DNA of 64,000 nucleotides, taken from assembly GCA_951799445.1 (NCBI GenBank), contig OX637295.1, positions 3,100,001 to 3,164,000 on the forward strand. Reading direction: 5' to 3'. Below, piece by piece: positions 1-64,000 of the stretch. The position numbers and the translations under genes are program-made. This stretch comes from Pseudisothecium myosuroides. Lineage: Eukaryota; Streptophyta; Bryopsida; Hypnales; Lembophyllaceae. The notes beneath the pieces were generated by a model. The model was given only the letters and a program-made list of their open reading frames with translations, did no database searches and was not told where the DNA came from. Position 1 is the stretch's first letter. Every line of letters begins with the position of its first letter.

Positions 1-102
1 ACTTGGATTACATGTCATTTCTGATTATCTTTCAAGGAAAATTAAGAAAATAAATATTTCGTAATCACTGTGATCGCTGAGGTCACGGTTTGGGTCGGGA
101 AT

Positions 103-178
103 GGTCCGGGTATATATGCTGGGGTCCGGGTATATGTACAGGGGTCCGGGTATATCTACTGGGGTCCGGGTATGAACG
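103..178. repeat. 20-bp tandem repeat, four units
   Basis: Four units beginning GGTCCGGGTATAT start at 103, 123, 143 and 163. The spacing is exactly 20 bp and the last three or four bases of each unit vary. No coding role is evident. Confidence 0.8.
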
Positions 179-179
179 G

Positions 180-900
180 AGGTTGTTCCTCGTTATCTTC
201 AGCGCCTCCTAGGGTTTCTGGGGTTTGCTTTCCCGGGCTTTGCCGTCGTTGTGGTTCTAAGAGTACCGCTTGCGAGCGTGCTTGTCTTGTCCCTCCGTGC
301 GGGCGCGGACCGAGATTTTAGTTCGAGTTCTCTTGTGTTGGCTGGGCGTAGGTGTGTAACTTCGTTTTTCATTGCGGGTGTTGGGGTTTATAGTATCTTT
401 CTAGCTAGATTTGCAGCAGGAGAAACTTGCGTGAGTGCTGCCAGTTTTTGCCTTGTTCCTCGTCGCGAAGAAGACCAAGGAGGACCGGACAATTTGGGCT
501 TGTGAAGCTGCGCCTCCTACTACCAATTTCTTCTTGGGCGCCTGCAGCGGTGCTTTTCACGGACGTCCCTGCAAACACGTCGTGAAGCACAAGCAGCCAG
601 GTGCTTTCCCGAAATTGTCATTCTTATTGTTTTGATTTCTCTCGGTTGCTCATGTAGGCTCTGTCAACTTCGGAAGTGCTAGCTTTCAAGAGCAAGTCGC
701 TACTGCAGGAAAGTTTTGTGATACTGGTTGTCAATCTGAGTTTGGATTTGCACCTGTTTCTAGGCATGCCGTGACTGTGTCACCGCAATCTCACCGGCCG
801 GCTTTTTAAACCTCAGTACTCGTATCGGTTCAATCAGTCCTCAATAATCTCACCCACGAGAATCTGAACACAAAATTCAAATCTAGTACCAACGTAACTT
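180..900. other. No recognisable gene; relatively GC-rich single-copy stretch
   Basis: Short open frames overlap on both strands, but none has a recognisable domain or a convincing start. The GC-rich composition with AGGGTTT-like words resembles plant leader or promoter DNA. That is only an impression. Confidence 0.3.
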
Positions 901-981
901 GCGCTACATCTTTCAGCACTTGCATTGTTTGAATAGTGACGATTGAGTTGCTGGGGTTTCGGATTTGGCTTCACCGTTTTT

Positions 982-1419
982 GATTCGGCCTTGGATTTGG
1001 TTTCCAGCTTGACTGTATGGTTTGGCGGTCTTACTGTCGAGGGTTTTTGTTTCAATAATCGAGGGCTTGCAGTGATCGACTGTTTCCGTTCCCGAGTCGG
1101 ATTGTTGCGAAAACCTGAGAGACGAGCAATACTGCGGGAGGTGGAACATGCACGTAGAAATGATCGGTGATTTCTAGGCTGATCAGTGATTTCTAGGCTT
1201 GCAGTGATTGACTGTTTCCAAATGATCGAGGATGTTTACCGGGTTGGCTGCATCGATCCAGTGATCCGGGTTGGCTACATTGATTTAGTGATCAGGATGT
1301 TTAGGGTTGATTTGATTCGGCCTTGGATTTGGTTTCCAGCTTGACTGTATGGTTTGGCGGTCTTACTGTCGAGGGTTTTCGTTCCAATAATCGAGGGCTT
1401 GCAGTGATCGACTGTTTCC
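982..1419. repeat. 106-bp direct duplication plus related GATCGACTG repeats
   Basis: A block at 982-1087 starting GATTCGGCCTTGGATTTGG recurs at 1314-1419 with only a few changes. The 226 bp between the copies and the DNA just downstream contain shorter repeats of the words GATCGACTGATCAGGA and GGTTGGCTGCATCGATCC. Confidence 0.85.
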
Positions 1420-1645
1420 AAATGATCGAGGATGTTTACCCGATTGGCTGCATCGATCCAGTGATCGACTGATCAGGATGTTTAGGGTTGGCTGCATCGA
1501 TCCAGTGATCGACTAATCAGGAAGTTTAGGGTTGGCTACATTGATTTAGTGATCGAATGATCAGGAAGTTTATGTTTGGCTGCATCGATTGATCAGGAAG
1601 TTTATGTTTGATTGCGTGATCGACTGACTGATCAGGATGTTCATG
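1180..1645. repeat. Irregular tandem repeat of about 45-55 bp
   Basis: Words such as TGATCAGGAAGTTTA, TGGCTGCATCGAT and CAGTGATCGACT recur at irregular spacing. This is a degenerate tandem array. No gene is visible in it or in the following unique stretch to about 2240. Confidence 0.6.
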
Positions 1646-2239
1646 AATTTCGAGCTGGAGGAAGCTCGTTCTTTGACATGTTTCTGAACTTTGAACTCAG
1701 TATGCATTTTGAATGATTCCCGAGGCGCTTTATGAATTTTGAGAGAATCGTTGTGAACATTTAAGGGTTTAGGACCGTGAGTATACGATGTTGCCTTTGC
1801 AGTCATGGTTGATTCTTTGTGAGCTTTGTAGTCATCTTTGATTCATTGTTGATTAATTGTGACCTTTACAGGCTGTTGAGTCATCGTTATTTCTTTGTGA
1901 GCTCCTTAGCCAGAGTTCAAATGAGCAATTTTAAAACAAGAGTTCAAAATTAGGTTCCAATGAGTAGTTCTAATTATTAGCTTTTGAGTTTCCAATTCTT
2001 TAAGTTCTTGCGGCTATAACTATCATAACATTGTGGAGGTGTCACTATTTTTTGAGGAATGTCAATCTCACTTCAACATGTGGTTTGATTGTTTGCAGCG
2101 TGTACGACATCCAAATTTCTAGAAGACTTCCGTGGCATTTTGGCTATATACATTCATTTGTGAAGTTAGAGGTGAGCTATTTTAATGGATGTTAGTCTTT
2201 TCCTTACATAAAATGATTTTTCTCCTTCTTCTGGTCTAT

Positions 2240-3556
2240 ATCTAGAACAAGTATTCCAAACTCAAATCACCTTGATTCGAGGTGAATCAAAGGCCACTTT
2301 GTATTCTTCTAGAATTAGTATTCCAAACTCAATTCACCTTGAGTGGAGGTGAATGAATGGCCCCTTTGTCTTCTTGTAGAAGTACAAAATTCACCTTGAG
2401 TCGAGGTGAATCAATCAGTGGCCGCTTTGTCTTCTTGTGGAAGTAGTATCCCAAACTCAATTCACCTTGATTCGAGGTGAATCAAAGGCAACTCTGTCTT
2501 CTGGTAGAGGTAGTATCCCAAATACATTTCACCTTGAGTTGAGGTGAATCAAAGACCGCTTTGTCTTCTTATAAAAGTAGTATCCCAAGCTCAAATCACC
2601 ATGAGTGGAGGTGAATCAAACAATGGACGCATTGTCTTGTAGAATTAGAACGCCAAACTCAAATCACCTTGATTCGAGGTGAATCAATGGCCGCTTGGTC
2701 TTCTTGTCAAAGTAGTATCTCAAACTCAATTCACCTTGATTCGAGGTGAATCAAAGGCAACTTTGTCTTCTGGTAGAAGTAGTATCCCAAATACAATTCA
2801 CCTTGAATGGAGGTGAATCAAAGGCCGCTTGGTCTTCTTATAAAAGTAGTATCCCAAGCTCAAATCACCTTGAGTGGAGGTGAATCAATAAATGGACTCA
2901 TTGTCTTCTTGTAGAATTAGAACGCCAAACTCAAATCACCTTGATTCGAGGTGAATCAATGGCCGCTTGGTCTTCTTGTCAAAGTAGTATCTCAAACTCA
3001 ATTCACCTTGATTCGAGGTGAATCAAAGGCAACTTTGTCTTCTGGTAGAAGTAGTATCCCAAATACAATTCACCTTGAATGGAGGTGAATCGTTTGGTCT
3101 TCTTATAAAAGTAGTATCCCAAGCTCAAATCACCTTGAGTGGAGGTGAATCAATAAATGGACTCATTGTCTTCTTGTAGAATTAGAACGCCAAACTCAAA
3201 TCACCTTGATTCGAGGTGAATCAATGGCCGCCTGGTCTTCTTGTCAAAGTAGTATCCCAAACTCAATTCACCATGATTCGAGTTGAATCAAAAGCCGCTT
3301 TGTCTTCTTGTAGAAGTAGTATACTATACTTAAATCACCTCGAGTGGAGGTGAATTGAAGGCCGCTTTCTCTTCTTATAGAAGTAGTATCCAAAACTCAA
3401 TTCACCTTGATTCGAGGTGAATCAGAAGACGCTTTGTCTTCTTGTAGAAGTAGTTTCCGGACTCAAATCACCTCGAGTGGAGGTGAATCAACGGCCGCTT
3501 GCCTTTCTTGTACAAGTAGTATCCATAAATAAAATCACCTTGACTCGAGGTGAATA
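2240..3556. repeat. Array of about 20 units of roughly 67 bp, each with a 21-bp palindrome
   Basis: Each unit contains TTCACCT, a 7-bp core (TGATTCG, TGAGTGG or TGACTCG) and AGGTGAA, giving an inverted repeat with 7-bp arms. The units share text such as GTCTTCTTGTAGAAGTAGT. A higher-order repeat of four units is visible, because the marker AACGCC occurs at 2649, 2921 and 3186 (spacing 272 and 265 bp). The array ends about 200 bp before the ATG of the next gene. It looks like a binding-site array, such as the subterminal repeats of DNA transposons or an upstream regulatory array. It is not a CRISPR array, because the repeat is degenerate and the intervening DNA is itself repeated. Confidence 0.85.
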
Positions 3557-3753
3557 GCTTGTAGCTCCATTTGTGGTGAATTTAATCTATTCCTATTTAT
3601 GAGGTTCTTCAATTCAATTGATATATAGAGTGTTCCATTAGGAGCCAATGGAAATTTGGTTACTACCAATTTCGTGTTGTATAAGCAAAACGTTTAGGCC
3701 TCCAGTTGAATATCTTTTCTAATTAAATTCTTCTTGTATGCTTCAGTGAAGGT

Positions 3754-6700
3754 ATGGACGAACACAAAAAGAAACTAGACTTGTACTTCAATCAATATGA
3801 AGTACCCGAAGACTTGGTCGAAGAATTTGGCGAAGAGGCCGACAATGGGGATTATTGGAAACTAAAAGAGCCAGAGAGCGTTGAGTTTTGGAGCATCATT
3901 CTTTATCCAATGACACAAAACGTTGGGTTCATGAAGAAATTCAAAAATGGGCCTGACGCCACACTTCCAATTTCTCACTATGAAGAAGTTGTTGATATTG
4001 CCAAGGGTCCTCCAGGAATGCTTTTGATCACGTGCCTGATCAAGAACGACCCAGACATGCCAGAGGAATACAAGTACACTTATGCCATCAATCCTCAAGA
4101 GACGCCATTCAGTATTCATGAATGTTGTACGTCTCTTATGAACACCCAGTACGAAGGCCTCTATAAGGAGCTGGAAACACAAATCCAGAAAGGAAGGTGG
4201 ATGAGTAAGGATGGAGGACCGCTACCTTCAGCAATTCTGGCAACTCGACTGAAGCAGCTATTAGTCTCTTTTCAAATTGAGACAACAACATTAAGGACTA
4301 GTCACAAGAACATGACCCCTCAACATTTGTCTCGAGAGTCAAGTGGCGTGGTCGGGAGCCAGCAGTCCCGCCTAAATCTCACCCCTGAGACAGGTAGAAG
4401 TGAAAATAAAAAACGTCGACCTAGTACTTCAAGAACGGTGCGTGCTAGCACACCAATGAGGACGTGGGACACTACAACAGCTGAAGCCAATGATGAAGAT
4501 CCCGAGTCTAGCTCACTCTCAGTCCTTACAAACATACCAAAGGATTTCAAGTTTATACCCAAGGATAAAGACTCTGGGAAAGCGAATTACGAGGAGTCCT
4601 TGAAGATCTATGATAGTTATTGGTCTGAATGCCAAGAAGCATATTGTTTTGGTAGTGATAAAGTTGAAGAGATTTCGATTGATCAGTTGATGGTACCTCT
4701 CCCTGACATGAACTGCCGCAGTCTAGAGCCGTCCGGCATCGACCACACCATGCATTATTTGTTGGAGATGCTTGACAAAGATAGGAAGCAGGCCCTTTGT
4801 GCTATGCCTATCGGATTGGAGGAAATGCCAAAGGATTGGAAAGACATACAAGATTGCAAGTTCTACATGATCAATGGCCAGCACAGTGTCGAGGCATCAA
4901 AGAAGATGAGGACCGAGGCATCTGCATCCAAGATCGTGGAGAAGTTTGAAAAATGGCCATGCTTCATTGTCTGGAGCAAGGACCACTCCATTCTACGACG
5001 AATTTCATCTTATTATAATCGAGTGAATCACTTCGACAGATATACACCTACCTGGGCAACTAATATAATTGGTGCTCGTGGAGTGTGGGTAAGGATGGGA
5101 GAACCAACGCCTCCAAAACAAGCGTCCAAAGTGGGACGATCAATTTCAAGAACAAAGTCACAATCCAAGGGCAACAATGCCGAAAATTGGAAGGTATGTC
5201 ATAAGGAAGTAGTTTTATATTATTCAACTAAATTCTTTCTAATACATATAAGTTAGGAGGTCATCAGTCTATTCTTGAAGCTTGCAGAATGCAATTTTCT
5301 AGTTCATAATTCACCTCCATCCAAGGTGAATTTTCTATTTAGTGACTAACCTGTTTACATTATCTTTGAGTGTAGAAATTTGACGCTGCTTGCCAGCTAC
5401 GGTTTGGTATGATTGACATTAAGAAGCAGCAAAGAACCAAGTCTGGCAAGCCCGTGAAGGTTGACATTATAAACGAGCTCAAAATTATTACTGCTCCAAC
5501 AGATGTATATGAGTTATACTCTGAACTCATTTCCGCTGCCTCAATGGGAGAGTTGATCGATCCGGAGTCAAGAACATTGTTCAAGAACAACAAGGGTTGG
5601 GTTCCGGAGAAGGATGGCATCATCAGTAAAGAGTTCTTCAAATGGCTTGGCAACCTTTCCAACGCAAGCCTCAAGCGACTTGCAGAGCATCTATTGATGA
5701 AGCCTAACCCACCAGAGAAGAAGAACAAGAGAATGGAGGATTATCCAAAGGTGACATTTAAGAAGCTGAAGAAGGTTGTACCAAACTGTTGTACTTATCG
5801 ACAGTGGTGTGAGAGGCGCAAAAGAAAACAAATTGTAAAGGTGCAGCTCAATGATATGAAGCCCGAACTTGATTTGTTAACCACGACGGGAGAGACTAAG
5901 AAGGACATGTGGAAGAAATTCAAAAAGGATTACAAGATCACGGACGCTGCCATGCATGTCCTCATCACAGGTCCATCTGAGATATTCTTCACTGCATCGA
6001 AGCTTTTGTGTAACATCAACAAGAGCATTCGAGAATTGTCACCCTATGCCGAGGAATTTCTGAAGGTCTTCTTGAGAAATAAAGGAAGGTTTACAGTTCC
6101 CACCGGTCAAGCATTCTACCGTCCATTCAACGAAAATACAGACGACTTAGCGAAGTGGGCCAGAGGTGATTGGGATCATTTGGATGTCGACCGTATAAAG
6201 ATGGGATTCATGGACTTCAGAATTTTTCCAAGCAACAAGAAGGAGGCTGGAGGGATGGCAACTCCGTATTTTTATTCTTTTTTGATGTTGCTGATGCGGC
6301 TAACTGATCCTGCAATTCTTGATATCCCTGTGTGGGTGTGGTTATCTGGAGATAAGAAGACCGACTCCAATCTCATACACCATTTTTACAATTCTGTATT
6401 TACAGATAATTATGTCCTTCATCACGCAGAGTACATGCCGGCGAAGTACGAGCGACTTGAAGATCTTGAGTTGAACAAGAAGAAAGTCGAAGCGAACGTC
6501 CACATCATGTTCCTCATTAAGAAGAACCACAAGGCAAAATGCAACTCCTTGCCAACAAAATTCAAGGCTCCGGAAACGCATGAATTCATTACCTTGGGAG
6601 CTTACAATGAAATGCAGTATCGAATCTATGAGAATGAACTACGGATGGAATTCTACATAAGTATTTTGGCTTTATTTTGCAATCCTGGAGATGCGGTCTT

Positions 6701-7654
6701 TACCATATACGGGGGTGGAAAAATCATCTGTGCGGCATGGGTGAGTATGTTGTTCTTTCTAAGTATTCACCTCCATTCAAGGTGAATTGACATGTTTGTT
6801 TGTCTTGGAATTTATTATCTTAAATATGTTATTCTAACTATTTTTCCATCTTCTTCCAGATGAATTTGCTGATAAATTATATCATTGGGGATTCTGACGA
6901 GACAAAATCCTTTAATGACCTCTCGCAATTGTCTGTGGACTTGGACAAGGCAGATTTCCTTCAGTCAGGGTACTATGTTGATGAAGAAAAGTATCCAAAG
7001 ACGGTCGATAATGACACCTCGTCATCTGGTAGGGGCAAGAGAGATCGTATTCAATTGGTTGCTCAAGATTTGGAGCACGACATGATTGACCAAGGAGAAG
7101 GTGACGAAGTCCTCATGATCAATCCTCCCGCGTCCCAAGAGTTTAGCACTCCACATGCTGGACCAGTCGTCCTTATGGATCCACCAGCAAGTGAACGTCG
7201 TGGTTCATCGTTCACTTCTCCATCCCCTTCTTCAGAGCGTGATCGAGGAAAGAGGAAGTTGGATGAAACATAAGATCTTACTATGAAGGATTACATGAAA
7301 ATGATGCATGAGAGGATGCAGAAGTATGAGGAGGACCAATTTGAGGAGAGGAAACGTTCAAGGATTGATTATGCTCAGTTGATGACTATCATCAAGGGAA
7401 CTCTACCTTCTGGAAACTCTTCCCTTCCAGCTATTGAGATGAATGAGCCGGCCCCTCACGTTTTGTCGGAGAATCATGTATTGGTATCTTCAGGTAGTGG
7501 AGCTCATGTTCTTCCGAGGACATCCATGGAACTGGATCTAGCGTTGCATAGTCCTTCCGAGGCGCAGCAGCAGTCAGATGACCTGCAGACTCCTGCAATG
7601 AGTTCGGGGGTTGGAAATGAGGAAGTCAATGATCCCCAAGGTTCATCTCAGTGA
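3754..7654 (+). CDS. Intron-containing gene of unknown function with an NGQHS motif
   Basis: Three exons read in phase. Exon 1 (3754-5193) starts at an ATG after an in-frame stop-rich leader and ends at a GTATGT donor. Exon 2 is 5376-6740, with donor GTGAGT. Exon 3 starts at 6860 after TTCTTCCAG. Exon 1 encodes an acidic N-terminus (MDEHKKKLDLYFNQYEV), a basic Ser/Thr-rich linker and, near residue 375, FYMINGQHSVEASKKM. The NGQHS word recalls the GxHR/GQHR signature of ParB/sulfiredoxin-like folds, but that is only a resemblance. Exon 2 is rich in Lys and helical segments. Exon 3 is acidic, with a KRKLDE stretch. An in-frame TAA at 7271-7273 splits exon 3, and the same frame stays open from 7274 to TGA 7652-7654. 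Either the protein ends at 7273 or the TAA is a nonsense mutation. It may be a transposon-borne gene, given the palindrome array upstream. Confidence 0.6.
5310..5330. promoter_or_regulatory. 21-bp palindrome inside intron 1
   Basis: TTCACCT, a 7-bp core and AGGTGAA lie inside the first intron of the NGQHS gene. This is the same arm sequence as the upstream array, with core CCATCCA instead of TGATTCG. Confidence 0.75.
6766..6786. promoter_or_regulatory. 21-bp palindrome inside intron 2
   Basis: A second intronic copy of TTCACCT-N7-AGGTGAA, with core CCATTCA. It sits 25 bp downstream of the exon 2 donor. Confidence 0.75.
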
Positions 7655-8203
7655 ACTCTCACTGTAATGATTTGGGATCTTTTGAAGTTGCGTTATATTT
7701 GTTTTTTTTATGTATGGTTTCTTTTCCTTTTACAGGATTGTTTTGTATTGTTGAATGTAATTTTGAAGATTGCATTTACAAGTATGAAGTTGTAAATATT
7801 GCAATCAATTTTTCAAGATTTTTAGTTATTTTCAAAATGTATGTGTATAGAATTGCAAAAGTATTCCATCTTTTTTTCGCTTGCTTTTATATGTATAATC
7901 CAGTTTCACCTTTAAAGAATTGTAAATATTACATTTTTTTTTCAAGATTTTAATTGTGAATTCATACTTAACTATTTAAGTGCATGAAAATATAAATATT
8001 GAATTTTTTTCATTTACATTATAAATGTAAATCCATAGTTACATGTACATAAATTATAAGTGCGACTTTTGTTTGGTGATTTTTGATGTGAGTCCACACT
8101 TATGTGCATTAGATTGTGAATATAATATATTTTCATAAGATTTGAAGTGTAAATCTACATTTGTTTTGGAAACTACTCATTATCCACTTGTATTAATTCG
8201 CAG
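7655..8203. other. AT-rich non-coding stretch, intron or intergenic
   Basis: Long T-runs and no coding signal. It ends in a clear acceptor (TATTAATTCGCAG, 8191-8203). If the donor is AAG|GTTCAT at 7640/7641, this is a 563-bp intron joining the upstream and downstream exons in phase. Otherwise it is the 3' flank of one gene and the 5' part of another. Confidence 0.5.
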
Positions 8204-9470
8204 GTTCTCTTAATGAGGACATAGTGCCCCAACCTCTTCCACTTTCTACCATTGATCCCTCAAATGTGTCCTTCCCAAAGAGCCCTTCATGTGTTCCAAG
8301 ATCAAACCATCCAAATTCTGGTGGAAGAGTCGACCCTAATTTGGAAGTGTCACTTCAAGGAGTCCAATTGCAAGAGGATATGGAGGTTGATGTGAATATT
8401 CCAGATGATGTTCTCATGGAGGTTCATATACCGCCTCCAACAAATAATGCATGCACTAAAGAATCCTTACAAAGTCCTACGTCTGAGGAAATTGTAAGTG
8501 GTCAACTTTTCTTTATTCTAATGTGCATCTATTGAGATATTTGTTCTTGTGACTTGGATCTTCTACTGTTTGAGTCCCTTCATTTGTGTTTCTATTTTGT
8601 GTTCAAATGTTTACTAACACTTGTTGGCGTATTTCTCTGCCTTGATTTTAACAGAGGAGCGATCTTTCAAAAATACGTATAGGTGCAACACAAGAGCCTA
8701 TCCTAAAACCGCTCGCTTCCAGGCCAAGAAGAAGGTGGCTCAATGTCATTCTAGACCTGAATGGGATCCTTTGTGTATCTAAAGAAAAGAAAAATCTTCC
8801 TAAGGGCACAGTCTACAATGATCTCTCGGAGCCACATTCCAGCGTTTTCCCAGTATCTATTGGTTCAAAAGCTGTATATGTTCGACCTCATTGCGAGGAA
8901 TTCCTTCGACAATTAGCCACAGTTGCATACATTTCTGTTTGGAGTTCCATGATGACTTCTACAACAAAATTCATATGCGAGTACCTATTTAGAGGATTAG
9001 AGACACCATGGAGTATCCTTGGGCAAGAGTTTTGCGACAATCTGAAGTGTAGGGGTCTGCGAGGAAACATCACAACTTTGAAAGTGAAGGGAACCGACAA
9101 AGACATGTTCCTCAAACCTCTAGACAAATTGTTCGATGCACAGAACTCAAAGTTTACTATTGGCAATACTATTATGGTAGACGACAGTCTTGAGAAGCAT
9201 GTTCTGAACGAGCCTGAAAACGTTGTGCTTTTGGATTCGTGGTCAAAGGAAGGAGATGGTTTTAAAGACACTTTCTTGATGGATGAGCTTTTGCCTTGGA
9301 TTACACGCTTGCATGGCACCAAGGATCGTGGACTATTGTCCTTTCGGAAGAATGACAACATTGGACGGCGGATGCTTGTTGAGGAGCAGGAAACGCGAGA
9401 ATATGATGAACTTATAGACGCCATAGAGGAGTCTAAGATGCTAGTTAAGGATCATTCCAGTCGTCGCTAA
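8204..9470 (+). CDS. FCP1/NIF-type HAD phosphatase-like protein with altered catalytic motif
   Basis: The exon 8204-8489 (Pro/Ser-rich, ending at a GTAAGT donor) joins in phase to 8655-9470. The second exon encodes RRRWLNVILDLNGIL, then YVRPHCEEFLRQLATVAYISVWSS, GNTIMVDDS and ENVVLLDSW. This order matches the FCP1-homology (NLI-interacting factor) domain. Active FCP1/SCP enzymes use DxDx(T/V), where the first Asp is the nucleophile. Here the motif is D-L-N-G-I-L, so the second Asp is Asn. Loss of activity or altered chemistry is therefore likely. The start codon is unclear. The first exon opens without a local ATG in frame, which favours an upstream exon, possibly the NGQHS gene. The exon's own stop is TAA at 9468-9470. 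An alternative in-phase exit is a weak CTA|GTTAAG donor at 9443/9444, into the exon at 9673. Confidence 0.6.
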
Positions 9471-9672
9471 TACTGAACAATATTCCTTGCGTTTGTGCAT
9501 TTTATCTATTGCTATGGTGTTTCATTAAAGACGAGTGTATCCATTATAGTTCTATCATAGTCGTCTTGCAAAATGGATGATTGTTTAATTCATTTCGAGT
9601 TGTTTTATTGTTTGTATTCCAATTGTCCACCCTTTATTCTTTGTAATCACACTGACTTTTGTGACTCTTCAG

Positions 9673-10481
9673 GATTTGCGTGATTGTTCCGTACCATATA
9701 CTGGTAGTGTTTCCAAGTGTAATGCGTCGGTGGATTCCATTTTAGAATACGGCCAATATGCATTATCTCAAAGCGGTGTGGGTCACATTATGGTCTCGGC
9801 AGCTACTGCACTATCTACTATGGACTTCTCCACAAGACCCATTAATGATGGTGTGGTGGATAGTCCACCAAGCGGGAGAAAGCGATTGCTTCCAGTGAGC
9901 TCCCCATCGCCACTCAAATCTCGAAAAATAGCTCCTTCAGCTTGTCTACGTTCAGCTGATGTTATTGTTCCACAAAGAAAGTTGTATGTTGACAACAGAC
10001 ACATTCCTACAACTTCTAAGGTATGAATGAATTTGGTTTTTTATCCATTTGCTACAATTGTGTTCTATGCACGTGTTGGATTACTTTAACACATATTATT
10101 GCAATTATAACTTTTTCATTTATTGTCTTCTTTGTTTTATAGGTATCAAGTGGATCCCAAAGAAAAGATTGTATAGGCACAAAGTCCATTCCAATACCTC
10201 CACGACCTATCAATTCAGCAAATGCTGAATATCCGAGGAAATTAGGATTATAAGTTCAACCTGGTCTACTTCCTAAAAAATTGGTACAACGTCATCGTCC
10301 ATCGAAGTCACATGATGAACGACTCATGCATTGTAATCGTCGACCTTGGGATGCATGGGAGAGGAGGTCCTTGAAGATGCAAGAACTGCAACATCACCAC
10401 CAAATACGCCCTCAAGAATGTAGTCGAGGACCTGAGATATGGAAAGCAATGGTAGATCTAAGGAGTAGATCTCATGCATGA
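9673..10481 (+). CDS. Downstream exons, Ser/Pro- and Arg-rich, function unknown
   Basis: The exon 9673-10020 (acceptor CTCTTCAG, donor AAG|GTATGA) joins in phase 0 to the exon beginning at 10143 (acceptor TTTTATAG). The product is low-complexity and basic (SPPSGRKRLLPVSSPSPLKSR). The second exon meets an in-frame TAA at 10251-10253, yet the frame continues open to TGA at about 10481 with a basic, Gln- and His-rich stretch. I cannot tell whether this is the C-terminal part of the phosphatase-like gene or a separate gene. No known domain is visible. Confidence 0.4.
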
Positions 10482-10529
10482 AACTATGTGTATCTATAGG
10501 GATTTCATGGATCAAGTAAGATGATTTAT

Positions 10530-10640
10530 TTGTTATATATTATACGGTATATGTTATACCTTTATGTATATATGTTATATACCTGCTATACCTGTTATGT
10601 ATTATATGGTATATGTTATACCTATATATATTACAATAAA
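10530..10640. repeat. TA-rich tandem repeat
   Basis: Degenerate units of ATATGTTATACCT and TATTATATGGT follow each other between about 10530 and 10640. The next 350 bp hold no gene I can recognise. Confidence 0.6.
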
Positions 10641-11491
10641 TTCTATACAATCATTTGACATTTGGATGCAAGATTGAATCACATTATTAGATTTACAATG
10701 AAATAGGCATTCTAGAAGTCCAAAGCTAATCTAATGCTTGTCATATTTGGCAATCTTACTATAAATATGTGGACCATCAATCACCAATTGTTTTTTTTAG
10801 TTTATGTTGCTCTTACTTTAAGTATTAATGTTACGATTTGATTATTGACTGTGAATGAATGACTTCTGCATTGCAAATGATTGATATTTTTCACCATGAT
10901 TGTATGCAATTGTAGCATATAATTGGATTGAAAAGGGCTATCAAAACTCTCATAATCTGAGAATTCTCTCAAATTAATGAATATGGTGTTCGAACATGCA
11001 GTCGCCTTCTGTACAGTATATATTAATGAATGGGCAGCTTCAAAGCTGTGATATGAGTGTCAAATCTTTGTTGCACCGTCCAGGCTGAAATCGATGCATG
11101 AATAAAGAAACCGGAACTACTCTAGTCAGTTGTATATTACCGTCCAATGAATCTGTACAGAAGAATAGTAAGTGAACTACTCAGGAACTCATGAAATGGA
11201 ATGATCGAGATCTCCTTTGAAATTAATTCGATGGTCGAGGTCGATGAATTGAAGACGTCGTTCAGTCCATATCCTCATCCTCCTGGACAAGCTAGCTTGC
11301 TACATTCGCATTCAAGTGCACTTGCTCCTTCGATTGGAGAATCTGACGCAAGCAAGGAATTGAACGGAACGAATTGGTCGTCGAGTTGTTCAAACGAAGC
11401 TGGACTTCTTGCTTTCGTTGCCTGTGCCGACAGTCGTGAATGCATGATCTCAATCAGAACTTTGTCATGATATGATCCCAACAAGCTAGTT

Positions 11492-11602
11492 TCATTGGCG
11501 CTTCGAAGGAGGTCTCCACTTGGAGGAGCCGCCATCCCCCATGGGACTAGACTTGGACGGAGGCCTCCACTTCGAGGATCCCCCATCCCCCGTCACGGCC
11601 AT
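11492..11602 (-). CDS. Small repeat protein, copy A (36 aa, two 17-residue repeats)
   Basis: ATG at 11602 reads M-A-V-T and then two copies of GDGGSSKWRPPSK joined by SSPM. It ends K-R-Q and TGA at 11492-11494. The frame is supported by comparison with the four other copies: same start context ATGGCCGTG, same terminal R-Q-stop, and almost only synonymous changes in the repeat codons. A TATA box lies about 306 bp upstream. There is no signal peptide or membrane segment. The product is small, basic and rich in Gly, Ser, Pro and Lys. The function is unknown. It could be a small structural or nucleic-acid-binding protein or a peptide precursor. I recognise no family. Confidence 0.6.
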   Translation of the reverse strand: MAVTGDGGSSKWRPPSKSSPMGDGGSSKWRPPSKRQ

Positions 11603-11907
11603 GATTGCAATTAGCTGGCTCTCTGAGGGCTTCAGTAGACTTCTGAAGCTCTCTTGAAGTGCAGGAGGCTCTACAAGCTGGCTTGGATCAGCTCGGTCAC
11701 ACTTCTATTTCAAACTATTGAAAGAATGCCACTCAGATCGATCAGAAGCTAAAGACGTATGCCAAATCGGAACCGCGGGTGTAAGCTAAGGTCGATGTAT
11801 AGATTGCTGCAGCTAGCCTCTTTGCTTTGTGTCACTGGATCACTCAGCTGAGATTTTTTTGAAGAATTGAATGACTCTTTGGTTCATTCTCTGTAACTGT
11901 GGTACTC

Positions 11908-12500
11908 TTTTATACTTTCCGATGCATGTTAGGATCTAGACTGTTCAAATTACGCGGACTCGGTCAGCGGACATCCCCGAAGACCAAAGTTGATCAAGCG
12001 CATGCAGCTTCGAATTGCATTCAAAAGGAAGTTGGTGTTGAGATTCCACATTCGTGTAGACCGGCGCAGGAGGCGAAGCAACGCAATACACGGGAGGTGT
12101 CGTCCAATGAAGACCCAAACTTGCAAGCCGCAGTAGTTGACGGCGGAAGTTACTTCCTCCAAGGGAGAATGGAAGAGCAGCGACTGTTTCATAGAAAAGG
12201 GAGGTGAAAATTACCAATATTTGGTCAAAATGGTCAGAGACAGTTGATTCTCGGATAGTCTGCCGCCACGAGTCGAAACGAGCCCCACTTCTTTTTTTTC
12301 GATCTATTGATCAGAAGATTTTATTGCAAAAGGAGAGTACAACGACCAAGCTCGTCCCCGCAATAAAGTGAATCGGCCCCCACTTCCGTACTGCTGCCAC
12401 ATTCCATGTTGGAGTGGAAAATTCCTCGGCCGGGTCCCGCTGCGAGCATCACGGACGTCAGCATGCGCACTTGTCGACTGGGAACTGTTCCACGAAAACC
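11908..12500 (-). promoter_or_regulatory. TATA box and conserved upstream region, copy A
   Basis: On the minus strand TATAAAA lies at 11914-11908. Upstream are the conserved blocks shared with the other copies: one reading TGACC(G)AGTCCG on the minus strand near 11960, and near 12440-12470 a block with the minus-strand word GCTGACGTCC. TGACGTC is the core recognised by plant TGA/CREB-type bZIP factors. Confidence 0.55.
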
Positions 12501-12701
12501 ACGAGTTTCTCGCCATGCGAACAAAAGCATGAGCCAAATCAGGTGACTACTGCCACTAATTAGACTTCAATCGATTTCTCAAGGTCTTTGTGAGTCCTCC
12601 GGGAGTCCGGGGGTGAATACATTCATAACTTGGTGTGATTCACAAGCACTTACTACGTTAGCTTGATTAGTGTCAAAGACCAAAATTATGTAATAGAGCA
12701 G

Positions 12702-13012
12702 ATGGCGAATTTCATTAAAGTGGCGGTATTCCGTGACTTTGGGCATTTTTAACAGTTCAGACTGCACAGTCTGAACTGTTTTATCTGTACATGAATCTAT
12801 ATATGTTTTAGATTTCTGAAATCTACACCTGTCCTAGATATTTAAAATCTTGACAATTCCTAAATTTTTCAGACCGTGCGGTCTGATATCTATACTAATC
12901 TTAGATTTCTGAAATCTATAACTATCCTAGATGTTAGTAATGTAAGCCTGTCCTACATGTCACGGTCTGAAAATGGCACATGGATTGTCGCCATTTTAAT
13001 GAAATTCGCCAT
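12702..13012. mobile_element. MITE 1 (about 311 bp)
   Basis: The ends are inverted: ATGGCGAATTTCATTAAA at the left and its complement at the right. A 4-bp direct duplication, GCAG, flanks both sides. A perfect 14-bp-arm hairpin, AACAGTTCAGACTG-CA-CAGTCTGAACTGTT, lies at about 12750-12780. There is no coding capacity. Confidence 0.85.
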
Positions 13013-13339
13013 GCAGGTATTAGTATGTGAATTGAAATGACCCGTATTGTCAATTCGAGGACCGATACCTGAACATTAGTATTAGGGGAAACAAGAATCT
13101 AAAGGAATTTGAGTCTGTTTCTCAGAGATTTGAGTAAGCATGCTTAGATTCTTGAATGAGCCTGAACAAAGGCGTATGTGGTTACTGTACTACTGTGGTG
13201 AGCAATATCAGGATAATGCGAGTTCTAATGTGTGGACCTGATTGGTCATGGTCAACAGTAGCTGGATGAAAGTACTGTGACACAGTTTCGCAGTGGTTGC
13301 AAGCCAGGCCTCCGTCGATTGCAGGAGCTTGTCAGTCCC

Positions 13340-13990
13340 CTTTTTGGATCGATGTGGCATAGTGGGGTCACCATTGGAGCTTTTCGCCACTCTGCCCGGC
13401 TGATGCATAAGCATGCTCTGTATTCGGCACACCGCAGCTGCAATCTGTACGTGACAACCGTCCTCCACAGAATTGATTCAGAATCTTCCTTGTGAGGCAT
13501 GGCGGCATGGCGCAAGGGCTATTTCTGCTGCAGCAGCGCCTCTGGTTGGTTAGTTCCTCAGCTGGCTCAACAAGAAGGACTGCATGTACGGACGTGCAAC
13601 TTCTTTCAATTCTAGTTCTCTATTTCTACTACTGATTGGAAGCATCGCAGGGATGATCTGCATTGCTGTGCAAGAATGAAGAAATTCGATCGCAGTTCAG
13701 ATTATCCCTGTCAACTGAAGAAGGGGACCAGGGTAGTGACCGAGAGCCGACAATCTGGCGACCGGGAGGGACAAACGAACGCGATTGATCGGTGTAGAAC
13801 GGGAACCTGCAAGTCCCACTTGCGGCACACTGTTGCCTCTCGGGAAACACACTATTCCTTCTCGCGAAATTGTTCTCCGAATCGTCTGTTTTTCTCACTT
13901 GGGCCTGTAGAGACTTCGGTGGGTCAACAATGTCCAAGACTGAATCTGCGGACCTCGTTCACTCATCGCAGACTTCTGCATGTGCCCTTT
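13340..13990. repeat. Second repeat module, copy 1
   Basis: The words TGTGGCATAGTGGGGTCACC and ATGAAGAAATTCGATC, together with the flanking text, recur near 17900-18400 and 31090-31670 in the same order. The copies diverge by indels and no frame is preserved across them, so I treat the module as non-coding repeat DNA. Confidence 0.6.
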
Positions 13991-15227
13991 TAAGGGAGCA
14001 GAATTCAGACGCACTCGTCTAATTGCAATCTGAGCTAAGTTGATCGTACAAGGGTTTTTCATCTTCTCAATGAGCTCATTTAGATATTCGAATTAGGTTG
14101 CCGAGCATAAATGGTTGCACGCAAATTGAACAAGCGCTACTGCATGTCTTTCTCCTGCCGATCACTTAGTATCTCGCTGTAAAGTAACCAAGTTACCTTG
14201 TCGAAATGGATCATCCTTTGACCATTGACTTGTGTCACCAGAAACGCATGTTAATTCTAAGGAAAACAAAATTTTTGAATGAGTTCATGCCCAGTGCACT
14301 GCCACATTCGAAGGTCGGTACTGGTTCTTCAATTAAATGACCTCCAGTCCGGTAGTAGTCGAATTTGGTGGGTTTTGCAAAGCACGTGATTCAGCAATAC
14401 TTTTCGCTACATGGTGGAACGTACTGGAGCAACGTTTTTTAGCAAGCATGCAAATTTTGGAACACGCTTCAGAGTTCATGGAACGGTTTTAGCAATCACT
14501 CACTTGTGCAAAGTTTAGGAGGCTCAACATGGAATGGCGACATTGGAATCACGTTTTGTGTTATCAGAAACGTGATTGGGTCATTGGGAGTTGCTCTTGA
14601 GTGAACATCAATTGTTTTAGGGGTGAATTCTAAGTGCGCAACAAATTGATCACACTCAAACTTTTCTCACAACTGAGCCAGCTCAGCATCCACAGACAAG
14701 AACCAATGGAAACGCACAAATCTTTCAAGAAACGGAAGTTTTTCTTATGCATGCAGCTGTGTAAGGTGTCCATTAAGTGAGCAGCTTCAAAGCCGTGGTA
14801 ATATTAATGTCAAATCGTTTTCACAATGTGTGAATAAAGAATGAGGAAACTGCGACTCTAGTAGTCATCTAAAATGAATTTGTAAAACTAATTGGCATTT
14901 CGAGTTTGGAGCTGAGGCTCCGTCACTCGGAGCTAGCTAATGAACGTACTGTAACTAACCGAATAGTACGTCGAGATCTCCCCATTCACGGAACCTGACG
15001 AGCTCGGTCCATGATATTCGATCATCTGCTGGTCCTCCAAGATCTTTCTAGCTAACCCGGACATTCAATTGCCATTCCTTCTTGGATTGAAGAATTTGGT
15101 GCCTTTCAGAGAAAGAATTGGCCAAGACATTCAATGGAAGCTGGAATCTTTGGCTCAGTCAGCTGCTTTCGTCAACAGTCGACGACGATCTGGAGCAGCT
15201 GCATGTCATGAACCCAACGAGCTTGCT

Positions 15228-15389
15228 TCACTGACGCTTCGAGGGAGGTCTCCACTTGGAGGAGCCGCCATCCCCCATGGGACTCGACTTGGACGGAGGC
15301 CTCCACTTGGACGATCCTCCGTCGCCCATGGGGGAAGCCTTCGACGGTGGTCTCCACTTCGATGATCCCCCATCGCCAGTCACGGCCAT
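15228..15389 (-). CDS. Small repeat protein, copy B (53 aa, three 17-residue repeats)
   Basis: ATG at 15389 sits in GCCACCATGG, a very good eukaryotic start context. The product is M-A-V-T, then three copies of GDGGSSKWRPPSK separated by ASPM and SSPM, ending R-Q and TGA at 15228-15230. Third-base changes between the repeats (GGC GAT GGG, GGC GAC GGA, GGG GAT GGC; TCA TCG, TCG TCC, TCC TCC) leave the peptide unchanged. There is one more 51-bp unit than in copies A and E, an in-frame change in repeat number. TATA lies 251 bp upstream. The function is unknown. Confidence 0.65.
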   Translation of the reverse strand: MAVTGDGGSSKWRPPSKASPMGDGGSSKWRPPSKSSPMGDGGSSKWRPPSKRQ

Positions 15390-15639
15390 GGTGGCAATTA
15401 GCTGCCGGACTGAAATTTCAAAACTCTGGCCGGTCTGCAAGCTTGGATCGGATCAGATAGCAAGAGCTTTCAGTTCACAGTGCGAATGGATCAATTAGAA
15501 GCTGGCTTCGAGTGTCAAATTGTTGCTCCGGGTGTTCGGTAGTTCGATTTATCACTGGCTTCCGCGCGCGTCGAGCTTGAGTTTGTGTTGGTCGATCACT
15601 CAGATGTTAGTGTTGTGATAGAATGAGAGTGTGATGGTC

Positions 15640-16215
15640 TTTTATACACGTTGTGATTCATGCTGCAGCGATCTCTGTTCAAAGTAGGCGGACTTTGTCA
15701 GCGGATGCCTGATCTTGACATACCGATGAATTGGTCCATTCCAACGCCGCTTCAAATTTCAAATCGCCTTCCAAGGAAGTGGGTAATGATCTGACAGTCA
15801 GTGGCCTGGCCGGAAGGACATTCGTGTTGCACGGCGCTGCGCCGGCGAGGGCAACCAGCAACGCGAAACATGCGACGTGTTGATCGTCCGAAGCCGAAGC
15901 CGTTAATTTATTAGTCAGTTCGAGTTGGTCGCAGGGGATTTTACTCTTCTCCAAGTGTTGGAAGTCAGAGGAGGAGTTCTGGGCGGGGGTTTCAACTTCC
16001 AAGGAAGATTCAATTCGACGGGTCACTGACTAATTGTATTTGGTCAATTAGACGGTTACGCACAAACCGTTGGTCAATTGGGTCACAGACACATGACTGA
16101 TTTCTGAAGGAATAAGTACGTATTCTGTCCTGCTGCCTGATGACGAATCGAACCTTTTCGTGGTCGGGTCCCGCTGCCGACATCATTGGCGTCAGCGTGA
16201 GCAGCTGTTGAAGAC
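15640..16215 (-). promoter_or_regulatory. TATA box and conserved upstream region, copy B
   Basis: Minus-strand TATAAAA lies at 15646-15640. Farther upstream is GCTGACAAAGTCCGCC, shared with copies C and E, then AACACGTCGC near 15870 (ACGT core) and GCTGACGCCAATGATGTC near 16190. Preservation of these blocks while the surrounding DNA has drifted suggests regulatory function. Confidence 0.5.
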
Positions 16216-16339
16216 TCTTTCCACATCGGGTATGCGCGCGGGTTTATGATCTTTTGGCACTTAATTACTTAATGGAGCATTGGATTAGTTGACATTCATT
16301 GTTCCTATGTGTTGCATAGAATACTTTCTTGACTTTGAA

Positions 16340-16460
16340 AGCAACATCTATCACACTTATAGATTCAGAAATCTAGGACAATTGAACATTTCAAACCAGC
16401 CACTCTAAACTGCAAAATTGCCAAAATTAAGGAATTTTGCCATTTTAACAAAATTGTCCA
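16340..16460. mobile_element. Partial MITE, right-end fragment
   Basis: It contains the internal text GAAATCTAGGACAATTGAAC and a right terminus reading CCATTTTAACAAAATTGTCCAT. It matches the right part of the MITE at 18405-18691 and lacks a matching left end. Confidence 0.6.
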
Positions 16461-16495
16461 TATATGCTAACTACTTATGGCAAACAACTAGTGTT

Positions 16496-16690
16496 ATGGG
16501 CAATTTCGTTAAAATGGCGGAATTCCAAGTGCCACTTTGACAGTGTGCCATTTTCACCATCTAGGACTAGTATAGATTTCAGAACGGCTGTTCTAAACCA
16601 TCTAGGACCGGTATAGATTTCAGAACGATCGTTCTGAACTGTTTTCATGCCATTTTAAAAAAATATCGCCATTTTAACGAAATTGCCCAT
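16496..16690. mobile_element. MITE 2 (195-bp subfamily)
   Basis: Left end ATGGGCAATTTCGTTAAA, right end its complement, and flanking 4-bp duplication TGTT. It is the same length as the copy at 17220-17414 and nearly the same sequence. Confidence 0.9.
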
Positions 16691-16811
16691 TGTTGCAAAA
16701 GGGTAAGGATACCTTATTTGGACTCTCGGACCAAAGATTTGTTGAATTTCAAAGTCAGCTAGTGAAATTAAAATTATTGTTTATTAAACGATATGGGTAA
16801 GTATGGGTTGT

Positions 16812-17115
16812 ATGGCCAAATTCATTAAAATGGCGGGATTCCGTTAATTTGGCACTTTTATTAGTTCAGAGCCTCAAGTCTAAACTATTTTTTTGTACCA
16901 AAATCTATACCAGTACTAGATTTCTGAAATCTATAAAAATCTTAGATTTTTCAAACTTTTTGGTCTAATATCTATGCTAGTCAGGCTAGATTTTTGAAAT
17001 CTAAAATTGACCTAGATGTTAGAAATGTACACTTGTCCTAGACTTTATAAGGCTAAAGAAGGAATTGAATGGGAAAATGGCGGATTTCATATGCCATTTT
17101 AACGAAATTTTCCAT
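16812..17115. mobile_element. MITE 3 (about 304-bp subfamily)
   Basis: The left end is ATGGCCAAATTCATTAAA and the right end AACGAAATTTTCCAT. Internal AGATTTCTGAAATCTA palindromes match MITE 1. The flanking 4-mers do not match, so the target duplication has decayed or an end is misplaced. Confidence 0.75.
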
Positions 17116-17219
17116 AAGTCCAGACTATCCAATGCATAAAATGAAAAAAACACAACATCTCAAATCAAGGGCCAAAGGCCAAGCAGTCGAGTAAAAGGGT
17201 GAAATGACCTTTTGTAGGT

Positions 17220-17414
17220 ATGGGCAATTTCGTTAAAATGGCGGTATTCCAAGTGCCACTTTGATAGTGTGCCATTTTCACCATCTAGGACAGGTATAGA
17301 TTTTAGATCGGCCATTCTAAACCATCTAATATTAGTGTAGATTTCAAAACAACCATTCTGAACTATTTTCATGTCATTTTAAAAAAATATCGCCATTCTA
17401 ACGAAATTGCCTAT
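17220..17414. mobile_element. MITE 4 (195-bp subfamily)
   Basis: Left end ATGGGCAATTTCGTTAAA, right end CTAACGAAATTGCCTAT, and 4-bp duplication AGGT on both sides. Confidence 0.88.
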
Positions 17415-17466
17415 AGGTGTAATTTTTCCATCACTGGCACAAGCCACTCATACTTCAACCGTGATA

Positions 17467-17776
17467 ATGGCAAATTTCATTAAAATGGCAGTATTCCATG
17501 TGCCATTTTCACACTTTGACATCTAGGACACCTATACATTGCTAACATCTAGGGTAGTTTTAGATTTCAAAAATCTAGAACTATCATAGATATCAGACCA
17601 AGTAGTCTGAAAAATCTAGGATTGGTATAGATTTCAGATATCTAGGACAATTGTAGATTTCAAAAATCTAGTACTAGTATAGATTTTGGGACAGAAAAAA
17701 TAGTTCAGACTAGGCAGTCTGAACTGCTAAAAGTGCCTAATTAACGGAATACCGCCATTTTAATGAAATTGGCCAT
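17467..17776. mobile_element. MITE 5 (310 bp)
   Basis: Left end ATGGCAAATTTCATTAAA and right end TTAATGAAATTGGCCAT, with flanking 4-bp duplication GATA. Internally it is in the opposite order to MITE 1: the GTTCAGACT hairpin lies near the right end, so the element is inverted relative to MITE 1. Confidence 0.88.
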
Positions 17777-17859
17777 GATACTATTTATGAATTTTATTTT
17801 ATTCTTAAGGTAAGTTAGTGAGGAACTGAGGATGATGGGATTGAAGGCTGTTTCGGAGC

Positions 17860-18400
17860 AGTTCCATGGCTAGATTTCAAGAGGATGGCAACCAGCTTTT
17901 TGTGGTTGCGGGAATGTGGGTCACCATACGAAAATTTGCTTTTCGTCTGATCCGGTCCCTGGTTCCGACTGAGCAAGTTCATGACCCTGCACACCGTGGA
18001 TGACAAAAAATTACCCTTGTTGACAGCAGTCAACATTATTCGTCACCAGGAGTACCCGACAGCTAGAATTAATGAGTTTTCCTCGTAAGTTACGACGCAA
18101 GGACTAGTTCTGCTGCAAAGTCTCTGGTCAGTTCCTTGCTCAACACGAATGACTACTCGTGAACGAATGCTTTCAGTTCTATCTTTCCCTTTCCATAAAT
18201 TATTTGGAAACAATTACAGGGATAAGATGAATTGTAGTGCATAAATGAAGAAATTCGATCGCAGTCAACTAGAGGACACCAGGGCAGTGAACGAGTGCAT
18301 GCTGAGTGCCGCCAGGCGGCCGTTAGGGCCAAGGTAACACGTTTAGAACGGGAACCAGTGAGTCCCACGTACGGCATACTATTCCTTCTTAAGAAAGTGC
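17860..18400. repeat. Second repeat module, copy 2
   Basis: Co-linear with 13340-13990 and 31090-31670. It shares AATGTGGGTCACCAT, ATGAAGAAATTCGATCGCAG and GGGCAGTGAACGAG. No frame is preserved across copies. Confidence 0.6.
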
Positions 18401-18404
18401 TATA

Positions 18405-18691
18405 ATGGGCAATTTCGTTAAAATGGCGGTATACGATGTGCCATTTTCGAAGCGGCCACTATGAACTGCAAAAGAGACATCTAAAAGGGATAAAGATTTC
18501 AAAAATCTTGGTCTTTTATAGATTTCAGAAATTTAGCACAACTGTAGATTTCAAATTGCACAGTTTGAACTTTGAAAGCAACATCTAGTAGATTTCAGAA
18601 ATCTAGGACAGTTGAACATTTCAAAGCAGCCGCTCTGAACTGTGAAAACTGCCAAAGTTAAGGAATTTTGCCATTTTAACGAAATTGCCAT
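18405..18691. mobile_element. MITE 6 (287 bp)
   Basis: Left end ATGGGCAATTTCGTTAAA, right end TTAACGAAATTGCCAT, and 4-bp duplication TATA. The interior has two GAAATCTAGGACA blocks. Confidence 0.88.
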
Positions 18692-20188
18692 TATACCAAT
18701 GTTGTTCTCACTTGGGCCTCTTGAGATTTTGATGGGTGAGTAATTGTCAAGGTAGAGTCTCTAGTTAGAGCCGCCCCTTCACTCAACACGGACTGCCGCG
18801 TCCATATGTATTTCGAAGTAGAAGTAATTCAGACGCACACGTCCAATTGCAATCTGAGGTTGATCGTTTAGACCAGCGAAGTTCAGTTCCAGGGCTTTTC
18901 AGCTTCTCAACGAGCGAATTAATTTCAATAGGATAAGAATTATTATGTAGAGCAGAATGGAACGCCAACTCCGTTAAACAAGCGGTATTGCATTTGCCAT
19001 TTTGCCATTAATGAAAATCGAATCAAGGTGACAAATGATCCTTCAGGTGGAAAATTGGCACAAAAATTGTACTATGGTGAACTAAATCTGTACAGTTTGT
19101 GTATCTCCTTTTTGCAATAGAAAACTTGCCAATGAAAATAATTGAAATTTGTCTTCAGTTTCTCCTGGAAGTCTCCTGCTGATTGATCAATTAGGATTTG
19201 TGAATAACCGTTCCGATATGGATCATCCTTTGAATGTACATTGACTTGTGTCACCAAAACGTTAATTAGGAAAACGTAGATTCTGAAACAGACAATCAGT
19301 TTATGCCAAATTGCCAATGCAGTGTCATATTTGAATTTGAAGGTCGGTACTGATTCTTCAATTAAATCACTAGTCCGGTAGTATTAGAATACGGAGGGTT
19401 TAGCAACGTTATTCAGCAATACTTTGTCTACATGCAACATTTTGGATCACGCTTGAGCAACGTTTTGTTACCAAACATGCAAACTTTGGAACATGCTTCA
19501 GGAAACATACAACGTCTTAAGCAAAAACTTTGAACAACCTTTAGTAGCAACGTTCACTTGAATGTCTATAGTGGAATCATGTTTTGTGTAATCAGCAATG
19601 CTCCAAACAATGCTGTAGGGGGTAATTCTAGTACGTAACTCCTGAAGGTGTTCACAGATCCTATTTGCACCAGATTGATCCCCCGATTGAAACCACTCAC
19701 ACTCGATCAGCTGAGAAACGAACTTCAGCACTAACAACTAAGAACCAACTGAAACACAAGAACAAATCTTTCAATCATGATCAACTGAAGCCATTCATAT
19801 GTATATATATAGTCAGCCGTGTAACGTGTCAATTGAGCAGCTTTAAGGCTGCGGTATTAATGTCAAATCATTCTGACAATGTGCGAATAAAGAATTATGA
19901 ACTACTCTAATCATCAGAAATAATGAATCTGTACAAATTAAAGAGTATTTCGAGTTCTGAGGCTCCGAGCTAATGAATTGTAACCTCGGTCCGTATTCGG
20001 CAGGTCCTGGACGCGCTCGCTAGCTCAGACATTCAATTGCCATTCATTCTTTGATTGAAGAATTTGAAGCTATAAAGGAAAGAATTGGCCGGGTTTTCAA
20101 TTGAATCCGGAATTCTTGCCTCAGCTGCATATATTTGTCGACAGTTGAGGAGGATATCGACAGTCGTCGATTTCCCCACATGCTAGTT

Positions 20189-20350
20189 TCATTGGCGCTT
20201 CGAAGGAGGTCTCCACTTGGAGGAGCCGCCATCCCCCATGGGACTAGACTTGGACGGAGGTCTCCACTTAGACGATCCTCCGTCGCCCATGGGAGAAGCC
20301 TTCGACGGAGGTCTCCACTTCGATGATCCCCCATCGCCCATCACGGCCAT
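20189..20350 (-). CDS. Small repeat protein, copy C (53 aa, three 17-residue repeats)
   Basis: ATG at 20350 gives M-A-V-M, then GDGGSSKWRPPSK three times with linkers ASPM and SSPM, ending R-Q and TGA at 20189-20191. Apart from MAVM against MAVT the protein is the same as copy B, although flanking DNA has many indels. The start is fixed by the ATGGCCGTG context common to all five copies, and an upstream stop precedes it in frame. TATA lies about 268 bp upstream. The function is unknown. Confidence 0.65.
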   Translation of the reverse strand: MAVMGDGGSSKWRPPSKASPMGDGGSSKWRPPSKSSPMGDGGSSKWRPPSKRQ

Positions 20351-20617
20351 TGCAATTAGCTCTCGTACTGAAACTTTTAAACTTTCGGGGGCTGCTTTCC
20401 CGTCTTTAAGCTTGGATTAGCTAGATCGAACTGTTATCTGAAAGAATACTTCTCAAACTGATCAGAATTCGGCTTCGAGTGTCAATTTGTTGTTCCGGCG
20501 CGTGTGCAAGTACAAGCTAGTTCAATATAATTATCAATTGCTTCCGAGTCGAGCTTGAGGTTGTACTGGTCGATCACTCAGGTGAGCTTGTCGTGGCAGA
20601 ATGAAAGTGTCATGGTC

Positions 20618-21130
20618 TTTTATACGTTCTGATTCATGCTGCAGCGATCTCTGTTCAAATTACACGGACTTTGTCAGCAGACACCTGAACTTGGCAGACC
20701 CAAGGTTTGATCCATTCAAACGCAGCTTCAAGTCGCATTCCAAGGAAGGAAGTGCATACTCTTGAAAGTCAGTGACATGGAAGAACAATCGTGTTGAACG
20801 GCGCCGGCGAGGCCGAGCGACGCGAAACATGCCACATGTCGTCCGATGACGACCCGAAGTAGAAGCCGTTATTTGTTCAAGTTGGTCACAGGGGATTGGA
20901 ACTTACTATGATCCTCCAAGGTTGGAAGTCAGAGGAGTAATGAGCGCGGATTCCAAGGAAGATTCAATTCGACGGTCACTAATATTGTTTGGTCAATTCG
21001 AGTTACGCACAAACGGTTGGTCAATTTGGTCATGAAATATCCGGCCCACATTTTGTACGTATTCTGCCCAGCTGGATGATGACAAACGGAGCCTCGCTGC
21101 CGACAGCACGGGCGTCAACATAAGCAGCTG
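20618..21130 (-). promoter_or_regulatory. TATA box and conserved upstream region, copy C
   Basis: Minus-strand TATAAAA lies at 20624-20618, preceded by GAACG as in copies D and E. Upstream are CTGACAAAGTCCGTG near 20670, GGACGACATGTGG near 20830 and a TTGACGCCCGTGC block near 21110. Confidence 0.5.
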
Positions 21131-21358
21131 TCGAAGACTAACTTTCGCCATTGGGAAACTTTTCCGGAAGACCATGAGGCTTGGAAGACGGATAGGCACC
21201 CACCAAATGAAAACCAAGAAGAATGAGCAATATTGTAAATCAGGTGCGACCAAAATGAAAGTAAATTTTGTGAATTTTTCCTATATCAAGAAGTTCTCTA
21301 TGATTACCACACTTCGAAGTAAGCAGTAAAAGGGACACTTGAAGGTTCAAGTAGATTC

Positions 21359-21668
21359 ATGGCCAATTTCTTTAAAATGGCGGTATTTTATTAATTTGGC
21401 ACTTTTAACAGTTCAGACTGCACAGTTTGAACTGTTAAATATATACCTAAATCTATACTAGTCTTAGAATTCTGAAATCTACACTTGTCTTGAATATTTG
21501 AAATCTATATTAATCCTAGATTTTTCAAACTGTGTAGTTTGGTATCTATATTAGTTCTAGATTTTTGAAAGCTGTCACTGACCTATATGTTAGTAACGTA
21601 AACTTGTCCTAGATGTCACGGTCTAAAAATGTCACATAAAATACCACCATTTTAATGAAATTTGCCAT
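21359..21668. mobile_element. MITE 7 (310 bp)
   Basis: Left end ATGGCCAATTTCTTTAAA, right end TTAATGAAATTTGCCAT. The hairpin GTTCAGACTGCACAGTTTGAAC near 21410 matches MITE 1 with one mismatch. Flanking 4-mers ATTC and GTTC match at three of four positions. Confidence 0.85.
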
Positions 21669-21669
21669 G

Positions 21670-23735
21670 TTCCTATAATCTCAATTTCTAGCATGATTTT
21701 TTGAACCTTTTTTTGAACACAGAGAAAGTGGAAAACACAATCATTAGCTTAGTTTTGAGAGACCTCATTTTCTATTACAATCAATGCCTAAGTGCAAAAG
21801 TTATATCACCTTATTTTCAAAATAGAGGTTGAAATTCTATACAAAAAAATTAGCAAAAAATAAAAAGTAATAATAATTTTGCTTTACATAATTTTGTCTA
21901 CATGGAAAGATTTGGTTCATTTTATTTAGAATGATTAAAGATGAAAAAGTAATGGAGAGTCTTGGTTCTTAGGTAATTAGAGCATTTTATTCAAAAAATA
22001 ACTTACAAAATTCATTTTTGTCTTATTTAAATTCAATTTTTACAATTTTTCAGAAAAAAAAGTTCCATATGGTTTAGTTGTCTTTTTTGAACACTCTCAT
22101 GAATGGGATTAGTACATTTCAATTCCATTTTAGAACTAAATTAACCATTAGTATCTTGTACCTACTTCTGTTTATTTAATAATTTTTATAAGAATAAAAA
22201 TTAAATGCATATTATAAATTTTTTTTTAAACTCTCAATTCAATTTTGCAATATAGTTTTTTTAATTCACAATCTATAGTGCAAAAATTTTAAGTTAAAAA
22301 GATTCAAAGCCTTAAAATCTAGTCATGCAAAGTGCAAAAAGAAATGTTTCCTTTATTTTAAATAGAAATATCTTGCAATCTACATGGTCAACGATTCTGA
22401 CTTTTTTTACTAGTTCAGTGTAGGATCCTATAATTAAAAATGCAAGAAACAAAAGTTTTGCATTTTTCATTAGGAATAGTATTTTAAGTGTTTTATTCTA
22501 TGATTTTTTCATTCCAAATTTTGTGCAAGAAGTCCAATGCAAATCATGATTTCCTAACTTGTCTTGTGGACTTTTGGAGATGAGCCTCAAATACATTCAA
22601 TTGGAAGAAAAATCATATTATAAATTTATAAAAAAAGATTATTGAATAGATTTTGAAAAGTCATTAATTAATTATGGTGATTATTGTTCTTTCTCTTAGT
22701 CTCTTATGTTTTTCATGACCTCAATTTTAGATTTGAAAAAGATCAATAAATGACAAGGATTGAAAAACTTCAATTTATTTTAATTCAAAATTTTAATCCA
22801 CTTGCAGATGTTTGTAAGAAATATCAATACTTAATTATGTCACATGGAGAGTAACAAAGTTGTCCTTTGCTAAAACTTTTGAAGAATGAAACCAATTGAT
22901 GAACTTGAATATTGGAGATGGCTATCTTGCTTGTAGTTGTATTTTTTTATTTTAATTTATTTAAAAAAATAAATTTATACTTAAAAAATAAAATTTAAAT
23001 AATTTTATATTTAAAAATAATTTTATTAATTTGTCACACTTTTAGCTTTAGCTATTTTAGTATTATCGGTTAACCAACAATAATGAGCTAGAGCTAAAAT
23101 TTTTGTAGTCTATTTCCTTAGTAGGTGACTAGGTGGGCCGCATGTTCTCACCAAGGGGCATTGAAAAATAGCTTATTTTAAGTCCTTTACAATCCACATT
23201 TGTGCAAATAGGACTCCTTGACAAGCACACTTGTCAATACTAAAGATGGTTTCAAGCTCATTTTTTTGTTAAAATCTCTTCACCATGAATTTTTTATAAA
23301 TGTCCAAATTTTAGTTTCTTTGTAAATTATTTTTTTTCATTTTTTACAAATTAAAATATTGAAGCACCTATTTTTTTGAGATTTTTTACTTTTCTAGTTT
23401 TCCTACTAAGAGAATTATTCTATGTTTTTGTTCTTCGGGGATGGGTTTTTTTTTCAAGTGTAGACATTGGCTATATTTTTATAATTTAAAATAAAAAATT
23501 GCCAAAGTGGAATATAATCAACCACTTATTGTATTTTTGCAACAACCCTTGTGATCAAACCTTACAATCATCTAATCCATAATTATATACATGATCCAAT
23601 TGTAAAATTTTCATTTCCTAGGTGATTCATAACACAACCAATTTAAATCCAAATCCAACTGTAGAATTTTCATTTCCTAGGTGATTCATAACACATCCAA
23701 TTTAAGATTGTGTGTTTTAATTATAAAATTTTAAA
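21670..23735. repeat. AT-rich dispersed repeat DNA, no gene
   Basis: The text GAGATGAGCCTCAAATACA near 22580 and its surroundings match 41465 and 54035 in the same order (a GCAAGG or TGCAAG block, then GGAAATGAGCCTCAAATACA, then AAAAATCACATT). A 50-bp direct duplication containing TTCATTTCCTAGGTGATTC lies at about 23596-23705. No coding signal is present. Confidence 0.65.
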
Positions 23736-24155
23736 ACAAAAGCTTCTTAATTAGTTCATGCCAGTGCAACGCCGTACGCCCGTACTTGAATGTACTGGTT
23801 TGGTGGCTGACAACCGGTAGTAATTCGTGAAGATAATTGCAGATCTTATGTGCTCCAGATTGATCACACTCAGAATCAGCTCAGAAGTAAGCATCAACAT
23901 CGATAAGTTGGCGTCAATTTTGATAAGTTGGCGCGTGCAATCTAATTAAAATGGCCTTGTGGACCTCATCCAAGCAATTAGGGAATTCTGAAATTAAGGT
24001 GACAATCATGAATTAGGGAGTCATGAGAGAAAAAAGGGCTCACGGAATATCGCAAATAATGAATTGACGTTATTGATCAAAGAGGTCAACACAGTCAAGA
24101 GATCAATTTAAAGAAATTGACGTTAGCTGCATTTGCCGACAGTCAAGGAGGATAT

Positions 24156-24413
24156 TGTTAGAACAAATGTGATTGGACATTGCTCTGAACGTTGAAAGCG
24201 ATCACTAGCTGTAGATGATATCTGTTGTTGGATGTTTCTTGTTTCTGTGGATGACTTTAGTCGTCTCTCTGCCTGGCACTATGACTCCCCGCCTTCCCGG
24301 CATTGTATGTACTGTCTTTGTGGTATCGCCTTCATGGCTATGGCGCAGCGTAATAAAGGAGCTTTGGTAAACATGTGTTATGAGAGTACTTGTCTGGTTT
24401 CTTAGTTGCAATA
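24156..24413 (+). repeat. 5' LTR
   Basis: Starts TGTTAGAAC and ends TTGCAATA. It contains GTAATAAAGG, a likely polyadenylation signal, near 24350. The boundary is set by identity with the 3' LTR and by the flanking GATAT. Confidence 0.92.
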
Positions 24414-24427
24414 GGTTATGGGCCCAC
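24414..24427 (+). other. Primer-binding site for an initiator tRNA-Met fragment
   Basis: GGTTATGGGCCCAC follows the 5' LTR directly. It is the reverse complement of GTGGGCCCATAACC, the anticodon stem-loop of plant initiator tRNA-Met, and does not match the tRNA 3' end (which would give TGGTATCAGAGC). The geometry fits priming by a tRNA half, as known for Drosophila copia and yeast Ty5. Confidence 0.8.
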
Positions 24428-24557
24428 AGTTAGTTGCGTTAGTTGCGTTGAGAGGATAAAGTCAATCCAGAAAGTAGGACACAGAAGAGAAATCGATATT
24501 CTGAGGAAGTTAGTGAAAACCCCGAGAGGAATACAATTCAGAGAGAGTTTACGGAAG

Positions 24558-27500
24558 ATGGCTCAGAATATGGCTACGTCGTCAAAGATCAAAGAGGTCA
24601 ACACAGTCGAGAGATATGATGGTTCGAATTTTGCATTATGGAAAATGCACATGTCGTTCATCTTTAAGTCTCGTGATCTGTTTATGATTGTGAACGGAAC
24701 TAAACAGAAACTCGATACTATGAGTGATGATGAGAAGTCGCAGTGGGAGCAGCGAGATAAGCAAGCTATCGTAGCTATCTTAGGATCGATTGATTCCTAC
24801 CACAAACAAGAAGTGATCAATTGTGAAACCTCTTGTGAAATGTGGACACAGCTTCAGGCTTATCACGATAAGCACTCCGATGAGTGTACAGTAGCATTGC
24901 AGGAGAAGTATTTTTGTTGCAAGCTAGGTGAGGGGGATTCAATAGCAGTATACATTAGTACACTGCAAAAGCTGTACAAACAGCTCAATGATTTGGGAGA
25001 AACGATAACTGAAAAATCGTTGATAGCTAAGATTCGATGTGGCCTTCCACCATCGTACGATCCTCTTATGCTTGCGTGGGATAGTGCTCCAGCGACAGAG
25101 CAGACATTAAAAAATCTGCAGATGCGTTTGGTTAAATTTCAGAACAAAAAGAAAGATCGGGAAGGATTGTCTGATGCTCAAGCAGATTCGGCATTCTTCA
25201 CGAAGAGCACCACGTCAAAACCTTCGCTCACAGTTGAGCAGAAGAAAGAACGAGCAAAGCGTCTAGCTAAGTTAAAAAGGCATTCTCGATGCTATAAGTG
25301 CGGCCTTAAAGGGCATTTCGGGAGAGAATGTGAGCAGAGTCAAAGTTCAGATGAGTCAGTATCACCCAAGCGCCCTCGTAGCAATAGACGGAAAGGCAAA
25401 AATAAAACAAAGCGGAGTCACGCTAATGTCAGTGCAAGTGGTGTCCACGAAGTTTTATTTGAGCAGTCGTTGTCGTCATCATCATCATCGGCTTTCTGTG
25501 TTAGTTTAGAACAGCAGGAGTCTAGTGATTTTTGGTTTGCAGACTCAGGAGCGACTGAGCATATGACTGACAAGAGACAATGGTTCGACAATTTTCAACC
25601 CGTTGAAAATATGACTTGGAGCGTAGCAGTCGCAGATGATCGCAAGCTATATGTCAAAGGAATTGGTGATATTATTGTTCAGGCTAAGGTGAACGATACG
25701 ATCAGTTCTCTCAAACTTAAGAACATTTTGTACGTCCCTAAGCTACGCAGAAATCTAATTTCGACCAGTAGACTAACAGAGAAGAGAGTTGCGATCTTAC
25801 ATGTAAGAAATATTTGCAAAATGATATCAGAAGATGGATTAGGCCGTTTAATCATGACAGCGCACAAGCACGAAGGCTTATGGCGCATGGATATTCACGT
25901 TGTCACTAATCGAAGCTCAGCTAATGTGGTCAAGTCAAGCGTCGATGTTCATACACCTAGCTCTCGTTCCGACAGAGATTTGCAGAAATGGCACTATCGA
26001 TTGGGCCACGTGAACACACACACGCTGAAACAAATGGCCCGGGATAATGTTGCGATAGGATTGCCATCGCTAGAGAAAGCGAAAGTGAAACTCATCTGCA
26101 AAGGTTGTGCTCACAGCAAGATCCATCGGACTCCATTTCCAGTGAATGTTGAGAGACGAAGGGATTCTAAACCTGGTCAGTTTTTTCATTCTGATATCTC
26201 TGGTCCTTTTCAAGTCTCTTCGCATGGTGGTCATCGCTATTTTGTAACGTACAAAGATGATCACAGTGGTTTCCGTTTTGTATATTTTCTAAAAGATAGA
26301 CAAAACATAATCACAACATTTCAAAGCCTATATCGGCTTGTGAAAAACGAGACAGGGAATAGGATGGTGAAATTACGGACAGACGACGGGAGTGAATATG
26401 TGTCAAAGAAATTTCAGGACTACCTATCTAGAAAAGGCATCCGTCATGAACTCACGGCTCCATACTGCCCTGAGCAAAATGGAGTAGCAGAGCGTGACAA
26501 CCAAACGATAGTAGAAAGTGCACGCTCAATGTTACATCATAGAGGCATGCCGTTGGAATTCTGGGGAGAGGCTGTTAATACAGCAGTATATATACTTAAT
26601 TGTGTCTCTGGCAAGACGACTCTAGGCTCTACACCATTCCAAGAGTGGTATGGAAAGAGACCAGATCTTAGCCACTTCAAAGAGTTCGGTAGTTTATGCT
26701 ACACACATATCCCAAAACAGAGACGTCAAAAGCTGGATAGTAAAGCCAGAGAGGTTATTTTCCTAGGCTATTGTAATACTTCCAAAGCCTACCGTCTGTG
26801 GTGTCCCAAAGGAAGAAAGGTAGTGGTCAGTCACGATGTTATTTTTGACGAGGAGAGCGTTCCAAATTTTGGAACAAGTACAAACGGTTATAAAAACATC
26901 TCGACAGTTGCGGTATTCTTTCCAGAAACTAGCGAGACAGTTGTTACACCACCTCTCGATTTCAACAACGTCAATTCCTCACCTCAATGCGTCAATCTGA
27001 ATGAACAAGGAGATCAGGAGTTTCCACCAATAATCAACATGCAGGAAACTTCTATAGATCGGAATCTATCAAGAGATCGAGAAACTGGTGTACCATTCGA
27101 TATACAGGAAGCGTCAACCAGTGGGAGCAATAATTGAACCAGTGGGAGAAGCGATCAAATTGGTGGGAGCAGCAATCGAACTGGTGGGAGCAGCGATCGA
27201 ACAAGTGGGAGCAGCGATCAAACAAGTGGGAGCAGCGATCAAACAAGTGGGAGCAGCGATCGAACAAGTGGGAGCAGCGATCAAACCGGTGGCAACATTG
27301 CAAGCAACGGGAGCATTGCAAGCCGTGGGAGCCATAAGCCAATGCCGCCAGCATCTTCTGATGACGATTTAAATCCGATATTACGAACAAGGCTAATAGA
27401 AGAATTATACAGTGCAACCAAGCCTACACAGGTGAGTGAGCAGACACAACCAAGTTGTCGAGATGGTAGTGGATTGTCACTGTCCACATCCTGCGTTGCT

Positions 27501-29125
27501 GTTACTGAAGAAGTTCCCGCTAGAAGGATGTCAATTCTACCAGAAGAACCCAAAACTTACAACCAGGCCATCAACAGTGAGTTTAGAGACCAATGGCAAA
27601 AAGCTATGGCTGAAGAGACAGATTCGCTACTTAAAAACGAAACGTGGACCATGGATTTTTTGCCGAAAGGGAGGTCTGTCGTCAAAAACAAATGGGTTTT
27701 TAAAATCAAGGTAAAGGCAAATGGTGCTATAGAGCGATTCAAAGCCCGTCTGGTAGCGAAGGGATTTACTCAAACCCAAGGTATAGACTATGATGAAACG
27801 TTTGCTCCAACAGCAAGAACGGAGACTATACGAGTCATGCTGTCAATTGCAGGAGCGGAAGATTTTGATCTGGTTCAATTTGATATCAAGACAGCCTATT
27901 TAAACGCTACATTACTGGAAGAGATCTATATGGCGTTACCAGAAGGTTTTGAAGAAGAAATATATCGACGTTTTCCAGGTAGTCGAGGCAAAGTGTGTAG
28001 AATACGGAAAGGACTTTACGGGCTAAAACAATCTGCTAGAGGGTGGAACAAAACGTTCTCAGATTTCTTAAAACTGTATGACCTAATCCAAAGTCAAGCA
28101 GATCCGTGTTTGTTCTTTTCAGCAGCAGTGTCCAGGCTCACTCTTATCCTGTGGGTGGACGATGGACTTGCCATGTGCAAAGATAAACAGCTGCTTGACA
28201 AAGTGATTTCATATCTACAGTCAACTTTTGAAGTCACTGTTGGTGATGCTGATGTCTACATGGGAATACATATTAGCCGTGATAGATTTCGGAAAATGCT
28301 CTTTATTGACCAACAGAGGTACACAGAGACTATTTTAAGAAAGTATGGATTCCAGGATGCTTCCCCAGTTTCGACCCCAAGTGATCCGAACGTACATCTA
28401 AGCTATCCCAGGAAAGACGATGACGAAAGCGTTCCACTTTTTCCATTTCAAGAAATTGTGGGATCTTTACCGTATTTAGCAATGCATACTAGACCTGACA
28501 TTGTGTGTGCCGTGTCAACCGTTGCACAGTATGCAAGTAACTATCGACAGATCCATTGTACTGCTGTACAAAGAATTCTAAAGTATTTGAGAGGAACTAC
28601 TGATTTCGGTTTATGTTACTCCTCCGATAACAAGCCAAATCAAACCCTCGTAGCCTATACCGATGCTGATTACGCAGGTGACTTGAACGATCGCAAAAGT
28701 CGGTGCTGATTGTCAATAACGGACTAGTTGTGTGGCTAAGTCGAAAGCAACTCTGCACTTCAAGCTCTACGACTGAATCTGAATATGTGGCCGCATCTCT
28801 TACGAGCAAAGAGGTTGTGTGGACAAGGAGACTACTGCTGGACTTTGGGTACGAGCAGATGAAGCCAACTTCATTACTATCTGATAATCAGTCGGCAATT
28901 CGCCTTGTGCTCAATCCAGAATTTCATAAGCGAACGAAACACATTGACGTCATGTTTCATATTATTCGGGAGTTTCAGATCAAGGGCGAAATTGCGTTAC
29001 TTTACGTTCCTACTCGACTGCAGCTCGCAGACATCTTCACAAAGCCCCTGCCACTTGAGATTTTTCACAAATTGAGACATGCACTCAACATTTGCAAGAA
29101 AGTACATCATCAAGTGGGAGAATGA
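24558..29125 (+). pseudogene. Copia Gag-Pol polyprotein, interrupted
   Basis: The first plausible Met is at 24558 (MAQNMATSSKIKEV). Gag has the copia-type YDGSNFALWKMHM start and a CCHC knuckle CYKCGLKGHFGREC at 25290-25331. The protease has FADSGATEHM near 25540. Integrase shows the pre-integrase HYRLGH and CKGC pairs, then HSDISGPF, RTDDGSEY and NGVAER as the three acidic residues. Reverse transcriptase begins near 27560 and has WVDDG (28155) instead of the usual YVDD. RNase H has DADYAGD, SDNQSAI and HKRTKHID. The frame is stopped by TGA at 27135-27137 in a repeated linker, where neighbouring repeats have CGA. It is shifted after DRKS at 28700, with about four residues of the conserved TSGY region missing. 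After that it continues in another frame to TGA at 29125. Confidence 0.92.
27118..27310 (+). repeat. 21-bp coding minisatellite between integrase and RT
   Basis: About nine units resembling AGTGGGAGCAGCGATCAAAC, one base short of the full unit. In the polyprotein frame this reads as heptads of T-S-G-S-S-D-(Q/R). All three frames are free of stops over most of the array, which produces spurious long open frames on both strands. Confidence 0.85.
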
Positions 29126-29156
29126 GTAGCTGTGATGCTTCTATACGTTCTTACAA

Positions 29157-29166
29157 TGAGTGGGAG
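29157..29166 (+). other. Polypurine tract
   Basis: TGAGTGGGAG abuts the 3' LTR start TGTTAG. An almost identical AAGTGGGAG occurs about 50 bp upstream. This position is expected for the plus-strand primer. Confidence 0.6.
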
Positions 29167-29424
29167 TGTTAGAACGAATGTGATTGGACATTGCTCTGAA
29201 TGTTGAAAGCGATCACTAGCTGTAGATGATATCTGTTGTTGGATGTTTCTTGTTTCTGTGGATGACTTTAGTCGTCTCTCTGCCTGGCACTATGACTCCC
29301 CGCCTTCCCGGCGTTGTATGTACTGTCTTTGTTGTATCGCCTTCATGGCTATGGCGCAGCGTAATAAAGGAGCTTTGGTAAACATGTGTTATGAGAGTAC
29401 TTGTCTGGTTTCTTAGTTGCAATA
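29167..29424 (+). repeat. 3' LTR
   Basis: Same length as the 5' LTR with four substitutions by my count (three transitions and one transversion). Followed directly by the GATAT duplication. Confidence 0.92.
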
Positions 29425-29460
29425 GATATCGACAGTTGTCGTGATCTCAAAGAGTGAGTT

Positions 29461-29622
29461 TCATTGACGCTTGGACGGAGGTCTCCACTTGGAGGAGCCT
29501 CTATCCCCCATGGGACTAGACTTGGACGGAGGTCTCCACTTGGACGATCCTCCGTCGCCCATGGGAGAAGCCTTCGAGGGAGGTCTCCACTTCGATGATC
29601 CCCCATCGCCCATCACGGCCAT
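29461..29622 (-). CDS. Small repeat protein, copy D (53 aa, three 17-residue repeats)
   Basis: ATG at 29622 gives M-A-V-M, then three GDGGSSKWRPPSK repeats with ASPM and SSPM linkers, ending R-Q and TGA at 29461-29463. One amino-acid change is visible: Gly to Arg in the third repeat (GDRGSS). A copia element sits 32 bp beyond the stop on this strand and could affect the transcript 3' end. TATA lies about 271 bp upstream. Confidence 0.62.
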   Translation of the reverse strand: MAVMGDGGSSKWRPPSKASPMGDGGSSKWRPPSKSSPMGDRGSSKWRPPSKRQ

Positions 29623-29892
29623 GAAGGCAATCTGCTCTCCGAGGACTTAGTGGACTTCTGAAGCTCTCGGGAAGTGCCGGCCACGCTGTAAGCTTGGATC
29701 AGTTAAGTCTTTCGATCAGTTCTTAGAAAGAAATCAATGCGTCTCTGACTGTGTGCATGTGTCAAATTGGAAACTCGGGTGCAAATCCTATATATCAATT
29801 GCTAAAGCGTCTTCAGGTTGTGAGGATAGGTCAGTCAGCTGCGATTGTTGAGGAAGAATGAATGTTTGGTTCATTCTCTAGCTATGCTGCTC

Positions 29893-30410
29893 TTTTATAC
29901 GTTCCAATTAACATCGGCTCTAGACTTTCAAATTTCGTGGACTTAGTCAGCGGACGTCTTGAACGACCAGAAGTTGTTCAAACGCATGCAGCTTGAGATG
30001 GCGTTCAAAGGATGTGCGTCGTCTAACAGTGGTAGATTTGGTATTCATGTAGACCGGCGCTGGCGAGGGCAACGCGATGTATACTCATTTGATCGAAGAC
30101 CCAAATCTGCAAGCCGAACTAGTTGACAGCGGAAGTTACCTTTTTCACTCTTGGAAGAGGAGCAGCACGGGTTTCGTCGGAAAGTGAGATGAAACTTCGA
30201 CAATTACTACTAGTTGGTCAAAATGGTCAGAGATGTTTTTGACTTTGCTGGATAATCTACCGCCAGGAAGTGTATTCCACTTCCGTCATTTAACCGTACT
30301 AGCTAGGTCATTGCTGCCATTTTGCATGATGAAGTAAAATTCCTTGGCGGGGCATGTACCGCTGCGAGCATCACGTCCGTCAGCGTGCGCAGCTGTCGAA
30401 GACTTTTGCC
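29893..30410 (-). promoter_or_regulatory. TATA box and conserved upstream region, copy D
   Basis: Minus-strand GGAACGTATAAAAG at about 29905-29892. Upstream are CCGCTGACTAAGTCCACG near 29945 and GCTGACGGACGTGATGC near 30375, both shared with the other copies. Confidence 0.5.
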
Positions 30411-30464
30411 TCTGGAAACTGATCATCTTGCCTTGTAACCTTACAATAAAGAGCAGGAGCAAAT

Positions 30465-31085
30465 AACGTCAATTACGTTAACCCTGCAACTTCGCTGCCG
30501 ACACTAACGGAGTCCGATGGATGACAGAGAATCACGCCTTCAATGTAAGACATAAGTGCACATGTTCATCTCTGGAATTTAGTGTGAAAAGGGGACGTCT
30601 TGCACAATAGTTTGTCTCCTCCTTGTACCCTGATTGAATTACAAAATAAAAGATAAAACACCTAATTTGCCCACCCATCTCAAAACCAAAATCAAAGAAA
30701 CTTTGATGGATATGATATATGAAATACATACGGGTATAATATATAAAATATTGGTGTCCAATACAATATGACATGTGGGTACGTGACATATAGGATATGA
30801 GGTTATACAAAATGCAGATGTGTTATATGGATACATGTACATTGTTAATCCCATATTGATTACACTCATTATAGTGTAACATGTTCGAAAAAAATGTAGA
30901 TATAGGGTTAATGACAATTCACTCACTTATTAAGTGAGTAGGTGACATTCTACCACTTACTATCCTCTCAAAAAAGTCAGACTCTATACTTGATTACTAT
31001 ACTAGATTAAGATAAACCCAAGAGCTTGATATGTGTCAAATGAACTAAAGGCGCTAGAAATATGAATAGAAAATTAGTTTGAATG
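30465..31085. other. No gene recognised
   Basis: AT-rich sequence with repeated ATATGACATGTGG-like and GGGTATAATATATAAAATAT-like words. Small open frames on the minus strand have no recognisable features. Confidence 0.4.
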
Positions 31086-31670
31086 ATCCGCAATTGTGGC
31101 ATTGTGGGGTCACCTTTTCGTCTCTCTAGTTGATGAAAATGCATTCCGATGTCACGATAGATCGTAAATTAAATATGATAGTGTCCATCCGTGACAGTTG
31201 TCATCCTCGATAGTCACCCTTGCAAAAATTGAAGACTTTCCTTCACTTGATAGTTATGGCGCAAGTGCAAGTTCTATAATTTTGTTGTAACATGGTCTCT
31301 GCCGTTACAATACCTTAGTTCCTTGCTCGTCAAGAATGTGTAAATTTTTTCAAATGAATTCTAGTTTTTTGTTTTCATCGTTGATTTGATTCTCAAGATA
31401 TGGTGAATTGTGGGCTTGTGGCACAAGAATGAAGAAATTCGATCATAGTCAACTAAAGATTGAAGAACAATACAAGGGCAGTGAATGATGCCAACAATTA
31501 GATAGTACCACCAAGCGGTCGTGAGGGCCAAGGTTACGAGAGTACATGATTGGTATAGAATCGTAATTCAAACTATAGAAGATTCCTTCTTGGTTGGGAA
31601 ATGCTTCTTTGAATAGTTTATTGTCCTCCCTTGGGGGTGCACTATATAGGTTCTTTGTTGGCACCATGCG
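31085..31670. repeat. Second repeat module, copy 3
   Basis: Shares TGTGGCATTGTGGGGTCACC, AATGAAGAAATTCGATC and CAAGGGCAGTGAATGA with the modules at 13340 and 17860 in the same order. It is more degraded. Confidence 0.6.
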
Positions 31671-33212
31671 TTCAAGCCCCTATTACATAAGGGCTACGTA
31701 GTTAAATTTTTTTAATTTCTATAGGGCTATATATTTACCTAAATTTCAAAATTTAGGCCATTTCATGTACCCTATATTTCATACTAAATTTTTTTGTGGG
31801 CTATTTCTGTGTACCTTATGTTCATTATAAATATTGAACATTGGCAAAAAAAATTCAAATACTTCATCAATTCATATTGACATCTGTCACTAAAAACTTG
31901 ACATACACAAAATGGTGTACAAAACAAGTGAACTTCATAAAGTATTTGTAAACAAAAAATGGTGTACACAAAACAAGTGATGTTCATAAATTAGAATCAA
32001 AGATACAAAACAAGTGTGGTTCAACGAAGCTATTTGCAAGCATACAAAACTTTAAGCAAGTGAAAATCATAAATTATTTGTAAACATACAAAACAAGTGA
32101 AGTTTATATACTATTTGTAAGCATATAGTACTTTGAAATGCAAAGCAAATTCAATGACAAATTGCTTAGAAAGTGAAACTAGAACAAACACAATCTACTA
32201 TCAAAGCCCAAGTATTTTTATACATTTAAAGGCAATTGCAAAGTACTGTAAATGAGAAAGTAGGACAAAGCACAAACTACTTAGACATGGACAAAGTTGT
32301 AAATCATACACAAAGGTTTTAGGGTGGTCAATCTCAAATCAAAGTGCAACCTCAAATTTATGTAGAAATGCAATTTGCAAATACAAATGCATATGCTACC
32401 AAATACAGGTACGTGCATTTTTTGTATTTCAAAAATTGAAGGCTGCAATATCATAGAGTTTTGGTTTATAAATCCAAAATCCAATATGAAAACAAGCAAA
32501 ACCTAAATTGAACTAAACTTTACAAGGTGAAACTTAAAAACATTCTCAAAATTGGTTGCTTCTTGGATGTTGCGGTTTGGATTTACATGCAATGCTTTCC
32601 TGTACGTTCCACAACAAGAAAAAGGAAATGAAATTCAAGCGAGAAATGAAGGAAATGAAGAAGAGAAGGAAATGAAATTCAAATATGAAAATAAGAAGAA
32701 GAAAATGAAATTCAAACATTAAATTGAACAAGAAGGTATTGGAATTTCTTATAGTAATCATTGGCTAGTTCCAAATCTTAAGTCATGCTTTGTAAAATGA
32801 CGTTACATGCTACGGAATAGTTTTTTTTTGGCAAAAAAATAGTATAAATAATAAGAGAAGCAAGAGCTATATACTTACATAAATTAGCACCATCATTAAT
32901 GGACGTTATATGGTAGTATCTTTGGCTTATACAACAAGATCACCAAAAAGGAAAAAAATGGTAAAATAATATGGAAGTCTAATACCCCTTACGGATATTT
33001 TTATTAGTGTTGTTAGCTTAAATACTAATAGATTATATTTAATTATTAGTACTATTATCTTAAGTACTATTTTTTCATTTATATATATTTTTTTATTTTT
33101 TTTATTTTTTTCATTAAACTACTAAGTATTGTGTCTTACTTTTACCTACTTTTAATTATTTGATTAATTGCCCTAGCTTTCCTACTAATACTTGTTGAAC
33201 ACTAATTAGTTT
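31670..33212. other. AT-rich non-coding stretch
   Basis: Repeated words around ACAAAACAAGTGA (31915-32110) and a purine-rich run of GAAATGAA units (32630-32720). No gene seen. Confidence 0.45.
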
Positions 33213-34151
33213 GGTTAACCCCTTAAGGACTAGTCTTCTATTTTTAGCAACATAGAAATTTTGGACAAGTACGTGTGACTGAAGATCTCCATATTTTAGG
33301 CTGAAATTTTAATAGAAGAAGGAAACAAGGAATATTTTTCATATGCACTAAATTTCATGACATTTGGAAATTGGAGTCAAAAGTTATGGCCTAATATAAT
33401 ACTTTTTTTTGTAACTGGACAGTTCAGACAGAACAAAAAAAATCACTTTTTTGAAAAAAGTAAATTTGAAATTGGTTTTTTAGAATACTATATATGCGGA
33501 AAGTACTAAATCATTCCATTTCGATCAATGAGTCAACAGTTATGAGGAGTTTTAATTTGTGGATAGTTATGGATTCTCTACTCTAAAATAAACTTTGAAG
33601 TTGTTTATTTCACTCAGTTTCCAATATTTTTTGAAAAAAATAAAATCACAAGATGTAGATTGTTTATTACAACATTACAACCATTGGAATTGACATTTTT
33701 CAATTCCATAATTAAACTCTAAACAATTTTGTATTTTGAATCATTCTCTACTTCTTTCCACTTACTATTTTTGTCCTATACGTTGTACAATTCCAAATGA
33801 TTTGAAATTTTTAAGCATGTACCTAACTTGTTTCAAAAAAAGAGTTCAAAGAAGCACCACCATTTTGGACATTTTTTATAAAAATGTGAAGCTTGTGAAG
33901 TGCAGCTACCCTATTTTTTGCAGGGCCAAAAAAATAATTTGAATGAATTTGAATGTTTGTATAATTATATCTTACAATACATGCGGTGGAAATTTCTGAA
34001 ATTTTTACCACATGTTCTCAAATTAGCATACTACAAGATCCTACGGTTCCATATGTCAATTTTTTTTTTTCAAAAATTTGGTACTTGTATTAAAAATGGC
34101 AGTTTTCAAGTGTTTTTGGTGAAAACATAATTGTGGAACTTTAGGGGTTAA
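33213..34151. repeat. AT-rich dispersed repeat with TTAACCCC-type ends
   Basis: Begins GGTTAACCCCTTAAGGAC and ends CTTTAGGGGTTAAG, so the ends are inverted. The interior matches 58386-59345 in order: ACATAGAAATTTTGG, GCGGAAAG followed by CATTCCATTT, ATTACAACCATT, TTTTTCAATTCCATAA and TTCTACTTCTT. There is no coding capacity. Confidence 0.65.
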
Positions 34152-35430
34152 GCAAACATAACTGAAAGAAGTTCACCTTAACAACTAATATGGTGGTAAG
34201 TACATCTTAATTCCAATTTAGTGGTTCATTTAATTAAGTTAAGAACACCCGACACAAGAAACTTGTATTGCGTTCCCGATGTTGATTCTCGGTGAATTCC
34301 TAGTGAGTCTCACATTTCCCTATGTTTGAGTCATTGCAACATGTGTCCAAGTATACTGTAATTAATAAAAATTTTACAAGTGTCAAATTTTAAAAATCAG
34401 TGGGAAAAGTGAGACTCACCGGGAATCAACACCGAGAATGCGATACAAGTTTCCTGTGCAAGTACCTATTCTATAGAACACAAGGGCCTATCAAGTCGAT
34501 CTTGAACTGACCACGTCAATATTTTACGTGCCAACTCATCTGATTAAGTGTTGAGCCATCTAATTAAGCTTGGTGGAGAATAAAAGCCCTGTAGCAATCC
34601 ACTAAAGTTGCACAATTTCTTTTTGCTAGAATCTCTAGAACCTAGATAGCATGTCAATTATCATACTGGACTTGCTATTGTAAGAGCATCTGCAATGTGC
34701 ACGGAAACAATGCCTAGGTGATTGCAAGAAACACCTGCACTATTTTCCGTCACACATTCAATGCGAAAGTTGTTTTGTGCCATAAGTATTGCAAAAATGA
34801 TTGAATGAACATGAAATTCTAAAGCAAGCTTTCTAGAGCAATAGAAAATGGACTTGAATTATTTCAATTATTTCAAAATTAATTTAATAGGTGAAACTGA
34901 ATTTTGAATATATGTCACACATGTGGTTTTGGTGGTTTTTAGTACTATTGGATACCTTTTTTGAAGAGTTACATCATCAAATTTGGTAGGCTAGCTCTTC
35001 TAATAGAAATACACCTTCTCAAGAGAGGGATTTTTAAGAACATTTTCCAAGTGTGTTTCATATTGGCCTAAAATGTACTATATTCAGGTTGAATTTATGT
35101 TGAATTAAAAATGGTTTCTTAGTTCTAACTTTGATCTTCCTACTTTGATCTTAGTCGGCAACATCGGCCATTTTTAAAATAAATTTTTCAAACTCATTTC
35201 CTAATTTTCAAAAAATAAAACGTGAAAGTCTCATTTTCTAAGGTAAATTGTAGCATGTGGCTCAAAATAGTACTTCAGGGTACACAAAAAGACTCAATAA
35301 ACAATATATTCATTATTTTGGGAGATGGAAGACCTCCCATAATAACATTGTTGATTTCTATGCCCTAGAAATTGAAGTTGGCTTGAAGCAAATTTAAATG
35401 AAGAGGACTTGAATTTTACAATTGGTAGAT
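34152..35430. other. No gene recognised
   Basis: AT-rich. A short inverted pair is visible: CTTGTATTGCGTTCCCGATGTTGATTC near 34265 against the complement of GAATCAACACCGAGAATGCGAT near 34420, with about 150 bp between. This may be a small non-autonomous inverted-repeat element. Confidence 0.4.
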
Positions 35431-35539
35431 GCAATTTCCATTAAAATGACAGTTTCATGTATTCAAGCATGTGCAATACTTTATTGAGTCAGGTGATCAC
35501 AATGGGTTCCCAAATAAATGCAATGAATGATCCTCACAA

Positions 35540-35740
35540 AACACCAGGTCATGAGCTGAACGGTTGGTTGAAAGAAGCTATTTATCTCATTCAGACGGTC
35601 CGGGTTCAATTCCCATTGAATTCGTTTGAGCGGCAATGAGATAGACATGACTTGGTGTTGCTGAGTGAGCTTTGCAAGCAAGAAAGTTACAACAACCAAC
35701 CGGCCCCTACCCCAAAATTGTGACAAGTGCTTCACACATC
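35540..35740 (+). mobile_element. Possible tRNA-derived SINE
   Basis: GGTTCAATTCC at about 35607 is an exact pol III B box (GGTTCRANNCC). A possible A box (TGGTTGAAAG) lies about 40 bp upstream. No full tRNA cloverleaf can be formed. The downstream region ends in TGTGACAAG-type text without a clear tail. Confidence 0.35.
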
Positions 35741-36386
35741 AACAAAATAAAAAGTGGTCTTACCCACTACAAATTTTTAAGACCCTAAACCCTATTTTCA
35801 AAAACAATTTTTTGTAAACATCAATAAATATTGAAATGCTGCCAAAGTACACAGTATTATATGTATTATAATGTAATCGTAAATATATTAAATATTATAA
35901 AGAAGTGCACTTGCTGAGCAAGTGACTACATACAAATTAAGTATAGAAGTAGTCCCAATACAATTCTATAAAAAAAATCCAATCACAATATTTGAAACCA
36001 CACCATCTACTCGACAATAGGCAATATAAAATCATATGAATACGTCTATGGTTCTGCAATAACGTTACCGTAGAAGAACCAAAAAACTGAAACTATAAAA
36101 CTTAGTTTCAAATACTACAAAACATCTCTAAAATACTCGCTACATGCTCAATTGGAATTATACGAAGACAAACTCCCGTTGATGACATCAACTTGAGCAG
36201 AAGGATTTTAAAGACACACTCTACAGTGTCCTTCTTGACCTTCGACTTCCATGCCGTGACGAGAGAATTCGTGTCTTTCCATACAGGCTCCTGTGTCTCA
36301 TCCACTTTCCACCGCAATCCTTTGGCAGAGTCCCAACCGCTGTAAAATTCCTGAACATTTCGCCCTCCTGATGTGGGTCGAAAGTA

Positions 36387-38970
36387 CTAGATCAGGATAC
36401 AATTCGGATGATCCGGGTTACTGAAAGGATCAGACATAACTCTGGCAATCCATATAGGCTTCTCATCACCATCAGCGGGTCGAACTGCAAGAAAATATCC
36501 TTCGAAAACATCACGCGCAATACGGAAAGTTGGCAACGAGCGATCTCGACGTTGCCCCACAAAAGCATCATCTTCAGCAAACTCCTCGCGAACTTCGCCA
36601 TCGTCATCAAGTTCATCCTCCTCTGTCATTTCGATTTGTGTAGAAGGCCAGAAACCTTCGTTTAATGCCTTAGATGGTACAATTGGCTCGATCAAATTTG
36701 CTTTCACCGCCCGCCAATAAAACACCAAATGCTCAAAACATCTTCTGTACTCTCCACTCCTGTCTTCATTGCATAATGCCTACCAATATTTGATGAACCC
36801 TGATATACCCTTTGAAATGTCATCCACGCCCCGCATTGGAAAGGGGGCCACAGGTACAGGTTCCCCACGAGGCTATAGACTCCGTCCTTTAGAGTCTTCT
36901 TGCCACAACTTGATGCCCCCTTTTTCTGGGAGCTAGTCACTATCCGTGCAGTACTTCTTGTACTTCATAATCGGAATACCCGCCGAGTTGAGATAAAACT
37001 TAAATTGTTGCGCCTTCGTATGACCAATAAGTGCTTCTTCCCCTTCCAAAAGCGAGCCTTCTATGAAAGCTTTGAAATCTGGCACCTCCTCAATCAAGTG
37101 AGGAATTGTTGGCACAGAATCAACATCCATGATTCATGAAGGACTTCATCAAAGACAGGATGGTAGGAAAGCTTTCCTTCTTCAATTGCATGCTCCACCT
37201 CCCAAACAAAGCGTCAATATCGTCATGCATGTGCCCCACCAACATGAAACTCACATAAACCTCCCAGAAGATCTTCTTTGCATCCAGGAGTGACCAAAAT
37301 GCAAATACAAACCGGTTTTTGTTGTCTCTTGTGGCATTGTCCATTTGAATGTTGAGAACTGGAGGAAGGGTACTTGGTGGAATCTGGACTTCGGGCTCTG
37401 GCCGAAGTGATGACTTGCACATTTCAGCTCCTTTCAATACCGCTTCAAATAGAGGAGCAGAGCCCGATCCAACAAACAATTCCCGAGAAGAATACTTTGG
37501 AGGGAGTTCAAGGTCTTGTAAGAGCTTCGCTAATGACCCTATCATGTAGAAAGATATCAAGACCGTAATGCGCATAACAGACATCACCATGTCCATGAGC
37601 AATCATTCCGGTCACTGATACCAGCAATTTTGTGAGTCCGTCAAGTTGCTTGTTCTTGTGGGAGAACACAAGAGACGCCATTTTTGCATGATCCATTTTG
37701 TCATGCATGATTGTCAAGCATTTGTGAGGGTAGGCGCTGGACCTATACCAGTTTGCATAATAATTATCTTGATGAGCCCGTGCTGATGCATTATGTGTTT
37801 CCAATAGACGGTCCCATTTCCGTCATAACCCAACCGGAGCGGTCCTTCTCTGTGCTTGATATCTGTCACACTTGGCGCAACGAGCGAAATTTTCTCCTGG
37901 CTTCTTCACAGAGTACTCTGGAAAGTTCAATTTCTTGATCTTGCTGATACTCGAACTTGAGACTTCTTCCAACCCAAACACAGCATTTGCTGCGTTGATC
38001 TCGGGAATAGTCTCTTTCCACGTGAAGGTGGCAGGTAGAACCCTTGACACCACCTTCTCTCCAGAAGGAAGAGAGTGTGTGCGATGAGGCATATGGTCAG
38101 CCAACTTCTCAAGCATGCACTTCAACATTGCTGTGGCTTGCGACGTATGCTTCCAAATCTTATGCGTGCCCAAATTTCTATACAATTGAGCTTGTTCACC
38201 TCTCGCAGCATATCCTTGAAAACGATGGAAGGTGGATTCCGACACACCTGCAATATGTTGCCATGCTGCCATACACACGTCAATCCCTTCGAGAGTGAAC
38301 ACCCTCTTGCTTTGACCGTCACGGTGAACTTGTCGATGCACGTCCAACTTCATGTGGTAGCGAAATTCAAACGTTGTCTTGTGATACATGCGTTCACAAA
38401 AAGCTCAAATCTTCTCTCTTGAAAAAGGTTGGATACAATTGTCCAAGCAGCACACCTTGCTTGAAACAGAATTGATAGACTCCTGAGTGAGTAGATCACT
38501 GGCTTCACACAAGTCGGAGGAGGAGGATTCCTCACAGCGCTCACATACGGTCTCGCACCTAATGAGGTTCCATGCGTGAGGCCTGCCTGCCGACGATTAT
38601 ACTCGTCTCAAACCTTGTGATTGCAGAGGCTTGCTCCATTCAAGTACACCTGTTGAATAGGCCATGCTCAAAGAGAATACTTCCAGTCCTCCGGAACGTC
38701 TCCAACGTCAAGTGACTTCGAGATTTGTACCGCGACAAGAGAATCTCCAAGAGGTCCATCACTACCTAAGACGACGTCCAAGTTCACGCTGTGACAGATT
38801 CCCTCAGCCACGTCCAATCCAATAGCATTGCGCAAAAGGACAACCTTTGTCATCCACAACCATCTGGGTACACCTTCGCAGTCAGGAATGTTGACAATCT
38901 CCCCAGGCACATTTGCAATTTCCTCATTGTCGGAAGAATGCTCTTGGAAAGGATTTTGGATCGCCTCCAT
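36387..38970 (-). pseudogene. Decayed DUF7869-type gene, probably a transposase
   Basis: The likely start is ATG at 38970 (MEAIQNPFQEHSSDNEE). Segments downstream, on the minus strand, follow the order of a family of large plant and invertebrate proteins ending in DUF7869. They are a region with WQHIAGVSESTFHRFQGYA (38389-37823), then DKMDHAKMA (37720) and NIQMDNATRDNKNRFVFAF followed by VSFMLVGHMHDDIDALFGRW (37340-37190). After those come VPDFKAFIEG (37080) and a C-terminal FLAVRPADGDEKPIWIARV (36500). The D-N-x-x-x-D-N-K-N and GHxHxDIDAxF words are the signature. The segments lie in different frames without convincing splice sites at some joins, for example near 37545-37560, so the copy is probably broken. 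The family's function is not established. A transposase role is inference from its repetitive nature and the palindrome array upstream. Confidence 0.6.
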
Positions 38971-39059
38971 GATGACTGCACAAAGAATCACGACTGTCAC
39001 TTCCCCTTCCACAAAAAATTCAAGGGACCATGCTGCAATTGAAGTATACAACTCTGGTC

Positions 39060-40040
39060 ATCAATCAAGTCGACTCGACTTCAATGATCGTAGACATCAA
39101 ACACAAATAGTCGCCAGTAATTTTGAAGATCGTAGTCGAGGTAAAGAGACTGAATCAACGAAATAACTATTACTCCAAAATGTGGCCACAGCAATATATA
39201 GTATAAAATAATGAATGATCGAAAAACGACTTCCGATGTATCTTTCCTTAATTAATTATAATTCTCGTAGAATCCAAAGTGAAATGATGGTTTCAAGTCT
39301 TCGGATATTGGTTTTTGGATCATCTGATGAATTCGGTATTTGCGAGACATGAATGATAAAATTCAACAGAAATACTTCAACTCGCATCGACTTAAACTGA
39401 AGAGATTACATTAAGATTTTTGATTTGGACAACCAGAATTGGACATCTAGTCCACTAAACTCAAAGGTCCGACGTACTTTAGAATATCTGACATCTAAAG
39501 TAATAAGTAATTCAACTCGCATCGACTTGAACTGAGGCAACTGAGCATCATAATACACAAATTTCTGGTATGCTACTTAGGCTAATTCCATCCCTTATAA
39601 TTTAGTACATAAAATTCATGTCGAATCGACTTGAATCCAGAACATGGTAATTTGAGACCCTACTCGGAGGTCTAAGTATGTTCAACTCGCATCAAGTTGA
39701 ACAAGCAGAATACACTTCCGTAATCCTCAGCCATTGGCGGTCAATATGCATTTTCCCATTATGTTCATGATTGATCACTTCAAGTCGAGTCAAGTTGAAA
39801 ACATAACTGTCTTCTATAAGTATTACCTATCAGTTTCACAGTAGTTCAACTTGAATCGACTTGAATGGACACAAGTAAGATTCACAATTGAGTGTTTTGA
39901 TGTGCTTTAACTCGAATCGAGTTGATCAACTTCATTATTTGAAGACATTTCATTTCATGTCGAATCAACCTGAACAGATTTCCCTCCAGTGTCTGAAATT
40001 TGTGTGATAATATCTGCCTTCAACTTGAACCGACTTGAAG
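39060..40040. repeat. About ten dispersed 21-bp palindromes upstream of the DUF7869 gene
   Basis: Copies near 39066, 39373, 39508, 39619, 39680, 39778, 39845, 39904, 39957 and 40018 follow the pattern TTCAA(C/G)T, a 7-bp core such as CGCATCG or TGAATCG, then A(C/G)TTGAA. Spacing is 40-300 bp and the DNA between is unique. They lie 5' of the minus-strand gene and form the same kind of site as the 2.2-3.6 kb array, with a one-base difference in the arm. Confidence 0.8.
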
Positions 40041-40689
40041 TCTACGGCGTCCTACTGTGGAGAAACTGTGAACATCTCCATGCACTGTATACTTCCGTAA
40101 AACATGGCGCATTTATCGGAGCTTCCTCAAATCAGATTTCCAAAGTCATTGCCATTCAAGAAGAGCAACACCACCATTGACAGTAGAACAAGAATGACAC
40201 ACAACGATGACAATCATTGCATTGAGCTGCAATCCTGTACAGTACTATACTAATGCACCAGTGTCAGACTTCAAGACTGAGAACAAATCATTCAAACGGC
40301 TTACTGAACACATCAATAGTACTTACCCGAGTACGTTACGCTGCAACTAAGAAATCGTGACGTTCAAACTATCAGAACCTTGTCACTCAAAATGAAAGAA
40401 CCGCAACATACGAATGACACTCCACCGACGTAAGAGACACAACGCAAGTACGAGACGTAACGCGAGAGCAAAATGACCATCAACTATGGATGACAGAAAC
40501 ACAAGCACGAAACAACGAGTAGGCAAATGGACAGCGGACTAGTTCGCAGGAGAGGAAGGAGGCAGCGCGCTTGGGCGGGAATTTCAAACGACTCTGGGCA
40601 AAAATTGCTGGGCAGAATTTAGAAGGAATCTTCTTTTCCTGACAAGTGGCCGCATTCAATATTAAAGGCAAGAGAATTTTTGCGCAAAA

Positions 40690-41225
40690 AAGTGGATGCA
40701 GTCCTTCTTTAGGTCTGGGTAGTACGTGGGTGGGATTTAGTCACAGTCATTCGACGTATCATATATTTTGAATTTTTTCCTCTTTTTTCCATTATCATTT
40801 TACAGTTGGAGATGCTTAGAACTACTTTTGGGGGAATACTAGGCTACTTTGTAGTGACGTTGAAAATATCGTTGAAAATAATGATGCGCAAAAATAGAGG
40901 ATGGTGCTAGAGCTGTTTAATTTTGATTCTAGTAGGGGTTCCGTAGGGTTCAGGGTCAGCTAGGGCTTTTGTAGGGTTTAGGATTTAGGGTTAATTAGGG
41001 CTTAGGGTCTAGGATTCACTGATTGGGGTTAAATTTCCAGGATCCTTTTTTTTGAGCGCGACTCAAAAATGTCGAAGAATGTAGGTGAACATTATGGAAT
41101 CAAGAATCTGTAGAAGTTGTACTCATTTATTGATGAAATATATTTTTGAGCAGTATTAGACTTTTGCACATCGTACTTCATGCATGTAAATCAAAAAATT
41201 GGAGAGACAGTCAAACCAAATATTT
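40690..41225. other. Non-coding stretch with degenerate TTTAGGG motifs
   Basis: Between about 40935 and 41025 the words GTAGGGTTTAGGATTTAGGG and TTAGGGCTTAGGG occur. They resemble the plant telomere repeat TTTAGGG but are too irregular for a telomere. Nothing else is recognised. Confidence 0.45.
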
Positions 41226-41800
41226 ACCCCTAAATGCCCTAGGCACCACATTCCGGTGTCTACAATACTTTGAAACTAAAGAAATCCTAACGAAGTTGTT
41301 CTCTTTAATAGTTTTTATTTTTGTAAAACTAGTTCTAAAGTCCAGTTTTAGCATCAATAATGCGATTATGCAAATGATTGACTATGATTTTTCTATTGAA
41401 GGTTTTGGGCAAGGGTACCCATTGTAATCTTTACTTTCTGTATTGTTTTGGACTCTTGGAAATGAGCCTCAAATACACTAGATTTTTGAGAAAAAATCAC
41501 ATTCTAAATTCATTTAAAAAAATTCTAGAGTAGCCATAAATTGATTTACGTTATGCATGGTAACACTTAAACCTCTTATATTTTGGATGACCAAATTTTT
41601 AGATTCGACTTGTGAAGAAAAGATTGAAAAATTTTCTTAGTTTTCACACCCTCATGATCCAACATTGTAATCTTTCAATCCATAAGTGATATTGTTGTGT
41701 TTTGTTTTCCTTTGTGATCTCTAACATGTCTAGTTTGAATTTGTACGGTCACAATTCAAAAAGAACTGATATAACATATAAAAAACTTGGCTTTTTGTTC
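41226..41800. repeat. AT-rich dispersed repeat, second copy
   Basis: Starts TTTACCCCTAAATGCCC, like 53796 (TTAACCCCTAAATGCCC). It shares AGGGTACCCATTG and GGAAATGAGCCTCAAATACACTAGAT with the copy at 53990-54055. Confidence 0.75.
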
Positions 41801-41894
41801 AGTTTACAGCAAATTCCTACAGACTCAAAAAAGGCCTTGGGCATTTAGAAATTAAACAATGGAGTGACATTTTTTATTTTTTGAGTTGGAATTC

Positions 41895-42610
41895 ATGTGT
41901 GATAAAAAAAAATGGGAGGGAATGAATCAAAATACTAAGTCATGGATTGAATTTTTTTATATTTGTGTATGGATTCACTTGTGATAAAAAAATTGGGGAG
42001 GGAGTTAAGTGATGGAGTGATATTTTTTATGATGGAATTGGGTTTCACTTGTGATAAAAAAAAAATGGGGAGGGAGTTCAGTGATGGAGTGATATTTTTT
42101 ATGATGGAGTTGGGATTCACTTGTGAGTTGTGATAAAAAAATGGGGAGGGTGCTAAGTGATGGAGTGATATTTTTGATGATGGAGTTGGGTTTCACTTGT
42201 GTTAAAAAAAATGGGAAGTTAGTTCAATGATGGAGTTTTATTTTTGAAGATGGAGTTGGGATTCACTTGTCTTAAAAAAAAATGGGGAGCTACTTAAGTG
42301 ATGGAGTGATATTTTTTATGATGGAGTTGGGATTCACTTGTGATAAAAAAAATGGGGAGGAAGTTAAGTGATGGAGTGATATTTTTTATGATGGAGTTGG
42401 AATTCACTTGTGATAAAAAAATGGGGAGCTAGTTAAGTGATGGCGTGATATTTTTTATGATGAAGTTGGGATTCACTTGTGATAAAAAAAATGGGGAGCT
42501 AGTTAGGTGATGGCGTGATATTTTTTATGATGGAGTTGGGTTTCACTTGTGATAACAAAAATGGGGAGGGAGTTAAGTGATAGAGTGATATTTTTGATGA
42601 TGGAGTTGTA
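41895..42610. repeat. Tandem array, about ten units of roughly 70 bp
   Basis: The unit contains GATGGAGTGATATTTTTTAT, GATGGAGTTGGGATTCACTT, GTGATAAAAAA and ATGGGGAGG. Poly-A length varies between units. Reading frames inside it are by-products of the repeat. Confidence 0.9.
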
Positions 42611-42935
42611 GTCTGAGCACTATAGTTTTTTTTGTTGACCATCCATGGTGTAGTGTTAATTCTACCAATTGTCTATAGTAATACAGTATATCAAAGTTAA
42701 TATTCCATAGTTACTGGTTAGCTTGAATTACACTCAGGGTTTTATCTATGGATGCTGTCAATGGATGAATGGGGCGTGAACTATAGTGGCAGTTAGGAAC
42801 TGATCCTGAGAATCGGGTGAAAACCAATTGTGCGTGAAGGCTAACCCCCAGTCTGGAGAAGCGATCCAGAGCTCCTGCGGTGGTGAGGCCGGCAGTCGGG
42901 TGCGATCGATTGGTGTTCTGGGTGTTTGGGTGTGA

Positions 42936-45640
42936 TTAGAGTGTGTTGTTCTTCTCTTGCTTCTTTTTGTACTTATTCTCCTCTCTAGCAAGTTGCCCTA
43001 TCTTCATCTTGAACTCTTCTTCACTTACCATTTTGCTTTGGTGAATATCAATTGCCTCCAAACATAGTGACATTGGTTGTAGAAGGGGCAAAGAGGTTCC
43101 TAAATCATGATGCCCTGTTGGAAAAGGCTCATTGACCTTGACAACAGGCAACTCCACTTCATCTGGATGTGTTTCCAATCTTGAAAGCAAACTTCCAAAT
43201 GGCAGATTAGGATGTGTCCGGATGAAATCGTCCCTCTGGTAAGATGGCAAGAGAGATAGCAAAAGCTGCAAAACCTCCCCAGAGGCCTCCGTAGATGATG
43301 GACCAAGGGCTCCACGTCCAACTTCAAGTTTTTTACCGTAACTTACTGAATTTAGCGCATTTTCAAGTGAAGCTTCATCACGAAGTTCTTGAATGTTTTG
43401 TAGGATCGTGTCCACAACATCTTTTGTCAGCACTGGCAGAATAAGCACCACTGGTTGGATAGAAGTAGCTCTTGCTCTCACCAACGGTTCTAAGAATTTA
43501 TCCTTGTGGCACTGGTCTTGTTCTATTTGAGGTCAGTGGCCTAGGGTTTAAGATAACGTTTACCTCAGATCCTTCCAAATTGCCTTGAAACGTAGACGTT
43601 GAACCACAATGTATAGTTCCTGTCAAGGTGGGAAATGACGGACAAATGACCTTCAAGAGAGACTTCTTTTTCCAATTAGGACTGTCTTCAGGACAAGGGT
43701 GTCCACTTGGAGCTACTGTTGCCAACACACGCTTGCATCCTTGGTTTTGAAGATTTTGAGGTGGAAACATTTCTACAACTGGGGGCTTTCCACGCCTATG
43801 TTTGGAAATCTTGTTCCTCCTCATGAAGTCCCACTTGCCAGAACCGTCAATGTCCAATGTAGAATTGGCAGACACTGGTAGATTGGATTTCAATCAGAGC
43901 CTGCTTGTGACAGAAAAAAAAGAACACCCATTCCAACATCAGTACATATGAACAAGTTGACACATCAAGACACTCTTCAAAATAGCCACACATCAAAATG
44001 CTCTTCAAGGCAAAAGATTGAAACAGTCACTGGAACCTGAAACAACTATCATTAGTGGAGTCAAACGAAAGAGCTAAGAAAAAAAAAATCTCCTCTTTTC
44101 TTCACAAGGGTCGATTGATAAGGTCCAAATATTTGTAAATTTTTTATCAAAATAGCACCTTTAAAGCTGGGGAATTGGAGTCTGCAATCAGCACGAGAAC
44201 TCTGACACAGGAATTGGAGTCAGTGCTTACACACAAGAAAGCGATCTGCTACTAGAAATTGTCCACTCACTGACACCACAGCTGCTCGACAGTAGTCCTC
44301 TAACTTATTGCTGAAGTTGAGTGAGCCCTTCTTTGTCGTGTTTTTGTGCTGTAGAGTGCTATATAAACAGAATGAGAACATTTAATGAAAGCTGAAATTG
44401 ATGTCAATTGAGAACCTAGCAAAGAGGCAAGTCACACAAGTGTCTCCATGTAGAAAACAACTCCTGTTAATTAATACAATCATGTTAATTTGATTCTGCT
44501 TCAAACATACAAACTAGTCATGACAACACTCACAGGTAAAATACAAATAGATAAGTTATTATGACTCACAAATAATGCTGCTAGCTTTGCATGATAGTAG
44601 CGACATTCTAACCACTCTGTCCACAAGGATGTGCACAGAGCTTCGTTCAAGCCTGTCACATGAGTACCAGACTGCAACAAACATCAAAATGAAAGCAAAA
44701 GATTACAGAGCTTGTCCATTAGTAAGTCGGGCACTTGAAATTGCCTCCGTTAATCCATTTAAGTCCTTGAGCAAACTTGAATATTGATAATACATGAACT
44801 TAACTGCGGCTGACCAAACTGCAGTAGTCAGTGAAGGTTCCCGATCTATGTGACCTTTAAAAGCAATACATACTACAGTTACAGACTACTGCTGCAATGT
44901 CAAGCAATGCGGGATGCAATGAAGAACCTTAACTGTTGACCTAAACACAATTAATCCTTCTGTAAGTGTAAGGGTCACATTCCAAAATTCATTCCAGAGT
45001 TGGTGATTAAGGATAACATACCTATGAGTTCTAGTCCAATCCCTAACTCGGAAAGCCTCTGTTGATGAATTCTTTGCCTGCAGACAAATAGTACCCCTAA
45101 GTTTGTAGACATTCAAGAACGAGATTGCTCATCATCTCAAAAAATTAAGATCAAACGACTCTTGTTAAAAATTCCGATCCTGACATGCATGGCGATCCTC
45201 GGGATTCGGACCACTGCCGTGTTCACTCTATTTTAGGCTCAAACTGTGTACTTCAAACGCGTCTATCGTGATGCAATTCTTTGAAAGGAATTCCAATGGT
45301 TGCAGAATTCCAAGGGTTTGGCAGGAAATCGTGAACCTATATCCATACTGTCACATTTGAAACGATTAAAAAATACAAACTTGAAGTTTAGGGTAATGGG
45401 GCACGCACCTGATTAACGAGAGATTGAGGAATACTCGTGAACGCTTTTAAAGCAAGCTTGATGAGTCTTCATCACCAAGTTTTAGGTTGCGCCTCCACCT
45501 CCGAGTTCACTGGGTGCCTCACACAACTCGAAACGGATCGTCACCAAGTTTTAGGTTGCGCCTCCATCTCCGAGTTCACTAGGTGCCTCACACAGTTCGA
45601 AACAGACAGGGAAGAGGTTCAACCTGGAAGAGCAGAGAGT
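42936..45640 (-). CDS. Spliced minus-strand gene of unknown function
   Basis: Three exons connect in one phase on the minus strand: 45077-45022 (between CTGCAG and GTATG), 44845-44707 (after ACATAG, donor GTAATC) and 44652-44570 (after GTGACAG, donor GTGAGT). The product reads ...LSELGIGLELI, DREPSLTTAVWSAAVKF, KDLNGLTEAISSARLTNGQA and LLERSSVHILVDRVVRM. A further likely exon lies at about 44360-44255 (KKGSLNFSNKLEDYCRAAVVS). Two larger open segments follow: 43890-43498 (KWDFMRRNKISKHRRGKPPV) and 43520-42936 (LPVLTKDVVDTILQNIQELRDEAS, ending KKKQEKNNTL). The last two are in different frames and may need an intron or carry a frameshift. The predicted protein is mostly helical without a domain I can name. 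The exact start is unknown. Confidence 0.5.
45464..45605. repeat. About 75-bp direct duplication
   Basis: TCACCAAGTTTTAGGTTGCG starts at about 45465 and again at 45540. Both are followed by CCTCC and CTCCGAGTTCACT, then by GGTGCCTCACACA. Confidence 0.8.
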
Positions 45641-45934
45641 GAACATCCACCGGAGCAGAAGTGAACACGACCCACCCCAAGTTTGTGTGGAGATAAACGC
45701 GATCAAAACCACAGCAGTCTAGTTTGGCGGCAAATTCCGCGTTACCAGTGCTTTACTTCCAGCGACAAGCTGTGTAGTGTTTCTATTTTCCTTCCGGCGC
45801 CAAGCTGTGCATTAACAGAGCTCCACTTTTGCCGCATTAACAGAGCTTCACTTTTGCTGCACTAAATTAGTGGAATGAATTTCTCCAAGGGTAGTGGTTT
45901 CCCTTCAACACCGACACTTATTGCTATTGTACGT

Positions 45935-46372
45935 ATTTTCTATTATTTTGAAATTGGTCAAATTTTCATATTTTCATATTGGAAAGTGAAAAGAGGTTCT
46001 AACGCACCAAAGAATGCAACATTAATTTGGATATTGTATGCAAAAGTTACGAAAGAGCAAAATGTGTACCTATTTATAATTATTCTGAAATAAGTCAAAT
46101 TCCATATTTTTTTTAATTTTAAATTACTGGAAAATTGGATAGTGAAAGGAATTTCTAATGCACCAAAGAGCGCAACATTCCAATATTGTATGCAAAAGAT
46201 ATGAAGGAACAAAATGTGTACCTATTTATAATTATTCAGAAATTCATCAAATTTCATATTTTTTTAATTTTAAATTATTGGAAATTGGATAGTGAAAGAT
46301 GTTTCTAATGCACCAAAGAGCGCAACATTCAAATATTGTATGCAAAAGTTATGAAGGAACAAAATGTGTACC
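45935..46372. repeat. About 140-bp tandem repeats, left part of a split array
   Basis: Three units contain AAAATGTGTACCTATTTA, CATATTTTTTTAATTTTAAAT, AATGCACCAAAGAGCGCAAC and ATTGTATGCAAAAG. The array resumes after the 4.2-kb insertion at 50595, with related units again at 52510-52830. Confidence 0.85.
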
Positions 46373-46735
46373 TGTGAGCGCTTGTTTTTCCACCCTTGGT
46401 AAATGAACGAGCATAACCAGGCTCTCGGTTAAACAACCGTTTTGACTCGATCTGTGGGTGTCTAGCACCAATCCATTGTGCCTTCCAAGCAATGGATCTT
46501 TTTTATGCTCCTAATGTTTGTTAACTCGTACAAGAAAATGAAACCCTAACCGGAATTGCTAATACTGCTAAGTTTGAATCATGGCCTGAGAGGGCTTGGT
46601 GGTTTAGGAGAAGAAGTAATCTTAGTCTAAACCTATCTATCCTAAATGAAAGAGTACCTCATACCATTTCTAAAAGTATAAAGTTTGCTTGATTTGGACT
46701 CTCCTAGAGAAAGTTATGGGCGGATGAAGTTTGAC

Positions 46736-47230
46736 CGCTACTCGGTTCCTCAAACTTCATCCATTGATTTCTATGGACTCCTAATTCCGATTTGACTTGG
46801 AATTTGGGTCAGGGTCTTAACTCCCTATGGTTAACCTAGTTCCCAAGTTTTGGTTCAACTGGATGAAATCCTCGAGGGTTCATCCATTACTGGTTCTGGA
46901 CTTCATCCCTCCTTAATTACTTGAGGTTTAGGTATTTTCTTAAGTTGGGTTTAGTTTTGGGTTACCTTAAACTTGTTCTAAGAGGTGCTAACTCTATACT
47001 TAATCTAAACTTAATCTTAAAAGTTCCTAATCCACTTCCTTCTTTTACTTAAGGGGCTTAATTACGCTTGGTAAGTTATTAATTTTAGACGGTTTAAGTC
47101 TTGTTCCTTGTAAACCCTAATTTTAACTTTCTACTATGACTAGTTACCCAAGGTTTGGTGCTTCCTAGCAAAAGTTATTCATGGATAAAGTTTGACCGCT
47201 ACTCGGTTCCTCAAACTTCATCCACTGATT
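46736..47230. repeat. Two copies of a 12-bp-arm hairpin
   Basis: GATGAAGTTTGA, a 15-base loop (CCGCTACTCGGTTCC) and TCAAACTTCATC occur near 46719-46760. The second copy, near 47165-47222, has one mismatch in the left arm. About 45 bp are nearly identical between them. Confidence 0.75.
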
Positions 47231-48639
47231 GTGGTCAATCCTAAATTCAAAACTAACTTCTCTTTTAACTTTTGGGTCCTTAATTAGTCTTTCTCTTTAT
47301 CTTCTATTCCTTGTTCCTCTTGGATGAATTTTGCTAAGTTTCATCCAACATGGCTCCTAACTTCATCTACTCATAACTTCTTCATTTTGGCTCGGAATTG
47401 GGTGTCTTTTCGGTTTTTGAAAACCTTCAGATCCCTACTCTAGGATTCTCTAATCTATTTTGCCCTGAATTTTAGCCCCTAGGACCTTGTTCTCGGCTTT
47501 GCTTAGTAATAGTGGAGTTTTTGCAATTTTAAAAAAAGTATGGAGGGAGTTTAGCGACCCACCTCGCCTTGGAGATCACGGATGAGGTTGCTGAGGTTTC
47601 CTTCATGCGCCATGTTGTGGTATTTCTTGAATTTTTGGAGAGGAAAAAAGATTTGTTTGTATTTTGTTTGGTTGCTACTATTCCTATTTCACTATTCCTA
47701 CTTCACTATTCCTACTTGATGATGGTGCCACCAACCCTCTTACGCCATTTTAGGGCTATTAATTGGCACGTTCTTTTGGTTTCTTACGTAAGGCCGGTCT
47801 ATGGCTCACAATGCCTCTTGAGATTTCCCTAATCTCCTTCTCCTTCCATCTTCTTCTTCTTCTTAAGCTTCCTCTAGTTTCATCATTCTCATTGTTCTTT
47901 TGGTTGCCTTGGTGTATGGAAGTTGGTTGATGTAGGTGGAGCGCTTTTGATTGCTGGATGTGTGGTGGTGAAATAAGTTAGTGTGACTCTAAACCCTACT
48001 AGTCTTCCTCTTAACTCTACTCTATTCTAGCCTATTTCCCCTAATTTGCTCAGCTTACTCTACTCCTTCTCCTCCTCTAACCCTACCTACTACTACTTCT
48101 AATAGTTTGATTAGCTCCTACCTTCCTTCCCTAGTTGCCTTTGGTCTTTTTCTTGTTTTTATTTTTATTTTTATCGTTTTGTTGTTTTGGTTTTGGAGAC
48201 TAATGAAAAATAAAAATAAAAATAAAAAAAATGATGATCAGCCTGCTGCTGGGCTCCGGCGAGCTGTTGGGATTCCGGTGGCTGGGCTCCGGCCAGCTAG
48301 GCTCCGGTTTGTTGGGGCTCCGATCGCTGGGGCTCTGGCTCTGTTGGGGCTTTGGCTTGTTGGAGCTCAGGCTCTGCTGGGCTTCGGCTGCTGGAGCCTC
48401 GGGGCTCTGGGGCCTTGGGGCTTACTTATTGTTTAAACTGGGCATCTTGATGGGACATGAGAAATAAAATAACCTCCGAGATTTAATAAATGACAACTAT
48501 TCTTCCCCCTTTCGTTAGGACAACTCTCGCTATTTAACATTCTTGGAGACTAAACTTTGGTAGCTCCCAAGCACGTCTTGGAAGCTAAACTTTAGAGAAA
48601 AATAACCACGGGGCCTAACACTTGGCCTGAGTTTTGGTT

Positions 48640-48880
48640 TTAACACTAAATTTGGGATTTCCTAGTCCCCTAAGCCAGAGCTTCGCCGTGTCCGGGTTTT
48701 TAACACACTATTTGGGACTCAACAAATAACCTGAAGTCAAAGCTTCGCCATATCCGGGTTTTTAACACACTATTTGGGACTCAACAAATAACCTGAAGTC
48801 AAAGCTTCGCCATATCCAGGTTTTTAACACACTATTTGGGACTCAAAGAATAACTTGAAGTCAAAGCTTTGCCGTAGGGG
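48640..48880. repeat. 62-bp tandem repeat, three to four units
   Basis: CCGGGTTTTTAACACACTAT begins at 48692 and 48754, and a CCAGG variant at 48816. Each is followed by TTGGGACTCAA and GAAGTCAAAGCTT. A partial unit precedes them. Confidence 0.85.
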
Positions 48881-50594
48881 TGGATCCCGCTGCCATAACA
48901 AAACCTAAGGCAGGATCGATTGTACTTGTGTATCAAAGGTCAAGAAAACGAAGAGAGCCACACACCCTCACTATTAGTTCTCTCAAATACTTGCACTAAA
49001 GGCCCCCCAAAGCGGCATCGCCAAGGTATGGTGGGGGGTGCTTTAGGGTTAGTGCAACAACTTAACACACTCACAAAGACTTGCCTACTCACGAGGCACG
49101 TGCAAACTAGAATCCAACGTATATTTCCCACCTAGACAAGAGAAAAAACACTTCAAGGATGGGGAGAGCTCAAGCAAAATATACCAATGAGGCCAAGAAT
49201 TGCCCCTAAAACACCGTTCAAGGTTTTTGGCTAAAAACGCCAAAATATCCACAACCACGTGGACCCAACAGACCCCAAAACTAAGAATGGGGGGTGGTTT
49301 CAGAGAGAAATGAGGGCCCTTTTATAGGTTTCCCAAGGCCCTCCCCTCCCCTCTTTTAACCTAGGTAACCCTATCAACTTGGATTTTCATCCTTATCTTT
49401 TAGGATTTTCACCTAATTTGAGGTTTACGCTGGTCCAAATCCTTAACTATTGGAGATCAACTCCAAATCAAAAACCGATTGCGCCATTGGCTTCAGAAGG
49501 CCATTTTTAGTCTCAAGGATCTTCCTACCCCCTATTCCAACGCCAAAATCCCACCGTAAACTATCGCCAACTAGAATTAGTAAAAGAGGTAAAAATCTAC
49601 TTTTTGGAGGTTACCTTTTCTGACAAAGGTGACTAGCCAAGGTGGTCTGGGAGGTCTTAGGGAGTAAGAAAAGACCCTTTGTTGACTTCATTCCGACTTC
49701 ATGTGCTCCCGGGACGCCGGTCAACTCTACGTAAATCCCGCCACGTGGATAATTCAAAGGAATGTCGGTGATTCGGCCGTCTCCCGCTATTGAAACACCA
49801 TGAAACTTGTCGGGGCGCGTTATTAGAATAAAAGAAGCTAACTTAATTTTTAGTGAGATTTTACCGCAACCTGGGTAATTATCGTGAATTTCCCATCGTG
49901 GTTTTAGGTGGTTGACCGTCCGGAAGGGGTATTTCTTCAATCCAAAAAATTCCGAAACTTCTTGGAGAACCTCTCATGGGGTTTCCCAAGAGATTTTCAA
50001 GTTCACATCTTGATCTTTCATGTCTTGATATGGAGGGCAAAAAGATACCTCCGTTGGTTTACCGGCAGTCAGGGAATCTTCCGCATACAGAGAAATCTTG
50101 GCGAATGGATTTCACTTTTGACTTCCCGGTATGGTTAAGACCCAAGATCACAATCCGGTGACCGTAGATTCTTCTACTGGCCTATCTTGAGAACGTAATA
50201 CCTATAAGCTAACAATTGGGATTTCTACTATTTGTCGATGGGATGGGGAAACTGAAACCTCTCTTGGGGAATCTATCTAAAAATCTCCCTAGACTTCCCT
50301 CGGACCAATTTAGCCAAGCCTGGTCACATGCACAATGGTTTTAGGCTATTTTGGGTAAGAACCCTCAAACCTGCTAGTTCCCACTACTTCTGTGGTTCTA
50401 ACTTATGTACAAGTGGGTTTTAGGGCTATTCTAAGGAGAAAAGGCTATTTAGGACCAAAGGGCATATTGGTATGTAACATGTCCATTCTGGTTTTACACT
50501 CTTTTAGGGCTTTTTGTATATAATTACGACTTAAATTGCCAAATTTAGGAAAAAAGAAGATTATGAGTCCCAAGTGACAAATTGGGAGCTCACA

Positions 50595-51010
50595 GTACCT
50601 ATTTACTATTATTCCAAAATTGGTCAAATTTCATTTTTTTTTAATTTTAAATTATTAGAAAATTGAATAGTGTAAGAAGTTTGTAATGCACCAAAGAACA
50701 TAACATTTGGACATTGTATACAAAAGTTATTAAGGAACAAAATGTTTACCTATTCACTATTATTCCAAAATTGTTCAAATTTTCATATTTTTTTATTGAA
50801 AAATTGGAAAGTGAAAGGAGTTTCTAATGCACCAAAGAATGCAACATTCAGATATTGTATGCAAAAGTTATGAAGGAGTACCTATTTACTATTATTCCAA
50901 AATTGGTCAGATTTTTATATTTTTTTAATTGAAAAATTGGAAAGTGAAAGGAGTTTCTAAATTCTAATGCACCAAATAATGCAACATTCGGATATTGCCT
51001 GTAGGCAGTT
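50595..51010. repeat. About 140-bp tandem repeats, right part of the split array
   Basis: Units with TATTATTCCAAAATTG, TTTCTAATGCACCAAAGAA and ACATT(T/C)GGATATTG continue the array interrupted by the insertion at 46373. Confidence 0.85.
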
Positions 51011-51649
51011 ACTGCCTCTTTTGAGGTGATAGTGTAAAACAACGTACAAAACCAATAGAAAGGTAGTCAAGGACTAATTCCTGCATATGTGGCATATACT
51101 CATTGGACAAAAATCATTTAAATTTACAACATTGCATTATAGATCTTTTACACATTACACGAAACACCAGAAGTGTTTCAATACTTGCATTACCTACACT
51201 AACAAACTATTCATAATTTCTCGATCACCATAAGTCAATGGAATATACATGAGGGTAGCTGCAATTTCTACACCATCTTTGCTTATAGTCTTTACAATTG
51301 CACTTGACATTTAGGAGCATCTTCACTTTCATCAAGGACAATCACATCGTTTAAGTGCTGGCCTGAATCACCCACAAAAGTACCTACAAGGAAGAAATGT
51401 ATTACATAAAAAACAAGTGCGCCTTTCTTATTTCCAATTCATGAAACAGGAAGTTCTTGGACGGGCGTATTATTAGATAGGACATTACCTAATAATCCAA
51501 GTTTCTAACATCTCTCTCACATGTAGATTATATTCAAACTTCGTGAAAGAGTTTTAGAATCCTTATGTAGGAGCACCATTTCTCCATGTTGATTATACCG
51601 TGCAATCATGTAATGAAGTTAGCATGCCCAATAAAGAAGTCCAACAATA

Positions 51650-52240
51650 ATTTAAAACTTCTAGCCTTCAATATAATTTTGTAAATGCAAATATTCATGA
51701 AAAATTGCAAAACTCACAAATTCATTGCAACAATTTAAAGCGGTCCAAATCACGGAAGTCGAGCAATAATTCAAAACTTCAAGCCTCAAGTATAATCTTG
51801 CAAATGCAAATAATCATGAAGAACTGCAAAACTCACCAATTCACCGCAACAATTCAAAGCAGTCCACATCAAGGAGAACTTGAGGTCATTTTAGTTTGAG
51901 CATCCTTTGAAAGCATCCTGTGAGAGAAAGCGCACAAATTATTCTCTGCAATCATGTACAAAGTTAGCATGTCCAATAATGAAGTCCAACAACAATTCAA
52001 AACTTCAAGCCTTCAGTATAATTTTGTAAATGCAAATAATCATGAAAAACTGCAAAATTCACAAATTCACCGCAACAATTGAAAGCAATCCAAATCATGG
52101 AAGTCAAGCAATAATTCAAAACTTCAAGCCTCAAGTATAATTTTGTAAACGCCAATAATCATGAAGAACTTCAAAACTCACAAATTCACCGCAACAATTC
52201 AAAGAGGTCAAAATCACGGAGAACTTTAGGTCATTTTAGT
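51650..52240. repeat. Tandem repeat of AATTCAAAACTTCAAGCCT units
   Basis: About four units carry TCCAACAATAATT or AAGCAATAATTCAAAACTT, then AAGCCT(T/C)(C)AGTATAA, TTTTGTAAATGCAAATA and TCACCGCAACAATTCAAAG. The whole segment also appears as a larger duplication (51600-51890 and 51950-52240). Confidence 0.8.
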
Positions 52241-52274
52241 TTGAGCATCTTTCATTGAGTTGTTGTTTTTCACA

Positions 52275-52440
52275 TCGCATGGGGGTGAAGGGTGGTCTTC
52301 CTTCTTTTTATTTCAAGCAATATTTGTTTTCGATTCGCATCTCACGGGAGCAAAGGGTGGTCTTCCTTCTTTTTATTTCAAGCGACATTTGTTTTCGATT
52401 CGCATCGCATGGGAGCAAAGGGTGGTCTTTCTTTTTTTTA
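52275..52440. repeat. 65-bp tandem repeat, three units
   Basis: GGTGGTCTTCCTTCTTTTTA starts at 52291 and 52356, and a variant at 52421. The intervening text is TTTGTTTTCGATTCGCATC. Confidence 0.88.
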
Positions 52441-52509
52441 AACTAATCACACGGTTGCAGATTTTTCATTTGGAGGGAGGGTCCAAGGCAGGGTTGCCTG
52501 ACTCTTCTC

Positions 52510-52830
52510 ATGAGATAGTATGCAAAAGTTATGAAGGAACAAAATTTATACCTATTTTAAATTATTCTAAAATTCGATAAATTTCATATTTTTAAAATTT
52601 TAAATTATTGAAAAATTGGAAAGTAAAAGGAGTTTCTAATGCACCAAAGAACGCAACATTTGAATATTGTATGCAAAAGTTATGAAGAAACAAAATGTGT
52701 ACCTGTTTACTATTATTCCGAAATTGGTCAAATTTTCATATTTTCTTATTGGAAAGTGAAAGGAGGTTCTAATGCATCAGAGAACGCAACACCTAGATAT
52801 TGTATGCAAAAGTTATGAAGGAACAAACTC
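52510..52830. repeat. About 140-bp tandem repeats, third block
   Basis: Units with GTATGCAAAAGTTATGAAG, AATGCACCAAAGAACGCAAC and GAAATTGGTCAAATTTTCAT, the same family as at 45935 and 50595. Confidence 0.82.
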
Positions 52831-52839
52831 AACAAGGAC

Positions 52840-53795
52840 CTTCTATATCTAAAATTTAATCTTGCTTTAGTTCTATAACTAAATACATTAAAGTGAATTT
52901 TATGTGATTTCTTAAAAAAAAATTCTTTGTAGACATCATTGCAATAACAGCTATGCTTAAAATAATATTACATTGTTATAAAACTACAATTAATAGTTTC
53001 AAACATCATAGTGTAATTCGTGTAATTTTTTGAACTCACACAAAAACAAATCCAATAGAAAAAGTTCAAAAAGTGTGTACTATGCTATTCTAAGTACAAA
53101 ATCTTCAAAGTGTCCAAAAAATTATAATTTTTATAATTTTGGAAATAAAATAAAATAGAATAAAAAAGCACAGTGTCCTAAAAAATATAATTATTATAAA
53201 ATTAAAATAGAATAAAAAAACTTATTGGTGGAGTTACATTTTGATAGTCACTCTAAAAGATGTATAAAATAAACTACTATTACAAAAACTATTTAAAATG
53301 ATTAATTATGACTTGATGTCCTAATCAAAGCTTTTTTTTTTGGCTTTCTGGTGCTAGATTGCACCACAAAAAATAATCTGGCTAAAAAATGCCAAAAAAT
53401 ATGCCAAAAAACTTGAATGAAATTGCAAAAAAAACTTCAAATTAAAAAAAAGCTTGGATGATATCACCAAATTTTTGATGAAAACCATATTATAGACATG
53501 TGATACGTGCTTCTATCTACTATATAGATGAATGTTGAAATTTGGAGCACCACTGTAACATTTTAAATTGCCACTTTGGCACTTCTGAAGAAATGAAAAA
53601 AAAATTAGGACTCCTAATTAAAATCAATAATTATTTAAAATCAAGAACTATAAATCGAAGAACTAATTAAAATTAAAAACTAATTAAAATCAAGAAGTAT
53701 GACTTCAAGAACAAATTAAAATCAATTACTATTTAAAATAAAAAACTGTGACTTGAAGCACATACTAAAATCAAGAACTATTTAAAATCATGAAT
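52840..53795. other. AT-rich non-coding stretch
   Basis: Long A- and T-runs and repeats of AACTAATTAAAATCAA near 53620-53790. No coding signal. Confidence 0.45.
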
Positions 53796-54110
53796 TAACC
53801 CCTAAATGCCCAAGGTACCCAATTTGGGTGTTGACAATAATTTGAAGTTAAATAAAACCTAACCAATATGCTATTTTTAAATGTTTATATTTTTGAAAAT
53901 TTCTTTTTGAAGTCTAGTTCTAGCATCAAAAATCTGATTATGAAAATGATTGATTATAATTTTTCTATTCAAAATTTTGTTCAAGGGTACCCATTGCACT
54001 CTTGACTTTCCGTAGTGTTGAAGGCTCTTGGAAATGAGCCTCAAGTACACTAGATCTTGGTGGAAAAATCACATTAGAAATTCATATTAAAAAATTATAA
54101 ATTTTTTATT
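53796..54110. repeat. AT-rich dispersed repeat, third copy
   Basis: Begins TTAACCCCTAAATGCCC and shares CAAGGGTACCCATTG and GGAAATGAGCCTCAA with 41226-41540. Confidence 0.75.
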
Positions 54111-54373
54111 TTGATACTTGCTGCAATTATACCAGGTGAGTTAGTTAAATTATAATTGATTGGCTATTTTTTTCACCTAAATTAAGCCTTTTACTATCTT
54201 CAGTGATCATTGCTAGGATCATGATAAATCTTGAAATCCACGAACAATAACGGTTTGCATTTAATATGATGTTATACTTATGTTTATGTTTATATTGATG
54301 TCAGTTATATTTTGGTGACATACATTTTTAAATATATATAATTCTTTTTGCAGGAAAGAAGAAAGTCAAAGAC

Positions 54374-57061
54374 ATGAATGTGTATTTGTCACCTATTGTT
54401 GATGAATTGAATCAATTATGGACAACTGGAGCAGAATGTATTGACGCCAACAGTAAAGAAAAATTCATCATAAAGGCTATACTCTTGTGGACTATGCATG
54501 AATATCCAGGTTATGGTGTGGCATCTTCATTGCAAACGCAAGGTTTTTTGGGATGTCCAATTTGTGGACCAAAGCATGTGAATTCCTACTCTGCAAAGGA
54601 GTTAGGTAAAATTATATATCACGGGTATCGGAAGTATTTACCAGAGGGCCATCCATGGGGGTCTAGTGAATTTGACAGTTCCTTCAATGGTAAGGGAGAG
54701 CCCACTTTGAAGCCACCGTTAAGGATGGATGATGGGATTGGTTAGCAAAATGGGAACAAGTAAACTCTGGTGTTTTACAACTCTCCAAAAGTGGCATAAC
54801 GGGTTGTTCAAAATTGTACGAATTAGAATATTGGGCGGTAAGTACTCATCACACTCCACTAGTCGTATAATATATGATACTGCTAGATAATGAACAATGG
54901 GTTTGGGTCATGAATTAAAAAGAAAAATTTACATGTATTTGACGTGCAATGCATTTATTTGTTTATGTATTAATTACTAAAACTTATTGATTTTACATGC
55001 AGGACTTGAAAATTTGACACTTGCTTGATCCAATGCATATTGAAAAAAATGTTTGCTCATCTCTTTTCAAGACTTTTACAAATGCTAAAGGTACAAAGGC
55101 AGATTCTGAGTCACAACGAATTGAAATGGAAAAAATGGGAATCATGAAGGACATGTGGATGCAGTTTGGTAATGTAGCCCTGCAAGCACCTTGGATTTTT
55201 ACAAAGAATGAATTCAACCAGGTCATTGATGTATTGCAAACTACAAAGGCTCCTCGAAATTATGGGTCTACTTTTGAATACAAGTTTGTAGACAACAAAA
55301 TTACGGGAATGAAGACTCATGATTATCACAACCTATTGCACGATTTGTTGCCAATTGCAGTACAAGATGCTTTGAATGATAAACTACGGAGCATTGTTTA
55401 TCATTTGGGAGAACTTTTCCGTTGGATATGTGGCAAGGAAATTAAAAATTTAGAGATTTCTAAGATGAAGACAATGGCGGCTGAGTTGATGTGTGATATG
55501 GAAAGAAACTTGCCTCCAAGTTTTTTTGACATTCAAGTGCATTTGATATGGCATTTGGTAGAAGAAGTGGAGTTGTGTGGACCCGTTTCATCTCGTTGGA
55601 TGTACTTTTTAGAATGGTATATGAAAGACCTTAAAAGTTGGGTTAGGCAGAAAGCTCGTCGAGAAGGTTCAATGGCCGAAGGATATATTCTAACCGAGGC
55701 AATGCACTATGCGACAGAGTACACAACTCGATTGGCACCGTCTGCACCACAGTTGTGGAGGCTCAAAGAAGACCTACGTTTATTAGAAATGGTATTGCCC
55801 AAAGCTCATAAATTGCGCCGCCTTGATAGAGATGCAACGGGGAGGATTTTTCTTGAACAAGTTCACAACTTATTGTTAAAGAATGATCCTTCTATGTCAC
55901 ATTGGAGAGAACGTTTTGCTAATGAATTCTCAAGCAACAAAGTAGATTTTGGTGAATGGACCCTTAATGAAATGAGAAGCCAAATCAGTTTGGGTAAATC
56001 CCCACAAGATCTTGAATATAATATTGCATTAGGTCCACATCCCAAAGTCAAATTCTTTGCACACATGTGGGCAGCTGGCAAGTACTTAAGAGTTGTTGCT
56101 AGAGATATTGGGAAGAAGACACAAGATACAGGTATGAACATAAACATATTATTATAAAATTTATGTATAATTATGTAGCATTTGCCTTTGTTGCACTATT
56201 TCTTTAATATTTTTTTGCTAATTTGAATTTTTGAAGTCCTTGAAATTACCTTGTCCCTAATATGTGTTCATATGTACAAGTATAGCATGTTCTTTCCATG
56301 ACTTGGATGCCAATGGAGAACCTTGTACAATTGAGTATTATGGTAAAATTCTCAATATAGTTGAAGTGAAATTCACGTCTTTCACAACAATATTATTGAA
56401 AAAAAATTGATATGATAGTAAACCAACCTCTCGTGGAAACCCTAGAGTCTTAGTTGATGAATGCAAGTTCATGCGAATACGTACAAGCAACTTTATGCCA
56501 TCTCACTTGGCTTCACACGAACCTTTTGTTTATCCTCTTGATGTAGATCAAGTGTTCTTCATTGACGATAGGCTTAATAAAGGTTGGCATCTTGTTGTAC
56601 CCTATGAAGCGAGGTCTAAGAAAGTTTTATATAGAAGGGATACAAATATTGATGTTCCTCAAGATGAGGAATATATACTTGTTGCAGATGATGACAGCAA
56701 TACAACTGTTTAAGCACTTCATTTGAGGCATATAGAAAACAGGGAGGACCTCGTATCTACGGAGTTTACAAATGAAGAAGAAGATGAATTCACTGATGAT
56801 AGTGGAGGAGAAGGTGCATATAAATAGGAAAGACATTTACCTGAATCATCAAGTCGCTATGAAGACTGCGATTTTGATAATATTGACTTTGATGTTCAAG
56901 CCGAGGAGCAAGTACAAATGCCAATAAGACGCCCAAGAGCAATGTTTGAAAGATATATTGGAGAGCACTTGATGGGCGAGGAGAACTTATCAGATTCAGA
57001 ATTAGAAGGTGCAGATGTGTTACAAGATGTCATTGGCTATTCAGGGAGTGATAGGGAATGA
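54374..57061 (+). pseudogene. CACTA/En-Spm transposase (TNP2-DUF4218-DUF4216), decayed
   Basis: 54374-54740 encodes the TNP2-type MNVYLSPIVDELNQLW, then LQTQGFLGCPICG. A frameshift near 54735 moves the frame to WLAKWEQVNSG and GITGCSKLYELEYW, with a GTAAGT donor at 54839. The next exon begins at 55004 and carries the family word LLDPMHIEKNVC. Just before it is an in-frame TGA where the family normally has Arg (CGA to TGA). DUF4218 follows (CGPVSSRWMYFLEWYM, ARREGSMAEGYILTEAMHYA). After an intron at about 56132-56283 comes DUF4216 (YYGKILNIVEVKF; VYPLDVDQVFFIDDRLNKGW). In-frame TAA at 56711 and TAG at 56825 interrupt an acidic tail that runs to TGA at about 57061. The N-terminal third of the gene is not visible upstream. 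No CACTA termini were found. Confidence 0.88.
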
Positions 57062-58385
57062 GGAGTTGTATGGTTGTATTTCATTTTTTTATTCCATGTG
57101 ATTTTTATTTTATACGCTTGTTTAATATTTTTATACTTGGTAAATAGTGCTCTACATCCTTTTGTAATTTATTTTTACAAAAATAAAATATGTTAAATTA
57201 TATAAATTGGCACTATACACACTAATGGCTTAAATATTATAATTATAGTATTTATAATTCTATGGATATTTTTATATCAATATATAAATGTGTATATGTA
57301 AATTTACTAAGAGTATATTCTTTTTTAACCCCTGAAGTCCTAGGGCCTTTTTTCCATCCTAAACCATTCAAAACTGCCATTTCTATAGCAAAAAGCAAAA
57401 CAATTTGAATTTTTTTTTGCAAATCTAACCGTAGGATCTTGTACTAGACAAGTGTAGAAATGTAAGGAAGAAATTTCATAAACTTTGACCATGTACATCT
57501 CAAGATATTTGTATTTAAAGCGAAGGAAACGAATTTTTTTTGCACCTTGTTCAACTACATTTTTCAGCTTTGGACCTTTATAACTTAAATTTTTTGCTCT
57601 ACTGATTTTTAATTTTTAATTTTATATGATGAAGAATTGAGTTGAGAATCTACTCAAAAAAATTCAAAAAACACACACTTAGTTTTCACTCATTAAAAAA
57701 TTATTAAGAAGAAGTAGGTTCAAGATTGAAGGAAAATCTAAATTGTTAATAGCTCTAAGATGGAATTGAAATACATTAATCTCAATAGTGAGATTGTTCT
57801 AGCAAGAGATCTTAACCTTGGAAAAAAAAATTTGAGGAAAAAATGTGAAAATCAAGTTCAAAAATGAATCCTACAAGGGTTTTTTTTCAAGGTGCTTTAA
57901 TTGCTCGAAAAACAAGATTGTCCATAACTTTCTCATAACAAATCCAAATGGAATGAATCAAAGCTTTCCATGTAGATAAAAATATAATCTATATGAAACA
58001 TTCTTTTATTTATTTTTATTTTAAGTTTTTTTGAGGGTTTTTTTCTGCCCGACAAACTAAAAAAGGGCTTTTTGTGCAATAAATTTTGCTCTTGGGCTCC
58101 AATTGAAAGAAAAATTATATTTCTAAAAAGCTAACGTGTTTTTCTATCTTTTGAAAAAAAATTCACAAATAAATGACAAATATTGAGACTGTAATAGCCT
58201 GCTTAAAATTCATTTTGTCCCCCCGAGGGGACAATGGGACTTTAGGGGTTAACTTAAATTGGTTAAGGTCTTTTCCATTTTATGATTTACAATTAGCATT
58301 TGGTTAATTTGTATTGAAATTTATTTGTTTAATGATGAAATAATTTTTTCGAGGCTTAAAGAAGACTTCAAATTTGCATTTGTAG
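57062..58385. other. AT-rich non-coding stretch with TTAACCCC-type termini
   Basis: TTAACCCCTGAAGTCCTAGG near 57326 and GGGACTTTAGGGGTTAAC near 58232 are inverted relative to each other, about 920 bp apart. This suggests one element of the AT-rich repeat family. No gene. Confidence 0.5.
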
Positions 58386-59345
58386 TTTTAACCCTAAACT
58401 TCCAAACAACATTTTTTGACAACATAGAAATTTTGGGTAGCTCACTACAAATGGAGGTTTCATTGCTTTTAGCTAATATTTTTATACAACATGTGCTTAA
58501 GGAGAAGCCTTAATACAAAACAATTTTCATAACTTTTGACTAAATTTTGAAAAAGTCATTCTATCATATGTAACTTTCATTGCTCGGCAGGTAGCCTAAG
58601 AAGCTCAAAGATACTCTTTAATAACAAGTTTTTAATAAAATAAATAAATGAATATTTTTTTTAGGTTTATATATAAACGGAAAGCTTTGAAGCATTCCAT
58701 TTGATTAATGAAATGAAAGTAATGAGTAATTTTAATTTGCGGATACTAAAAGAATTTCTACTCTAAGAAAATCTTTCAAGTCCTTTATTTAACTTAATTC
58801 TCATGATTCAAAAAATAAATAATAACATTGGGTGTGGAAAAATTTATTATAATATTACAACCATTTGGGTTGGCATTTTTCAATTCCATAACTAAATTCT
58901 GAATAATTTAGTATTTTAAATCATATTCTACTTCTTCCCACTCACCATTTTTTGAAGCATGAATATGAAATATTTTTGGGTTGAAATTCTTAACATGTAA
59001 TTTAAACTTTTCTTTTCAACATTAAATGAAGAGGAATGTACACGTTGTAGGATGTACACTTTTTTGTGTAAGAAGTTTGAAAGATGAAATTTAACCATTT
59101 GGAAAGAGTTGAAAATACTTTTTTTTGAAAGTCAAGCTAGCATCTTGATCTTGAAATTTGTAAGGTTTTTAATTATTATATCCATAAAAGCGTGTACTCT
59201 TCCAAGTTAACTAAAGGATCCTACCGTTTGATTTGTTTATAAATAAGTATAGATGAATATTTTAGTCTTGCTTTGGGTTTAAGTACTTTGAAGGAATTTT
59301 GGGCTTATAAGCCTTTAAATCCTTTTGGGGTTAATACCCTAATGA
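58386..59345. repeat. AT-rich dispersed repeat, homologous to 33213-34151
   Basis: Shared ordered landmarks: ACATAGAAATTTTGG, GGAAAG with GCATTCCATTT, ATTACAACCATT, GGCATTTTTCAATTCCATAA and TTCTACTTCTTCCCACT. It ends near GGGGTTAATACCC. The following 150 bp match the end of the 41226 copy. Confidence 0.7.
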
Positions 59346-59449
59346 TCAAACATTATAATGTTTCAATTCGTAAGAAATATTGTTTTTTCTTTTCTTTTAA
59401 TGTAATCTATAATATGTCTAGTTTTTTGAATTTGGATGGTCGCAATAAA

Positions 59450-61400
59450 AAACAACTAGTGTGCCTTGTGCCATGGCTATAACCAAAATAAAAATAAAAA
59501 TAGCCCGGAAAATAGTTACTTAATTTTTCAAATGAAATGTTGAAACTTTAAAATTCAATAACTTTTACATTATACTGCCAGAGGTTACATTCTTGACACA
59601 AATAAAAAGGTTTATGCACAAAGTGGTGCAAGGGCTTTGTTTTAGGGTGTTTGAACATACAATTTAAAAGGCATGGTTTTTTTAAAAATTGAAAAAAAAA
59701 TTGAATTGAAAAATAATTGAAAAATTGAAAAAAATTGAAATTAAATTGAAAAATTTAAACAAAAATTCATAACTTTCACACCGTATGTTTAAACGCCACA
59801 AAACTAGCACAAATAGAAAGCTCTATGCACAAAAGAGCTCAAGGACTTAGTTTTGTGGTGTTTGGATATGCTATGTGGAAGTTATAGATTTTACAAAATA
59901 AAAGAGAATTTAATTCAATTTTTTTATTCATAAAAACTTTCAAATTCAATGATTTTCAAATTGTAGGTCCAAACACCACAAATCAAAGTCCGCGCACCCT
60001 TCCTTGCCAAGAATTTTTCACCGGTACTTAGAATGTTACTGGATGCCTTACGATTTTTTTTGAGTTTCTTTTAATCAAAAATAAAATAAAAATCTTTAAA
60101 AATCACTATGATTACAAATTAGCATTTTGAACTTATAGAAAAAAAATGTTGTAAAAATATTAAATATTCAATCTACATTTGATTTTAAAAGTAAATTTTA
60201 TGGCTTCAAATTTTATTGTAAAATATTGGTTTGTATAATTGTTGATCTAAGCGTATGGATGTAAAATAATAAATGTTAAATAATCTTAGTTTATATAAAT
60301 CAAACATGATAGATAGATAGATCAATATATATCAGTTGTCATGTACAGTCATCATGCTAAGGCAAAGTTCCAAGAAATAGCTACACTAAATAGTGAAATT
60401 AGGTTGCCTTAACAATTAGGTTGCCTTACTTCAAGAAGATCTCTTTACAAGCCAACCAATCAACAAATATGTCCATTGTTTTTTCTGTTTGTACACATAG
60501 AGGTTCATGAGTCCCACATGCATAAATTTTTAATTCAAAAAAGTAGTAAATTCTTGTAAAGAAATAATACATATTTATATAGTGTAGAATGTCGAGAAAT
60601 TAGTGTAGGGCAACCTAATTTCACTATTTAGTGTAGCGACTTTGGGGGAGTTGACAACCGCGAATCTGGAATGGGAACCAATCCCAGTTTTCAGAGCTTC
60701 GTGCATTTACCTTTAAATCGTAGTTCTGGAGCTTTGGAAGTATTGCAAACTACACGACGTATTTCACCATGGATTGCATATCAATACAATACCGGTACAA
60801 CAAATGAAAAATGGATTTAGGGTTACAATTATAATGCAATTATATGTTTGCGTGTGCTGTTAGATCATTGGGGATAGGTTCTAACAGGTCATTCGGGTCA
60901 TGTACTCACGTGTAAGCAGATGCAGAGACGGAACCTGAGCATTCGGAAGAAATCTCAATTCTCGATAACTTAGAGCTTCAAATCATCCAGCAAATCATCC
61001 AGCAAGCTTCCAAGCACTGTATTGTACTCCTGAAGGTTCTACATAAAGATCAGGATTGGCCGCAACATTGTCAAGTCTCCATTCAGTTTAAGCTTAGTTT
61101 AGTGACCTTCCATATAAAGCATGTAGAACAATAGCAAACTAGAGCCCCAAGGTGTTTGGGATCCGTCCACGAACTTCCCACAACACTCAATAAGACAAAA
61201 CCACACCAAAAATAAGGTAAAGGGGGAGATATTGAACATTGGGAACGCAATGGAGCGGCGTTCTATGAGCAAACGTTGCTCAAACGTTGCTCACTTAGTC
61301 CATATTTAATTTTGCCTGCCTAACGTTGCTTAGACGTTGCTTGAGTCAAGAACAAAATGCAAATGTTGCTAAAAACCGTTGCATACAACCCTGGTTTCTA
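59450..61400. other. AT-rich stretch, no gene recognised
   Basis: Repeated TTGAAAAATTGAAAAAAATTG (59690-59760), paired CACAAAG/AAGAGCTCAAGG words and ATAGATAGATAG near 60310. The words GTAGCG or GTAGCTA near TAAATAGTGAAATTAGGTTG occur at 60380 and, inverted, at 60620, about 240 bp apart, a possible inverted-repeat element. Confidence 0.4.
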
Positions 61401-61499
61401 GTAGTGGACCACCCTAATTAAAATAACTCTTCATTTGATCGCATGTCTCCAGCTAAAGTGCACCCCTGAGTGTCCTCCATCTAGAGTGTAGAGACTATG

Positions 61500-61690
61500 C
61501 AGAGTGTTCAATGCCAAGCGTCTCCTGAAATCATTCACTCAATACAGACTGAGCACTGTGACCATACTTCGGAGTAGAGTCAGAAACACTCGTCCAAATT
61601 TTGCAAGAGATTGACCGTTTAGACCAGCAAAGTTCTGTTGGGCTTTTCAGCTTCCAACGACCTATTTTTAATAGGAATAGAATTTGGGTA
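61500..61690 (-). repeat. Fragment of the duplicated unit
   Basis: The text GAGATTGACCGTTTAGACCAGCAAAGTTC, with GGGCTTTTCAGCTTC after it, matches 18855-18910 of copy C. It indicates a sixth, partial copy or the left extension of copy E. Confidence 0.6.
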
Positions 61691-61978
61691 CAGATGAGAA
61701 TGGGTTGTGCAGGAGGGTGTGGCAACTCGAAGATATGGAAGTGTGACTAGACTCACACTAATTAAATTAACGAAATTGAAGATTTCACCAAGTTATTTTG
61801 CACTTGGAATATTAGACACTCCTATCGTGAGTATCGTCCTATCGTCAGAAAGCAGATTGTCTGCAGGTTGCAAAAGATTTGTGAAAATCACCTGTTGCTT
61901 CTTCTGATTTTCTAGCAACCGATCTGGTCCGATCATAATTGGAGGCAGCTATTTATAAAGTACTGAAGTTGAACACAT

Positions 61979-62140
61979 GGGAAGTAGAAGGGGTTACCAT
62001 GTGGAGAAAATTGGACCATTACCACATGGTAACCACCTCTTAAGTGGTAAACTCATAGTAGTTTACCACTTAGAAGGTGGTTACCATGTGGAAAAAATTG
62101 GACCATTCCCACACGGTAACAGCTTCTACTTCCCCTGTGC
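61979..62140. mobile_element. 160-bp hairpin element
   Basis: The outer arms read GGGAAGTAGAAG...GTTACCATGTGG at the left and the complement of GGGGAAGTAGAAGCTGTTACCGTGTGG at the right. The centre (about 62019-62090) is a nearly perfect inverted repeat with 32-bp arms starting CCACATGGTAACCACC and a loop of about six bases. The whole could fold into one long stem, as a foldback MITE or a small-RNA precursor would. No clear target duplication was found. Confidence 0.7.
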
Positions 62141-63035
62141 GAATGTATGCCAGGGGTTGAATTGAAGTAAGGGCATAATAATGGCTAACCAGGGCTTATA
62201 ACATACTCATTAGGAGTTGGAAGTTACACTGTTTCGAAATAGATCTTCTTTCAATTGTGAGTCACCATGGGTCTAAGGATAAAATGGAAAAACCTGAGGG
62301 GAAAATATTCTGGAATGTTCAGTTCATTCCACGACAGTGCCTTACTTGAATGTCGTTACTGGCATGGTTCCTCAATAGGATTACTAGTAGTCACTCGTGA
62401 ATATCATAATAGATCTCATTTGCCCCCGATCGATTGATCACACTGAGGTTCAGCTCAGAAGTAAGCGCCAACGTTGACGCACATGAAGCAGTTGATCGAA
62501 ACGCACATTCAAGTAACTGAAGTACTTTAAAGTCTTTCATAATTCATACAGTTTATTCTGTCGTATAAGGTGTCCAACAAGTGTCTGATCAGCTTGAAAG
62601 CTGTGGTATTAATTTCAAATCGTTAATTATTGTCACAATGCGTGAACAAAGAATCAGTAACTACTCCAATCATCTAAAATGAATCTGTACAAACTAAGAC
62701 GATGTTTGATTTCCGAGATCAAGGATTGTAACTATTGGAATGCATGATCGAGATCTCACTGCATGATACTTCCATATTCTGCCGTATGAGCCAGCTTGCT
62801 GTGGTATTCCATTGCAATGCGTTCTTCGGTTCAAGAACTCATCGCAAGAAAGGAAGAACAATTGACCCCGGAATTGGCCGGGTTTATCTAATGAAGCTCG
62901 AATCCTCGCCTCATTCAGCTGCTTTCGTCAACAGTCGACGATGATCTCGAGCAGTTGTCATGATCCCCACGTGCTTTCGTCGACAGTCGACAGTGATCTC
63001 GAGCAGTTGTCTTGATTGCAACGATCGAGCTACTT

Positions 63036-63152
63036 TCATTGACGAAGGAGCTTCGAAGGAGGTCTCCACTTGGAGGAGCCCCCATCCCCCATGGGAGAAG
63101 CCTTTGACGGAGGCCTCCACTTCGATGATCCCCCATCGCCCATCACGGCCAT
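63036..63152 (-). CDS. Small repeat protein, copy E (38 aa, two 17-residue repeats)
   Basis: ATG at 63152 gives M-A-V-M, GDGGSSKWRPPSK, ASPM, a second GDGGSSKWRPPSK, then L-L-R-Q and TGA at 63036-63038. Two extra codons (CTC CTT) precede the conserved R-Q-stop, an in-frame 6-bp insertion relative to the others. TATA lies about 263 bp upstream. This copy lies more than 33 kb from the rest, yet the peptide repeat is unchanged, while synonymous positions differ. Confidence 0.62.
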   Translation of the reverse strand: MAVMGDGGSSKWRPPSKASPMGDGGSSKWRPPSKLLRQ

Positions 63153-63414
63153 GATGGCAAGTAGCTCTGGAACTCAATGAGACTTCAGTCGTTAAGCTCG
63201 ATCTTGAAAATACTGGTCGCTCTGTAAGCTTCTATTAGCTAGATCAGTTCCCACGAAGAAGGCCTCTCCGATGGATCAGAAGCCGGGCACATGTGTCAAA
63301 TTGGAGCCCCGGGTGTAAATTTGATATATCACTTGCTGCAGCAATAGCGTCTTCAGATATGATTGACGTTTTATTCAGATGAGATTGTTGTGACAGAATG
63401 ATTGTGAGGTTCCC

Positions 63415-63990
63415 TTTTATACGTTCCGATTCCGATCCTGCTGCAGCGAGCGAGCGCTGTTCAAAATACGCGGACTTTGTCAGCGGACGCCCGAATTTGA
63501 CAGACCAAAGCTTGAGCGAACGCCGCTTGAGAATTGAGATAACATTCAAAGGATGTGGGTCATCTGGCAGTCAAACGGCATGGTAGAATATTCGTGTTGA
63601 ACGGCGCTTGCCAGGACAACGCGAAGTACGCGACGTGTCGTCCGATTCTGAGTTGCAGTTGGCAGTCAGGCGAACTCACTTCCTCCGACGAGGTTGGAAG
63701 TCCGAGGTGCAGCCCTGGCGGGAATATCATTTCCAACGAAGATTCAATTCGACGTTCGGTCACTAATATAACTTGGTCAATTTCACAATTACAAACAAAA
63801 GTTTGGTCCATTTGGTCCACAGAGACATGATCAATTTCTGAAGTGATGTGGCGCCGGGCAGCTAGCCGGACCACTCTTGCACTGCTGCCATTGATGGTGA
63901 CGAAACTTTTCTCCTGGCGGGGTCCGGCTGCCGACATCGCGGGCATCAGCATGCGCAGCTGGTCCTATACTGATTCGAAGACTTTCCCCA
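63415..63990 (-). promoter_or_regulatory. TATA box and conserved upstream region, copy E
   Basis: Minus-strand GGAACGTATAAAAGGG at about 63428-63413. Upstream are GTCCGCTGACAAAGTCCGCG near 63480, GACACGTCGCG near 63635 (ACGT core, ABRE-like ACGTGTC) and GCTGATGCCCGCGATGTC near 63945. Confidence 0.5.
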
Positions 63991-64000
63991 TGCAGACCAT

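Follow-up and report, generated by a model that had tools for sequence, protein, structure and literature searches.

Five very small open reading frames (ORFs) lie on the minus strand of the window, by which we mean the whole 64-kb stretch of DNA analyzed, exactly where the preliminary description had placed them. Copies B (15228..15389), C (20189..20350) and D (29461..29622) each encode 53 residues with three repeats, each with its core, and copies A (11492..11602; 36 residues) and E (63036..63152; 38 residues) each contain two. All five start with ATG-GCC-GTG and end with R-Q-TGA, as had been described; the 6-bp length change in copy E is an insertion of LL, and its protein ends in LLRQ. The Gly-to-Arg change noted previously in copy D is present, but is not the sole protein difference, because codon 4 also varies between Thr and Met (MAVTG in A and B; MAVMG in C, D and E). 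Profiles of the 17-residue unit revealed no sixth copy in the window, with one weak match (E 0.75); extra profile matches at 24.1–24.4 kb belong to a Copia long terminal repeat that is also present in the flank of copy D, and were rejected. An Rfam scan of the window returned no matches.

Across 13 core units, the variable columns number 1, 0 and 10 at first, second and third codon positions, respectively, in keeping with the earlier statement that changes fall on third positions. The minimum number of events is 14 synonymous and 2 nonsynonymous, both of the latter in one codon of D; the neutral expectation is 73.8% nonsynonymous versus the 2 of 16 events seen (P = 5e-7 if events are independent). 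Values of pN/pS are 0.009 over 11 within-gene repeat pairs, with synonymous sites near saturation and the protein almost identical, and 0.011 over 67 between-gene pairs. In codon models, omega is 0.087 for the type to which these five copies belong (type 1; 14 of 25 copies; lnL −469.87 versus −503.78 at omega 1) and 0.213 for a second type (type 2; 7 of 9 copies), both values being somewhat lowered because degenerate or broken copies, two-core copies and two of the nine type-2 copies were left out. The type-1 set comprised 14 of the 18 three-core copies and none with two cores, the excluded three-core copies being one with a lost ATG, one with a premature stop and two whose first core is degenerate. 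The constraint is specific to one frame: four alternative frames gave pN/pS of 98.8, 11.3, 4.3 and 0.32. The last value belongs to the antisense frame EGGLHLEEPPS seen by tblastn, which was set aside: such a value is to be expected when third positions are shared with the sense frame, and relatives keep the sense frame. The flanks are homologous and, as described earlier, diverged with many indels (pair means of 0.31–0.36 substitutions per aligned site and 3.0–4.4 gap openings per 100), and show far weaker conservation than the ORF, for which B, C and D differ by 0.04–0.07 substitutions per aligned site with zero gaps; averaging the ORF over the full set of ten pairs gives 0.165, a value raised because the aligner did not place the shorter A and E units in register. 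Omega is not near 1, and neither the four other frames scored nor the flanks are conserved as the ORF is. The purifying selection on a short protein that was originally suggested is borne out by omega together with the gain in lnL over omega 1, and the ORFs look like genes.

To speak of a five-copy family, as the preliminary description did, is right within the window but not genome-wide, where at least 25 type-1 copies lie on one contig (C9), along with paralogous types: nine copies of the acidic, cysteine-bearing type 2 and several single-core types. The motif GDGGxS[KR]W matches the genome 105 times (all but five matches were inspected) versus twice for the reversed control. This core, mostly followed by xP, occurs one to three times per ORF, beginning no more than a few residues after the first Met and staying near the N-terminus in the single-core members read, and nearly all cores have a basic residue before the Trp. 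Across 47 distinct repeat units (the count omits the degenerate copies, the type-2 copy with GDRGGSKW and later-found members), the core is kept and the linkers vary. Net charge is +4 to +8 in 20 type-1 proteins and −6 to −2 in 8 type-2 proteins. Six relatives from other public contigs keep the core in the same frame with different linkers; no relatives were found in contigs of prokaryote genomes, nor in viral contigs with a single-peptide query. The viral-contig candidate L001, obtained with an alignment query, was rejected as a chance GDGGSSKW in a 2,075-residue frame without a repeat, and an intron in a single-core type, suggested by translation, was unsupported by the DNA. Transposable elements are interspersed among the gene copies. 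Elsewhere in the genome, the first 5 kb of a 104,589-bp contig contains group II introns and what by eye is a cox1-like frame, as would fit a moss.

That no such family was recognized at the outset holds for Pfam, the PDB and the strings searched in the literature. Pfam (types 1–4 and five relatives) and NCBIfam (types 1 and 2 and P0003) yielded no family at the curated cut-off, the only stray family matches having E values of 0.053 (one of ten family members) and 8.2; a PDB sequence search with types 1 and 2 gave no matching chain, and the peptide strings were absent from the literature searched. No homology to known peptide hormones was found, and the sole shared string is PPSKR, at the end of type-1 copies, which is presumably common to systemin.

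Upstream of the genes, the window contains five instances of the TATA box GTATAAAAG, one 5′ of each ATG on the minus strand, at distances of 313 bp in A (11907..11915), 258 bp in B (15639..15647), 275 bp in C (20617..20625), 278 bp in D (29892..29900) and 270 bp in E (63414..63422). Judged from its position, the 5′ leader would be roughly 210–290 nt long. Further upstream on the same strand lies a W-box, TTGACC, 626 bp before the ATG in A (12223..12228), 658 bp in B (16042..16047), 646 bp in C (20991..20996), 599 bp in D (30216..30221) and 628 bp in E (63775..63780), with a second one in B (16072–16077) and C (21019–21024). In an alignment of 22 type-1 promoters, the most conserved block, TCCGCTGAC..AAGTCCGC..TTTGAACAG, is located just 5′ of the TATA box (15675..15706, minus strand, in copy B). 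Allowing no more than one mismatch, the TATA box is present in 20 of the 22, the other two having no match, and the W-box element TTGACCAA also occurs in 20; a single gene has no W-box at all within 1.2 kb. This element, represented in B by the first W-box, is tied at rank 5 among 780 conserved 8-mers (the second W-box of B ranks 568). Type-2 promoters contain TTGACC in five of seven cases and TTGACA in the other two. Several observations count against the inducible-precursor reading developed below: W-box motifs are not enriched across the window (87 seen versus 88 expected), the TATA box comes no higher than 229 of 780, which may reflect its variable spacing, and there are the genes just mentioned that have no TATA match or no W-box. 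No other ATG intervenes between the TATA box and the ORF in B, in C and in 11 of the 20 TATA-bearing type-1 genes overall; the other nine have an upstream ATG, which likewise counts against that reading. Among the window copies, A, D and E have upstream ATGs. One at −285 to −296 is common to six A-like copies and opens just 15 codons in A. An upstream exon encoding a signal peptide was considered and rejected, given the absence of upstream ATGs in B and C and the 15 codons in A.

It could be argued that there is no gene here, and that a satellite or transposon-borne repeat has a frame open by chance, as the transposable elements among the copies and their clustering might suggest. Frame-specific selection with omega well below 1, promoters in register and diverged homologues that keep the frame in other DNA make this scarcely conceivable.

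The encoded proteins have no apparent signal peptide, as judged from hydropathy and the position of the start codon: in copy C, which has no cysteine, the highest 9-residue hydropathy is 0.48. In this respect they resemble the non-secretory precursors (PEP, systemin, ZIP1); the N-terminal signal peptide typical of secreted peptides (CLE, CEP, PIP, SCOOP and others) was not found by hydropathy or in the sequences. AlphaFold2 returned a mean pLDDT of 61, a pTM of 0.14 and no secondary structure, and the peptide is predicted to be disordered. The string DGG-SS-RPPS resembles the designed Trp-cage, a likeness that was dropped because AlphaFold2 gives no fold. Predicted disorder, hydrophilicity and the cysteines in type-2 linkers would suit a stress-protective disordered protein or a metal binder (LEA-like or metallothionein-like), but residue-level conservation of the Trp core is unexpected for bulk protectants, cysteine is absent from type 1 and there is no Pfam match; we regard such a role as very improbable. 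The basic character of copy C (pI 11.1, charge +6.5), the W-box promoters and the multigene cluster would be compatible with a direct-acting defense peptide, the cationic, Trp-containing type 1 attacking microbial membranes after cell rupture. Strict single-residue conservation, here including Gly and Asp, is, however, unlike that of typical antimicrobial peptides; the type-2 relatives, which share the core, are acidic and no helix is predicted, so that a direct-acting peptide seems decidedly unlikely.

The linkers bear on how the chain might be used. In the window copies, the cores are not separated by a dibasic site. In seven of nine type-2 copies, the stretch that leads from the Pro of one core to the start of the following core is free of Lys and Arg, and in the other two it contains a single Lys, so that a single rule of cleavage at basic sites fails to accommodate both types; this, too, counts against the precursor reading below. 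It is possible, albeit doubtful, that the chain stays uncut as an intracellular multivalent linear-motif protein whose one to three cores bind a partner, as a scaffold or competitor, with the linkers, which are basic in type 1 but acidic and cysteine-bearing in type 2, tuning the place or partner of binding. The core is indeed kept while the linkers swap charge and cysteine content, the absence of a signal peptide and of basic residues in most type-2 linkers would agree with an uncut chain, and the core lies near the N-terminus in the single-core members read; yet the tiny size and many clustered copies are no less suited to a product that is released and acts by dose.

We consider it plausible, if short of probable, that the genes encode leaderless, WRKY-inducible multi-core precursors working like PROPEP or prosystemin. 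The data support the reading frame, its selection, the promoter motifs, the lack of a hydrophobic leader, the predicted disorder and the breadth of the family; from these and from the known systems we infer transcription, induction, cleavage, release and a receptor. A typical gene comprises a TATA promoter, a conserved W-box and one short uninterrupted ORF, and would be turned on by stress-activated WRKY factors. The disordered precursor would remain cytosolic until damage or a protease liberated the core peptides, which a surface receptor might then sense as an alarm, as for PROPEP and prosystemin; the dose would be raised by the multiple cores in each precursor and the many genes in the cluster. 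A more far-reaching version, which we think unlikely, would make this a new moss family of leaderless phytocytokines with up to three cores per precursor and some 40 clustered gene copies, which could parallel Pep signaling independently and possibly supply the missing ligand of moss PEPR-like receptors. Such receptors are reported in mosses in a review (PMC11850516), although Peps are described across many angiosperms and as angiosperm peptides (PMC13157962).

Genes this small are easily missed by annotation. What began as a hint of five copies is now a family whose core motif matches one genome 105 times, with the core under strong selection and promoter motifs of the defense type, and these clustered mini-genes may be a candidate undescribed family of plant signal or defense peptides switched on by stress. 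Should the cores act as signals, early land plants would have their own danger-peptide system, of which we found no description, and a 13-residue peptide would allow a direct calcium or ROS assay, with GDGGSSKWRPPSK as the core peptide sequence for a ligand test.

Among known systems, plant cyclic peptide precursors of the BURP type likewise have Trp-containing core peptides repeated within a single chain, but are secretory and rely on the BURP domain, whereas the moss family has neither a leader nor a Pfam domain. Prosystemin is similarly leaderless; to our knowledge, systemin has no GDGG-W core, and prosystemin is set apart from the moss family, by its description, in holding one systemin per precursor. 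One 18-residue systemin is described as being cut from the precursor, with no signal peptide in systemin or PEPs (PMC11756074), and systemin is listed as lineage-specific (PMC13157962). SCOOPs resemble the moss proteins in that a small precursor harbors a short active motif; a signal peptide is present in the SCOOP12 precursor and an SxS motif is required in SCOOPs (PMC13157962), features not seen in the moss family. PROPEP/Pep differs in architecture, in that the moss proteins contain one to three GDGGxS[KR]W cores from near the N-terminus and, as judged by eye, show no single C-terminal Pep motif and hence do not belong to the Pep family proper. Pep is a single motif at the C-terminus of its precursor. 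The two are alike in the absence of a signal peptide, in clustered genes and in W-box promoters, WRKY33 binding being an AtPROPEP feature: pro-PEP1 can be matured by metacaspases and Pep is grouped as SGP-rich (PMC11371470), and AtPROPEP genes are clustered, with WRKY33 binding the W-boxes of AtPROPEP2 and 3 (PMC12893677).

The preliminary description had reported five minus-strand ORFs, and all were found as described (A–E, of 36, 53, 53, 53 and 38 residues; 11602–11492, 15389–15228, 20350–20189, 29622–29461 and 63152–63036), each with two or three repeats of the core GDGGxS[KR]W. Homology between copies extends beyond the ORFs, covering ~0.8 kb on the upstream side and, in B and C, also ~1 kb downstream, so that duplication involved complete gene-sized units and not a mere satellite. 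The TATA box GTATAAAAG occurs exactly five times in the 64 kb (100 shuffles gave a mean of 0.75 and a maximum of 4), once for each of the five ATGs and 258–313 bp before it.

The description had also proposed purifying selection on a short protein, and pN/pS, event counts and omega values below 1 all back this proposal. Repeats within one ORF differ at 4–8 of ~9.7 synonymous sites and at 0–1 of 29 nonsynonymous sites; this pattern shows the repeats to be old and the peptide to have been preserved. Pooled pN/pS was 0.009 for 11 within-gene pairs and 0.011 for 67 between-gene pairs, and the minimum number of events was 14 synonymous versus 2 nonsynonymous (P = 5e-7 if independent). Among B, C and D, dS was 0.16–0.29 and dN 0.012–0.025, with flank differences per site of 0.16–0.31 (B/C), 0.36–0.40 (B/D) and 0.33–0.45 (C/D). 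For B/C, ORF dS thus falls within the range of the flanks; for B/D and C/D it is lower than in the flanks, which gene conversion or a constraint acting on synonymous positions might explain. In codon models on a tree built from 600 bp of upstream DNA, with broken and degenerate copies outside both sets, omega was 0.087 for the basic, cysteine-free type 1 found in the window (14 copies, 13 distinct sequences; lnL −469.87 versus −503.78 at omega 1); for the acidic type 2 it was 0.213 (7 copies; lnL −500.30 versus −516.19 at omega 1). That the family is coding and under selection is well supported.

A six-frame search of the 388-Mb assembly (E up to 0.001; counts are lower bounds) located at least 35 places, all between 2.85 and 3.44 Mb of C9, the contig on which the window occupies 3,100,001–3,164,000: 25 are type-1, 9 type-2 and one type-3 copies. 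The frame is intact at 22 of the 25 type-1 places, the others having a premature TAG, a frameshift or a lost ATG (one each). Twenty of these 22 frames have an intact first core and an RQ or RL end, with core substitutions in two (Trp to Arg in 2882263, Pro to Leu in 2949221); in the remaining two the first core is degenerate. Type-2 copies read MGA[QE]-GDGGGSKW[NKS]PS..., with three cores and acidic, mostly cysteine-bearing linkers, and six of nine stand tail-to-tail with a type-1 copy, their starts 2.7–3.0 kb apart. Single-core types lie on C9 at 2.790 Mb (MAGAGCNGDGGGSKWSNGGGGKC), at 3.448 and 3.461 Mb, and at 3.454–3.510 Mb, the last being three GDGGD[ST]KWKPPKRS copies (L101–L103; L103 was read in part and ends within its tail). 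The tails of these three carry a second repeated motif, SVKFRSS / SVEFRN. A further match to the core motif, the fourth in this stretch, lies at 3.486 Mb. Genome-wide, the pattern GDGGxS[KR]W gave 105 matches versus 2 for its reversed control; among the matches listed (five lie outside), all fall on C9 at 2.79–3.51 Mb except three, on C3, C4 and C6. The C3 match belongs to a paralogue on another chromosome-size contig (C3:41712740–41713110), whose three cores are degenerate and whose end is basic; those on C4 and C6 may be chance. At least 11 contigs of the assembly are of chromosome size (16.9–55.0 Mb). A 104,589-bp contig shows group II introns and, by eye, a cox1-like frame within its first 5 kb, and a different contig has a plastid ndh-type intron and a tRNA-Leu; mosses typically have a mitochondrial genome of about 105 kb, so that the plant is probably a moss.

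When 47 different repeat units, drawn from 39 proteins, are compared, the core is G-D-G-G-[SGA]-S-[KR]-W-x-P and one exception occurs at each of positions 1, 3 and 8, although the search expression itself demanded part of this pattern and known degenerate cores fell outside the set. Also outside it are one single-core member lacking the Pro, the GDGGD type, in which position 5 is Asp, and the paralogue on C3, which deviates at several positions. A collection of 5.8 billion proteins yielded six relatives from other public contigs. The window peptide by itself reached P0001 (E = 2.1e-6); an alignment including P0001 found P0002 (5.8e-15), P0003 (1.3e-11), P0004 (4.2e-6) and, weakly, P0005 (0.037). 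P0006 (7.3e-9) was found with an alignment containing forms of the other relatives, so that the higher scores of P0002–P0005 in that search are circular. The six have one to three cores, starting a few residues from a methionine (internal in P0001), and vary in linkers and tails; a C-terminal EDxxNIN-type stretch, common to P0001 and P0002, is absent from the window copies.

Several mobile or repetitive elements accompany the window copies. A Copia retrotransposon (24156–29424; gag, integrase and reverse-transcriptase matches, a 259-bp LTR match at 98.5% identity and GATAT at both junctions) is inserted about 30–40 bp downstream of the copy D stop codon. Scattered between the genes is a ~311-bp MITE-like element with near-palindromic ends GGCGAATTTCATTAAA / TTTAATGAAATTCGCC, full at 12702–13012, 17467–17776 and 21359–21669 and partial at 16812–17040 and 18516–18623; by eye, a similar insert seems present in locus L068. 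Two ORFs with Pfam DUF7869/DUF4218 matches (37120–37602, minus; 55021–56157, plus) are probably transposon remnants, and two plus-strand ORFs of 500 and 458 residues (3754–5256 and 5409–6785), without a significant Pfam family, are perhaps one broken mobile gene. Tandem arrays occupy 2243–3555, where the unit is 67 or 265 bp and the shorter one is repeated ~20 times, and 41936–42608, where it is 70 or 139 bp.

The TATA box (at most one mismatch, 16 exact; 240–324 bp before the ATG) and the W-box-containing motif TTGACCAA (599–694 bp before it) are each present in 20 of 22 type-1 genes, counts that come from paralogous copies and are not independent; gene 2949221 has neither. Among 780 8-mers ranked by conservation in the type-1 promoter alignment, the W-box TTGACCAA shares rank 5, the TATA box comes 229th and copy B's second TTGACCAA 568th; the top conserved block, TCCGCTGAC..AAGTCCGC..TTTGAACAG, lies immediately upstream of the TATA box. 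Of seven type-2 promoters read far enough, five have TTGACC and two TTGACA, with an inverted GTCAA element 10–13 bp away in six. Across the whole 64-kb window TTGACY is not enriched.

Type-1 peptides have a pI of 11, and no hydrophobic leader was found in them. AlphaFold2, given a ten-sequence alignment, predicted no secondary structure (mean pLDDT 61, pTM 0.14). Pfam and NCBIfam gave no match exceeding a cut-off, the PDB gave none, and the peptide strings searched were absent from 5.39 million open-access papers, subscription journals and supplements being outside coverage. We infer the function of this conserved small-gene family, for which no description was found in the literature and databases searched. 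By analogy, the best fit would be a leaderless, WRKY-controlled precursor yielding alarm peptides. The chief weakness of this reading, as the sequences stand, is that most type-2 linkers lack a basic cleavage site, so that a multivalent binder acting uncut stays a strong rival. The alarm-peptide precursor would work in the manner of PROPEP and prosystemin, for which passages in PMC11756074, PMC12893677, PMC11371470 and PMC13157962 offer precedents; what we propose is a likeness to the Pep and systemin families in mode of working, not membership in either.
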